From assembly GCA_021018995.1 (NCBI GenBank), contig CM037590.1:104099097-104163096 (forward strand): a DNA stretch of 64,000 nucleotides. The letters run 5' to 3'. The notes under the pieces were generated by a model, which made no database searches, was not told where the DNA came from, and worked only from the letters and a program-made list of their open reading frames with translations. Positions 1-64,000 of this stretch are shown here, piece by piece (the stretch's first letter is position 1; each line of letters starts with the position of its first letter). The position numbers and the translations under genes are program-made. This DNA is from Chloranthus sessilifolius. Its lineage: Eukaryota > Streptophyta > Magnoliopsida > Chloranthales > Chloranthaceae.

Positions 1-91
1 GCATCTGTCGGGAGCGACAGAACAAACCAAAAGAGTGGGGGGGCTGGTCTTCCCCTCTGGCCCGTACCAGGCCCAAGACCCGGCCTAAGTG

Positions 92-272
92 CCTGGCGCA
101 ACTATTAGTTGCGCCACCCGCTAGGGGCCTCAAAATAGCCTGGCGCAACTAATAGTTGCGCCAAGCATAGTTGCGCCACCCGCTAGGGGCCTCAAAATAG
201 CCTGGCGCAACTAATAGTTGCGCCAAGCAAAAGGTGGGAAACATTTTGCCTGGCGCAACTATTAGTTGCGCT
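92..272. repeat. Cluster of four 21-bp palindromes upstream of the PMD gene
   Basis: Four copies of an inverted repeat with arms GGCGCAACTA and TAGTTGCGCC around a single A or T lie at 95-115, 142-162, 204-224 (all exact) and 252-272 (one end base differs). A half copy sits at 168-177. Positions 106-167 and 168-229 form a 62-bp tandem duplication carrying the palindrome. The cluster ends just before a TATA-like box. Confidence 0.95.
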
Positions 273-288
273 AGGCTTGGCTGGGGGG

Positions 289-298
289 AATTTAAATA
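289..298 (+). promoter_or_regulatory. TATA-like box of the PMD cargo gene
   Basis: The string AATTTAAATA sits about 17 bases after the last palindrome and is followed by a pyrimidine-rich stretch (330-480) that looks like a plant 5' leader. The palindrome-then-TATA order is the same as in the LTRs of this family. Promoter activity is inferred. Confidence 0.5.
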
Positions 299-485
299 GC
301 CCAAGTTCGGGCTGGGGGGCTTTATTTCGAATTTTTCTCCCCCTCCTTCCTCTTTGAAACCGAAAACTGCCCCCCTCCTAGGGTTCCTCTACATTGCCTC
401 TACGCATCCCCCATTGTCGTTGCTTTGCTTATGTGGATCGATTGTCGGCTCACGCTAGATCAAAAACCATTTTTTCTTTTAAGAG

Positions 486-1512
486 GTAACCATTTAACAC
501 CCATTTTCTTTGATTTTTCTTGCTTTTTCTTGCAAATATGATCATGATCTTGCATTCCTAGATGAAAAATAGTTTATTTCCATTGTAAGCATTGATTGAT
601 GATGTGTGAATGGTTTTTCCTGAATAATGCCCCTTTTTTGTGTTTTTTTTTGTGGTTTTATGGGTTTTATTAATATTTGTAAACAATAATAATTTTTGTT
701 TATGTTTTTATTGGTGCTTAGAAAAGGGGTTTTATTTATTATTTTTCTTTGTTTTTATCTTGAATACCAAGCAAGGATACTATTTAGGAAAAGGGAAAAT
801 TTTTGTTTGTTTTTTTTTTTTTTCTTTTTTTTTTGAAAGGTTAATAAAAAATGATTTTTGGTTCCTATATATATTGAAAACTAATCAAAGGAATTTTTTT
901 TTTCGATTTTCTTTCTTATACTTAATTAAGGAAAAGGATTTTGCCTTTAAAAATTTTATTGTTTGAAAACTAAGGCATTGATTTATATATATATTTTTGT
1001 TTTAGTTTTTTCTTTTTGTAAAAGAGGATTTTTTTTTTTATTTAATGGACATAAAGGGAGGGATTTTTTTTTGAAGGAGTTTTTTTTCTTTTGCTTTTTT
1101 GTTTTTGATTTTATGAACCATGAAGAAAAGAATTTTTTTATTTGTTTTTTCTAAAACCCCCCTTTTTTTGGCATAAAGGAAGGACCCTTTGGTTTTGATG
1201 ATGAATTTTTTTCAAAATGGCTTTTATTTTTAAACATAAAAGAAAGGGGGATTTATTTTATTATTATTATTATTTTTTTTTTCTTTACATTCTAAGATAG
1301 AAAGGAGGGGATTTTTTTGCATTTTCAACCTAAAAGGGATTTTGTTGTTTTTTGTTTTTGTGCTTTTTTTTTTTGCCTATGTATGTGTACATCTTTATTT
1401 CCTGACCATGAATAGCGAGAGGGTGAGCATACTCACCTTCCCTTGGTATGTAGCACAAAAACCGTCCGTTACCACTGATCTATTCTAATGTGGATGCCTT
1501 TTGTTGTCCCAG
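486..1512 (+). other. Probable T-rich leader intron of the PMD gene
   Basis: This stretch begins at a donor-like GAG|GTAACC and ends at a strong acceptor, TTGTTGTCCCAG, just before the ATG at 1514. The interior is very T-rich on the plus strand, which is typical of plant introns. Two long Phe/Leu-rich open frames inside it (640-1154) are products of the T-rich composition and are not called as genes. Confidence 0.5.
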
Positions 1513-1513
1513 C

Positions 1514-3935
1514 ATGTCAGGCGAGGGTGAGCACATTCCTAAGGAGGGCCACGAGGAGGGGCCTAAGATAGTGTACGGCCCGCGGGAGGAGCAGTTCATC
1601 TGGGTAGATCGGAGAGTGGGCCCATGGCTCAAGATGCAAGGCGAGGTTGCCCAGGTCGGCCTCCTTCACCAACAACATACCCACATTTTAAATTTTGGGA
1701 TAACGGGCAAGGTAAAAGAGAGGTTCAATTTATTTCTATTATGCAGTTTTTGCTTTGCCTTTGTGGTCTGATGCCCATTTTCTTGGGTGCAGGACTGGCC
1801 CAACATTGTGTTCCGCGAGGGTGGCTCGACTTTCACGAGTTCTACCTCTACGTCCCTCCCATGGTAAAGGTCCTTCTGGCACAGGTGGGCTTCAGAGAAT
1901 CTCTATCTTGCCCCGCCATGAGGGCCGACGCTGCCTATCTGAAAGCCCTGATTGAACGGTTTCGCCCTGAGACGATGACCTTTCACATGTCGTATGCAGA
2001 GATGACCTTGACACCGCCAACTAGGCCATGATTACCGACATCAGGATAGGGGGATACTGATATCCGATCTCACGGTGCCGAGTCGAGAGGACATCATTCG
2101 ATTGATTGGGGCCTATCCTCCTCGCAGGTAGGCACATGGCACCGAGGTCAAGATGTCTTGGCTGACCTCACTTTATACACCTGATGAGTTAGTGGATATG
2201 GGTCTGCCAGATAGGGTGCTCTACATCACGCCCAAGCGGGCGATCATACTAGCCCGTATTACTCTCTTGGTCCTGCTTGGTAAGACCCTTTTCACCAATG
2301 CGAGCGGTGGCCGAGTCAGCCTAGCCTTGCTGAGGGTGATGGACAACTGGGGTGACGTCCACAGGTATGACTGGGGAGGGGCAGGGTGTGCATGGCTGAT
2401 GTACAATTTGTCTAGGGTCACGACGTGGGATTCAAAGTCTATTGTTGGATTTGGGGCTGCCCTGGAGGTAATTCCTCATTCCTTTGCCTTTGCCATTTTT
2501 TTCAAATGATCCATATATGCTATTGACCCGCTCTTGTGCAATGCCCCCCTTTTCAGGTATGGGGATACCATCACTTTCACTCTGGGAGCCCGCTTCTTTT
2601 CTCGGAGGTGCTTACATATCCCCTCCTCAGCAACTGGAATCAGGCCCAGTGCCGCGATGTAGGTTTAAAGCACTTAGAGACAGGTCTGAGGTCCCAACTC
2701 GACTTGATGGTTCCTGAGCAGGTAAAACTCTCTTTCAACTTTGTTTATTTTTAGCTCGGGAATCTCCTTTATTGATGTCCTAACTGCTTGGATTCTCTCT
2801 CTTTTTTTTTTACTTAGGCATATCTTCCCTGACCCGTACCTTGCATCCCCCTTCTGGGACCAAGCAGCTGTAGGCGCTTTCCGCCTATTTAACAATCACC
2901 GCATCATTTTCTTCTATGGAGCATGGGCCAAATTCTATTATCTAGGGGAGCAGGTCGTGCACCAATTCCAGGGTTATTATGCCATACCTGTGGACCCTCC
3001 GACGGATGTTTAGTATCCCGTTGGCAGTATCGAGGAGCTTATCGTGGCCTTCTTCAATAATGGGCTTCCCATCCATGCTCTCTATGTGCCCGGGGACTAT
3101 CATCTTTGGTACGAGTGCTTGTTGTACCGGTTTATCTTGGCTCGCTTTGTACCTAGCGCCAATTTTCTTGCGTTCGGTGGCCCTCTCGGCCAGGTAATTC
3201 TTCTTAGTTTGGATTAGTTCCCTTTATGCTTTAGCTCGGTCCTTCATTCCTTCTAAGCAGATCTTTATTTTGTTCACAGTTTGCTCCAGGGGATGATTCG
3301 GATGGTGAAGGCGGGACGGGTGCAGCTGATATGTCAGGGGAAGATCCCTCCGGTGCTAGCCCTTCTGGTGTGGGTCCCTCGAGCGAGGGCTCCTCAGGTG
3401 CTAGTCCGTCAGGTACCTCTCATGCTGGTATCCCTGGTGGCGATCCGCCCGTTGTCTATGGAACCTTTCGGCTCCTGGATGACAGCTTCCTTTCGGGCCT
3501 CTGCGCGGACGTGGATCGACAAGTGCGATTTTCTGCTGAAGCAGCCCGTGTCCCTCCTCTTGAGGTTGTTCCAGGGGTAAGTCTGCTAACGACCCAATCT
3601 CTTTCCATTTCAGCCTCCTATTGTACATGCTTAAAGATTGCCCTGATAATTGATGTTATATCGTTCTAAAAGTAGGATTTCAACTCGGCCATGGAATATG
3701 CGGAGTACTATCATCATCTTGCAGAGCTTAGGGAGGTGGAGACGGTGAGTACCTTGCTGCCCTACTCCTCTCATTCATTTCATTATCATTTGTCCCTTAA
3801 CTGATCTTGACTCTTGACTTTGACTGTGCCTTGCAGCATGCTTGTGCTAAGGAGTCGCGCTCTTTACTCAGTAGGATCTTGCAGGCATGGTCCTCTTGCC
3901 GTCACAAGAAATCAAATGGCGTGAGCAAGGAATAG
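1514..3935 (+). CDS. Plant mobile domain (PMD) / MAIN-like cargo gene, multi-exon, antisense to element A
   Basis: The ATG at 1514 (MSGEGEH) directly follows a leader-intron acceptor. Coding blocks resemble the plant mobile domain (aminotransferase-like, PMD) family of MAIN/MAIN-like proteins: a block with GWLDFHEFY and LIERFRPETMTFHMSYAEMTLT (1792-2031), one with TLFTNASGGRVSLALLRVMD and YDWGGAGCAWLMYNLSR (2153-2470), one with DPYLASPFWDQ (2820-3000), and a Ser/Gly-rich acidic part near 3300-3480. The blocks are separated by GT-AG gaps (about 1709-1791, 2468-2554, 2720-2819, 3194-3280, 3576-3674 and 3745-3837), so this is an intron-bearing gene. PMD proteins of the host are nuclear factors in silencing, and PMD ORFs are also known as antisense cargo of Tat-lineage elements. 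It is not intact as it stands. It may be a captured host gene or long-term element cargo. Confidence 0.7.
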
Positions 3936-4295
3936 GCTTTTAGTTTTTGTTTTGAAAACTCAGTACTCTTTGGAATTTGATTTGGATTTGTTTAATCATT
4001 TTGGGGATGGTTGATTTGATACTTTGGATCATTATTTTTTGAAAAATATTTTTAGAATTTCTGCTTTGATTTTATGCCATGATCTCTTTGCATCAGACTT
4101 GTTTCTCTGTAGGATGTGTTTGCCCAAAATGTTCTTAGAAAGTGACTCCTTGGGCGTATGCATTGATGTAGGATCAGTCCTGCATATAAATAAACAAAAT
4201 AATTGCGAAACTGTTAGTGAAAGGAGGTGTGTGAAAAAAACAAAAAGGGTGTAAGTCCCCACTGCTGGGTCCCGGGATGGCTGAAGAGGGGGGAC
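3936..4295. other. Spacer between the two cargo genes
   Basis: AT-rich sequence that probably holds the 3' untranslated region of the PMD gene. Two opposed open frames (4024-4262) have no recognisable domain and are not called. Confidence 0.4.
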
Positions 4296-4405
4296 TGTAT
4301 AGTTGCGCCAGGTTGAAATTCTAGAAAATATGTATTGGTGTAACTATTAGTTGCGCCAGGCTCAACCTGGGGGAGAAAAACACTGGCGCAACTAACAGTT
4401 GCGCC
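4296..4405. repeat. Palindrome cluster upstream of the DUF7745-like gene
   Basis: A half copy (TAGTTGCGCCAGG) lies near 4299-4312, a partly decayed full copy near 4336-4358, and a copy with a single mismatch at 4385-4405. This is the same 21-bp palindrome as at 92-272 and in the LTRs. Confidence 0.9.
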
Positions 4406-4430
4406 CTATTTAGCCTGGGGAGCAGTGGAT

Positions 4431-4440
4431 CCTTATATAC
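4431..4440 (+). promoter_or_regulatory. TATA-like box of the DUF7745-like gene
   Basis: CCTTATATAC lies about 26 bases after the last palindrome and about 130 bases before the ATG at 4573. Position and spacing match the PMD gene and the LTR promoters. Function is inferred. Confidence 0.5.
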
Positions 4441-4572
4441 CCGAGTTAGTCCAAAAATCACTTCTTTTTGTTTGTCTTGGCCCTTTTGATCGGTTCTTTT
4501 GCTCTTGCTTTCCCAAGGCAGGTCCATCACCATACAATGATTTTTGTCTTCTAAGAAGATCTGTGTACGTTC

Positions 4573-6069
4573 ATGGGCCCGCTTTCTAACCCTCCCTTAC
4601 GTGGAGGGCCTGGAGCCAATTTACCCCCTTCCTTGGGCTTGGGGCCCAAACTTCTAACAGCCTGGCTTGGGAGCTTGAATGAGAGTGAGCTCACCGACTT
4701 GGAGCGCCTTGGGCTATCTCGCCTTTCTTCCTTTCTAGAGGTTCCTCCACGGCGGGAGCTCCTTTTCACTGTCGCTTCATTTTGGGATGTGAATTCCCAT
4801 GTATTCCGTTTTAGGAAGCGGGAGCTAACCCCAACCCTTGAGGAGCTATCCAATCTATCTGGCATGAAGCTTCACAGGGGCCTTGCAAGAGTCACGCCTC
4901 AGCCGGGCTACTCCAAATCCATTCACCTTACTCTCGATTTGAAGAAACTCGAGTATGAGAAAAATCTCATTGGGGGGCCCACAAGGTGTTCCCTAAAATT
5001 CCTCAAAGAACTTTTCGGTGACAAAAGTCTCCGAAGATTGCCGATTAGGAATATTTTCAACGTGAAAGGTCTAGCACTTGATCTCATCTCTGAAATCCTC
5101 TTCTTTACTGGGGGGAGAGCTTCTCGTTGGCAATTTGTGACATTTTGACGGAGCTAGAGGCGGGCCGATCCATGATGCATTTGGTACTCGCCGAGTTGTA
5201 TCGAGGCCTTGATTCATTTGCTTTTGGCAAGGTGGAGGGCCTTCGGGGGTGCCCCTTGTTGCTTCAGGTATGATTGGGTAAGCACCTCGCTATCTTGGGG
5301 CCTATGCCCCATTTTTATATTGCTCGAGGTGAGGCGGCTCAGTGCTTTCTGGGTAGGTGCCATTTACTTCCACAGGGCGATGTGTCAGCTCTGAAACTTT
5401 AGTTGACCGATGCCGAGCTGACATGGAGGGTTCCTTGGTTGGATCGGACCTTCCCAGTAGTTCGCTCTAGAGACCATGAGGGCATCACCCTCCTAGGATT
5501 GACTGGCAGCACCTTTTACTTCCCATTCCGAGTGTTGCGTCAATTTAGCTGCCCTCAGCAAGTGCCTTGTGAGGCCAGACCCCCTTTATGTGATTTGATC
5601 TTTTCTAGGGGGTCCTTTAGAGACATAGATCGGATTGCTGCTCTTTGGGAGACACGTCAGTTGACAGTGATGTGTGATATCGAGCAGGGAGATTCAATTC
5701 AGGCTTCTCCTGAGTACGAGGCCTGGCTGTTGACTGAGTGGCCTGCTGCTGATGGTTCAGATTCATCCGAGATCATTGACACTAGAGGCCCCTGGCCAAA
5801 GAAAGAGACGGCACTCTGAGCCCGCATCGAGCTACTGGTGGATGAGAAGAGGGTCCTGTGAGAACTTTTGGCACATGAAAAGGTTAGAGCAGACATAGCA
5901 GAGAGCGAGGTCCTCCGTTTGAAGGGATCACTGAGCGTCACTTTTGGAGCCGCCGACTCTTCTCAGAAGAGGTATAAGAGCCTGCATGGTCGCTGGCTTA
6001 CTGAGCGAAATGTCTAGGAAGATGACCTTCATGCTGAGATTAGCGCATTGAAGCGCGAGCTACGTTGCT
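4573..6069 (+). CDS. DUF7745-like cargo gene, antisense to element A
   Basis: The first block (ATG at 4573) has the layout of plant DUF7745 proteins: LTAWLGSLNESELTDLERLG, then FWDVNSHVFRFRKRELTPTLEELSNLSGM, where a tryptophan-aspartate step precedes a conserved PT-x-EE segment. Later blocks (5150-5400 and 5403-5819) have AELYRGLDSFAFGKVEG and WRVPWLDRTFPVVRSRDHEGITLLGLTG, again typical of this family. The end (5820-6069) is rich in Glu, Arg and Leu and looks like a coiled coil. DUF7745 has no assigned biochemical role; it is often found next to plant retroelements. The gene lies on the plus strand, opposite to gag-pol, and is not intact. Family call is by recalled motif pattern; function unknown. 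Confidence 0.6.
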
Positions 6070-6325
6070 AACTCCTTCCTACACATAGAACTTTTTGCAC
6101 AGATTAGATACACAGAAAAGGGGCATAAAAACCCCTTGACAGATACACGTATTTTTTTGTATACATATTTTCTTTATGTTTTTATTTATAAAAAAGGTAA
6201 ACACGCTAGTCATCACGCCGGCTATTTTTTGAGATGTGGTGTAAGTGGTGTATTTTGTAAATGAAAGGTAGTTTATTATATACATCTACATAGACTTTTT
6301 GGTCTTTTTGTTTTATGCGTGTATA

Positions 6326-6365
<40 letters not shown>

Positions 6366-7544
6366 TTTTTTGTGCGGTGCCTTAATCGCCTTGTGAAACC
6401 CTGGGTCCTCTTTTGAGCATGGTCGAACACCTTCATGCAGTCGAACCTAAGTGAGTTTCTGGATTTTACTAAGGTCGGAATGTTGATCTCTTTGGATTGA
6501 GTTAAACCTTTCTCCTTGCCTCGGGTCATACGTTTGACGGTGCGGTTTCACAAAGACAATTCTGGTCGGGACCCGATTCAAACTAGCATGAGCGGCCCAG
6601 TCGGACAAGAGGGTATAGGAAGAGTAATAAAAGGGTTCCTCAAACATCAATCTTCTCAATCAGTCCAAACCTTTCTTTTCATTTTTTTTTCTCTTTTTTT
6701 TTTTTAATCTCCTTTTTTTACCAGTGACGCCCTTTCGGGTTTTCACCACGTCCATGGGTTTAGCTCTCTTACCCCAAGCGCCCTTTCGAGTTTTCACCTG
6801 GTCTGCACAAGCTCGTTGTTTTTACCTGTAATGCCCTTTCGAGTTTTCACCACGTCCATCTTGTTTTGAGCTTGTATTTTTATTTTTATTTTTTTATTTA
6901 TTTTTTCTTTCTTTTCTTCCTTTTCTTTTTAAAAGCCACGACATAGACGTCGATTTCATCATAGCCGGCCAGATGGGGTTATGGTGTCATCCACAACTTG
7001 GCTTGTGTTGACTTAACAGATATTATGACTGCTTGTAAACCTAAAAAGGGCTTTCTTCAGGGTGTAGCTTGGCCATGGGTTAGGTTAGGGTTTGAACGTA
7101 TGCTAGGCTAAAAGGGTTTCCTTGATTCCGCTCAATTTTCTCAACATACTTTCTTCCTTGGGGGTTTTTACTGTACATGCCCTGTGATTCTTTCTATATT
7201 TTTTTTGTTCTTTTTGCTCCATTTTAGGCAATCTCTTTTTGAGGTTTTGGTTTTTTAATTTTTTTTTAATTTTGATAGTAACTTTACTTCATCTCCTTTT
7301 TTCTCTCTTTTTTTTTTTTTTTTTTTTTTATATGTACACACTTTTTCTTTTCCAGGGAAGTGGTTCATTGAAAGAAAGGCCTAGGCTCAAAATGGGGTAG
7401 CAAAGGATATCATCTTTTTTAGGGATGTTTTTTTGCTACTGTGCTTGAAATGATGGCCTCTTTTGGATGGTTCTTAAGCAGTCACGCATCTATTTTACCA
7501 ATACTTAGCTTATTGCGATAGACTATGAGTAGAACCATCGGATG
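6070..7544 (-). other. Element A 3' tail, non-coding
   Basis: The region between the integrase end and the cargo genes. It contains AT dinucleotide and poly-T runs (6318-6372, 7300-7330), a segment matching the B tail (GTTTCACAAAGACAATTC near 6543), and the three hairpin boxes listed separately. It corresponds to 54259-55400 in element B. No coding sequence is supported. Confidence 0.6.
6720..6860 (-). repeat. Triple CCCGAAAGGG-type hairpin boxes in the element A tail
   Basis: On the minus strand, three spaced copies of GGTGAAAAC-C/T-CGAAAGGGC occur, followed by a short G/T/A-rich end (GGTAAAA type). The core can fold as CCC-GAAA-GGG, a stem capped by a GNRA-type tetraloop; two copies here have one stem base changed. 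The same three boxes recur in element B at 54914-55053 with similar spacing. Confidence 0.8.
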
Positions 7545-8740
7545 TATCTAGCATTTATGGGCTCAGGAAGATGATCTCCGTCCATGGTGGCGAGGCGGAT
7601 GGCGTATCCCAGTAGTACTTCTCAAATGACGTAAGGTCCTTCCCAGTTTGGCTTGAACTTGCCTCTCGGATCGGCATGAAAGGATGGGAAGATCTTCTTC
7701 AGTACAGTGTCTCCTACCTTCAGATCTCGATCGCGGACACGTTTATTGTAAGCACGTGCAATTCACCCTTGGTAAACTTGAGCATGACACAAGGCTAAGA
7801 GTCTCTTCTCGTCTAGTAAATTCAATTGTTCAAAGCAGGATCTCTCTCTTTCTGCTTCGGGTAAGCCTGATTCCATGAGGATTCGGAGCGAGGGTACTTC
7901 AACCTCTACTGGTAGGACGGCCTCAATTCCATACACAAGGGAGAATGGTGTTGCCTCTGTAGGGGTACGGATCGACGTTCTGTAGGCCGATAAGGCAAAT
8001 GGAAACATTTCACTCCAATCTCGGTAAGTGACAACCATTTTCTCAAGGATGTGGATGACCATCTTGTTCGCAGCTTCCATGGCTCCATTAGTTTGAGGCT
8101 GATAAGGTGACGAGCGATGGTGCTTAATTTTGTATTGCTCACAGAAGGCTCGGACGCGCTTATTTGCAGAGTTTGTGCCATTGTCTATGATGATATCTTT
8201 GGGTACTCTAAATCGACACACAATATTACTCTTGAGGAACTTCTTAACGTGACTGGCCGTGATGTTGTCATATGATGCTGCTTCTACCCGTTTGGTGAAG
8301 TATTCAATGGCGACGAGGATGAACCGATACCCATTTAATGCTTTCAGATTAATCATTCCAACGATGTCAAGGCCCCAGGTAGCAAATGGCCAAGGAGTGG
8401 TCATGCAGTGAATATCGATGGTAGGAGAGTGTATCAGACTGGAGTGCTCCTAACACTTGTAGCATTTCTGAACATGTTTGTAGCAATCTAATTCTATAGT
8501 GGTCAAAAAGTATCCCTGTCGCAGAATTTTCTTAGCAAGCATGTGACCGCTGACCTGGGATTTGCATACTCCTTCGTGGATCACTCTCATGATGTTGGTC
8601 GCTGCACTTTCAATAAGGCACTTGAGTAAGATGTTATTGTACGATCGCTTGTAAAGGCATTCCCCACAAATGACATAGCCTACTGCTAGATGCTGGATGG
8701 TTCGTCGGTCCGTCTTGGATGTACCCTCAGGGAAAGTTAG
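7545..8740 (-). pseudogene. Element A integrase region
   Basis: The minus-strand piece 7763-8404 shows the gypsy integrase core: WPFATWGLDIVGMIN, ILVAIEYFTKRVEA, DIIIDNGTNSANK and [17 protein letters not shown], covering the D, D and E catalytic positions. The Cys/His zinc-binding part lies just upstream in the element (8440-8600), and the C-terminal part with a GPYVI-like and GDHLPEPINA-like end runs to about 7545. Integrase inserts the element cDNA into host DNA. It follows the second RNase H as in element B. Broken fossil. Confidence 0.85.
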
Positions 8741-8769
8741 GGTCTCGAGGAAATTCTTAATATTTGAGA

Positions 8770-9439
8770 ACCAAGGTGGCTCATCATCAGACTTTGTAGG
8801 TTCTTCAACCTAGAGGCAGAAGGCCGGCTCACTTCTCTGCTCGATCATGATTGGCTTCATCTCAGCACCATACGGGATTTCTATCATTGATGCCAACATT
8901 GCTAGTGCATCGACAAAGTGATTTCTTATTCGTGGGACATAGGAGAATGTCACATCTTTAAAACAAGCTATCAGATCCTCAAGGTGCTCGTGATAGGGGA
9001 TCAGTTTCTCGTCTTTTGCCTTCCAGTCACCATTCGTCTGGCATATAATCAGTTGCGAATCACCAAACACTCGAAGGTGAGTTACATTCAGATTAAGAGC
9101 TGCCTACAGACCAGAGGCATATGCTTTATACTCAGCCATGTTGTTTATGCAAGGGAAGTTGAGCTTGATAGAGACGGGTACGTGGGACCCTTCCTGCAAA
9201 ATCAGAATGGCACCAACTCCTTGACCCTCCGCATTTGCTGCCCCGTCAAAGTGCATTACCCATGATTTTTTTACTTCTTTTGTATCCCCTTCTGTCATAA
9301 AAAGGATGTCCTCATCAGGGAATTCTGTTCTCAATGGCTCATAGTCCGGCAAAGGATTGTGGGCGAGATGATCGGCTAGTACTTGCCCTTTAATTGACTT
9401 TTGAGTGACATACATGATGTCAAACTCAGACAATAACAA
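8770..9439 (-). pseudogene. Element A second (archaeal-type) RNase H region
   Basis: Pieces at 9104-9439 and 8810-9070 show MHFDGAANAEGQGVGAIL, LNFPCINNMAEYKAYASGL and MFGDSQLIICQTNGDW, the pattern of an archaeal-type RNase H located between the retroviral-type RNase H and integrase. A second RNase H in this position marks the Tat lineage. Only fragments remain. Confidence 0.8.
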
Positions 9440-11004
9440 CTATCATTGTGCAGTTCGCCCAATAAGAGCCAGCTTCTCAAACAGGTATTTTAATGGGTCC
9501 ATGCGGGCTAGGATTAGTACGGCCTGAGATAGTAAGTAATGGCGGAGCCTCTGAGTAGCCCATATAAGAGCCAAGCACGCTTTCTCCAGATGATAATAGC
9601 GCGTCTCATAATCAGTAAATTTCTTGCTCCGATAGTAGATGGCCTACTCTCTTCTTCCCGTCTCGTCATGCTGACCTAAGATGCATCCCATTGAGACCTC
9701 CGTCGTGGAGAGATACATTAAGAGTGGTCTACCTGGCTCGGGTGGTACCAACACAGGTGGATTAAGGAGGTAGCTTTTGATTTTATCGAATGCTGCCTGA
9801 CAGTCGTCTTTCTATTCAACGGGCGAGTTTTTCCTTAGTAGCTTAAAGATCGGCATGCAGATTGGAGTTAGTTGTGCAATGAATCGACTAATATATTATA
9901 TTCTACCCAGGAACCCTTTGACTTCTTTCTCGATAGATGGTGGCGGCATCTCAGTGACAGCTTTGACTTTAACTGGGTCGACCTCTATCCCTCTCCTGCT
10001 AACAATGAACCTCAACAGCTTTTCAGACATAGCACCAAATGCACACTTCTGTGGATTCAGACGTAACCTATACTTTCTCAACCTTTCGAATAGTTTATGA
10101 AGGTTTACCAAGTGATCGCTTCGCTCCGGTAACTTGGCTATCATATCATCGACATACACTTCAATTTCTCGGTGCATCATGTTGTGAAACAGTGCAGTCA
10201 TAGCTCTTTGGTATGTTGCACCAGTGTTCTTTAGCCCAAATGGCATGACTTTGTAGCAGAAGGTTCCCCAAGGAGTGCTAAACATTGTCTTCTCTCGATC
10301 TACCTCTGCCATCTTTATCTAGTTGTATCCTGAAAATCCATCCATAAAATAAAGCATCCCGTGCTTTGCAGTGTTATCAACCAAGATGTCAATGTGCGGC
10401 AATGGAAAGTCGTCCTTCGGGCTCGTCCTATTCAAATTGCGGAAATCGATGCACATGCGGACCTTTCCATCCTTCTTCGGCACCGGCATAATATTGGTTA
10501 GCCACTGTGGGTACTTGGATACCATGAGGAACCCCGCGTCATACTGCTTGATGACTTCATCTTTGACTTTCAACATCCACTCGGGTCGGAGACGTCTCAG
10601 CTTCTATTTGACCGGCTTCATATCGGGGTAGAGAGGCAACTCATGCTCGACCAAATCAGTGTCTAGACCAGGCATGTCCTCATACGACCAGGCAAAAACG
10701 TCTTGGTATGATCGAAGGAAGTCGATCATGCTTTTCCTTTCTTCAGGAGACAATGACGTTCTGATTTTGGTTATTCTGGGAATCTCCTCAGTCCCTAGAT
10801 TGATGTCTTTAGTTTCCTCGACATTGGGGGTAGGGCCATGCTCAAAGTCAGCGAACCAGTCAAGGAGATCATTGGGGAGATCCTTCAAAGGACTATCCTC
10901 GTCCAGACTCATAACACCTACCTCTTCTTGTATTTCTATAGGGAAGGGGTCGATTTTACGTGGGATGGGTATTTTGATTAAGGCATCCTTTTGTGGGACT
11001 TTTT
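9440..11004 (-). pseudogene. Element A reverse transcriptase and first RNase H region
   Basis: 10604-10912 carries the entry segment with YQDVFAWSYEDMPGLDTDLVEHELP. 10319-10576 has the fingers and palm start (PVPKKDGKVRMCIDFRNLNR). 9896-10312 has TPWGTFCYKVMPFGLKNTGATYQRAM and the YVDD catalytic motif (10145-10156). RNase H follows at about 9440-9870. RT copies the element RNA into DNA. Element B has the same order at 50880-52500. Fossil with several breaks. Confidence 0.9.
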
Positions 11005-11263
11005 CTAGAATTTTAAATGATAATATTTTTGAACTTTGTATTTTTTCGATGTTTTTGGAATTTTGTATTTTTTCAATGTTTTTGAGATTTTTGTTTTCTT
11101 CATAGACAGACCTTTGGCAGTGTGAGTCTGTGTATATACAAGGTATTGCCAGCCAAGGGCTTATCTCACTTTTTATAGGTTGTTTTTTTTTGGGAAACAG
11201 GTGCTAAATATTAGGCCACTCCTCGCTTCCAGGGTTTTGGGTAAAGATACCTAATTGCATACC
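11005..11263 (-). other. Probable intron between protease and RT of element A
   Basis: On the minus strand, a CAG|GTATGC donor precedes an AT-rich non-coding stretch of about 259 bases with repeated TTTTGGAATTT-like runs, ending at an ATTCTAG acceptor. Element B has the same layout (50597-50879). Ogre-type elements are known to splice an intron in this part of pol. Splicing itself is inferred. Confidence 0.55.
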
Positions 11264-12560
11264 TGAGGGGCCGCTCCTTTACCTGTTGGGATGGAGGGTG
11301 CTAACTGATATGGCTCATTGGAGTCAGCTTCCATCATGTTGATCCCCATTTCGTCTGAGATGATGTCCTCAAACGACAACTCAATTTTGTGGTGATTTAC
11401 CACAGGGGGAGTTTGTTCAGGTACTGGCCATCGTTCCTTGAAAAGGGACAATGCGGCCAAATCTATCTCCAAGCTAGGAAGGGAGATCTGGGGATTGGTG
11501 GGATGTATTGGGGCTATGTAGGGGGTCAAATGGGTTACCCCATTTCCGAATCGATCTTTATGACAATTCACACGATAAAGGATTCCTCTGATGCTGCCTA
11601 GGGTGCAGGTTTCTTCTATGTTGATTCCTCGAGTTTTGCCGCTGCGGCAATCCCGCTTTCTTTGGCCTCGCGACCTTCTTCTCCGTGGGCTTAGGATTCA
11701 CCGAATCCGACCTTCCCGCCTTAGGAACAACTGGCTCTCTTCTGCCTTGTAATCTGGGACCGAGCCCTCAGCCTTTCTGATAGCCCCACTTTTGAAGCAT
11801 AGCCACCACCGCTACCATACTGCCTCCTGTTTTAGGCATGATGCCCTTAATGGGCTCCGGGAGTACCACTGACACCTCATATTCAAAACTGTGGAGGTCG
11901 ACATCGTCAACGCTGTGCAGTATATCCAACACATTAGGTTTTTCGATGTATTGGCTGCTTTTTCTTTCTCGTTGTGCCCCTCACCAATGATTGTAATAAT
12001 TTTGTGCCCAAACGCAAACTGGAGTTTCTGGTGCAAAGTGGAAGGTATGGCTCCGACCTCGTGCAGCTACGGGAACCCCAATAATAGATTAAATGAAGAT
12101 TTGATATCCATGACTTGAAACTAGATGGAAAAGGTCATTGGCCCTATCAATAGCTCAAGATCAACTTCTCCCATTATTTTTCTCCTGGTATTATCAAACC
12201 CTCTTACGCTGGTTCTGGTGGGCCTCAGCATGCATGGATCCCCGATCTTAGTGGCGGTTCTTAACGGGCATATGTTCAATGCGGACCCATTATCAATTAA
12301 AACCAGGGGAATGACCATATTTTCATACTCAACGGTTATATTTAATGACTTGAAGTGGTTACACCCTTCTTCAGGCAAATTAGCATAAGAGAATGAAATG
12401 ACATTCAGAGCCATCACTTGCCTAATTATCTGCCCGACTTCATCTGGGCTAACTTGGAGTGATACATACACATTTTTTAACGCCCCTATTAATGCTTGAA
12501 AATGGAGCGGGGACGTCATCAACAGATCTCAGATGGTTATATGGGCGGGCATTCTTCTCA
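11264..12560 (-). pseudogene. Element A protease region with G-patch-like tail
   Basis: 12121-12522 shows the aspartic protease pattern VLIDNGSALNICPL with flap and RGFDNTRRKIMGEVDL, and 11812-12036 holds the end of the fold. A stretch near 11733-11830 reads as a G-patch (MLQKWGYQKG core). A linker with LSFEDIISDEMGINMMEADSNEPYQ (11251-11571) leads to the intron-like gap. The protease would cut the polyprotein; the G-patch is a glycine-rich nucleic-acid-associated motif. Fossil. Confidence 0.8.
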
Positions 12561-13850
12561 GTTGAGTCTCTAGTATATATTCCCGACTCATTTTTTAAAA
12601 GGGGTTCATAGCGTTGTCTTTCTCCCCCTCTGGTTGGGCCGGTGCTACTACTGACACTTCTGGCTGCTTCGATATCCTCCTAGACTGTGTGATAAAGTCC
12701 ACTGCCCCTTCTCTGTTGCTGCTGTTGGTATTGACATTTGTTTGCTCGTAGCTTAGCGGGACCTGATGAGGGTCATAGGTTGGTCCCGAGAGCTCGAAAG
12801 GTATGGCTGCTGGTACTTGAGGCACTTGCACTGTCGGTTCAGGAGGTGTGGGCAACACCTGATTAATTTCGGTGGTAACGGGTTGGGTGGAAAAATTAGG
12901 CCAGATAAGGGTGGTGAAGCTTGAGGGTGGTGACATTGGTGGGAAGGAGGTAAAAGTAGGCCATTGATAGCTGGTGGGCGCTGGCGGGAGATGGGGGGTC
13001 TAATGGGCCATTAAGTAATTGATCGGGGTGGTAGAGTTCGCAGGCGAAACTTGGGGTGATGGGATGGGCCCAGGCCATTGATAACTGACGGGTGCGGGTG
13101 TGGGATTGGGGGCCTGATGGCTTATTAGGTAATTGATGGGGGCGGTGGGGTTTGTCGGTAGTTGAACTGGGGAAAATGGGGTGGGCGCGAGCCATTGATA
13201 ACTAGAGGGTGCGGGTGTAGGATTGGGGGCCTGTTGGCTTATTACGTAATTGATGGGGGTGGTGGTGTATGGTTGGCATGCATTGATATATATATATAAT
13301 TGAAGGGTGTGGTGGATGGAAAGTATGCCCTGAGATCCAAGGGTTCAATTTGCGAGGTCGGGTTGGGGAAATATTCAGACAAATTTTGGGGTTCAATTAC
13401 CCCTATGCTCTTCTCTTCCATGTTTCTTGACAATGGTGCTACATAATTCTCCCGATCACTGATATAATCGGATGGGTCAAATTCAAACTTCTCCTCACCT
13501 TCTATCATTCCGACGATGGGTCTGGGACCTGCTCCTCCAGTAGGATGTGGGGGTAGTGGCACTTGGTGAATATTAGCATGCTGAGAAGGTGCAGGGGGAA
13601 TGATTTTCCTAGCATCAATCAAATCCTGGATTGCGTGCTTTAATGGGAAGCAATGATCAGTTGGGTGACCCGGACCCTGATAAAAATTACAGTGGGTATT
13701 CGGGTCATAGTTCTTTGGGATCGGGTGAGGAGGAGGTTGCGATTGACGGATAGTGACTAATCCCTTTTCCACTAATAAAGGCAGAAGTACACTCAATGAT
13801 TGCCCCAGCGGAGTGAAAACCTGGTCGTAGCTGGCTCTCCTCTACTCTGG
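12561..13850 (-). pseudogene. Element A gag C-terminal, Cys/His motif and proline-rich linker
   Basis: 13242-13796 has a zinc-binding-like motif (THCNFYQGPGHPTDHCFPLKH) followed by IQDLIDARKIIPP, then a long Pro/His/Tyr-rich linker with short internal repeats of the INYQWP type to about 12600. The same order lies at 48225-49040 in element B. The Cys/His motif would bind RNA in the gag polyprotein. Confidence 0.75.
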
Positions 13851-14790
13851 AGTCATTTGCATTCCTTGCCCATTCCCTATTCTCTGCATCTGCTTAGGCC
13901 TAACGGGTGCTAGTGGGGCTGCTTGAAATTGAAACGGGATAGTATTGTTATTGGGCCTGGTATTGGCTATGTTCTGGATATCGCCCCTATTCTCTTTTCA
14001 TTTCTTTACTCTGAAAACCTCCTAACCCCACTGGATCCACTTGGCATGTTCTTACTCAGACGACCCTCCCTAATGGCATCCTCACATCGGTTAGCATTTC
14101 TTACCAGATCAGTAAAGCTGAACTACTGCTAGTACACCAAAAAGTCTGAGATCACTGGCAGAGTATTCTTTGAGATCATCTCAATCTGCTCATCATCAGG
14201 TATTCTATTTCTGACCTGAGCTGCCAGTGCTCTCCAACGTCCCAAGTAGTTGCTGAAGGTGTCATTCTAATTCTGTTTCAAACGGGCTAAGCCTGACTTA
14301 CGCGGCTCAATGTCTATATTGTAGATATATTGTTCTTGAAAGAGGTGCGTCAGGTCCTTCCATATTTTCACCATGGATGGTTCAAAGATGTGAACCATCT
14401 CAAGCCGGTCCGGTCAAACTCTTTTGAAAGACTTTTATTAGTAGTCTTTTATCCCCTCCGTATTGGCACATGTCCCCACAGTAGGACTTCAAGTGCGCAA
14501 TAGGATTGCCCGTGCCATTATATTTGTCGAAGGCTGGCATTTTAAATTTGGGGGGCAGGGGGACCTCAGTGAACAAGCATAAATCTACGGAGTCCGTGGC
14601 GTGGATTTCGACACCACCCATTTTCATCAGTTGCTTCTGTATTCTGTCCAACTGCTCTTTCAGCTGCTCTGACTCTTTTAATACAGGGGTGGCTTTCTCA
14701 GCCGTTAGTTGGACTTCACTCTGGGCCACCGGGGGGTGGGCAATTATGGGAGGAGGGTTAAGGTTGGTTAATGCCCCAACGTAGGCTCCG
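13851..14790 (-). pseudogene. Element A gag capsid-like region
   Basis: 14400-14729 contains ESEQLKEQLDRIQKQLMKMGG, a short coiled coil, then VPLPPKFKMPAFDKYNGTGNPIAHLKSYCG, the conserved entry of the plant Retrotrans_gag domain. The remainder of the domain continues to about 13850. It is close to the element B gag (47234-48163), with most aligned residues the same by eye. Confidence 0.85.
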
Positions 14791-14849
14791 CTATTCCTAA
14801 TCTCGTCCTCCTCATACTGCTGGTTGGCATAATGTGTAGTGAGGGTGGG

Positions 14850-15640
14850 ATTTTCTTATTGTTGTTGCCTGGGTTGGGTGGGAATGAAATGAGTGGGGGT
14901 GGGGTGAGCCCATTGGGGGTGAGGAAAGGTTTGTTGGGTGATGGGATTTTGGTTTAGAGGTGGAGCCTGATGGGGCCATTGGGTATGGGGGAAGGTTTGG
15001 AGATGGCCTTGGGGTGTGGGGCCATGGAAAAATTGGGTTTGGGGTATGGCATGGGTTTGACCTGGCTGTGAAGGTTGGGTGAAATGTTGGGGGTATTGTA
15101 GAAGGTATGAGTGTGGGGTTTGAGTTTGGGCCATGAAGCCTTGGTCATTTTGGGCTATGGGCCACTAATGGGTTTGGGCTAGGGGCCCTTGGTAGGTTTG
15201 GGCCATGGGCCCTGGGTAGGTTTGGGCCATAGGCCCTTGATGGGTTTGGGCCAATGGGCCTGGGTAGGTTTGGGCCAATGGGCCTTGGTGGGTATGGGCC
15301 ATGGGTCATTGATGGGTTTAGCCCAATGGGCCTTGGTGGGTCTGGGCCATGGGCCCTTGATGGGTTTGGCCCAATGGGCCTTGGTGGGTATGGGCCATGG
15401 GCCCTTGGTGGGTTTGGCCCAAGAGGCCTTGATAGGTCTGGGCAATGGGCCCTGGGTAGGTTTGGGTGGTGGGGTATTGGGTCATGGGTCCCTGGGATAT
15501 GTGGGAAAAGGGGGTTTGGGCCAATGGGTCTTGGGGTATGTGGGAGGTTAGAGATTGGGCCATGGGGCCCTGGGGCATGTGGGTAATGGGAGTTTGGATG
15601 GTGTGGATTATGGGGGGTTGATGGGGGTCATTGAGGAGTG
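14850..15640 (-). repeat. Coding minisatellite (MAQTHQGP-type) in element A pre-gag
   Basis: Tandem units of about 30 bases encode variants of MAQTHQGPLGQTHQGP on the minus strand. Because of the repeat composition, several other frames are also open across it, including long plus-strand Gly/Leu/Trp-rich frames; these are shadows. Element B has a matching array at 46300-46800 with a different unit order. Confidence 0.85.
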
Positions 15641-16280
15641 AGGCATGGAGATTGGCTAGGGTGTGACATGGGTTTGGGGACATGGGGTGTGGAGGAGGGG
15701 AGGTGTTTTAAGAAGCCTTCCATATGGAGTAAGCTTGGAACATCTCCTCCATCATGGTCATGGAGGGAGGATTGGATGTGGGTGGTGGAGATGGGATGTT
15801 GGGCATGGCCCTGGTATGATCGGGCATGGCCATGGTAAGAGGTGGGATATGGGGTGGATTGGAGAGTTGAGGTGGGGCAAAGGATGTGGAAGGATTAGGG
15901 ATGTTAGGGGTGGATGCTTGAAAAAAATCGGGCATGGCCCCAATAAAAACGGGCATGACCCAAGTAGATGGGGGGATTTGTGGGGGGTTGGATAGGGAGG
16001 AAGTGGTGTATGTGAATGTGGGTGGATCGGGCCTATAGGGGGAAGATGGGAAATGGGGCATGGATGTGGATTGGCCAAAAGATGGAGGATGGGGGGTTAG
16101 ACTTTGGATATTTTGGGGGGTATCGGTTGGGAAAATGGGGGCGCCAAACGGGTCGGTAACGGTAAAGGGGGGTTGGGTGAGGGGGATGGTGGAAAAAACT
16201 TCTCTTGAATGGGAGTGGGTCGGAGAATATGGGAGGGATGAGTCGGGATCGGCATAAGCCGGGTACACTACCCACGACAT
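15641..16280 (-). pseudogene. Element A pre-gag proline-rich ORF start
   Basis: The minus-strand frame begins MSWVVYPAYADPDSSLPYSPTHSH at 16280 and is very rich in Pro, Ser, Thr and His, ending with MTMMEEMFQAYSIWKAS near 15720. An extra proline-rich region ahead of gag is seen in large Tat/Ogre elements. Element B starts the same way (MSWVEDPAYTDPDSS at 38861). No known domain. Confidence 0.7.
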
Positions 16281-16773
16281 TCTTTGGGAACGGGTTGGGT
16301 AAGGGTGCCTTGGATAAGGCCCAAAAATCCTCCTTCTTCCCCTACGGGAAGGCAGAGGGCAAGATGATGCCGTTGTGCCGGCACCACAAACTATTTTTTT
16401 GAGTTTTTGATTTGCTTTTTATTAATTTTTTTATATGACTTTTTTAGAAAAAGTTTTTGAAAAACAAAGGTTTCGAGGCCTTAGAATTCCCTTCTCGGGT
16501 GGCACTCATACCCTAATTTAAGTCTCGCGGCTACGATTCTGACGCATTTCGGAAGAATCGAAGGAGAACCTTCGATCTATTGAAGGCACAGAAATCAAGG
16601 TAAACAACTCGATCCCTCGGAATGAGCCAAAAAGAAGTTGCCCTTTTTTGACCGGTGGGGACGTATTAGGTGTCGGAGATGGCGGAGCCTAAACAAGGCA
16701 CTAAGCACACTGATCGGGGGACTCGGGAGGTGAAGAAGGCCACAGATTTGGGCTGGTGTGCTGTTAAACAGAC

Positions 16774-16940
16774 CTGGCACAACTAATACATGCGCCCAGG
16801 TTGCAAGGGCACTTTTTTACACTGGCGCAACTATTAGTTTCTCCAAGGTAAAAAGTGGGATTTTAAAGCTGGCGCAACTATTAGTTGCGCCAGTTATAAA
16901 TTCTAGTTTTTTGCACTGGTGCAACTAATACTTGCGCCAG
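16774..16940. repeat. Palindrome cluster in the element A leader
   Basis: Four copies of the GGCGCAACTA/TAGTTGCGCC palindrome: one exact at 16871-16891, and decayed ones near 16775-16796, 16823-16845 and 16917-16939. They lie inside the transcribed leader, so genomic RNA could form short hairpins here. Confidence 0.9.
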
Positions 16941-17449
16941 GCAAAAAATGCTGCTCCAGAACTGATGATAGCAGGCACTAACACCCGAAATGAGTCTTTT
17001 TTTGGTTTTTTGTGGAAGCTAGGCTTTTAGGAACTTAGCTATTTTTCGGTGATCTATTCTCTCCTTACCGCACCTAACGGGTTTGAGTTCGGTATAACTC
17101 GCTAGCGCGCTCTCGAAGGGTTTTAAGCTTTGAAATGGGAACCCACCCGATATACCTCCGGCACAAGTGCCTTCTTAGATACTAGGTGTTCTGGGACTTT
17201 TCTGGATCATCACCACTAAGGGCTACCGCCATACTAAGACCCGGGTGGTTGTATGTGTGCCTAAATCCAACCCTTTGAAAATCTACCCCGTAAAAAATAA
17301 ATTGATTAAGTTTTTAACTTGGCTCAATTTTATTTTTTTTCAAAGCTTTTTTTTTTTTTTTTTGGAAGTTTTCTTTAGTTCAAAGACCGGGGATGATGAT
17401 CCCGTGCTGCCACTACGGGCCGACGTCCATTGTTGGGATATAAGTGAAC

Positions 17450-17620
17450 AAGTAGGCCCACCAATCAGCTAAGGCACTTTAAATGACAAAAAATTAAATG
17501 AATTAAAAGACAATGCTTAAGTAGGCCCGTCGATCGGCTAAGACACTTAAAATGACAGAAAAGTAAAGAAATTTAAAGACTATACGCAAGTAGGCCCGCC
17601 AATCGGCTAAGGCTTGTAAA
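17450..17620 (-). repeat. Triple GCCTTAGCCGATTGGCGGGCCTA-type leader repeat, element A
   Basis: Three copies of a unit of about 70 bases, each with a TAGCCGATTGGCGGGCCTAC-like core on the minus strand (near 17450-17476, 17519-17550 and 17589-17612). The same triple occurs at 37530-37705 in element B, close to the PBS. Confidence 0.8.
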
Positions 17621-17764
17621 TGACATAGAAGTAGGGATAAGTAAAGTGACTTAATCGGAGGGGTGAGTGAAAAAAATAGCAAAAATAAAAATAAAAAAAA
17701 CAGCAATAAAATGTTAGGAAAATAAAAAAAAAGGCCTAGTTCAAGGGGAAGCTCTACTAGCTAC

Positions 17765-17784
17765 TCCCCAGCAGAGTCACCATC
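17765..17784 (-). other. Primer binding site of element A
   Basis: Directly inside the LTR, the minus strand reads GATGGTGACTCTGCTGGGGA, the position and form of a tRNA 3'-end primer site. Element B has GATGCGACTCTGTTGGGGA in the same place. Ogre-type elements are known to use an Arg tRNA; I have not matched this to a tRNA sequence. Confidence 0.7.
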
Positions 17785-18504
17785 TGTGCAACCGTGGATC
17801 AGTGACGGTCCCGTCACGGCGATGTGCTCGCTTGCAAAAAATATAGAGTCGCCACCCGGAGCTTTCGGTGTCCTGGGAAACCTAGTTCATTTTTATGAGC
17901 ACCGAAGTGCTAAAAATATGACTCTGAATCCAGTCCACACCAAAGGCTCCTGGGTAGGGGCTTCGGTTATCGATCGGGAAGGTGTTAGGCACCCGATCAA
18001 CCCGCTTAACGCGGTCTCTACTAATGGCCAACACAAAAATAAAGTAAAAGAAAAGAAAATGGCTTCCTCTTGCCCAAATGGGCCTTAAATTTTATTTGTG
18101 CCCCTCCGTTTTTACCAAAAATTCAGTGGCGTAACGGCACAAATGGGAGGATGGGAAGAGCTAAAGAAGAGATAGGAGAAGAAAGGGGAGAGCCGGAGCC
18201 CTCGGGCCCTTGTAGCACGTAGAGGAGCCTTGCTTGACAACTTTGATGAGCTTTTGAAGGATTGTATGGTGGAAAAAGGGGTTCTAACTCCTAAGGCTTA
18301 AAGCTAAGAGACAGAGAAGGAAGGCTAAGGGATTACACACACCTAACCTAAAGGCTTTAAGTGAAGTGCTAATGTTTAACGGAGTTTTTGAAATCTGGAA
18401 TTTGTATGGAAAATGTGCACCAAAGGGAGAAAGATCTTCTCACTTTAAGCTCTTTCTCTCTTAGGCCAAAATTCTCAACCCTTAAACCAAGGGGTGGGGG
18501 GCTC

Positions 18505-18512
18505 TATTTATA
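18505..18512 (-). promoter_or_regulatory. LTR TATA box, element A
   Basis: On the minus strand the U3 reads CCTATAAATAGAGCC, a clean TATA box, followed by a CT-rich start region. It lies about 280 bases downstream of the palindrome cluster in element orientation. Confidence 0.7.
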
Positions 18513-18792
18513 GGAAAAGGGTGGATTAGGAGACCACTTAAGTGCTAATTGGGGTTAGCAATTAGGTAATCTCAAATATAAGGTTTCCTAGGATTTTGAG
18601 AGCTTAGAAATGTGTGAAGGTGGTTCTAATGGTGGATGATAGGGTGAGGCTTTAAGCCACTTAAAGAGTTGCAAATAGGTAGTAAATGGATGCAACAGAA
18701 CTATCAAAACATACCCCAAAGGTCGAGGTGGTCAACAAGTCAAACTCTAATCATGAATTTTGGGGTAAAAACCATAAGTTACTGTTCATATA

Positions 18793-18968
18793 CCTAACGC
18801 AACTATTAGTTGCGCCAGGCAAATATACAGTAGAACAGGACTAAACAATAGCTTGGAAGTTGGCTTCGCGAGGGGTGGGGGGACCCATTTATACCTGGTG
18901 CAACTATTAGTTGTGTCAGGTCATTTCTGGGGGTAAAAGGGCTTGCGCAACTGTTAGTTGCACCAGGC
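18793..18968. repeat. Palindrome cluster in the element A LTR U3
   Basis: Three copies near 18796-18818, 18897-18920 and 18944-18966, each with one or a few mismatches to the GGCGCAACTA/TAGTTGCGCC palindrome. They are upstream of the LTR TATA in element orientation. Confidence 0.9.
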
Positions 18969-19318
18969 AAAATTTTCTCTAAAATAGCCTGATTTTTAAA
19001 TAGTCATAACTTTTAATATACAATTCTGATTGAGGTGATTTGTAGCTTGTTGGAAAGCTGGAGAAGTCCTATTTCTAATGGTATATAACTCAGCTCCTAA
19101 AGAGGTCTGTGTAAATTTTGGCACTCCTCTTTCCAACCACTGCTCGAAAGGGTTCCAATGGGTTTGGGAAGATTAGGATTGATTCCTAAGGGTTTGAAAA
19201 GGTTCCTAGGGGTTTAGAAAGGTTCCTAAGGGTTTCATACATGTACTCAAAAGCTCAGAAGTGCACCGCTCTCGAAACGTGTTCCGATCGGGCCTTAGGC
19301 CGAATTTGGGTGTCTACA

Positions 19319-19896
19319 GCTTAGAAAGATGAGATTTAAGGTAAGGGAAATTCACTCTAAATTGCATTTACTCTGAATTCATGGGCATAAGAACTGTATC
19401 CTGACACATGTTCTGATTTCTATTTTTAAGGTATGCCTTGCATATAAATAAAGTTTCTATCATATCTAATTCCTGTTATCTAATTTTTGATATTATATGA
19501 TATGCATTTGATTTAAAGTTCATGTGACGAATCCCACCGACTATAGTATTTATTATCGCTTTTATATTCAACCTTTATATACTCTAGGACTTATGTTATT
19601 AACAGATTACTAGAAGGAATGGTGAGGGATCTTCATCTCAGGGAGATGAAAGTCAAATAGCGCGTATGATACGCAAGTTAACAGCCGCACAACAACATGT
19701 GGCCCAGTTGAGCAAGGCCCATCAGCAAGAGACTGTCAGGCTTATTTAAGGATTTAATCAACAGCTAGAACAACAGGCCAGAACTTATCATGACCTGATT
19801 GCTCAGCAATTAAACAATCCTGCCAATCGCAGTCCGGTTACACTTCCACCACCGCCTCGGTTTGAGAACAATTTTTACAACGGTTATGTGACCTTT
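19319..19896 (+). pseudogene. Gag-like remnant of another retroelement
   Basis: AT-rich leader-like sequence, then a plus-strand stretch (about 19610-19880) reading as a gag N-terminus: Gln/His-rich, with AAQQHVAQLSKAHQQETVRL and a PPPPRFENNFYNG end. It stops at 19896, where an Athila-like LTR begins, and at 19319, where element A begins. Too short to name the family. Confidence 0.45.
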
Positions 19897-21934
19897 TGTT
19901 AAGCACTAAAAAATACCATTTTCACCTCTTAACCTAACCTTTACTATACCTTGGAGCCATCTAATAAATATATTTTGAGTATGTTTTGTAGTTAAGAATA
20001 ACAACTGCAGCTTAGCATAACAGTCCGGGCTTTGAAGGCCAAAGAAGAGAGTTTTAAGGCCAACCTTTGAAGCAGAAGCAAGAACAGAGGATACACCATG
20101 ATGATCATAGTGGTTGCTTAAGAGGGCCCTAGAATTCTGACAGATGAGAGAAAGATGACCTAAGTAGAGGAGGCTACTACAACAATCTGCCCACAGCAGC
20201 ACACATGTATAGAAGATATCTTGCGCAGCTCTCAAGTGGCTCTCACGAGGTTAAATTCCACCAGGAGCTGCCTTGCGAGCATCTCGTGCATGTAGAACCT
20301 GCAGCACAAAGATGGCTTGCAAGGACTCGCGCAACTCACTAAAGAGGAACTTCAGAAAATTAACTCGCGCAGACCGTGCGAGGATAAAAAAACTGCTATC
20401 AATCTACTCGCGAGCTCCTCGCAAAGTTCATACATCCCCTGCTTCATCACGTCTCAAAGCTCCCGTAAAGATGGTGCTTCAGAATGTTCTGTCGTGTAGA
20501 TCTCACAAAGATTTCACGCCCCTTAGGGAAGGAACCAGCTATGCGAGAAGTTCAAAGCATCCTCGCAAGGATCTTCGCGAGATCCAATATACACTGAAAG
20601 CCATCCATGAGAGACCCTCGCGACCTGAAGCACATCCTAGTGCGCTGCACTACCCACAGCAAATAGAACCTCACGAGATGCTTTCCATCCACGCGACAGC
20701 TATGTGAGATGTAGAAATCAAGCTACACTAGCCTCACGAAGCTCGGGCTCCTGCCTTCTCAGTGCACCTCAGGGACACTTTGGGGATTTCCCCACTTCTA
20801 GGGCACACTTCCCGAGGCTCTAATCTATTTCCCACTTCCCGAGGCATCCAAGGGTCACAATTGGGCCACGTCTTAAAGCAGCAACTAGGGTTTTTCTCTT
20901 CTATTTTCCTATTGGCCAAGGCAGTGAGAGACTTTGTATATAATTTGTAATGCTTGTGTGAAATAGTATCGAACTCTTAACCTAATTCGGCTAGGAGCTT
21001 GGAGAGCCTTTGTTTAGGTCATTTAGGGTATCCTTTTTAGTTTTTCTTCTCTCCTTAGCTCAGCACTTGTCAGCTAAGATCTTTGTAATATCTAGGACTG
21101 TTCTTTCACGTTGTTATCAAGACTATAAGAGCTTGCAAAGGGGTAGAATCTGCATTGGCTATAGCTGGGAGAGCTACATTGTAAGTATTTTGTAATCAAT
21201 ACAAGCTAGTTTTAATGATTCATGCAATTTGTAATCTCCTTGTGCTTTTCAATAGGAGTTTTATTGCTTGTATGCTCCTATGGTTGCATGAGGTTGTAGT
21301 TAGGCATCCATAACAACTGCAGTGGTATTTATTGTTCTGATCTTAATCCCTTTTCTGAGCTATATCTCTGGGATGATTCGTGACCACACAATGAACAGAT
21401 CATAGCCCTAAGAATATCCCATAACTTTGGGTTGGGTTGGATTATTCCACCTTGCATTTGAGTTGTAGCTAAATGAAGGATAGATGTAGATCCATCCCTT
21501 AATCAGCTTAAGCAGCCCCTATTTCAGTCTAAAATAACAGTTCCTGTTTATTACTTCCCACCATTTTCCTGTTATTTTTATAACTCCCTTTTACCCTTCT
21601 TAAACCCTTTCTTATAGTATAGGATTGTATTTTATTTTATATTTTTATTTTAGTTTAGTGACAACCCAAAACTCCCTTTCTTTAGAATTGCCAGATCTGG
21701 AGATCTACTAAGACAACCCTTGTGGTTCTAGATCAAGTTTCCCTGTGGGACAACCCTTTCTTATCAAAACTTGCTACAACAGCCCTGGATCTTGCAAAAT
21801 TGAGTTTAGAATGCTATTTATGTGTTGATTTCATCCCATTTCACTTCCCTCTTTTTATTTGTTTTGCTGCCATTGATTTTTGCCATCACACCTTTCAATA
21901 AATATATCAGCACAGTAATTCTAAAATTATAATA
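19897..21934 (+). repeat. 5' LTR of Athila-like element G
   Basis: Starts TGTTAAGCACTAAAAAATACC, like the inner start of the element E LTR (TGTTGAGAACTGGAAAATACC). It ends just before AGTTTTTGGCGCCG, where a PBS follows. Length is 2038 bp. It contains a stretch (20240-20700) dense in CTCGCGAG-type boxes. The open frame 20273-20707 inside it is a by-product of these boxes. Confidence 0.75.
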
Positions 21935-21940
21935 AGTTTT

Positions 21941-21958
21941 TGGCGCCGTTGCCAGGGA
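21941..21958 (+). other. Primer binding site of element G
   Basis: TGGCGCCGTTGCCAGGGA matches the known plant gypsy primer site pattern TGGCGCCGTTGCCGGGGA (tRNA-Asp type) with one difference. It lies six bases after the LTR end. Confidence 0.85.
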
Positions 21959-22298
21959 TATTTGATCTAATTAGTAGATCTGAGTTTTTTTATTTTTATG
22001 CTTGAAAATTCTTTATAGTTGTGCCTATTTTTGAATAAAAGTACTACTGATTTATATTGGTTTTTGCATATCGGAACAACAGCAGAAGGGAAAATCTTGA
22101 GTCGCAGCTGGAGCTGTGCTAGCCTTAGTTTGCACCCCCTTTCCCCTTGCTTATGTTTTATTTCTGTTAATACCTTAAATTCAGCAGTACTTGTTAGCAG
22201 TAATTTTTGTTTATAAATTCTTTAAGTGTGTTGTAAGTGTCTCTCTTTACTTGATGTTGTGTGTGTGCATGTTGGGTAGGAGGTCTCTTAACCCAGTT
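21959..22298 (+). other. Leader of element G up to the inverted-repeat breakpoint
   Basis: T-rich non-coding leader. At 22299 the sequence switches to the left arm of the inverted repeat, marking a rearrangement breakpoint rather than an element end. Confidence 0.6.
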
Positions 22299-24338
22299 GG
22301 GATTGTCTCGGGTCTGGGTCTGGGTCGGGTCTGAAGCGTAAGGCTATTGTTTTAGCCTGCGTTTCGGCTATATACTATTGTTTCAGTATATAGTTCCCGC
22401 CCCTAGGGTTATGGGATCTGAACTACAGAGCTATTGTTTCAGCCTATGTTTAGCCATATACTATTATTTCAGTATCTGGTCCCTTCTTTTATGGGATCTA
22501 AGTCACAGAGCTATTATTTCAGCCTGTGTTCAGCCATATACTATTGTTTCTGTATATGGTCCTCATATTAGGGTTATAGGTCTGAGCCGTAGAGCTATTG
22601 TTTCCGCCTGTGTTTAGTCATATACTATTATTTTAGTATATGGTCCCTACCTTTATAGGATCTGAGCCACAGAATTATTATTTCAGCCTATGTTCAGCCA
22701 TATACTATTGTTTCAGCATATGGTTCCCATGTTAGAGTCATGGGGAGTTCAAAGGTTGATCGAATAGATTTATATACTTCGAGAGGGAAAAATGGGGGTG
22801 TCTACAAAGGGGAAGTGGTCTTTTATAATTTTTGAGTTGAGCTTCCTCTAATCAATGCAAACTCTCCAACCAGTGATCTCCCTGGTTGACATCAACTCCC
22901 CAGAATCAGATGTGACAACTGTTATATCAGACTTTTTGGGGACCACCTAGATAGGTGATAGACCCAACATCTAACAGTTTCACCACCGCCTTTAAGACCA
23001 CCTCTTGCATATGAGGATTCAGTTTCCTCTATATTTCCCTTGAGGGTTTAGAACCCTCTTCTATATGTATCTTGTGCATGCAAACTGATGGATCAATCTC
23101 CCCTAAATCTACTATTAACCAGACTATTACTTTCATGTGTCTCCTAAGCACCCACACTAATTCCTCTTCTTGCTCACTAGTAAGAGAGGAAGAGATGATC
23201 ATAGGAAGTTTGTTGTCCTATTCCAAAAAGGCATATTTTAATGTGTTTGATACCTGTTTAAGCTTCAGATCAGGTGGACTCTCTATAGAAGGCAACAAAA
23301 GTGCCTTAGAGGTTTGAGATAGGGGCATCAATTTTGGTTTCCACTTGGAATGCTGCACTAGACCCACTGAAGACTGTGATGTGCTGTTGTCTTTAGCCAT
23401 AAAAACTTTGGTCTCCTCTTTAACCTCAGTCCAAACATTCTCAAAATCCTCAAAAACTTTATCCCAATCCAGCAGATTGGATAAATTTTCCTCAACTAGG
23501 TTTTCTTGTACATCCACTGCAAAGAAGTCCTCATTGTCCAGCTGAGGTTACTTTGTAGCATTGTACACATTTAATTTGACCTTCATGTTCCCAAAGGTAA
23601 CCTCCATCACCCCAGACTTGCATTGAATGCAGGCATTGGCAGTGGCCAAAAATGGCCTGCCCAAAATCATAAGAATAGGGGTGCTACTTTTTGTCATATC
23701 CAAGACCAGGAATCAAGAGGTAAAGAACTTGTCCATCTCAAAGACCTTTCAACCACACCCATAGGCCTCCTCTCAGACCTGTCAGCCAACTGGAGCAAAA
23801 TAGGAGTTGGTTTCAGCTCTCCCAAACCTAGTTGCTCATATATTGAATATGACACCAGATTTACACTAGTCCCCAAGTCTAAGAGAGCCCTGTCAATGGT
23901 GTGGTCTCCAATAATACAGGGGATTGTAGGTACCCTTGGGTCTTACAATTTTGCTGGTGTGGCAATAGACAACACAAATTTCACATTTTCAACTGTAAAG
24001 ACCTTCTTGGACAGATGGACTCTTGCTTTTCTCTTTTGTGTGCATAGGTCTTTATGGAACTTGGCATAGGCAGAGACTTGTTTTATGGCATCAAGTAGAG
24101 GTAAATTGATCTTAACTTGCTTGAAAGTCTCCATCATTTCCTCTAATTTGGCATTTTCCTTATCAAAAGGGGAAGGACCTTTAAGTGTATGAGGAAATGG
24201 CAGCTGTGGTACTACTTGTTCCTTAGCTACATGCCTAGCCACACCATCAGAAATTTTTTATTTTTTTCTTTGCTCATTTTTTTTCTTTTTGTTGGGGCTC
24301 AACTACAGCCCCCTTATTCTGTTCTTGTTAGTCCCCAG
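22299..24338. repeat. Left arm of a 2-kb inverted repeat
   Basis: Reads as the reverse complement of 25448-27518 almost throughout, with few differences. It holds, in minus orientation, Athila-like protease and early RT sequence (22807-24338) followed by the start of an F-type LTR (22299-22806). The inner end is at CCCCAG and the outer end at GGGATTGTCTCGGG. Confidence 0.95.
22330..22735 (-). repeat. Alternating hairpin repeat (copy in left arm)
   Basis: Inverted copy of the array at 27095-27480 inside the left arm. The plus-strand open frame 22378-22617 is produced by the repeat period and is not a gene. Confidence 0.85.
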
Positions 24339-25440
24339 TAGGGGATGAGTCATTCCTCTCCCTTTCACTCACATTTTTCTCTTCCACACTCTCATTTGTC
24401 TCCATTTCCTCCCTGTCCACCTGGTTATCAACCACCCTACCACTTCTAAGGGTAGTGATTGCCTTAGCCTTCTCATGAGTTGAGTTGCCCTCACCAATCA
24501 TAAACTGACCCTTTGGATTGGCCAAGGGTTGACTTGGCAGCCTGCCCTCCTCTCTTTTAGCCAAAGCATTGAAAATTTGGCCTAGCTGGTCCTCTATTTT
24601 CTTTATGCTTTGACTGTGAGAGTTCACAGTTTGTGATAGGGACCCCAGGTTTTGCAGTGAAGGCAAAACTTGTTCTTCAAAAGAGGGGGTTCTAGGCTGA
24701 GATGGGGGCAATGCCAACTGCTGCTGTGGGGATGACTGCTGGAAGGTTTGTCTAGGTGCATAGCCCTGGTTATATTATTGTTGTTGTTGTGGTCTGTATG
24801 GTAATGCCAACTGTTGCTGCTGGAGTTGCTGATATATGTCTTGTCTCCACCTCAAATTGGGGTGGTTTCTCCATTGATACCCAACAGGTTGCTGCCCATA
24901 TGATTGGATAGCAGCAACATGTTCCATGACAAATTCAAGGTATTGACCTGCTGATGGATAGTCCTCAAGTAGCTGTGTGGGTGACTGGCATATCAAACAT
25001 GCCTCTTCTACTTGTGCAGTCAGTCTAGGCTGCATCACACCCATTAACTTATCAAATTTCATGGTCGGGCTGTCCCCCTTTCTTTCCAGGTCATTGGGCA
25101 CACTGACTTCATATGTCCTTCCTCTAAAAGTGACTTCTTTCTCCATTTTAGCAGGAGTTTCCATGTCATTTCTGAAAAAAGTCTCCTGCTGCATGAAATT
25201 ATCACTGATAACATAAAAAAGTTCCCAAGCCTCATCAGATGTATTGTGGAGATAAGTACCCCCACATGAGGCATCCACCATATCCCTGCTCTTGGAATTA
25301 ATTTCTTGGTAGAAACTCTGAACAAGCTGCCACTTAGGAATTTGGTGGTGGGAACATTTCTTTAATAACTCTTTAAGCCTTTCTCATACTTGATGGAAAT
25401 CCTTAGTTGGGGATTGAGCAAAGGATATTATGCTCTTCCT
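22807..25440 (-). pseudogene. Athila-like gag-protease-RT-start fragment, minus strand
   Basis: From 25440 downwards: gag pieces (24775-25281: GGTYLHNTSDEAWELFYVISDNFMQQ and a Gln-rich end; 24328-24717: SQSIKKIEDQLGQIFNALAKREEGRLPSQP), then KEQVVPQLPFPHTLKGPSPFDKENAKLEEM and a protease-like part (23694-24242), then RT entry with VVPKKSDI-like and ITGWRVCID-like strings near 22860-22950. This is the standard Athila order. The fragment is a fossil and ends at an F-type LTR at 22806. Confidence 0.8.
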
Positions 25441-25447
25441 CAACTGG
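24339..25447. other. Spacer of the inverted repeat (Athila gag part)
   Basis: 1109 bp between the arms, present once. It is the gag part of the minus-strand Athila fragment, continuous with the left arm, which shows that the minus-strand copy is the longer one. Confidence 0.85.
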
Positions 25448-27518
25448 CTGGGGACTAACAAGAACAGAATAAGGGGGTTGTAGTTGAGCCCCAACAAAAA
25501 GAAAAAAAATGAGCAAAGAAAAAAATAAAAAATTTCTGATGGTGTGGCTAGGCATGTAGCTAAGGTACAAGTAGTACCACAGCTGCCATTTCCTCATACA
25601 CTTAAAGGTCCTTCCCCTTTTGATAAGGAAAATGCCAAATTAGAGGAAATGATGGAGACTTTCAAGCAAGTTAAGATCAATTTACCTCTACTTGATGCCA
25701 TAAAACAAGTCTCTGCCTATGCCAAGTTCCATAAAGACCTATGCACACAAAAGAGAAAAGCAAGAGTCCATCTGTCCAAGAAGGTCTTTACAGCTGAAAA
25801 TGTGAAATTTGTGTTGTCTATTGCCACACCAGCAAAATTGTAAGACCCAAGGGTACCTACAATCCCCTGTATTATTGGAGACCACACCATTGACAGGGCT
25901 CTCTTAGACTTGGGGACTAGTGTAAATCTGCTGTCATATTCAATATATGAGCAACTAGGTTTGGGAGAGCTGAAACCAACTCCTATTTTGCTCCAGTTGG
26001 CTGACAGGTCTGAGAGGAGGCCTATGGGTGTGGTTGAGGTGGTGCTGGTAGGGGTGGACAAGTTCTTTTACCCTACTGATTTCCTGGTCTTGGATATGAA
26101 ACCTTCAAAAAGTAGCACCCCTATTCCTATGATTTTTGGCAGGCCATTTTTGGCCACTGCCAATGCCTGCATTCAATGCAAGTCTGGGGTGATGGAGGTT
26201 ACCTTTGGGAACATGAAGGTCAAATTAAATGTGTACAATGCTACAAAGTAACCTCAGCTGGACAATGAGGACTTCTTTGCAGTGGATGTATAAGAAAACC
26301 TAGTTGAGGAAAATTTATCCAATCTGCTGGATTGGGATAAAGTTTTTGAGGATTTTGAGAATGTTTGGACTGAGGTTAAAGAGGAGACCAAAGTTTTTAT
26401 GGCTAAAGACAACAGCACATCACAGTCTTCAGTGGGTCTAGTGCAGCATTCCAAGTGGAAACCAAAATTGATGCCCCTATCTCAAACCTCTAAGGCACTT
26501 TTGTTGCCTTCTATAGAGAGTCCACCTAATCTGAAGCTTAAACAGCTATCAAACACATTAAAATATGCCTTTTTGGAACAGGACAACAAACTTCCTATGA
26601 TCATCTCTTCCTCTCTTACTAGTGAGCATGGAATTAGTGTGGGTGCTTAGGAGACACAAGAAAGTAATAGGCTGGTTAATAGCAGATTTAGGGTGGATTG
26701 ATCCATCAGTTTGCATGCACAAGATACATATAGAAGAGGGTTCTAAACCCTCAAGGGAAATATAGAGGAAACTGAATCCTCATATGCAAGAGGTGGTATT
26801 AAAGGCGGTGGTGAAACTGTTAGATGTTGGGGTCATATACCCCATTTCATATTCAGAATGGCTATCACCTATCTAGGTGGTCCCTAAAAAGTCTGATATA
26901 ACAGTTGTCACATCTAATTCTGGGGAGTTGATGTCAACCAGGGAGATCACTGGCTGGAGAGTTTGCATTGATTAGAGGAAGCTCAACTCAAAAATTATAA
27001 AAGACCACTTCCCCTTTATAGACACCCCCGTTTTTCCCTCTCGAAGTATATAAATCTATTCGATCAACCTTTGAACTCCCCATGACTCTAACATGGGAAC
27101 CATATGCTGAAACAATAGTATATGGCTGAACATAGGCTGAAATAATAATTCTGTGGCTCAGATCCTATAAAGGTAGGGACCATATACTAAAATAATAGTA
27201 TATGGCTAAACACAGGCGGAAATAATAGCTCTACGGCTCAGACCTATAACCCTAATATGAGGACCATATACAGAAACAATAGTATATGGCTGAACACAGG
27301 CTGAAACAATAGCTCTGTGGCTTAGATCCCATAAAAGAAGGGACCAGATACTGAAATAATAGTATATGGCTAAACATAGGCTGAAACAATAGCTCTGTAG
27401 TTCAGATCCCATAACCCTAGGGGCGGGAACTATATACTGAAACAATAGTATATAGTCGAAACGCAGGCTAAAATAATAGCCTTACGTTTCAGACCCGACC
27501 CAGACCCGAGACAATCCC
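25448..27518. repeat. Right arm of the 2-kb inverted repeat
   Basis: Inverted copy of 22299-24338. In plus orientation it has an Athila protease-like part (25544-26251, with TIDRALLDLG and PMIFGRPFLATANACIQCKSG), the RT entry (to 27016), and the first 502 bp of the F LTR. Beyond 27518 the F LTR simply continues, so this arm is in its original context on that side. Confidence 0.95.
27095..27480 (+). repeat. Alternating hairpin repeat in the F LTR (copy in right arm)
   Basis: Five units of about 80 bases. Each has CCATATACT and AGTATATGG as a stem around GAAACAAT, then ACACAGGCT and AGCTCTGTG as a second stem around the same GAAACAAT (or GAAATAAT). The last unit keeps pairing with different bases (ACTATATACT with AGTATATAGT). 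The mirrored copy is at 22330-22735. Confidence 0.85.
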
Positions 27519-27528
27519 GAATTACTCA

Positions 27529-27980
27529 CACTAAACCATGCGCACAATTCAATTATGCCCCACACCACCAGCGCACAATTAGTCCCCTTCAGACCAAACT
27601 TACCCTCCCTTCGACTGCCTCAAGACTTGGTTGTGTGCCCTAACCAGCGTGCACAATCGGATTATGTGCCCAATCAGTGGCGCGTAATTGGTCTGTTTCG
27701 GGCGTGGTCTCTAAGTCCTATGACCGCCAAAACTCCATGATTAAGCGCTACGAATAAAGCGCTTAATCCAATTGTGCATGGCAAACTGGGTGCATAATTA
27801 TTCTAATCAGACTAGGACTGGGACACCCCGGCTAAACCAGTCAGCCGGTCATTTAATGAGTCGGTCACCGACTCAAAGTGGTTAAGTGCCTAATACAGGG
27901 CGCGCAATTCAATTAAGCACCCCGGATAGGGCATGTAATTGAAGTTTACCGACTAATTAAGAGCACCCCACAGGGCACGT
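27529..27980 (+). repeat. GCGCATAATT-type boxes in the F LTR U3
   Basis: At least nine degenerate copies of a GYGCRYAATT box, several facing an inverted partner (for example GTGCACAATCGGATTATGTGCC). They end just upstream of the TATA box at 27995. Similar boxes occur at 59190-59560. Confidence 0.6.
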
Positions 27981-27994
27981 AATTAGTAAAATAC

Positions 27995-28003
27995 CTATAA
28001 ATA
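27995..28003 (+). promoter_or_regulatory. TATA box of the F LTR
   Basis: CTATAAATA in an ACCTATAAATAGACCTCCCC context follows the U3 boxes. The downstream sequence is CT-rich. A second CTATAAATAAGACC near 28631 may belong to an older, related LTR piece. Confidence 0.65.
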
Positions 28004-28099
28004 GACCTCCCCACCTCTACCCAAAGGACACACAACTTTGAGATTCGAATTTCGAGTTCTTCGCCTCCAGGCTCAGGACTTCAAGATTTCCCATCCTTC

Positions 28100-29060
28100 G
28101 GCGCTTAGGTCCAAATAATCCTCTAGGTTCTAGTTTCTAGTTCTTAAATTTCTAGTTTTCAATTTTTAGGTTCTAGTTCTTAGCTACTAGGTTCTAGTTC
28201 TTAATTTTCATTCTAATTCTTAATTCTTAAGTTCTAGATTTCAATCCTTAGTTTATGATCTCATCCTTTCCCAATTGTTAATCCCGTCACTTTTATATTT
28301 GACCTATTTTTAAACATCAAACGAAGTTAGATTGGTATAAAATTAGTCTCATTTGAAAGCTTATCGAAGTAGCTTTCTAACGAGCCAAAAAACGTACAAT
28401 TCCGATAAATATTGAAGAAGTTATGATTAGTTTTAGAAAGCTGTGCAAAAAGTGACATTTTTCAAAACTCCTAGTTGAATTAGGATTAATCTCTTTATTA
28501 TTTTATTTTAGAAAATAGGATTCGTTTCTTTTATTAGAAATAGGATCAGTTCCCTTATCGTTATAGGACTTTACTTTATTACTTTAGAAGAACTAGGAAT
28601 TAGAGTTACATTAAGATTTCTAGTAAAAGCCTATAAATAAGACCTTTACCCCCTAGCCATTCAATACACAATTTCCCTACAATTTTCTTCTGTACGATTT
28701 ACACGATTCTTCAGGTCATTCCTTAGTTCTTAATTTTTTGGTTCTAATTCTTAGGTTCTAGAACCAGTTCCTTTTTTTATATTCTAGTTCTAGATTTAGG
28801 TTCTAGTCCTCTGGCTCTCAAATTTTAGATCTTAGGTTTTAATCTAAATTTCTAGTTTTCTTATTCTAGTTCCTAATTTCTAAAACCAATCCTTTATTTC
28901 AATCTTTAATTTCAGTCCTTAATTTTAGTCCTTATTTCAGTCTTAAATTCAGTCTTAGAATTTCAACTTTAGTTCTAAATCTCTAGTTTTAGATCTTAGG
29001 TTCTTATTCTTAGATCAATTTTGACGTTCTAGTTCCTAAATTTTAGTTCTAATTTTTAAC
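28100..29060 (+). repeat. TTCTAGTTCTTA-rich low-complexity tract
   Basis: Irregular reiteration of TTCTAGTTCTTA, GGTTCTAG and AATTTCTAG words across about 1 kb, split by a U3-like stretch at 28280-28640. No coding potential is seen. Confidence 0.7.
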
Positions 29061-29261
29061 TTGATTCTCAAAATTAGTGATTTTCGATCTGTAAATTTAT
29101 TTTAAAATTTATTTTTTCAATCTATATTATTTTCAAAGTAAATCATAGCCAACTGATTTGCCCAAGGGAGCTTACGAAGGGTACCCGGGAACAGGGCCGA
29201 TCCTCCTTAACATAGTGGGCCAAAACCCCTTTTTTTAGATTTTCAGTAAAATTAGTATATT

Positions 29262-29580
29262 TACTTTAATTAGAGTTTCAATAGAATTAGTATATTCCTA
29301 ATTAGTTTTAGTAGAATTAACATATTTGCATTCCTAGTAGAAGTAGGAGAATTTTTTAATTAGACTCCTAGTAGAAGTAGGAGACCTTTTTTAATTAGAC
29401 TCTTAGTAGAATTAGGAGACTTTTTTAAATTAGACTTTTAGTAGAATTAGGAGACCCTTTTTTGAATTAGACTCCTAGTAGAATTAGGAGACATTTTCTT
29501 CAATTAGACTTCTAGTAGGATTAGGAGACCAAGTTAATTAGAATCCCAGCAGGAATAGGAAAACCAAACTAGTTAGACTC
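29262..29580 (+). repeat. Minisatellite with a GTAGAATTAGGAGAC core
   Basis: About eight tandem units of 34-40 bases built on TTAATTAGACTCCTAGTAG then AA-T/G-TAGGAGAC. It lies in the F leader region. Confidence 0.85.
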
Positions 29581-30029
29581 TAGGTAACCCATAGCTGCTG
29601 ACGTCGGCCGGCTGGCGATTCAGTAAAGGAGTTCAACCTGCAAGCCTCCGCTTCCTTTTAAAGCATGATCAATGACGTGTTGCAGCGTCGATAAATATCT
29701 GTAGCTGGCGATCACATCAACATAGGTATTCTTCATTTAATATTCGCCTTTTTCATTTCAGCAATTTAATATTTCGTAATTTATTACTCCATCATTGCCT
29801 TTGCCAGAGTCCACTTTGACCGAATTGGGCCACTCTTTCCGGGGACCGAAAGGAACTCAGAAAAAACTCGTACCAACAGACTAGTGATCGCGATGGGACT
29901 CTTTTTCGCTAAGGTTGCCCCAATTTAATTATTTTAGTTTTCTATTTTCCTTGCTTTACTTAATTTAACTTTTTTTATTATTTCTTAGCTTTACTTTATC
30001 ACTTTTCTACACACACTTGCATGTAGATA

Positions 30030-30060
<31 letters not shown>

Positions 30061-30088
30061 CAATTCTCCAAAAAAAAACTATTTTAAA

Positions 30089-31327
30089 ATGGTTGGAATC
30101 AAAAAATTAAACTTTAATGATATCGACCCACCCTCATGGGGCTCCCATAGCTATCCCGAGTATAACGTTAGGCCATCCCCATGGACAGCCCAACGTCGTG
30201 CTCGGGTAAACATGGTTAGTAAGAGCGAAAAATAACCCTTCGCTCCACAAAATACAAATCACAACAACAATAGCAGGGCAAGTGACGTCGAGCCAAGATA
30301 CACTGCCAGCCAGATTATGGACCTCACCGCCCAAAAGCTAATGAAGGGAGGAGAAGAAGCCGAAGCCTTGCGACAAGCCCTAGCTGAAATATTCGAAGCC
30401 GACATGGACCAGAGGTTGAGGGATGAGCGACGAGTTACCTCGAGAATTCGACAAGAGGAAAGGACGCCGACTCCTCCACATGCTCCAACTCCTCCAACAC
30501 CTAATAGGCACGCCTTTCGCACCTCGTTTGATTATAGCCGCAGAAGACAACCCTCTCCTGAAACACCTAAAAAAGACACCGCTATAAACATAAATGACTT
30601 CTGTCAACTTCTAAATGACTACTTGGCTAAGAAAGAGCGTTCTAAACAATCTTTCGGATTCGACAGATTTTGCCGAGACCCCGACTTCACTATACCCACT
30701 GGTTTTAAACCTCCAAAATTTAACAAATATAACAGTATGGGAAACCCAAAGCACCACTTGGCCCTATTCTGTAATGACTATTGACCAATCCGCACCAATC
30801 ATGGGCTCCTGATCCATTACTTTTGGAGATCGCTAGAAGGAGAAGCCCTTGACTAGTTCGCGGCCTTACCTCTAGCCGAAATCGAGACATTCGAAGACTT
30901 AGCAGACAGATTCCTAGACCAATACCAGTACCCGACTTACGAAGAGATCAGTTTCGCTGACCTGATACACATAAGACAAGAGGACGACGAAGACTTCACG
31001 ATATTTGCCAACCGCTGGAGAAGGCTCACCGCCCGAGCAGGGAATCAAATAAGTGAAACCGATGAGATAGAAATCACGATTAGTACTACCCGAGAGCCTC
31101 TTCAAAGCGTTCTCATCCTAAGAGACTGCTCTGACTTTACCAGCCTCTATCAATAGGCCTCACGCATAGAACGTCGATTGAAGAACGGAGATCTTAACCT
31201 CTCTACACTAACATCCAACGAACCCTCCTCCAATGACCCTAAGATAAACACCCTAAACGAGACTCTAAGCCTCGAACAAATCGATAAGAACCAAGAACTA
31301 AACCAAAGAACCATACCACCCATATGA
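30089..31327 (+). pseudogene. Element F gag
   Basis: A short N-terminal frame (30089-30235, MVGIKKLNFNDIDPPSWGSH) and the frame at 30317-30784 with a Glu/Arg-rich segment lead to FTIPTGFKPPKFNKYNSMGNPKHHLALFCNDY, the plant Retrotrans_gag entry. Downstream sequence (30785-31327) continues the domain pattern with GEALD, FEDLADRFLDQYQYP and LIHIRQEDDEDFTIFANRWRRL. Gag forms the particle that packages element RNA. Not intact. No pol follows. Confidence 0.8.
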
Positions 31328-31339
31328 CCAAGCTATAGA

Positions 31340-33101
31340 TCTGTACCCAAACCTGTACCCTGACTATAACCAACCTCTATACCTATACCAAAACCAACCA
31401 CTATACACCAACAAATACACAAACTCATACTATGACCAAAACCAATACCCCAATGACACACAAACTAACATCACCTATTACAACCCATTGTTCAATCAAA
31501 CTCAATTCGTGTACGAGACTATACACTCATTCACTCCTGCTCCATTCCACCCGGCTAGCCTGATCTGGAGAATTGAACCTCCTTCGGAGAACATCCATAC
31601 CGTTCACTCACAACCAACTGACCTTGTCTCACGCACCAATAAATGCGAAATTACCTTTCGCTCTAAACCGCTCACCAAGATCACTGAAATTCAGACTATC
31701 AACAAACCCACCACCCCTAAACTAACTCAACCCATCACCAAACTCATCACCAAGATCAACGCACTTATCTCCAAACCAACTCTTGAATCCAATAACCTAC
31801 CAACAAACGAATCAATCGACACGCCTCCTGAACAGGCGCCCAAACCAATGATGCAAACTACCCCCAAACAGGCTCACATGCCGAGTCGAGAAGTAATTTT
31901 CGAACCAATCAATCGGTATTATACGATGCCTTTCATACTTAAATCAATCACAAAGTTAAACTCTAGCCCTCTCGCCTCCAAATCAACTCTGAAACTAACC
32001 CCCAAAATCGAACACATTGTCAAACACATTGCCCCACTAATCCCAAAACTAGTCCCTGAATCATTCCCTACACCTGCTTTAAAACTTGAACTCAACAACA
32101 AACACTTCACCCCATTAACCTTAGAGTCAACTCTCAAATTGACTTCTACACCTACTCTAAAACCTAAAGTCACTACCACCTCACCAACTTCAAAACAAAA
32201 TCTCGAACCCGAATCTCCTACCAAACACACCTCTGAACCATCCGTTTCACTCATCACAGAATCAACCATTGAACCGATCTCAGAACAAACTCACAAATCA
32301 ATCTCTACACCCACCTCAAAACTTGAACTCCCCACCAGACTTATCACCTCACCAACCACGAAATTGAACCTCAAACTCAAACCTACTATAAAAACTAAAC
32401 CAATCATCAAAATATAACCTATTATCAAAACTAAACTTATCATCAAACCTAAGCCTACTATCGAAACGAAACCTATTATAAAACATAAACTTATCATCAA
32501 ACCTAAACCTACTATCAAAACTAAACCTATTATCAAATCTAAACCTATTATCGAATTTAAACCTATTCTCGAACATGAACCTATCACCGAACCTAAACCC
32601 ATGATCGAACATGAACTTGTCATTGGACACAAAACCAAACCAATGACCGAACTTAAACTAATCGTCGAACCTAGACCTGAACCCACCATCAAAGGCGAGC
32701 CTGCCTTCAAACTCGAACCCATTATAAAACTTGAACCTGTTATCAAACTCGAGCCTGATATCGAACACAAACCCGTCACTAAAACCAAACCTATTCCTAC
32801 AACACTAACTCCACTCACCTTTGAGCCAACCACCGCTCCTACTTTCAAAATCAAAACAGACTTAAATCCTACGACCCCGATCGACATCCAAATTAGCGTG
32901 TCGCCAAACTCTCAAATCCCACCACAACACAAAATTGACATCATAACTAAGACCGATTCTAACCACCGGATCCTGATTTTCGTAGACCTCACAATCAAAA
33001 CCTTCACAGAACCCCAACCAACAAAACTACTACACCAAACTCTCGACACTAAACCGCCTCCAAAAATTACAAACAAAGCTTTAAATAAATCCAAAGTGTG
33101 A
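31340..33101 (+). pseudogene. Element F Lys/Pro/Thr-rich repeat ORF
   Basis: Two long plus-strand frames (31488-32417 and 32601-33101) are dominated by Lys, Pro, Thr, Ile and Ser. In the middle is a run of short repeats of the TKPIIK / LKPTI / EHEPIT type at an 18-24 base period (32380-32770). The minus-strand frames here are shadows of the repeat. The sequence resembles no domain I know. It follows gag where protease and RT would be expected. Confidence 0.5.
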
Positions 33102-35740
33102 AGTAAACAAAACAAGCATAATCAAACAAAACTAAAAATCCACAGGCCAACGAAGGGTCCACCATGGTCAACACTTCCTTATCTTCTCCTTTAGCTCTGC
33201 CTTTGTCTCACCTTGCACTTTCTTTATGAAATCAACACCACACTCCCCTTCAACTGACTCCTTCCGTCATATCAAAACAACATAACCCAAAAATATTCCC
33301 AAATAACCATCAACTGAAAATAATAGCAGTATACAAAACCTCATGGGAAGGACCCTGTCTTGTACCCCGACTTTACAACATGCCCCATTCCATTGAGCGA
33401 CTAAAGAAGGTCCCTCCCGACAAGGAGACCCCGACCATAAAAGACCTATTGAAGGAAGAAATCAAATGACGTCACACCTATTTTGACAAACCCTATATGA
33501 CCCAAAACATGAACGCAAACATAACATCTCTCTCATCCCAGATCAATCAAATCGAGAGGGATCGAGGACCCTTATATAATATTATCTAATAAAATGGAAC
33601 TTCGACCATCCAACATGTCCCACCAAGCGGACTTCCTGAGTCAGTCCCTGCTTAAGGAACTGATGTTGTACCATAATATGAAAATACAAAAAAATATATA
33701 CATATATACAAAATAAAAAGTATATATCATCTGCCTAGCAATATCTCTAACTTATAACTCCTACTTGACCGAGAACTTGAAGTCGAGGAGCTAGTGCTAA
33801 TAAAAAGGTGCTTGCACAACCACCTCACCTGGAGGAAATCAAACCCATATGGGAAGTACTTATATTTTCTCGGCAACATGCCCAAGAAACAGCCATAGGG
33901 GAAGGACTTTTTGACCCTTGGAATCATAACTCAATGACCATCATATCTCGTAGCCTAAACAAACATACTTATATATCTATCATCCTTGCAGTCATCACAA
34001 GGCATTCGCCAGTTTTAGGTCATTATTTTCGAAACCATTTTGGGTATCATCTGACTCATTGACCACCCTCCTGTTCAGGCAAGTTCATCGAAAAGACTAG
34101 TAGATCATGAAACTCTTTTTTTGAAATATAGAAAACTCTGGATTCTCATACACCCTCTTCAGCCATTGGAGTTGATGTTAGAGCTGAAAAAATGAAAGTG
34201 CAAGGTTCCATCAAGCCTCATAATTCTTGCATTAGCAGGTTGTTTAAAATATATATATATATATAAAAGAAGCATAACCGAGCGAGAGCAATACGACGAA
34301 TGAATAGTCAATGAATTCAGGGAAGCATAAGCAAATTATGAGGACAATCTTGATATTTTCATTAGGAGAGCATAAGCAAATTGTGAGGGCCTCCCTGACA
34401 TTTTCACACTACTAGATATCGTCATATGGTGGCGGGAGGAGGATAAAACTCCTGCTCACCATAGAATTTGAGACTTTGATGATACTGGACCATGACGGAG
34501 AGCTCAATTATGGCACTACATTGCCTACCCAAGAAGAAAGTAGTTGACCACTATTTCAAAAATCGGTTAAATGAGAAGCTACCCTCAGATCAATAAACCT
34601 TACCTCTTCTTCACCCTTTTATTTTCTAATTCGGACAATGAGTCAAATGATTTCTAAAATCTTTTTGAGAATAAAATCGAAAACTCTCGAATGACAAATG
34701 ATGCAATCACTCATTACCTACCATTCACCTCAATCCTTCTAAAAGCTACAATCATGATTATCATTCAGCACTTACCAAAATCAAGCTCGGCATGTGGCCA
34801 AAATAATCGAACTGCCTCCCAAGACGGGATCATCATAAATACACTCCAGGACATCTGTGAGGTAGATAAAAGTCTCACTCTCACTTGACACTGGGACATT
34901 TATTTTTAAAGAGTGCTAGCACCTTGGTAGCGATAATCAGGTCACAAGACCGATACCCCAAACTGGGGCATTTTTTTAATTTTCAATTTAGTTCTTAATT
35001 TTTTCACCTTGGATACCCCAAATTGAGGCATTTTTTTATTTTATTTATTTTTTATTTTTATTTAGTGTATTTCTTACTTTTCCGTCATGGCCCCAAAACA
35101 AACGCTTGAAACAGAACTACAGAATACACCTGAAAAATAAATACCATGCTCTAACACTACACATTCCCCCTGCAATGTAACCCAAGAGATACACACAATA
35201 AACACAATCAAACATTAATGAAACAAACACAATGAATAAAACACCTCTTTATTTATATAATAAAATTTTACAAGTATCACCGGAGGCATACCTCCTGGAC
35301 ATATAATCAAAAAAGAAAACCTAAAATCCTAATCTACAACCTAAAATGAAAACCAAACCAGAAATGAACACAAAGCGAGGAGCAGCATCCAATCGGAGGC
35401 TTCAGAAAAGGTAGGGGAAGGATTGGTTGGGGAACATCCCTTTCCATCCATTTGGAGGACTTTCCTTCCTCCATCTTCACCTTCCAACAATAATGAAGGA
35501 TGTATTGAACGCTCCCTTCCCAATACCGCCTGTTCTCAAAGTCACACCACCATTGGAAGCCCCCTCAGGCTGAAGGTCACGTGAAACCACGAACAACGGA
35601 AGAAATGACATCACGATCTAACGGTCGGATCACACAATATCACATAAACATGGGAATTCAAGGGCCACAAGAGCAGGAAAAGTCAAGTCAAAACCAGAAA
35701 GCATGGGAGGAATGAAGATTTTCCCCCTTATATAGAGCAT
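33102..35740. other. Element F 3' part, no recognised gene
   Basis: Mostly AT-rich. A stretch near 33330-33600 can be read as WEGPCLVPRLYNMP-like, faintly similar to an integrase end, but too weak to call. AT runs occur at 33690-33725 and 34245-34265. Two copies of a GAGCATAAGCAAATT-T/G-TGAGG string lie at 34320-34410. Positions 35220-35330 look like a polyadenylation-type AT stretch. The region ends at a TTATATAGAG box directly against element B. Confidence 0.4.
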
Positions 35741-36128
35741 TATAGACACCCAAATTTGGCCCAAGGCCCGATCGAAACACCTTTCGAGAGAGGTACAATT
35801 CTGAGTTTTTGATGGCATGCATGGAACCTTTAGGAATCACCCCAAACCCTTAGGAATCACCCTAGATCCCTTAGGAACCTATCCCAAACCTTTAGAAACC
35901 AATCCCGACCCTTAGAACCCATTCCGAACCCTAAACCTAACCTTCCCGAGCAATGGATGAAGAGTGGTGAACTAGGACTAGCTGATGTCTTTTATTGATA
36001 TCAAATCATATACAATTAGAAAGAGGACTTCTCCAGCTTTCTAATGAGTCACGAATCGCCTCAATCGAAGTTGTATATCAAAAGTTATGACCATTTGAAA
36101 ATCGAGCTTTTTTGGAGGGATTTTTGCC

Positions 36129-36347
36129 TGGCGCAACTAATAGTTACGCCAGGCCATTTTCCCCCTGGATTTTCCTGGCGCAACTAATAGTTGCGCCATG
36201 TCTTTTTCCCCTAGAAATGGCCTGGCGCAACTAATAGTTGCGTCAGGTATAAATGGGTCCCCCCACCCCTCGCGAGGCCAACTTCCAGGCTACTGTTCAA
36301 CACTGTTTTACTGTACATTTGCCTGACACACCTAATAGTTGTGCCAG
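36129..36347. repeat. Palindrome cluster in the B 5' LTR
   Basis: Copies at 36130-36150 (one mismatch), 36177-36197 (exact), 36224-36244 (one mismatch) and a decayed one near 36323-36346, all upstream of the TATA box. Confidence 0.93.
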
Positions 36348-36628
36348 GAATATGAACAGTGACTGTTGGGTTTTGCCCTAAATTTTGTATTTAGGGTTTG
36401 ACTTGTTGACCACCTTGACCTTTGGGGTGTGTTTTGATAGTTCTGTTGCACCCATTCACTACCTATTTGCAACCCCTTAAGTGGCTTAAGACCTCACCCC
36501 ATCATCCACCATTGGAGGATCCTTCACACCTTTCCAAGCTCTTAAAATCTTAGGAAACCTTAGATGGCCCATTACCTAATTCCTAATCTTACTTAGCCTC
36601 TAGGTAGCCTCCTAATCCACCCATTTCC

Positions 36629-36636
36629 TATAAATA
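36629..36636 (+). promoter_or_regulatory. LTR TATA box, element B
   Basis: TATAAATA in a TTTCCTATAAATAGAGCCCC context, the same as in LTR A and the B 3' LTR (58436-58443). Confidence 0.75.
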
Positions 36637-37361
36637 GAGCCCCCCTCCCCTTAGTTTAAGGGTTGAGAATTTTGGCCTAAGAGAGAAAGAGCTTAAGGTG
36701 AGAAGATCTTTCTCCCTTTGGTGCACACTTCCCATACAAATTTCAAAATTCTAAAACCTCCTTGAGTGATATTTTTTACCTTAGATCCCTTAGTTTAGGT
36801 ATATGCTACCCATTCACCTTCCCTCTCTACCCCTTAGTTAGCAATCCTTAGAGGTTATAACCCCACTTTCCACCATACAAAGCCTTCAAGAGCTCATCAA
36901 AGCAAGCCAATGCAAGGCTCTCCTACGGTGCAATAAGGCCTGAGGGCTCCGGCTCTCCCCTTTCTTCTCCTATCTCCTTTTGGCATTCCCTACTCTCACA
37001 TTTGTGCCGTTACGCTGCCAAATTTTCGGTAGGAACGGAGGGGCACAAATAGGATTGGAGGCCCATTTGGGCAAGAGGGAACTATTTCCTTGTCTGTTAC
37101 ATCATTTTATTTTTGGCCATAAGTAGAGACCGCGTTAAGCGGGTTGATCGGGTGCCTAACACCTTCCCAATCGATAACCGAAGCCCCTACCCAAGAGCCT
37201 TTGGTGGGAACCAGATTCAGATTCATATTTTTAGCACTTCAGTGCTCATAAAAATAAACTAGGTATCCCGGGACACCGAAAGCTGCGGGTGGCGACTCTA
37301 TTTTTTTTCGTTAGAGAGCGCATCGTCGCGACGGGATCGTCTCGATTCCCACGATTGCACA

Positions 37362-37380
37362 GATGCGACTCTGTTGGGGA
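37362..37380 (+). other. Primer binding site of element B
   Basis: GATGCGACTCTGTTGGGGA directly follows the 5' LTR, matching the element A site at 17765-17784 closely. Confidence 0.7.
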
Positions 37381-38860
37381 GTAGCTTGTAGAGCTTCCCC
37401 TTGAACTTGGCCTTGTTATTTTTTATTTTTACTAACATATTATTGCTATTTTTTTAGTTTATTTTTGCTGTCTTTTTACTCACCCCTCCGATTAAGTTGT
37501 TTTACTTACCCCTACATTTTCGTCATTTACGAGCCTTAGCCGATTGGCGGGCCTACATGCGCATTGTCCTTTAAAATTCCTTACTTTTCTATCATTTTAG
37601 TGCCTTAGCCAATTGGCGGGCCTACTTGTGCATTGCCTTTTAATTTTTTTTAAATTTCTGTCATTTAAAGTGCCTTAGTCAATTGGCGGGCCTACTTGCG
37701 CACTCATATCCTAACAGTGGACGCCAGCCCATAGTGGCGGCACGGGATAATCACCCCCGGTCTTTGAACTAAAGAAACTTCCAAAAAAAAAAAAGAGAAA
37801 AAGCTTTAAAAAAGAAATTAAAATTGAACCAAGTTAGGGAGCTTAATTAATTTATTTTTGCGGGTTAGATTTTCAAAAGGGTTGGATTAGGCAAACACAT
37901 AAACACCCGGGTCTTAGTATGGCGGCAGCCCCTAGTGGTGATGATCCAGAAAAGTCCCAGCCCACCTAGTATCTGAGAAGGCACTTGCGCCGGAGGTATA
38001 TCGGGTGGGTTCCAATTCCAAAGTTTAAAACCCTTGGGGGAGTGCGCTAGCGAGTTATACCGAACTCAAAACCTTTAGGTGTGGTAAGGAGAGAATTGAT
38101 CATCAAGAAAACTACTCAGTTCCCAGAAGCCTAGCTTCAACAAAAACCAAAAAAAAGAGACTCATTTCGAGCATCGTTCCGTAAAAAATCTGAGTATCTG
38201 CTTGGTCATGGCTGTATTAGTTGTGCAAGACAAAAGTTGGAATTTATAATCGGCAAGAACTAATAGTTGCGCCAGCTTTAAACTCCACTTTTTTACCTTG
38301 GCGCAACTAATAGTTCGCCAGTGTAAAAAGGCTCCCCTGCAACCCGGGCGCAAATATTAGTTGCGCTAGGTCTGTCTGCACAGCCCTAGCCCGAATCCTT
38401 GGCCCTTTCCACCTCCCGAGTTTCCCGATCAGTGTGCTTAGTGCCTTGTTTAAGCCCCGCCATCTCCGACACTGAATACGCCCCCGGCCAGTCAAAAGAG
38501 GGCAACCTCTTTTTGGCTCATTATGGGGGATCGAGTCATTTGCCTCGATTTCCATTCCTTCAATAGATCGAAGGTTCTCCTTCAATTCTTTCAAAGTGCA
38601 TTGGAACCGTCGCTGCGGGTCTTGAATTAAGGTACGAGAGCCACCCGAAAAGGGAATTCCAAGGCCTCGAAACCTTTGTTTTTCAAAACTCTTTAAAAAA
38701 AAATCACAAAAAAAAAAATAATAATTAAAACCCAAAAAGAAATAGATAGTTTTGTGGTGCTAGCACAACGGCATCATCTTGCCCTCCGCCATCCCATAGG
38801 AGAAGGAGGAGGATTTTTTAGCCTTATCCAAGGCATCCTTACCCGACCCGCTCCTGTAGA
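37381..38860 (+). other. Leader of element B
   Basis: Non-coding, colinear with the element A leader. It contains the triple repeat at 37530-37705 (three TAGCC-A/G-ATTGGCGGGCCTAC-like cores) and a palindrome cluster at 38250-38369 with decayed copies near 38250-38275, 38299-38321 and 38346-38369. Confidence 0.75.
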
Positions 38861-39135
38861 ATGTCGTGGGTAGAGGACCCGGCTTACACCGATCCCGACT
38901 CATCCCCGCCACATTCTCCAACCCACTCCCATTTGGGGGAAGTTTTTTCCACCATCCCCCTCACCCAACTCCCCTTTACCATTACCGGCCCATTTGGCGC
39001 CCCCATTTTCCTAATCGATACCCCCCAAAAAATCCAAAATCCGACCCCCCATTCTCCATCTTTTGCCCAAACCATGCCCATGCCAAACCCATTTTCCCAA
39101 TCCACATCCATGCCCCAATTCCCATCATCCCCCTA
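38861..39135 (+). pseudogene. Element B pre-gag proline-rich region, part before element E
   Basis: Starts MSWVEDPAYTDPDSSPPHSPTHSH, the counterpart of the element A start at 16280, and is rich in Pro, Ser and Phe. It ends where element E is inserted at the CCCTA duplication. Confidence 0.75.
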
Positions 39136-40946
39136 TGTTGCTATTCTAAGTGTGCATGATTTATTTGTGTTTTGAAAACAGATTTGCAAATGATGAATTA
39201 TACTGAATTTGGAAAACTAAAAAGAATAAAGAAATATCAGCACCGAGAGAAGTTAATTAGCCTGCAAGATCAGGGTCAATTGTAGCAAGTTTTAAATGTA
39301 AGTGAGTAAAAGATCGTCCACAGGGAATTGATTTAAAATATAAGATAAACCTCCATATCTGAGCTACCAGATATGACCTCTGATCCTATCTACAAAGCAC
39401 ATAAGATGGGAGGTTGAATTTGTCACATTAACTAAATGAGAAAAGTAAAAATTAAACTAAATGATCCAGATCCGAGTTGGGGAGATTTGATGTAAATTAA
39501 TAAGAATGGAGAAATAATATCTAACTTCGACTTAGTACTTAATTGCAGAATGAGAATAAATGAAAAACACATGAGATATTATCCAATCTTCATCTGGCTA
39601 CCAGCACAGATGCAAGAGAAAGTAATCCTACTCAAGGATTGGAATTGAGTTGAACTTATGGCTATGGTCTGTCCACTTCAATGGACGCAGATCATCCAAT
39701 AGTTTTCACTCCTAATCCTTGATTAAGAACAAAAAACACCACTACAAATGTTGTGAGGAATCAAGTTACAAACGCAGATTCTCACAGGGACAATGAATTA
39801 AGGGAAATTGCTTTAAAAATAGTAAATCTAAAGGAATCTAATGAATAAGGGGATCACAGGGAACCCTTAACACGAATCCGATTGAGAACGTACTGTTCAC
39901 AACAGCCTTTTCAAATTTACCATGACAATTACAGAGCACAGCTTAAACAGCTCTCGGATTTGTAGTCTTGAATACAATTCTCACTTGAATTACAGAAATA
40001 TCTCACAGTTCTCAATTACAAATAAAAGCTAGGCTATTACAGAAGTTTCAGACAAGCTATCTGAAATGAAAATGAGGCAATAGAAATGAAACTCAAAATC
40101 TGGATACCCAAATTGAGCAAATAGTTCATCTATTTATAGTTTTCCCCAAGTCCATCTCAGATGTCCATCAACCAATCAGAATTGGTTAGATCCATATCAA
40201 CCAATAGGAGTCGAGCACCAGGATCCAGATCTATTCTGGCCAATCAGAACTGCTTGATCTGGTTCAGCCAATCAGGAAACAGAGGCATCAATTCTATTAG
40301 GAAATTCAAAAATCTGTTGGAACTTCTAGAAGTTCCCGCCAAGTAATTTCATTTTTGGGTGTTCACATGGGGTGGAATATGCCTCTGGTTCGTGCTTCGA
40401 ATCTTCTAGAATGCCCCTGGGTTTTTAAATGCATTGGGGCACGTGCAGAGATTACCAAATTGCCCTTGCAGATGCTAGGAATCTTCAGGATACCATTTCG
40501 TAAAGTTTAAAGACCTTTTCGAAAGGTATTGTAACTTCTGAAACTCTATTCGCACAGATTGGAGACCTTTTCGAAAAGAACTGTAACTTCTGGAGATCTA
40601 TTCGCAAAGATTGGGGACCTTTTCGTAAAGATTGGGGACCTTTTCGAATAGCATTCTGTAGTACATTCTTCTTTTCGAATAGCTCCAAACCTCTTTCCAG
40701 GTTGAAACCAGGCCTTTGTCCTCTTTATTTTAGGCATTTTGACAGCCAATGAGGTTGTCCTTTCTCTTTTTTCCTCCAGATCAAGATGGGTCATCATCTT
40801 TTTGGCACTTTTAAGTTACTTTCAAGGTTAAGCCTGCCTTTATTGTTAGCTGTAAAACAAACACTTTCACTTATTTAGTTCTCTCAAGGGTCTATCAAGG
40901 CCCACCAGATTAAGGGGTGGAAAATGGTATTTTCCAGTTCTCAACA
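39136..40946 (-). repeat. 3' LTR of element E
   Basis: On the minus strand begins TGTTGAGAAC and ends AGCAACA. It has a TATA box (ACTATAAATAG near 40130) and TTTTCGAAAAG-type boxes at 40504-40680. 1811 bp. Confidence 0.93.
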
Positions 40947-43900
40947 CACCCCCAAACCTAAGCTTTGTTAGTCCCTGAGCAAAGACAAAATTAAAAACAA
41001 AGTAAAAAGCCACTTTTGTAGGGAGCACAGTTGCATTTAGTATATGCAACAAGCCTTTTAAACCCCTAGGTGATCCCTAGTGGAGGAGTGAAGTCTCCTA
41101 AGGGTTTTCAGTGAAGGTACCCACAAACTTCTCCAATAAATCAGTTAAGATCAATGCAGTTCTGTTAAAACAGATTTTCATCCAATCAGATTATTCGCAC
41201 CTGCATCAGTCAAGCTATAAGAGGATCCTCAAGAAAACATCAGTTCAAAACTAAAATTCTGCTGTAATTCCTTTTACCATTCACTCAGTTTGTGTCAAAA
41301 AGTTTTTACAAGAAAAATTAATGAAAAGCTTGCCTTCTATTTGAGAATCCTGCTATGATGTTACCCCAAATAAGTTGATTTTAAACCCAACTCTAACCAG
41401 GGTTTTCACTCCACATGCAGGTAGGAGGGTTGTACTATTTCACACAGCTCAAGAGCAGTTACAACCCTCAAATAGGACTGTAAGCAGGAGCATAGGCATT
41501 GCTTTTCTGAATTTACTGCTCTTTTCACCATAGATTACACAAATCCTTATCTCCATGTGACAGCTCAATCCATATTTGATCAGTAAGGACTTTAACTTGG
41601 ATTGTAATGTGGCTTATGGGTGAAATTTATCAAGAATAAAGGGGTGGAATGGAGTTCAAAATTGAGAAGTCAGTCAAGGTAAGGAGGTGATAGACACACC
41701 TTCTTCAATTCAGCACAATTTCATCTTCTTCTTTGAATTTTCAGAGCCAAAGTGGCCATCGTTTTCTCTTTCTTTTTCAAACTTCCAATGAAATGACTTT
41801 TCCTTTTCTTTTTCTTTTGTTTTTTTTTTCTCAAAGCAACATTGACTGGAATGCCACATTTCTTCTGCTGATACATCATTGCCTTCAATTATTTTTCTTT
41901 TTCTTTTACCAAACTGTTACCCAACTCACCTTTCTTCAGCTTTCTTTCCTTTACCTTCTGAATTCTCAGAGTGAGGGTTAGGCTAAATGAGGTTGATGAG
42001 GTTTCAAAGAAATCTTGGATTTATAAAGCTCAAATGGTATGTATCAAGGGCAGTTTCAAAAGGTGAGGCTTTTTGAAGTTCAAACTGTCTAAAAGGAGGC
42101 CCTACATCATGTCTTTAATATCATGATTGCTGTCAAGCTATTTTAACTTGGATATGTGTAACTTCTAGTGATAACAAGCAGGTTCAAATAGTCCCTAGAG
42201 CAGAAGAAATTGTCAATTCATACCTCCAAAGAATACATTTCAGGCCCAAATCTCACTGGGTGTGATTTTCTATCAAATTCTTGAGGTATATCATCACTGT
42301 TTTCTCTCTTTTTAGGTTTACTAAAACATCAATATTTTTTTTTTGGAAATTTTCTGACATTCACTTCATGAAAGTATTAGAATTACACTAGAAATCAATT
42401 TTAAAAAGTTTTAACTTCCTCATTTTTCAAAACAACAGGTGTGAAATTACTTCATTTTCAAAAATTCTGCTGGTCATAAGCTGCACCAAGCATTAACTTA
42501 TTTTATTGACATACCTGCCATACCCCCAAACCTAAGATGAACATTGTCCTCAATGTTCTAGACAGTGAGAAACTAGGGGCAGCAAGGTGAAATGAGAAAG
42601 AAGAAAAAAAAGAAAAATATGAGCAGAAAAATCTAAACTATGGAGCAGAAAATACAAATGCAAAACTAAATACATGAATAGGGAAAATGGAAAAAATGAT
42701 ATACAAATGCAGGAAATTACTGCTAAACCAGAAAAAATAGCAAAACAAATCTACAAAAACTGAATGTATGAACAGAAAAAAGAAGAGTACTGTGAAGAAA
42801 ATGAATGGAAATTAACGCTAATAACAGAAAAAAAAAAAAAAAAATTCAAATCCAAAAATAGAATTTCAGAATTATAAAAAATCAGGGAAAAAAAATTAGG
42901 AACCGAGTCCTAAACTACCAAAATGCAAAAAATTAGTAAAATTAAGACCTAAGAAAGAAAAATCAGCGATTTAAAAATAGAATTTTAAACTAAAATTCCT
43001 AAAATAAAAAAAATCCTAAAAGAAACTCTAAACCACCTGTGCCAAAAGAAACCCCCCTACTACTTGTGTGAGTATGAATCAATATGAATTTGAAATTGAT
43101 GAAGCATGGGAGTACACAGTTAAAAATAGGATTCATACATAGCTGAGACCTATTTATAGAGCAGAAATCTTGTAGGAAAATAAAGTCAGTGGCTCCATTG
43201 AATACTCAAAAGAGCCTATGAGCCACTGCTCATTATCCTACATGATGAAAAAATAAAAAAAAACATGATCTCAGCAGGTCCAAATGGGAAAATTGGATAC
43301 AAACAAAGAAAAACAGCCCATCTAGAAGATATTTTTTTTATGCTTTTATAATTTTTTATTTTATTTTATTTTATTTGTTTGTTTTGGGTCAGCCCGGGGT
43401 CCATAAGAGCCCTTATTTACTACTGCTGAAAAAATAATAAGAAACAACTCAAAAAATTTCTAATTGTGTTTTCATTTTCTTTTATTTTTGTATTTGGTTT
43501 TATATAAAATCAAAGATGCCTAAAAGACAGAAATTATAATAAAAAAAACATTAAACACAAAGTAGCTGGTTCTCAAGAATTTAAAATAGAAAATGAATGC
43601 AAAGGAGAAGGATGTAAACTCAAGCAGATCTGCTCCATTTTAGTCCAGATGCTCTTGTTGAGTTTGCTCCAGATCTGCAAAAATCCAAAAACTGCAGCAG
43701 TACCTTATTCAAGTATATTGACAAAAATAAAAAGAAAAACTCAAGCTATTGCCCAAATTTGACAAAAAAACAAAAGAGTGGCAGCAACATTTATTCAAAT
43801 AACTAGAAGGCAAAGAATAAAAACTCAGAAAAATAAAAAAATTCTGCTGCAGTAAAACAGGTTTTCTATACAAAACTACAGTAGACATTTAATAAAGCAC

Positions 43901-44017
43901 TTGGAATACAAAGTGCAGGTTTAAAGAAAAAATTAAAATGAAAATCAGATCTACAAAATTGAAAAACTTAGGTCTACCAATTTTAAAATCTATTCCCCGG
44001 CAACGGCGCCAAAAACT
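40947..44017 (-). other. Internal region of element E, non-coding
   Basis: AT-rich, with long A-rich stretches (42600-43000) and no long coding frame. The plus-strand frame 41733-41981 is Phe-rich low complexity. It carries signals for replication (PBS, polypurine runs) but no proteins. Confidence 0.75.
43994..44011 (-). other. Primer binding site of element E
   Basis: The minus strand reads TGGCGCCGTTGCCGGGGA, the standard plant tRNA-Asp-type site, six bases inside the LTR. Confidence 0.92.
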
Positions 44018-45820
44018 TGTTGCTGTTCTAAGTGTGCATGATTTATTTATGTTTTGAAAACAGATTTGCAAATGATGAATAATACTGAATTTGGAAAACT
44101 AAAAAGAATAAAGAAATATTAGCACCGAGAGAAGTTAATTAGCCTGCAAGATCAGGGTCAATTGTAGCAAGTTTTAAATGTAAGTGAGTAAAAGATCGTC
44201 CACAGGGAATTGATTTAAAATATAAGATAAACCTCCATATCTGAGCTACCAGATATGCCCTCTGATCCTATCTACAAAGCACATAAGATGGGAGGTTGAA
44301 TTTGTCACATTAACTAAATGAGAAAAGTAAAAATTAAACTAAATGATCCAGATCCGAGTTGGGGAGATTTGATGTAAATTAATAAGAATGGAGAAATAAT
44401 ATCTAACTTCGACTTAGTACTTGATTGCAGAATGAGAATAAATGTAAAACACATGAGATATTATCCAATCTTCTTCTGACTACCAGCACAGATGCAAGAG
44501 AAAGTAATCCTACTCAAGGATTGGAGTTGAGTTGAACTTATGGCTATAGTCTGTCCACTTCAATGGACACAGATCATCCAATAGTCTTCACTCCGAATCC
44601 TTGATTAAGAACAAAAAACACCACTACAAATGCTGTGAGAAATCAAGTTACAAACACAGATTCTCACAGGGACAATGAATTAAGGGAAATTGCTTTAAAA
44701 ACAGTAAATCTAAAGGAATCTAATGAATAAGGAGATCACAGGGAACCCTCAACATGAATCCGATTGAGAACGTACTGTTCACAGCAACCTTTTCAAATTC
44801 ACCATTACAATTACAGAGCACAGTTTAAATAGCTCAGTCTTGAATACAATTCTCACAGTTCTCAATTATAAATAAACTGTAGTCTTAAATTATAGAAATA
44901 TCTCACAGTTCTCAATTACAAATAAAAGCTAGGCTATTACAGAAGTTTCAGACAAGCTATCTGAAATGGAAATGGGGCAATAGAAATGAAACTCAAAATC
45001 TGGATACCCAAATTGGGCAAATAGTTCATCTATTTATAGTTTTCCCCAAGTCCATCTCAGATGTGCATCAACCAATCAGAATTGGTTAGATCCATATCAA
45101 CCAATAGGAGTCGAGCACCAGGATCTAGATCCTGTTTCGCCAATCGAATCGCTTGATCTGGTTCAGCCAATCAGGAAACAGAGGCATCAATTCTGTTAGG
45201 AAATTCAAAAATCTGTTGGAACTTCTAGAAGTTCCCGCCAAGTAATTTCATTTTTGGGTGTTCACATGGGGTAGAATATGCCTCTGGTTTGTGCTTCGAA
45301 TCTTCTAGAATGCCTCTGGGTTTTTAAATGCATTGGGGGGCGTGCAGAGATTACCAAATTGCCCTTGCAGATGCTAGGAATCTTCAGGATACCATTTCGT
45401 AAAGTTTGAAGACCTTTTCGAAAGGTATTGTAACTTCTCCAAACTCTAGACAGATTGAGAGACCTTTTCAAAAGAATCAGAACCACGGAGATCTATTCGC
45501 AAAGATTGGGGACCTTTTCGAATAGCATTCTGTAGTGCATTCTTCTTTTCGAATAGCTTCAAACCTCTTTCCAGGTTGAAACCAAGCCTTTGGCCTCTTT
45601 ATTTTAGGCATTTTGACAGCCAGTGAGGTAGTCCTTTCTCCTTTTTCCTCTAGATCAAGATGGGTCATCATCTTTTTGGCACTTTTAAGCTACTTTCAAG
45701 GTTAAGCCTGCCTTTATTGTTAGCTGTAAAATAAACACTTAAAACACTTATTTAGTTCTCTCAAGGGTCTATCAAGGCCCAGATTAAGGGGTGGAAAATG
45801 GTATTTTCTAGTTCTCAACA
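44018..45820 (-). repeat. 5' LTR of element E
   Basis: Partner of 39136-40946, 1803 bp, with the same termini and the same TATA and TTTTCGAAAAG-type boxes (45410-45560). Confidence 0.93.
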
Positions 45821-45825
45821 CCCTA

Positions 45826-46300
45826 TAGACCCGATCCACCCACATTCACTTACACCACTTCCACCCTATCCAGTCCCCTGTAAAATCCCCCATCCATCCG
45901 AGTCATGCCCATTTTTATCGGGGCCATGCCCAACTTTCCTCATCCCTCCTCATCATGCCCCCCATCATCCCAAAACATACCCAATACATCCCCTCATCCA
46001 CCCCATATCCCCCCACCTACCGTGGCCATGCCCGATTATACCAGGGCCATGGCTAATTTTTCCACCACCTCCATCCCATCTATACCCCATCACCCCTTAA
46101 ATCCCCCATCTCCATCCAACCCTTCCTCCATGACCATGATGGAGGAGATGTTCCAAGCCTACTCCTTATGGAAGGCTTCTCAAAACACCCCCTCTCCTCC
46201 ACACCCCATAAACTCATCCCATACCCTAGCCAATCTCCATGCCTCACTCCCCCATGACCCCCATCAACCCCCCATAATCCACACCACTCAAACCCCCATT
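45826..46300 (+). pseudogene. Element B pre-gag proline-rich region, part after element E
   Basis: Pro/His/Ser-rich plus-strand frames with CPFLSGPCPTF and SSMTMMEEMFQAYSLWKASQNTPSPPHPINS. The last string matches the end of the element A pre-gag region (MTMMEEMFQAYSIWKAS). No known domain. Confidence 0.7.
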
Positions 46301-46800
46301 ACCCACTTACCCCAAGGCCCATTGGCCCAAACCCCCTTTTCTCACATATCCCAGGGGCCCATGGCCCAATACCCCACCACCCAAACCTACCCAGGGCCCA
46401 TGGCCCAGACCCACCCAAGGCCCATGGCCCAGACCCATCAGGGGCCCATGGCCCAAACTTATCAAGGGCCCATGGCCCAGACCCATTGGGCAAGACCCAT
46501 CAAGGCTCATTGTGCCAGACCCATCAAGGCCCATTGTACTAGACCCATCAAGGTCCATTAGGCTAGACCCACTAAGGGCCCATGGCCCAGACCCATCAAG
46601 GCCTAATGGCCCAAACCCATCAAGGTCCATTGGGCCAGACCCATCAAGGCCCTTTGGGCCAGACCCCATCAAGGGCCCTTGGCCTAAACCTACCCAGGCC
46701 CATTGGCCCAGACCAATCAAGGGCCCGTGGCCCAAACCTTCTAAGGGTCCATGGCCCAAACCTATCAGTGGCCCATGACCCCAACCTTCTAAGGGTTCAT
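46301..46800 (+). repeat. Coding minisatellite (GPMAQTHQ-type) in element B
   Basis: Tandem units of about 30 bases encode GPMAQTHQ variants, then PDPSRPI-like variants. The minus strand is also open across it (46307-46816) as a shadow. Matches the array at 14850-15640 in element A. Confidence 0.85.
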
Positions 46801-47233
46801 GGCCCAAACCCCCCACTCATACCTTCCACAATACCCCCAACATTTAACCCAACCTTCACAGCCGGGTCAAACCCATGCCATACCTCAAACCCAATTCTCC
46901 CATGGCCCCAAACCCCAAGGCCATCTCCAAACCTTCCCCCATACCCAATGGCCCTATCAGGCCCTACCTCAAAACCAAATTCCCATCACCCAACAAACCT
47001 TTCCTCACCCCCAATGGGCTCACCCAAGCCCCACTCATGTCATTCCCATTCAACCCATGCCACAACAATAGGAGAATCCCGCCCTCACTGCACATTATGC
47101 CGACCAGCAGTATGAAGAGGACGAGATTAAGAATAGCGGGGCCTATGTTGGGGCTTTGACCAGCCTCAACCCTCCTCCCATAATTACCCATCCCCTGGTA
47201 GCCCAGAGCAAGTCCTAGCTAGCTGTTGAAAAA
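46801..47233 (+). pseudogene. Element B Gln/Pro-rich pre-gag end
   Basis: MAQTPHSYLPQYPQHLTQPSQPGQTHAIPQ at 46799 matches MAQTQTPHSYLLQYPQHFTQPSQPGQ of element A (15134). It is followed by an acidic segment with YEEDEIKNSGAYVGALTSLNPPP leading into gag. Confidence 0.7.
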
Positions 47234-48163
47234 ATGGCCCCCATATCCAAAGAATCGGAACAGTTAAGGGAGCAACTAGACAAGATCCAGAGACAATTAT
47301 TAAAAATGGGTGGTGCTGAAATTCACGCCATGGATTTCACGGATTTATGTCTGTTTACCGAGGTCCCCCTGCCCCCTAAATTTAAAATGCCAATATTCGA
47401 CAAGTACAATGGCACAGGCAACCCGATTATACACCTCAAGTCCTATTGTGGGGACATGTGCCAGTACGGGGGGGATGAGAGATTGCTAATAAAAGTCTTT
47501 CATAAAAGTTTGACCGGACCGGCCCTAAGGTGGTTCACATCTCTTGAACCATCCATGATGAAGACATGGAAGGATTTGACACATTTGTTCTAGGAACAGT
47601 ATGTCTATAATACTGATATTGAACCGCACACGTCTGATTTGGCCCGTTTAAAATAGAATCCCAACGAGACCTTTGGCGACTATTTGGGGCATTGGAGAGC
47701 ACTGGCAGCTCAAGTCAGAAATAGAATACCGAACGATGAGCAGATAGAGATGATTTCAAAGAACACTCTACCAGTGATTTCTGATTTTCTTATATATCAA
47801 CAGCAGTCTAGTTTTGCTGATTTGGTTAGGAATGCCAATTGCTGTGAGGATGCCATCAGGGAAGGGCGGTTGAGTAAGAATGCTTCAGGGGGCCCTAGCG
47901 GGGTTAGGAGGTTTACTGAGCAAAAGAATGACAGGAGGACAGGGGCAGAGGTGCAAAATATTGCGAACACTTGGCCCAATAATAACAATGTAGCCCCGTT
48001 CCAATTCCAAGCAGCGCAACTAGCTCCCGTCAGGACAGGGCCAGTACAAAGAGCAAGGAATGGGCAGGGAATGCAAATGACCCTGGAGAGGAGAGCCCGT
48101 TATGATCGAGTCTTTACGCCCTTAGGGCAATCCCTGAGTGTACTTTTTCCATTATTAATTTAA
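47234..48163 (+). pseudogene. Element B gag capsid-like region
   Basis: 47234-47593 has ESEQLREQLDKIQRQLLKMGG, a short coiled coil, then VPLPPKFKMPIFDKYNGTGNPIIHLKSYCG and LTGPALRWFTSLEP. 47684-48163 has LAAQVRNRIPNDEQIEMI and FADLVRNANCCEDAIREGRL. This is the plant Retrotrans_gag domain followed by its basic end. Fossil. Confidence 0.88.
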
Positions 48164-49176
48164 AAGGGTTTAATAACCGTTCTCCAACCATGACCTCCTC
48201 CCAATCTGATTCCATATAATTTTGACCCTAATACTCATTGCAATTTTCATCAGAGTCCGGGTCACCCGACTGATTGCTGCTTCCCATTGAAGCACGTGAT
48301 CCAGGACTTAATCGATGCTGGAAAGATCATTCCCCCTGCACTCGCCCAAGCAAACTCGGATGCGAATATCCATCAGGTGCCTTTACCACCACACCCTACC
48401 GGAATAGCAGGTCCTAGACCCACCATAGGGATGGTAGAAGACTTTGAAGAAGAATTGGAGTTTGATCCGTCAGACTTCGTTTGTAATCCAGAAATGTTTG
48501 TGGCACCAAGGCAAAGAAATGTAGGAGAAGGAACTGTTGGGGTGATTGAACCCCTGAATCTGGCAGATTATTTTCCTACCCCCACACTAACAGTTGAACC
48601 CCTAGATCTTAGGGCCTATTTCCCACCATCCACTCCCATTAACTACGTACAAATGAATGTGTATCAACCATATTCCACCACCCCCATCCATTACCCAATA
48701 AACCAACAGACCCCCGATCCCCCACCACCAATAAATTACCAATGGCCTGCTCCCACCCCATTATCGTCAGCTCAATCACATGCAAACTCTACCACCCTTG
48801 TCAATTCCCTCATGGCCCATCAAACCCCCAACCCTCCACCTGCACCCATCAATTATCAATGGCCTACACCCACACCATTACCCCCGGTACAACCACCATT
48901 AAACCTCACCACCCCTACCTGGCCAAATTTTGCTACCCCCCCATCCATCAGGAAGGAAAGTCATGTCTTACCTACCCTCTCAGAGCCTTCAGTACATGCA
49001 CTCCAGACACCGATAGCCATACCATTTCAGCTCTAAGGACCAACCTATGATCCACATCAGGTCCCGCTGAGCTACAAGCAAACCAATGCTAACGCCGGCA
49101 GCAGGAGCAGAGAGGGAGCCGTGGACTTTGTTACCAGGTCAGGGAAGATCTCGAGACAGCCTGAGATGCGTGGCGA
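48164..49176 (+). pseudogene. Element B gag end: Cys/His motif and proline-rich linker
   Basis: A C-H-H-C cluster (HCNFHQSPGHPTDCCFPLKH, about 48235-48295) with VIQDLIDAGKIIPP after it, then an acidic and Pro/Thr-rich linker (48287-49036) containing short repeats of INYQWPAPTPL. Same order in element A. Confidence 0.78.
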
Positions 49177-50178
49177 ATGAATAAAGAAGCAGAAAGACAA
49201 GCCCAATCTGTGGGGAAGAAAGAGAGCACTGTGAATCCGTTTGAGAAGATGGGTCGAGAACATATACTGGAGACTCAGCTGAAAAGAATGTCAGCCCATA
49301 TTACTGTATGGGATTTATTGATGACATCCCCACTCCATTTCCAAGCATTAATGGGGGCATTGAAAAATGTTCATGTATCACTTCAAGTCAACCCGGATGA
49401 AGTTGGGCAGATAATTGGTCAAGTGATGGCTCCCAATGCCATATCTTTTTCGGATGCGGACCTGCCAGAGGAGGGAAATAGTCATTCTAAACCTCTCAAC
49501 ATCACTGTGGAATCCGAGAACATGATAATTCCCTTGGTTTTAATTGACAAAGGATCTGCATTGAATGTGTGCCCATTGAGAACTGCCACCAAAATTGGGG
49601 TGGACCCCTGCATGCTGAGGACAACAAGGACGAGTGCTCGAGGTTTTGATAACACAAGGCAGGAGATCATGGGAGAAGTTGACCTTGAGCTCGTAATCAG
49701 GCCCATGACCTTTTCCATACCATTCCAAGTGATGGATATCAAATCCTCTTTTAATCTACTTATAGGACGCCCATGGTTGCATGAGGTTGGGGTAATACCT
49801 TCTACCCTCCATCAAAAATTGAAATTCATATCAGGACAGAAGGTGATCATCATCATTGGTGAAGGGCACGATGAGAAAGATAAGGCCACCCACAGCATTG
49901 AAAATCCTAAGGTAGTGGATGTGCCACATACTGAGGAAGACACCGACTTGCCCAATTTTGAATATGAGGTGTCAGCTGTAGGCCCAGAACCCCCTAGAAA
50001 CATCACTTCAGCAACCAACGGCGAAATGGAAGTAGCGGTGGCTATGCTCCAAAAGTGGGGCTATCAGAAAGGAAGGGGTCTAGGACCCAGATTACAAGGA
50101 AGGAAAGAGCCAGTTATTGCCAAGGGACAGAAGGTCCGATTTGGGTTAGGATTCAAGCCCATAGGAGAAGAGGTCTGA
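49177..50178 (+). pseudogene. Element B protease with G-patch-like tail
   Basis: The frame has PLVLIDKGSALNVCPLRTATKIG, an aspartic protease active-site pattern (Asp codon 49546-49548), then RGFDNTRQEIMGEVDLELVI and LLIGRPWLHEVGVIPSTLHQKLKF. Near its end (about 50023-50150) is VAVAMLQKWGYQKGRGLGPR with LQGRKEPVIAKG, a G-patch-like motif. The protease would process gag-pol. G-patches after protease are known in some retroviruses and plant gypsy elements. Confidence 0.85.
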
Positions 50179-50596
50179 GAGGCCAAAGAGAAAGCCAGGG
50201 TCGCCGCGGTTGCAAGAGCTCGAGGAATCAATATAGAAGAGAAACCTTTCCCTAGGCCGCACATCAGGGATTCCTTTGATAGCACAGGGATCGTAAAGAT
50301 CGATCAAAATGGGGCAACCCATTTTGACCCCACACAAACCCACAGCCCCAATCCATCCCACCAATCCCTAGATCTCCCTTCCCATCTTGGAGATAGATTT
50401 GGCCGCGTTGTCCCTTTTCGAGGAATGACGGTCGGTACCAGAACAAACCCCCCCTATGGTGAATCAACACAAAACTGAGTTATCGTTTGAGGACATGATC
50501 TCAAACGAAATGGGGATCAATATGATGGAGGCTGACTCCAATGAGCCATATCAGTCAGCACCCTCTATCCCAACAGGTAAAGAAGCGGCCCCTCAG
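50179..50596 (+). pseudogene. Element B protease-RT linker
   Basis: Linker with LSFEDMISNEMGINMMEADSNEPYQ (50456-50590), nearly the same in element A, ending at a CAG|GTACGC donor-like site. Confidence 0.65.
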
Positions 50597-50879
50597 GTAC
50601 GCAACTGGGCATCTTTGCCCCAAACTCTGGAAGCAAGAAATGGCCTAAAGTTTGGCGCCTGTTTCCCAAAAAAAACAACCTATAAAAAGTGAGATAAGCC
50701 CTTGGCAGGCAATACCTTGTATATACACAAACTCGCGTTGCCAAGGGTCCGTCTCCGAAGAAAATAAAAATTTCAAAAACATGGAAAAAATACAAAATAT
50801 CAAAAACATGGAAAAACACAAAATCCCAAAAACATTGGAAAAATCCAAAGTCCAAAAATATTGTCATGTAAAATTCCAG
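50597..50879 (+). other. Probable intron between protease and RT of element B
   Basis: 283 bases from CAG|GTACGC to AATTCCAG, very A-rich with AAAAACATGGAAAAA runs. Its position, flanks and length match 11005-11263 in element A. Intron splicing in this part of pol is known for Ogre-type elements. A fixed position in two copies supports it. Confidence 0.55.
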
Positions 50880-52500
50880 AAAATGTCCCACAAAAGGATG
50901 CCTTAATCAAAATACTCGTCCCACGTGAAATCAACCCCTTCCCTGTAGAAATACAAGAAGAGGTAGGGATCACGAGTCTAGATGAGGATGTCCCCTTCAA
51001 GGAGCTCCCCAATGAGCTCCTTGACCGATTTACCGACTTTGAGTATGGCCCTACCCCCATTGTCGAAGAGACCGAAGACGTCAATCTAGGAACTAAGGAG
51101 GTTCCCAGGATAACCAAAATCGAAATGTCACTGTCTCCTAAGGAAGGAAAAAGCATGATCGACTTCCTTCGATCATACCAAGACATTTTTGTCTGGTCGT
51201 ACGAGGACATGCCTGGTCTGGATACTGATTTGGTTGAGCATGAGTTGCCCCTCTACCATGATATGAAGCCAGTCAAGCAAAAGTTGAGACGTCTCCGACC
51301 CGAATGGATGCTAAAAGTCAAAGACGAGGTCATCAAGCAGTATGATGCGGGGTTTCTCATGGTATCCAAATACCCGCAGTGCTAGCCAATATCGTGCACG
51401 TACCAAAGAAGGATGAAAAGGTCCGCATGTGCATCAATTTCTACAATTTGAATAGAGCAAGCCCGAAGGACGATTTCCCACAACCAGACATCGACATCTT
51501 GGTTGACAACACAACTAAGCATGGAATGCTCTCATTTATGGATGGATTCTCTGGATATAATCAGATCAAAATGGCAGAGGTTGATCCCGAGAAGACAGCG
51601 TTCATTACCCCCTGGGGAACCTTTTGCTATCAAGTCATGCCATTCGAACTGAAGAATGCCGGTGCAACATACTAGAGAGCTATGACTGCACTATTTCATG
51701 ACATGATGCACCAAGAGATTGAAGTGTATGTCGACGACATGATAGCCAAGTCATCGGAGTGAAGCGACCATCTGGTAAACCTTTAGGAGCTGTTTGAAAG
51801 GTTGAGAAAGTATCGACTACGTCAAAATCCACAGAAGTGCGCATTTTGTGCTATGTAAGGGAAACTTCTAGGGTTCATTGCCAGCAGGAGGGGAATCGAG
51901 GTCAACCCAATCAAAGTCAAAGCCATCACTGAAATGCCACCGCCATCTACTGAGAAAGAGGTTAGAGGGTTTCTAGGCAGAATACAGTATATCAATCGGT
52001 TCATTGAATAGCTAACTCCAATCTGCACACCGATCTTCAAGTTACTAACGAAGAATTCGCCCGTTGAATGGAACGATGATTGTCAAGCAGCGTTCAAAAA
52101 AATCAAAGGCTACCTCCTTAATCCACCTATTTTGGTACCACCCGAGCCAGGGAGACCACTCTTGATGTATCTCTCCACGACAAAAGTTTCGATGGGATGT
52201 GTTTTGGGGTAGCACGATGAAACAGGAAGAAGAGAGTAGGCCATTTACTATCTGAGCAAGAAGTTTACTGATTACGAGACGCGCTACTCTCATTTGAAGA
52301 AATCATGCCTAGCTCTTGTATGGGCTACTCAAAGGCTCCGCCATTACTTACTATCCCAGGTCGTTCTACTCTTGGCCTGAATGGACCTATTGAAATACCT
52401 ATTTGAAAAGCCAGCTATCACTGGACGAACCGCACGATGGAAACTTTTATTATCTTAATTTGACATCACGTACGTCACTCAGAAGTCGATCAAGGGGCAG
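50880..52500 (+). pseudogene. Element B reverse transcriptase and first RNase H region
   Basis: 50861-51385 has the RT entry (FLRSYQDIFVWSYEDMPGLDTDL; RRLRPEWMLKVKDEVIKQYDAGFL). 51379-51675 has PKKDEKVRMCINFYNLNRASPKDDFP and MDGFSGYNQIKMAEVDPEKTAF. The YVDD motif lies at 51727-51738. The RNase H part (about 52040-52480) has PGRPLLMYLSTT and FTDYETRYSHLKK. Fossil. Confidence 0.9.
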
Positions 52501-53178
52501 GCGCTTGCTGATCATCTTGCCGACAATCCTTTATCTGATTATGAGTCTTTGAGGACTGAGTTCCCCGATGAGGACATCCTGTTCATGACAGAAGACGATA
52601 GAGAAGAAGCAGAAGAATCATGGGTAATGCACTTCGACAGGGCAGCAAATGTCGACGGCCAAGGAGTTGGCGCCATCCTGATTTCACCAAAAGGATCCCA
52701 TGTACTGATCTCTATCAAGCTTAACTTCCCTTGCACTAACAACATGGCTGAGTACGAAGCTTACGCCACTAGTCTGCTGGCGGCTCTCGATCTGAATGTA
52801 ACTCACCTTGGAGTATTTGGTGATTCACAGATAATCATATGTCAGACGAATGGTGACTAGAAGATGAAAGATGAGAAATTGATCCCCTATCATGAACACC
52901 TCGAAGATCTGATAGCTTGCTTCCAAGAGGTGACTTTCTCACATGTCCCCAGGATAAGGAATTGCTTTGCCGACGCATTAGCAACTTTGGCGTCAATGAT
53001 TGAAATCCCCTATGGTGTTGAGATGAAGCCGATCGTGATCGAGCAGAGGAATGAGCCACCTTGGTTCTCAGATATCAAGAATTTCCTCGAGACCCTAACT
53101 TTCCCAGAGGGTACATCCAAGACAGACCGAAGAACCCTTCATTTGCGGGGAATGCCTCTACAAGCGATCATAGAATAA
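52501..53178 (+). pseudogene. Element B second (archaeal-type) RNase H region
   Basis: 52549-52860 has SWVMHFDRAANVDGQGVGAIL, SPKGSHVLISIKLNFPCTNN, MAEYEAYATSLLAAL and VFGDSQIIICQTNGD. 52864-53178 has LIPYHEHLEDLIACFQEVTF and VPRIRNCFADALATLASM. This order is the Tat-lineage second RNase H. Confidence 0.85.
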
Positions 53179-54258
53179 CATCTTACTCAGGTGCCTTACT
53201 GAAAGTGAAGCAGTCAATATTATGAAAGAAATCCATGAGGGAGTATGTGGAGCCCACATCAGCGGTCACATGCTCGCCAAGAAAATCCTATGGCAGGGAT
53301 ACTTTTGGACCACCATGGAATCAGATTGCTGTAAACATGTTCAAAAATGCTACAAGTGTTAGGAACACTCCAGTCTGATACACGCTCCTTCCATTGATCT
53401 TCACTGCATGACCACTCCTTGGCCATTTGCTACCTGGGACCTTGACGTTGTCAGAATGATTAATCCAGAAGTATCAAATGGATATTGCTTCATCCTCGTC
53501 GCCATTGAATACTTCACCAAGTGGGTAGAAGCGGCGTCATATACCAACATCATGGCCAATCATGTTGAGAAGTTTCTCAAGAACAATATTGTGTGCCGAT
53601 TTGGAGTACCCAAAGATATCATTACTGACAACGGCACAAACTTTGCAAATAAGCGCATCCGAGACTTCTGCGAGCAATACAAGATCAAGCACCATCGCTC
53701 ATCCCCTTATCGGCCTCAAACTAATGGAGCCATGGAAGCCGCGAACAAGACAGTCGTTCGCATCCTTGAAAAAATGGTCATCACTTATCAAGATTAGAGT
53801 GAAATGGGCCTACCGAACGTCGATCCATACCGCTACAGGGGCAACACCATTCTCCCTTGTGTATGGAACCGAGGCCGTCCTTCCGGTAGAGGTTGAAGTA
53901 CCCTCGCTCCGAATCCTCATAGAATCAGGCTTACCCGAAGCAGAGAGAGAGAGAGATCCTGCTTTGAACAATTAAACTTATTGGATGAGAAGAGACTCCT
54001 AGCCTTGTGTCACACTCAAGTTTACCAGGAGAGAATCGCACGCGCTTATAATAAACGTGTCTGCGGTCGAGATCTAAAGGTAGAAGACACCGTGCTAAAG
54101 AAGATCTTCTCATCCCTCCATGCCGATCCAAGAGGAAAGTTTAAGCCAAACTGGGAAGGACCATACGTCATTCGAGAAGTGCTGCCAGGATACGCCCTTC
54201 GCCTCACCACCATGGGCGGAGATCATCTTCCTGAGCCCATCAATGCTGGATACGTCTG
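53179..54258 (+). pseudogene. Element B integrase region
   Basis: A Cys/His zinc-binding stretch (53220-53365, with HEGVCGAHISGHMLAKKIL and CCKHVQKCYKC) is followed by the core (53408-53797: [52 protein letters not shown]). The C-terminal part (53981-54258) has GKFKPNWEGPYVIREVLPGYAL and ends GGDHLPEPINAGYV. Fossil. Confidence 0.9.
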
Positions 54259-54913
54259 ACGGTTCTACTCTTAGTCTATCGCGATAAGGTAAGTATTGAT
54301 GAAACAGATACGTGACTGCTTAAGAACCACCTGAAAGAGGCCATCATTCCAAGCACAGTAGCCCAAAAACATCCCTAAAAATGATGATATCCTTTGCTAC
54401 CCCATTTGAGCCTGGGCCTTTCTTTCAATAAACCCATTCCCCAAAATAAATAGACGTGTACATATACCAAAAAAAAATAGAGAGAGAAAAGATGAAGTAG
54501 AGTTACTATCAAAATCCAAAAAAATTGAAAAAGCAAAACCTTAAAAAGAGATTGCCTAAAATGAAGCAAAAAGAACAAAAAATGTAGAAGAATCACGAGG
54601 CATGTACAATAAAACCCCCAAGGAAGAAAGTATGTTGAGAAAACTGAAGTCGTATTAAGGAAACCCTTTTAGCCCAACATACCTTCAAATCCTAACCTAA
54701 CCCATGGCCAAGTTACACCCTGAAGGAAGCCCTCTTTGTAGGTTTGCAAGCAGTCATAATATCTGTTAAGTAAACATGAGCCGAGTCATGAGACGACACC
54801 AGAACCCCATCTAGCCGGCTATGACGGAATCAAGGTCTATGTCGTGGCTGTTGAAAAGAATAAAAAAAATAATAATAATAAAATAAAAATGCAAGCTCAA
54901 AGCAAGATGGACA

Positions 54914-55053
54914 TGGTGAAAACCCGAAAGGGCATTACGGGTAAAAACAGCGAGCTTGTGCGGACCAGGTGAAAACCCGAAAGGGTGCTTTGGGTAAGAG
55001 AGCTAAACCCATGGACGTGGTGAAAACCCGAAAGGGCGCCACGGGTAAAAAAG
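54914..55053 (+). repeat. Triple CCCGAAAGGG hairpin boxes, element B tail
   Basis: Three GGTGAAAACCCGAAAGGG-type copies at 54914-54946, 54968-54998 and 55018-55053. All three keep the CCC-GAAA-GGG hairpin exactly. Confidence 0.85.
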
Positions 55054-55849
55054 GGAGATAAAAAAAAAAAAGAGAAAAAATTAAAAAAGAAAGGTTTGGA
55101 CTAATTGAGAAGATTGATGTTTGAGGAACCCTTTTGTTACTCTTCCTGTACCCTCTTGTCTGACTGGGCCGCTCATGCTAGTTCGAATCGAGTCCCGACC
55201 AGAATTGTCTTTGTGAAACCCGCACCGTCAAACGCATGACCCGAGGTAAGGAGAAAGGTTTAACTCAATCCAAAGGGATCAACGTTTTGGCCTTGGTAAA
55301 ATCTGGAAACTCGCCCAGGACCGACTACATGAAAGAGTTCGATTATGCTCAAAATGGGACCCGTTACTTCGTCTCACTATTAAGGCATCAAAAACAAAAA
55401 AAAAAAAAAAAAAAGCTAAAAACAAAAAATCAAGAAAAATCCAAACACCAAAAAATGCATATATATATATTTCTACTCATTTTCATGTACATATTTCCAG
55501 CATCATATTTCAATCTCAAAAATGAAGAAAAATAACAAAAATCTCTAAAAACAAAAATCCAAAAAATATCTTGAAAATGAAAAAGTGTAGGTAGAAATCT
55601 ACTTTTTCTTCTGTTGTTTAGGATGCGTTTTCTTTATATGTATAAACAAAAAAGGGATTGACATTTTCTCGAGAATGTGCAGGAACATCACACGGTCCAA
55701 AGCCTCGAAGCGGACAACTTCTCAGCGATGGACAAATCAGATAAAGCATCTCACCACCGACGTCAGGTCTAACCAAAAAAATGATGAAAATCATTTTGAA
55801 AAGAAAAAAGAAATCTATGTTTTCATGCTACATACAGCTATGCACTCGC

Positions 55850-56500
55850 ATATTTTCGATGCGGTAAAATGTCAATATGTTACCGGCAACGCAACTGTGT
55901 AAAATTAATGTCTTAGGTCTAAGGTTCACCTCGGATCCATGGATCCTATTTCAAAATAGGAGCGACGGTGTCAATTTCGGTCAAACAGTCAATGCTTGGA
56001 TCGGATTGATTCCACCGCTAAATCTTTGCCCTGATCATTCCATATTTTGGTTTCAGGAGAACTTGAGTACGTTGGCTTCGGTTTCGTTACAAACTATTAC
56101 GGAGGCACGGGATCTTGATATGTGTTGTCTAGGCATGCGCCTCCCGGGGTTCGAGGTCCAAATAATGCTAAAAAAAAAAAAAATGAATGAAAAAAAAAGA
56201 GCAATCTTTAAAAAAAAAAAAGAAAAAAGAGAAAAAGAATAAATTTGTGCTTCCCCACAGAGACGCACAAGCATAAAGCGATAAAATGTCAATATTTTAT
56301 CTACAACGCAGTGGTGCCATATTAAAGTCATGAGTCAGAGGTTCGCCTCAGATCTTGGGATCCTACTTTAAGGAAGGAGCAACAGTGTCGGTCCCAGCCA
56401 AACAGTCGATGTTTTGATCGAGTCGAATCCACTGCTAAATCTTTGCGATGAGCGCTCTGTTTTGGATTCATGTGAACTTAAGTGTCTTAAGCTTCAGATT
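55850..56500 (+). repeat. Degenerate tandem duplication of about 420 bp, element B tail
   Basis: 55855-56090 and 56275-56490 align along their length: each has GATAAAATGTCAATAT-like, a CCTCGGATC/CCTCAGATC step, GGAGC-A/G-AC-G/A-GTGTC, CAAACAGTC and GCTAAATCTTTGC. A further weak echo lies near 56980-57060. Confidence 0.65.
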
Positions 56501-57533
56501 TTCCGTTGGAAAAGGTCAATCGTTGGTTGAGACCAACCCGTTGAGGATGAGATTAAATATCAATCTAACTATGTGCAACCATGAATTCAGAAGGGTTCAT
56601 TTCCCTTTTATTTTCTGCAGGCTTAAAACCTGTATGGGCAACGGTATCCCTATAAAGTGTACACCATGCGTCTGGGTATCCGTATGATGGTCGTTTGTCT
56701 CCGTAAATTATACTCGAGAGAGTTCGGGTTGGGGCTTCCATCACCTTTGTTGTTGCTTATTGCCCCTGATGGGTGCATGGTTATGCATAGTTAATTGATA
56801 TTTATGATCATTGTCGACGGAAGCCAAGATTAGATGCCCCCTTTTGGGAGACACCCAATGTTTGGTTGGATCTATTCAAGGTAGTTGAAGCTGAATACTC
56901 TAGCTTCTGTTGATCCAGGGCACATTTTCAAAAATGGCATGCACTCCCAAAAAGTGTTGTGACATCTATTCACTTCGCTCGGGTGGTCATGCTAAATAAA
57001 CTTTGGGATCAATGGGTTCGCCCAAAGATCTCGAACCCTGCTTTCAGCAGGGGCACCCGCGAATAATCCAATGAGGTTGTCAAATGCCTTGTAGGATTGA
57101 ACGCAAACTGTGGAGCCTTGCGTATGTTTACTTCGCGCCTATCTTTGGATGTGGATCGATCACCCCTCTTACTAACGAAGCTGTTGTATTCCGAATAAAC
57201 CTCGAGCATCAATCACCTTCAAATTTTCTCGAGAAGCAGAAATTTTTCCCAACTAACAGGCTTTCGCAACTCGAGAGGTGAACGTTTTTCCCAGTTATTG
57301 GGCTTTCGCAACTCATTTCACCTCGATTATGCCCAGTAATGTCGCGAAGCGCTTGGGAACCGATTACCTCGAGAAATGAATGATTAGCCTGGCACCCCAG
57401 GGCTTTCATTTTCTCACCGTGTTACTCACTCGATGTTTGAAGTTCATTCTGAATACAGTGGACCCGTCAGTAATGCCTTGGGCCTCTTCGGATGTCTCTT
57501 TTCTTTGGCATTCGATCATTAGTGATCGGATAC

Positions 57534-57547
57534 CAAAGAGGGGCATC
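57534..57547 (+). other. Polypurine tract of element B
   Basis: CCAAAGAGGGGCATC lies directly against the 3' LTR start, the usual place of the plus-strand primer. Confidence 0.6.
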
Positions 57548-59168
57548 TGTAGACACCCAACTTTAGCCCAAGGCCCGATCAAAACACCTTTCGAGAGAGG
57601 TACAATTCTGAGCTTTTGATGGCATGTATGGAACCTTTAGGAATCACCCCAAACCCTTAGGAATCACCCTAGATCCCTTAGGAACCTATCCCAAACCTTT
57701 AGAAACCAATCCCGACCCTAAGAACCCATTCCGAACCCTAAACCTAACCTTCCTGGGCAATGGATGAAGAGTGGTGCACTAGGACTACATGATGTCTTTT
57801 ATTGATATCAAATCATATACCATTAGAAATAGGACTTCTCCAAATTTCCAACGAGCCAAGAATTGCCTCAATCAGAGTTGTATATCAAGCGTTATGACCA
57901 TTTGAAAATCGGACTTTTTTGGAGAGATTTTTGCCTGGCGTAACTAATAGTTGCTCCAGGCCATTTTCCCCCTGGATTTGCCTAGTGCAACTAATAGTTG
58001 CGCCAGGTCTTTTTCCCCTAGAAATGGCTTGGCACAACTAATAGTTGCACTAAGTATAAATGCGTCCCCCCACCCCTCGCGAGGCCAACTTTCAGGCTAC
58101 TGTTCAACACTGTTTTACTGTACATTTGCCTAGCGCACCTAATAGTTGCGCCAGGCATATGAATAGTGACTATTGGGTTTTGCCCCAAATTTCATGTTTG
58201 GGGTTTGACTTGTTGACCACCTTGACCTTTGGAGTGTGTTTTGATAGTTCTGTTGCACCCATTCACTACCTATTTGCAACCCCTTAAGTGGCTTAAGGCT
58301 TCACCCCATCATCCACCATTGGAGGATCCTTCACACCTTTTCAAGCTCTTAAAATCCTAGGAAACCTTAGATGACCCATTACCTAATTTCTAATCTTACT
58401 TAGCCTCTAAGTAGCCTCCTAATCCACCCATTTCCTATAAATAGAGCCCCCCTCCCCTTGGTTTAAGGGTTGAGAATTTTGACCTAAGAGAGAAAGAGCT
58501 TAAGGTGAGAAGATCTTTCTCCCTTTGGTGCACACTTCCCATACAAATTCCAGAATTCTAAAACCTCCTTTGAGTGATATTTTTCACCTTAGATCCCTTA
58601 GTTTAAGTATATGCTATCCATTCACCTTCCCTCTCTACCTCTTAGTTAGCAAGCCTTAGAGGTTATAACCCCACTTTCCACCATACAAAGCCTTCAAGAG
58701 CTCATCAAAGTAAGCCAACGCAAGGCTCTCCTACGATGCTACAAGGGCCTGAGGGCTCCGGCTCTCCCCTTTCTTCTCCTATCTCCTTTTGGCATTCCCT
58801 ACTCTTTCATTTATGCAGTTACGCCGCCGAATGTTCGGTAGGAACGAAGGGGCACAATAGGATTGGAGGCCCATTTGGGTAAGAGGGAACCATTTTCTTG
58901 TCTTTTATATCATTTAATTTTTGGCCATAAGTAGAGACCGCGTTAAGTGGGTTGATCGGGTGCCTAACACCTTCCCGATCGATAACCAAAGCCCCTACCC
59001 AAGAGCCTTTGGTGTGAACCGGATTCAGAGTCATATTTTTAGCACCTCGATGCTCATAAAAATGAACTAGGTATCCCAGGACACCGAAAGCTCCGGGTGG
59101 CGACTCTATATTTTTTGTTAGAGAGCGCATCGTCGCAACGGGATCGTCTCGATTCCCACGGTTGCACA
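57548..59168 (+). repeat. 3' LTR of element B
   Basis: Starts TGTAGACACCC and ends TTGCACA, 1621 bp. It has palindromes near 57938-57958, 57984-58004, 58030-58050 and 58132-58153 (all with mismatches) and TATA at 58436-58443. Same layout as 35741-37361. Confidence 0.93.
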
Positions 59169-60468
59169 AGCACGACCCAACCACGCGCTCGAGAACTCAT
59201 TTATAATCCAAATCATGCGCACTAAACACTACTCGTAATAAAACCCTCGCCCGTACGAATGGCGCGACGCTCCAATCACGCGCCCAAGACCGAAAGCGTA
59301 ATAGCATTACACGCCCCACAAATTATGCGGAATACGAAGGGTCACCCACACAGATTATGTGCTCTGATCTAATTGCATAATTGGATTACATGCTTTCACT
59401 CATGCGCAGAATTCGGATCGACACCCGAACACTACTATTTTACCAACTCGGCGACCTTTCGATTGCGCGTTATACAAGAAGTGCATAATTATATTACACG
59501 CACACACCCAAACGCATAGTCGACTCCTTCAAGCCCTAAATCACGTGCTCCCGAACAGACAAAAAATTCAATTCAACACTTCAAATCAGGCACGTATTTC
59601 CCAGCTACAGCACACACCTCCAACAAAATAAGCACATCCTATTGCAACATGGGGCACCCATCATAAACCAAGCAAGGGCGAGTACATCTCCCCAAACGTC
59701 CCATCATGATCTGACTGGAGAGAGAGAAATCCCATCATGTAACATTACTTTCCCATCGCGATAGGATACACATATGCAAATGCCATCCCAACACCTAAGC
59801 TCAGTAGCCTAAATCAGCCATCCTATCACAAAAGCCAAAAATGAACTTTCGGAAAACCCTACCATTGCCAAGACCAAAGGCAAGTCCCTTCGCGATCTCG
59901 TGACTTCATCAATGACTTCATTGCATCCATCAAGGAATCACCAGACTAACTATCCACCGCACGCTCATAAACATGTCCCATCGTGATACAACCACAACGT
60001 GATCTCATATATCTTGAGATCTTCCAAAGAAAGAAACATCATCATTGCCTTATCACGACATTGAAACAACTGAGGAATCGATGACGTCACACATGTCCAT
60101 TCGTGATCTCACTACCACTCGCCTTACAAAATTTTTTCATCATGACACTACTACCTAAGACACTCAGACACAACCCGTCACGATGCACAATCAGGAAAGG
60201 AAGGCTCAGTCAATGTCCCATTGCAAAAAGTAGAGAGCCGAACCTTCCAAATCTCATTTGCGACCTACCTCAAATGTCCCATCGTGAGTATCTCACCAAG
60301 CGATCCGAGCATCCCGTACCCAGCAACTACCAAATCCCATCACAAACCATGCCTCCCCGAAATCCCATCGCATAACTTTGCATAACAAATTGAGGGGAAG
60401 GCTCGAGCATGTCCCATCACGAAAGCATAGAACCCGCCTCCCAAACACCTCACCTCGCACCAGATATC
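59169..60468. other. Flank beyond element B, F-type LTR-like, no gene
   Basis: 59190-59560 carries GTGCATAATT-type boxes like the F LTR U3. 59690-60420 carries about ten scattered copies of a TCCCATCGTGA-like word (for example near 59697, 59978, 60272 and 60408). The open frame 60103-60375 follows these words and is not supported as a gene. Confidence 0.5.
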
Positions 60469-60934
60469 TGTAGACACCCAAATTCGGCCCAAGGTCCGAT
60501 TGGAACACTTTTTGAGAGAAGCCCATCTCTGAGCTATTAATGGCATGCTTGAAACCCTTAGGAGCCTTACCAAAACCTTAGGAGTCATCCCTAACCCTTA
60601 GGAATCACCTAGATTCCTTAGGAACCTTCTCGAACCCTTGGATACCAATCCCCATCCTTAGGAACCATTTCGAACCCAACCCTAGCTTTCCTAGGTAGTG
60701 GATGAAGAGTGGTGCACCAGAGCTAGTTGGGCCCTTCTACTATGATCAAATCTTATACCATTGGAAAGTAGAGGTCTCCATCTTTTCAACAAATCAAGAA
60801 TCACCCTAATCAGAGCTTAACATCAAAAGTTATCACAATCGGAAGTTTGAAGCAAAATGAGCACTGTTGAACCTATCCAAGGTTCATTTGAACCTATCGA
60901 GAGGTTCATTGAACCTCGCAACAAGTTCCTTGGT

Positions 60935-61104
60935 CTTGCGCAACTAATAGTTGCGCCAAACCAAAATTAGGGAAATTTGGCCTGGCGCAACTAATAGTTG
61001 AGCCAGACCAACTCTTCCCTCTCTCTGCAGGCCGCCCACTCTGGGCTTTGGGCCTACACTATTTTACTATACATATGTTTGGCACAACTAATAGTTGCAC
61101 CAGA
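60935..61104. repeat. Palindrome cluster in the D LTR
   Basis: Three copies with one to a few mismatches to GGCGCAACTA/TAGTTGCGCC, near 60937-60957, 60984-61004 and 61080-61101, upstream of the TATA box. Confidence 0.9.
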
Positions 61105-61901
61105 CATATGAATAGTAATTATTAGTATTTGCTTCAAAATTTGTTATTGGGGTTTGACTTGTTGACCACTTGGGTCTTTGGGGTGTGTTTTGATAGCACT
61201 GTTACACCCTTTTAAAGCTTATTTGCAACCCCCCTACGCTATCATCCACCAGTGGAGCTTCATTTCACATATCTCCAAACTCCAGAAACCCTAAAAAACC
61301 TTAGATGCAAGATTACCTAATTTCTAAACCCAATTAGCATCTAAGACATCCTCCTAACCCCTCCTTTTCCTATAAAAGGAGAGGCACCCCTCCCTTACAA
61401 GGGTTAAAAAATTAAGAGAAGAAAACTTCTAAAGAGAGAAAGAGCTTTAAAGTGAGAAGATCTTTCTCCCTTTGGTGCACATTTTTCATACAAAAACCAA
61501 AATTCAAAACCTCTTTCCCACCCTTGCTTTTCATGAAAAGCCTCTAGGTTAGGTGTGTGTTCTACCCTAGCACCCTCCCTCTACCTCTTAGCTATCTCCC
61601 TTAAGAGTTAGAACCGATTCTCAAGCTTTGCAAGCCATCAAGAGTTCATCAAAAGTAATCCATGCAAGGCTCTCCTATGGTGCTACAAGGGCCCGAGGGG
61701 TTCTACTCTCCCCTTTCTTCTCCTATCTCTTTTTAGCACTTCCCATCCTTGCATTTGTGTCGTTACGCCGTCGACTTTTTCGGTAAGAACAGAGGGGCAC
61801 AAATAGGATCTTAGAGCCCTTTGGATAAGAGGAAGCTTCTTTTGCTTTTATCATTTCCTTTTTATTTTGGCCATAAGTAGAGACCGCTTCAAGCGGGTTG
61901 A

Positions 61902-63778
61902 TGTTGTCGCTCCAAGTGTGCCAAAAATGTGTGCAAAAAATTAAAGAATTAAAGAATGCTAAATTATATGGATGTTAACTTATGAAAGGGATATCAGCAC
62001 ATTGGGGCTAACACTGGCCTGCAAGATCAGGGCCAATTGTAGCAAGTTTTAAAAGTAAGTATTTCAAGATCGTCCACAGAGAAGTTTGTCTAAAATGAGA
62101 GATAAACCTCCAGATCTGTGCTACCAGATCTGGCTCTATAATTATCTAAAATAAAGAATAGATAAAAGAGAGTGTTGGGTTTTGTCACGTTTAACTAAAA
62201 GCAAATAAAGAAAAGAACTAACTACGTGATCCAGATCCGAGTTGTGGAGGTGTTTAAAATAAGACAAATGCAGAAATAATAGCTTCATGTATTTTAGCCT
62301 TTGAATTTTAATGGAGAATCAGAGTTCAACAGAGCAGATTCAATCTTCATCCTGCTACCAAAGACAGATGTAAGAGAAATAAATCCAATTAAGGAATAGG
62401 TTTAGACTTATGGTCGTGATTTGTCATGTATCATCGCCTAGTCAGGGCCTATTCTTTATTTCGTAACATGAACATCATCAGAATGTCGCTGAATTAGGTT
62501 ACCAACGCTAATTCGCAGCAGGATGATGAATTAAGGGAAGTTGATGCGATGAGTGAATCTAAAGAAGTCTAATGCACTAAGGTGAACATTCGTAACCTCG
62601 ACATGACTCCAATGGAGAAGACACAAATTACAAAGAACCTTTAAAATCCAACGTTATAATTACAGAAAGCACGGCTTTAGAGAGCCCTCGACTTACCCGA
62701 GCTTCTCAGAGCCCTCGACGATTTACGCCTTGAATCCAACTTGAAGTACAAATCACCAATGGCTCTCAAAGGTAAAATACAAGAAGGGATTACAGGGGTT
62801 CGGGATGAGTTTTCCGACCGAATGGGGAAACAGAGATGAAAACTCTAAAACTGGATACCCAAATTGGGCAAATGGTTCGCCTATTTATAGTTTTCCTAAG
62901 CCACCAGATGTGTATCAACCAATCGTAATTGGATAGATCTCAGATCAACCAATAGGAGTCGAGCACCGTGATCCAGACTGCTCGCCAATCGTAAATGCTT
63001 GATCCGTTCACCAATCAGAAACAGAGGCATCAATTTCGCTATGTAATTCAAAAATCTGCTTTGAGCTTCTAGAAGTTCCCGCCAAGTAATTTCATCTTTG
63101 GGTGTTCACATGGGTGGAATATGCCTTTGGTTCGTGCTCGGAATCTTCCTAATGTCCTTGGGTTTTAAACGCATTAGGCGTGCAAAGTTTCTGAAATACC
63201 CTTCGGACGAGCAAATCCCGAATACCATTTCACATAGTTTAAGGGCTTTTTTCGCAAGAAGTAGTTTGGCTCCGTAATCTCTCTTCACAAAGCATTTTGG
63301 CTCCAAAATCTCTTTTCGTAAAGCATTTTTGGCTAGGAGATCTTTTCGCAAAGGACTTTGGTCAGGAGATCTTTTCGCAGGACTTCTTCTTTTCGCAAAG
63401 CATTTTGGCTTCAGGAGGTCTTTTCGCAAAGGACTTCTCTTCTTTTCGCAAAGTTCAAAGTTCTTTGTGAATAGTAGATGTTCTTTGCGAATTGAACTTT
63501 TAGCTTCCATTCTTCTTTGCGAATGGATCCTTCTTCTTCTTCAGGTCTTTTCTTGCTCTTTTAGGACCTTTTTAGCCATTGCTGAGGCTATTTCTTCACT
63601 CCCTCTTTGAGTTTGACATGCGTTGTCAGCTTTTTGATCATTTTAGGATGGTTTTCGGATTTGGACCTGTCTTTTTGGTTTGCTGCAATATGAACACTAA
63701 AGCACTTATTTAGTCCTCTCAAGGGTCTTTCAAGGCTCATGTTTAGGGGTAAAAAATGGTATTTTTCACTACTTATCA
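61902..63778 (-). mobile_element. Solo LTR of an Athila-like family related to element E
   Basis: 1877 bp with TG...CA ends on both readings (plus TGTTGTCGCTCC ... CTACTTATCA), flanked by a perfect GTTGA duplication (61897-61901 and 63779-63783). Much of it parallels the element E LTR (for example CTATTTATAGTTTTCC and the CCAATCA-rich part), but it is clearly diverged. TTTTCGCAAAG-type boxes are dense at 63240-63540. No internal region remains, so it is a solo LTR left by recombination. The frames 63106-63610 are products of the boxes. Confidence 0.92.
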
Positions 63779-64000
63779 GTTGATCGGGTGCCTAACACCT
63801 TCCCAATCGATAACAGAAGCCCCTACCCAAGAACCTTTGGTGTGGACCAAATTTAGAGTCATATTTGTGGCACTTTGGTGCTTATAAAAATGATATAGGT
63901 ATCCTGGGACACCAAAAGCTCTGGGTGGCGACTCTATATATTTGACAGCGAGCGCATCGCCGCGACGGGATCGTAAAAAATCCCACGATTGCACAGATGG

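Follow-up and report, generated by a model that had tools for sequence, protein, structure and literature searches.

Giant Tat retrotransposons commonly carry antisense genes, plant mobile domain (PMD) genes among them, whose role is, to our knowledge, not known; one accessory gene, that of Grande, reportedly has its own promoter, going by the title of a 2013 paper by Gomez-Orte. The closest described relatives of the palindrome arrays analyzed here are the RM boxes of Sireviruses, Ty1/copia elements in which, according to the relevant part of the source, palindromic clusters precede the TATA box inside the LTR, more clusters lie upstream of an accessory gene (env), and the flanks have diverged (PMC2829016). 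A second parallel is VANC/VANDAL anti-silencing, where the sections on binding describe a single motif that is tandemly repeated in several noncoding parts of a transposon encoding accessory proteins (PMC5735166; PMC10398659). The motif studied here is likewise tandemly repeated in noncoding parts of its element; the VANC motif is short and is not described as palindromic in the part of the source that deals with it (PMC5735166), and VANDAL is a DNA transposon. In a VANC-type system the repeated motif is also bound by a protein of the element itself, which strips methylation. Retand and Grande elements carry antisense genes in a long region between pol and the 3′ LTR, with a proposed regulatory role, but these are TRP28 rather than PMD genes, and the pertinent sections describe no motif common to the LTR and the antisense promoters (PMC11963269). 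The arrays reported here are thus of a kind already known through the close Sirevirus precedent, and what is new is a variant in a Tat/Ogre-like Ty3/gypsy family.

The window, a stretch of 64,000 nucleotides of Chloranthus sessilifolius DNA, contains two elements and one further LTR of this family. Element A lies on the minus strand, with its 5′ LTR at approximately 17785-19318; its RVT_1 (in 9899-10318) and rve (in 7766-8449) matches follow the Ty3/gypsy order, with reverse transcriptase before integrase. Element B is bounded on the plus strand by a 5′ LTR (B5, 35741-37361) and a 3′ LTR (B3, 57548-59168) that are 93% identical. LTR C, also on the plus strand, spans 60469-61902 and continues at 63779-63999 beyond an insert. 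We classify the host elements as Tat/Ogre-like and nearest to Ogre, whose primer-binding site theirs presumably resembles. Tat/Ogre elements have a second RNase H located between the first one and integrase, and 57% of Ogre elements have a PMD-bearing extra gene, as stated in the part of the survey that covers them (PMC6317226). Element B shows one RVT_3 match (52459-52857) before integrase, with a second RNase H not identified, and is devoid of PMD genes, whereas element A has an extra gene of this type in the form of weak, collinear PMD and DUF7745 matches. A 5-bp target-site duplication is common in Ogre, according to the corresponding section of another report (PMC6911290), and the flanks of element B (AGCAT and AGCAC) agree at 4 of 5 bases. 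The integrase piece of element A had no relative in viral_contigs, and neither Rfam nor tRNA scans yielded a match in the window.

Both PMD-like genes of element A are antisense to it, on the plus strand. Antisense gene 1 (1567-2506, in pieces 1567-2028 and 2132-2506) matches PMD with E values of 4.9e-05 and 0.0016, both short of the curated cut-off. Antisense gene 2 (4555-5816, in pieces 4555-5145 and 5403-5816) matches DUF7745 (1.3e-05 and 0.041) and PMD (0.052 and 0.0065), all short of the curated cut-offs.

The initial annotation had reported a 21-bp palindrome clustered in LTRs, in leaders, and upstream of the antisense genes, and this repeat is real. The sequence GGCGCAACTA-W-TAGTTGCGCC matches 24 sites in the window at up to 3 mismatches, compared to 0.00 expected (100 dinucleotide shuffles, none with a match), and 27 once up to 4 mismatches are allowed, which adds the copies at 36325, 38253, and 38300. 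Half sites lie at 168 and 4300. Precisely five copies are perfect, at 95, 142, 204, 16871, and 36177, exactly those listed previously. The consensus is GGCGCAACTAWTAGTTGCGCC, and mirror symmetry frequently extends beyond the 21 bp to 29 bp (GCCTGG...CCAGGC), a feature that had gone unmentioned. The steadiest segment is the 11-bp core AACTAWTAGTT, which across 26 copies deviates at 8 of 286 bases, versus 18 of 156 in the outer arms once CpG bases are set aside (P = 0.0004). An exact scan for the 19-bp inner palindrome found four stretches in genome_contigs, where ∼1.9 are expected at equal base frequencies, and one in viral_contigs; all of these are single sites and none is arrayed, and we set them aside as chance. 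A literature search by arm or core strings returned no retrotransposon paper, judged by title.

The 27 palindromes fall into three settings, and the remaining 57.1 kb of the window contains none, with the limits of the counted regions set once the copy positions were already known. Fourteen copies lie in LTRs, in unstranded arrays at 18796-18964 in LTR A (18796, 18897, and 18944), 36130-36345 in B5 (36130, 36177, 36224, and 36325), 57937-58152 in B3 (57937, 57984, 58031, and 58132), and 60937-61101 in LTR C (60937, 60984, and 61081). Mapping against the LTR TATA boxes, a check put forward with the original observation, placed all 14 upstream of the TATA box; the main box lies ∼380 bp past a near one, which LTR C lacks. 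Seven copies occupy the leaders, at 16776-16938 in element A (16776, 16824, 16871, and 16918, from motif scan and alignment) and 38253-38367 in element B (38253, 38300, and 38347, with a decayed fourth copy near 38207 visible in the alignment). The leaders are inferred from their position to be transcribed. They sit downstream of the LTR promoter, where a pure promoter model has no need of arrays.

The other six copies lie just before the antisense genes, all at most 300 bp from TATA-like boxes that we assigned by consensus and that are to be read as guesses. Array AS1 (95-272; copies at 95, 142, 204, and 252 around the half site at 168) ends 18 bp before TTTAAATAG (291-299, plus strand), the putative box of gene 1, and array AS2 (4300-4405; the half site followed by copies at 4337 and 4385) ends 28 bp before a putative TATATA box of gene 2 (4434-4439, plus strand). 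Clusters upstream of the LTR TATA box (14 of 27 copies) and of accessory genes (6 of 27), together with diverged flanks, are what the locus has in common with the RM boxes. It differs in having a Ty3/gypsy host whose accessory genes are PMD-like and lie in antisense orientation, and in that the leader too has arrays. The consensus palindrome is without the CGG-CCG core that 12 of the 13 RM-bearing Sireviruses have, going by the section on that core (PMC2829016), and there are no general CpG islands, the observed/expected CpG ratio being 0.42 to 0.78 in six clusters and 0.53 in the window. A palindrome common to the LTR promoter and the putative antisense-gene promoters suggests that the Sirevirus design, in which such boxes stand both in the LTR and before an accessory gene, emerged in another retrotransposon superfamily as well.

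Neighboring palindromes are 47 or 48 bp apart in 14 of 19 cases, the rest being 62 (one case), 97 (one case), or 101 bp (three cases) apart. Palindrome identity is 0.857 within arrays (32 pairs) and equally 0.857 between settings (212 pairs), while spacer identity between settings (0.507 versus 0.482 shuffled, 65 pairs) is near the shuffle level. Such arrays could be neutral tandem repeats, spread by slippage and gene conversion and devoid of function. Related Retand elements have frequent and variable tandem repeats, according to the relevant section of their description (PMC11963269), the copy number varies among LTRs (four in B, three in A and C), and one unit pair at 106-229 is duplicated including its spacer (62 bp at 100%). 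The other seven within-array spacer pairs are only 0.37 to 0.67 identical in direct orientation, so the spacers were not carried along, and, when LTR C is compared with the others, the palindromes are better conserved than the LTR around them (see below); we regard a neutral origin as unlikely. Gene conversion as the sole cause is rejected on the same spacers, since conversion would bring them along. The coexistence of exact copies with differing flanks had been attributed to selection or gene conversion; selection is the better supported of the two, and conversion alone explains the pattern poorly. An origin of the antisense promoters from relocated LTR copies was rejected too, the spacers being unalignable across settings apart from weak z-scores. 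Since LTR and antisense-promoter spacers slightly beat shuffles in reverse orientation (mean z of 1.1 to 1.9), the two may descend from one old repeat unit.

Whether arms or flanks decay faster, the test originally proposed for function, has a split answer. Against LTR C, which has diverged, 11 to 18% of palindrome positions differ, versus 30% elsewhere in the LTR. For B5, 56/63 palindrome bases are identical to those of C versus 906/1298 in the rest of the LTR (P = 0.0006), and palindromes are also better kept between C and B3 (P = 0.016) and between C and A (P = 0.045). No better conservation was found between LTR A and B5 (50/63 versus 1011/1260, P = 0.87), and none that was significant between A and B3 (P = 0.19). 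Between B5 and B3, where differences represent only changes since insertion, the palindromes changed faster (identity of 71/84 versus 1245/1324, i.e., 13/84 versus 79/1324 differences; P = 0.002). With this pair as a yardstick, palindrome differences are in deficit in all five between-family pairs, which overlap in sequences (P = 4e-06 to 0.009). Such a contrast, with arms decaying fast through CpG changes once inserted yet altering slowly from one subfamily to another, offers a usable way to test for function in elements that are silenced.

The earlier suggestion that methylation could matter at the CpG sites of the arms is supported: CpG transitions make up 14 of 44 palindrome deviations (0.135 per CpG base versus 0.068 elsewhere). 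This decay would also suit hairpin-forming arrays that give rise to small RNAs or are targeted by them and by methylation, a role suggested for the palindromes of Sireviruses, whose palindrome regions attract small RNAs according to the part of the source concerned (PMC10760457), the conservation being a by-product of an older cis-function. A silencing target should lose conservation, and this account leaves the conservation unexplained; we hold it to be very unlikely.

The spacing of the palindromes, their confinement to three settings in the window, and their conservation above the LTR C background despite faster decay after insertion are observed directly. Taken together, they point to arrays under selection as candidate DNA sites for a symmetrical dimeric protein, forming a shared cis-regulatory module of the LTR promoter, the leader, and the two antisense promoters. 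This elaborates the dimer site suggested in the initial annotation, and we assign it a probability of roughly 60% from sequence evidence. Each palindrome would be bound by a symmetrical dimer, one type of site would serve the LTR promoter, the leader, and both putative promoters of the PMD-like genes, and the LTR and antisense units may be switched together. The binder could come from the host or be a PMD protein encoded by the element itself, with activation or repression conceivable either way.

The transcript offers another place for the palindromes to work, as RNA hairpins in, e.g., packaging, dimerization, or translation, and a hairpin in the leader had been suggested. The leader of element A folds far below its shuffles (z = −7.18) and that of B less so (z = −2.19), but good folding is expected of any palindrome array. 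Covariation gave no excess of both-sided changes in pairs (4 versus 3.6 in shuffles), 8 of 9 cells with such changes fall in the outer three pairs, outside the 21-bp palindrome, and copies adjoin TATA-like boxes. On two other covariation measures the palindromes score slightly high, with 42 and 43 of 500 shuffles reaching the same values. The hairpin suggestion thus finds little support, and we deem it quite unlikely.

If the arrays are protein-binding sites, one specific version is a self-encoded regulon, in which palindromes would control the promoters of the antisense PMD genes, and the resulting proteins would bind the arrays at those promoters, in the leader, and in the LTR and so turn the element on or shield it from silencing, much like VANC. 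Arrays do precede both PMD-like genes and occur in the LTR. Parts of the literature agree with such a role: the short motifs bound by VANC proteins lie in tandem repeats within noncoding parts of their own transposons (PMC5735166), PMD clades exclusive to Gypsy exist (PMC5418596), and host PMD mutants alter genes with a common promoter motif (PMC7156037). On the other side, element B retains arrays and has no PMD genes, and the MORC1 host motif CATGCAGTTT, as given in the relevant passage of its source (PMC9899485), is unlike the palindrome by eye. Nor does structure point to DNA binding by PMD: one antisense exon had no solved relative in a PDB sequence search (sole match, E = 0.35), and its structure prediction reached a pLDDT of only 35. 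Even within the preferred reading, then, this version seems doubtful. Were it true, B-type elements would be mobilized in trans, and gypsy-encoded PMD proteins would gain a molecular target. The single palindrome common to the LTR promoter and the putative PMD-gene promoters is a concrete, testable target for the role of these genes.

Among host factors, NAC proteins bind palindromic sites with ∼7-bp gaps as dimers, and the NAC factor AtNAP binds a 32-bp stretch of the AAO3 promoter that contains GGCGCAACTAT, identical to the left arm plus center here, as described in the binding section of that study (PMC4844398). The NAC core given there is CGT, whereas the consensus palindrome has CGC. This likeness was found by string match and may be chance, and a NAC factor is a lead only, because its core is missing from the palindrome. 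The arrangement CGCAA-N7-TTGCG is present in 11 of the 27 palindromes, and the palindrome core, we assume, resembles plant MYB sites.

The window, which by its element type and its PMD-like genes appears to be plant DNA, is rich in LTR retrotransposons and holds two large Ty3/gypsy elements, A and B, as well as one further LTR of the same family, LTR C. Element A lies on the minus strand, with its 5' LTR at about 17785-19318, and continues past the left window edge; element B occupies 35741-59168 on the plus strand, flanked by AGCAT and AGCAC; and LTR C, interrupted by an insert, begins at 60469. Pfam scans recovered an integrase and a reverse transcriptase from A (10 pieces) and a weak gag, a G-patch, an RNase H-like domain and an integrase from B (7 pieces). 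The G-patch domain (E 5.4e-10) closes an open frame of B at 49165-50175, ahead of the reverse transcriptase. Element A additionally carries two genes antisense to its own, for which four of the five pieces scanned matched the plant mobile domain (PMD) or DUF7745 in Pfam, weakly and under the curated cutoffs but in order; piece 3235-3666 had no Pfam match. Searches with tblastn and blastn found no counterpart of these antisense exons in B. Given the antisense PMD-like genes and the Ty3/gypsy layout, the family fits the Tat clade, nearest to Ogre, of whose elements 57% contain a PMD (PMC6317226).

The palindrome arrays of this family (clusters of a 21-bp inverted repeat around one A or T, with the core AACTAWTAGTT) are a real module and probably a functional cis-regulatory one. 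At up to three mismatches, the window contains 24 copies, versus none in 100 shuffles; allowing four mismatches added three, all within existing clusters. The five exact copies reported in the initial annotation are indeed perfect palindromes, and the symmetry often extends to 29 bp. The three settings described there were also recovered: 14 of the 27 copies precede the main TATA box within LTRs (3.5 kb of sequence), 7 occupy leaders (2.8 kb of sequence) and another 6 stand before the antisense genes, at most 300 bp upstream of TATA-like boxes (0.6 kb). The remaining 57.1 kb, comprising the rest of A and B, the post-TATA parts of the LTRs and sequence outside the family, contains none, the limits of the settings having been drawn after the copy positions were known. 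The TATA-like boxes of the antisense genes lie 18 and 28 bp past the last copies. The LTRs of A and B have a TATAAA 3 bp after one of their copies, with the main TATA box ∼380 bp further on; LTR C lacks this near TATAAA. Both leaders have a TATAAA antisense to the element between their first two palindromes (38243, minus; 16895, plus), possibly an antisense leader promoter and possibly chance.

Neighboring copies are 47 or 48 bp apart in 14 of 19 cases, about 4.5 turns of DNA, the other distances being 62 (once), 97 (once) and 101 bp (three times). Among 26 copies, palindrome identity is 0.857 both between settings (212 pairs) and within arrays (32 pairs). For 14 spacers, identity was 0.507 between settings versus 0.482 shuffled (65 pairs) and 0.586 within arrays versus 0.490 shuffled (7 pairs). 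In a second analysis with 16 spacers, comparisons between settings mostly gave mean z-scores of -0.8 to 1.3; LTR and antisense-promoter spacers compared in reverse orientation averaged 1.1 to 1.9 and may thus stem from one very ancient unit. Whole units have been homogenized at 106-229.

Reverse transcription leaves the two LTRs of an element identical at insertion, so the differences between the 5' and 3' LTRs of B (B5 and B3) arose afterwards. These affect 13/84 palindrome bases versus 79/1,324 in the rest of the LTR (P = 0.002) and 26/317 nearby (P = 0.06), an excess showing that the palindromes decay fast after insertion. In agreement with the earlier suggestion that methylation of the CpG sites in the arms could matter, CpG transitions account for 14 of the 44 departures from the consensus. 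Against LTR C, by contrast, only 7/63 (B5), 10/63 (B3) and 11/62 (A) palindrome bases differ, compared to ∼30% in the rest of the LTR (P = 0.0006, 0.016 and 0.045, respectively). The comparison of arm and flank decay set beforehand was therefore split: the arms decay faster than the LTR after insertion but slower relative to LTR C. Between A and B, palindromes were not significantly better kept (B5, 13/63 versus 20%, P = 0.87; B3, 8/63 versus 20%, P = 0.19). With B5-B3 as the yardstick, all five pairs, which have sequences in common and are not independent tests, show a palindrome deficit of differences (P = 4e-06 to 0.009); the palindromes also help to anchor the LTR alignment. In the leaders, A and B are identical at 53/61 palindrome and 248/323 flanking positions (no P value).

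Deviations gather in the outer arms (core, 8/286 bases; non-CpG outer positions, 18/156; P = 0.0004; 26 copies, excluding that at 38300, with a 1-bp deletion). The initial annotation had proposed a dimeric protein site or a leader hairpin. For the hairpin, pairs changed on both sides stay near the shuffled level (4 versus 3.6; 26 copies), and of nine double-change cells, eight belong to the three outermost pairs; two other covariation measures are slightly elevated, with 42 and 43 of 500 shuffles reaching them. Folding is strong for the A leader (z = -7.18) and moderate for the B leader (z = -2.19), but since any palindrome array folds well, leader folding alone is no argument for an RNA role. 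A DNA-bound dimer fits better, given the symmetrical site close before TATA-like boxes. Beyond the observed sequence, place, spacing and conservation relative to LTR C, we infer protein binding, promoter activity and co-regulation: one dimeric protein would bind the arrays and tie the antisense promoters to that of the LTR.

Candidates for this protein are a host factor and a PMD protein. NAC factors offer one lead on the host side: the left arm plus center of the palindrome, GGCGCAACTAT, is present in 32 bp of the AAO3 promoter that a paper surfaced by string search (PMC4844398) lists as AtNAP bound. CGCAA-N7-TTGCG occurs in 11 of 27 copies; NAC sites, however, have the core CGT, which the palindrome consensus lacks. 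For a PMD protein, the argument is by analogy: with VANC (PMC5735166, PMC10398659), with gypsy-only PMD clades (PMC5418596) and with a promoter motif tied to host PMD mutants (PMC7156037, PMC9899485). Element B retains the arrays although it lacks PMD genes; a host factor would account for this, as would help in trans.

The module is a variation on a design already known from other elements. Sirevirus RM boxes are likewise palindromes that precede the TATA box of the LTR and an accessory gene but belong to another superfamily, with another core and CpG islands (PMC2829016). In several element families, the cis-regulatory regions are described as repeat arrays, in some cases palindromic, and the palindromes of Sireviruses as attracting small RNAs (PMC10760457). 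For Ogre or Tat, our literature search, which covered few subscription papers and leaves absence unproven, did not turn up any account of a motif shared in this way. The putative link between the arrays and antisense PMD genes is of specialist interest.

The nested insert inside B (39136-45821) is bounded by direct repeats of ∼1.8 kb (39136-40947 and 44018-45821; 92% identical), probably the LTRs of another element sitting in B; 62017-63251, within LTR C, is 70% related to this repeat. Open frames resembling gag or protease occur within and between two inverted arms of ∼2 kb (22299-24338 and 25448-27518; 95.6% identical), which are perhaps a foldback or two elements inserted head to head. Tandem repeats with a period of 24 bp or related lengths lie in the gag regions of A and B (15121-15627 and 46289-46815) and encode proline-rich open frames, and both leaders have a second tandem repeat with a period of 69 bp (17449-17611 and 37518-37702).
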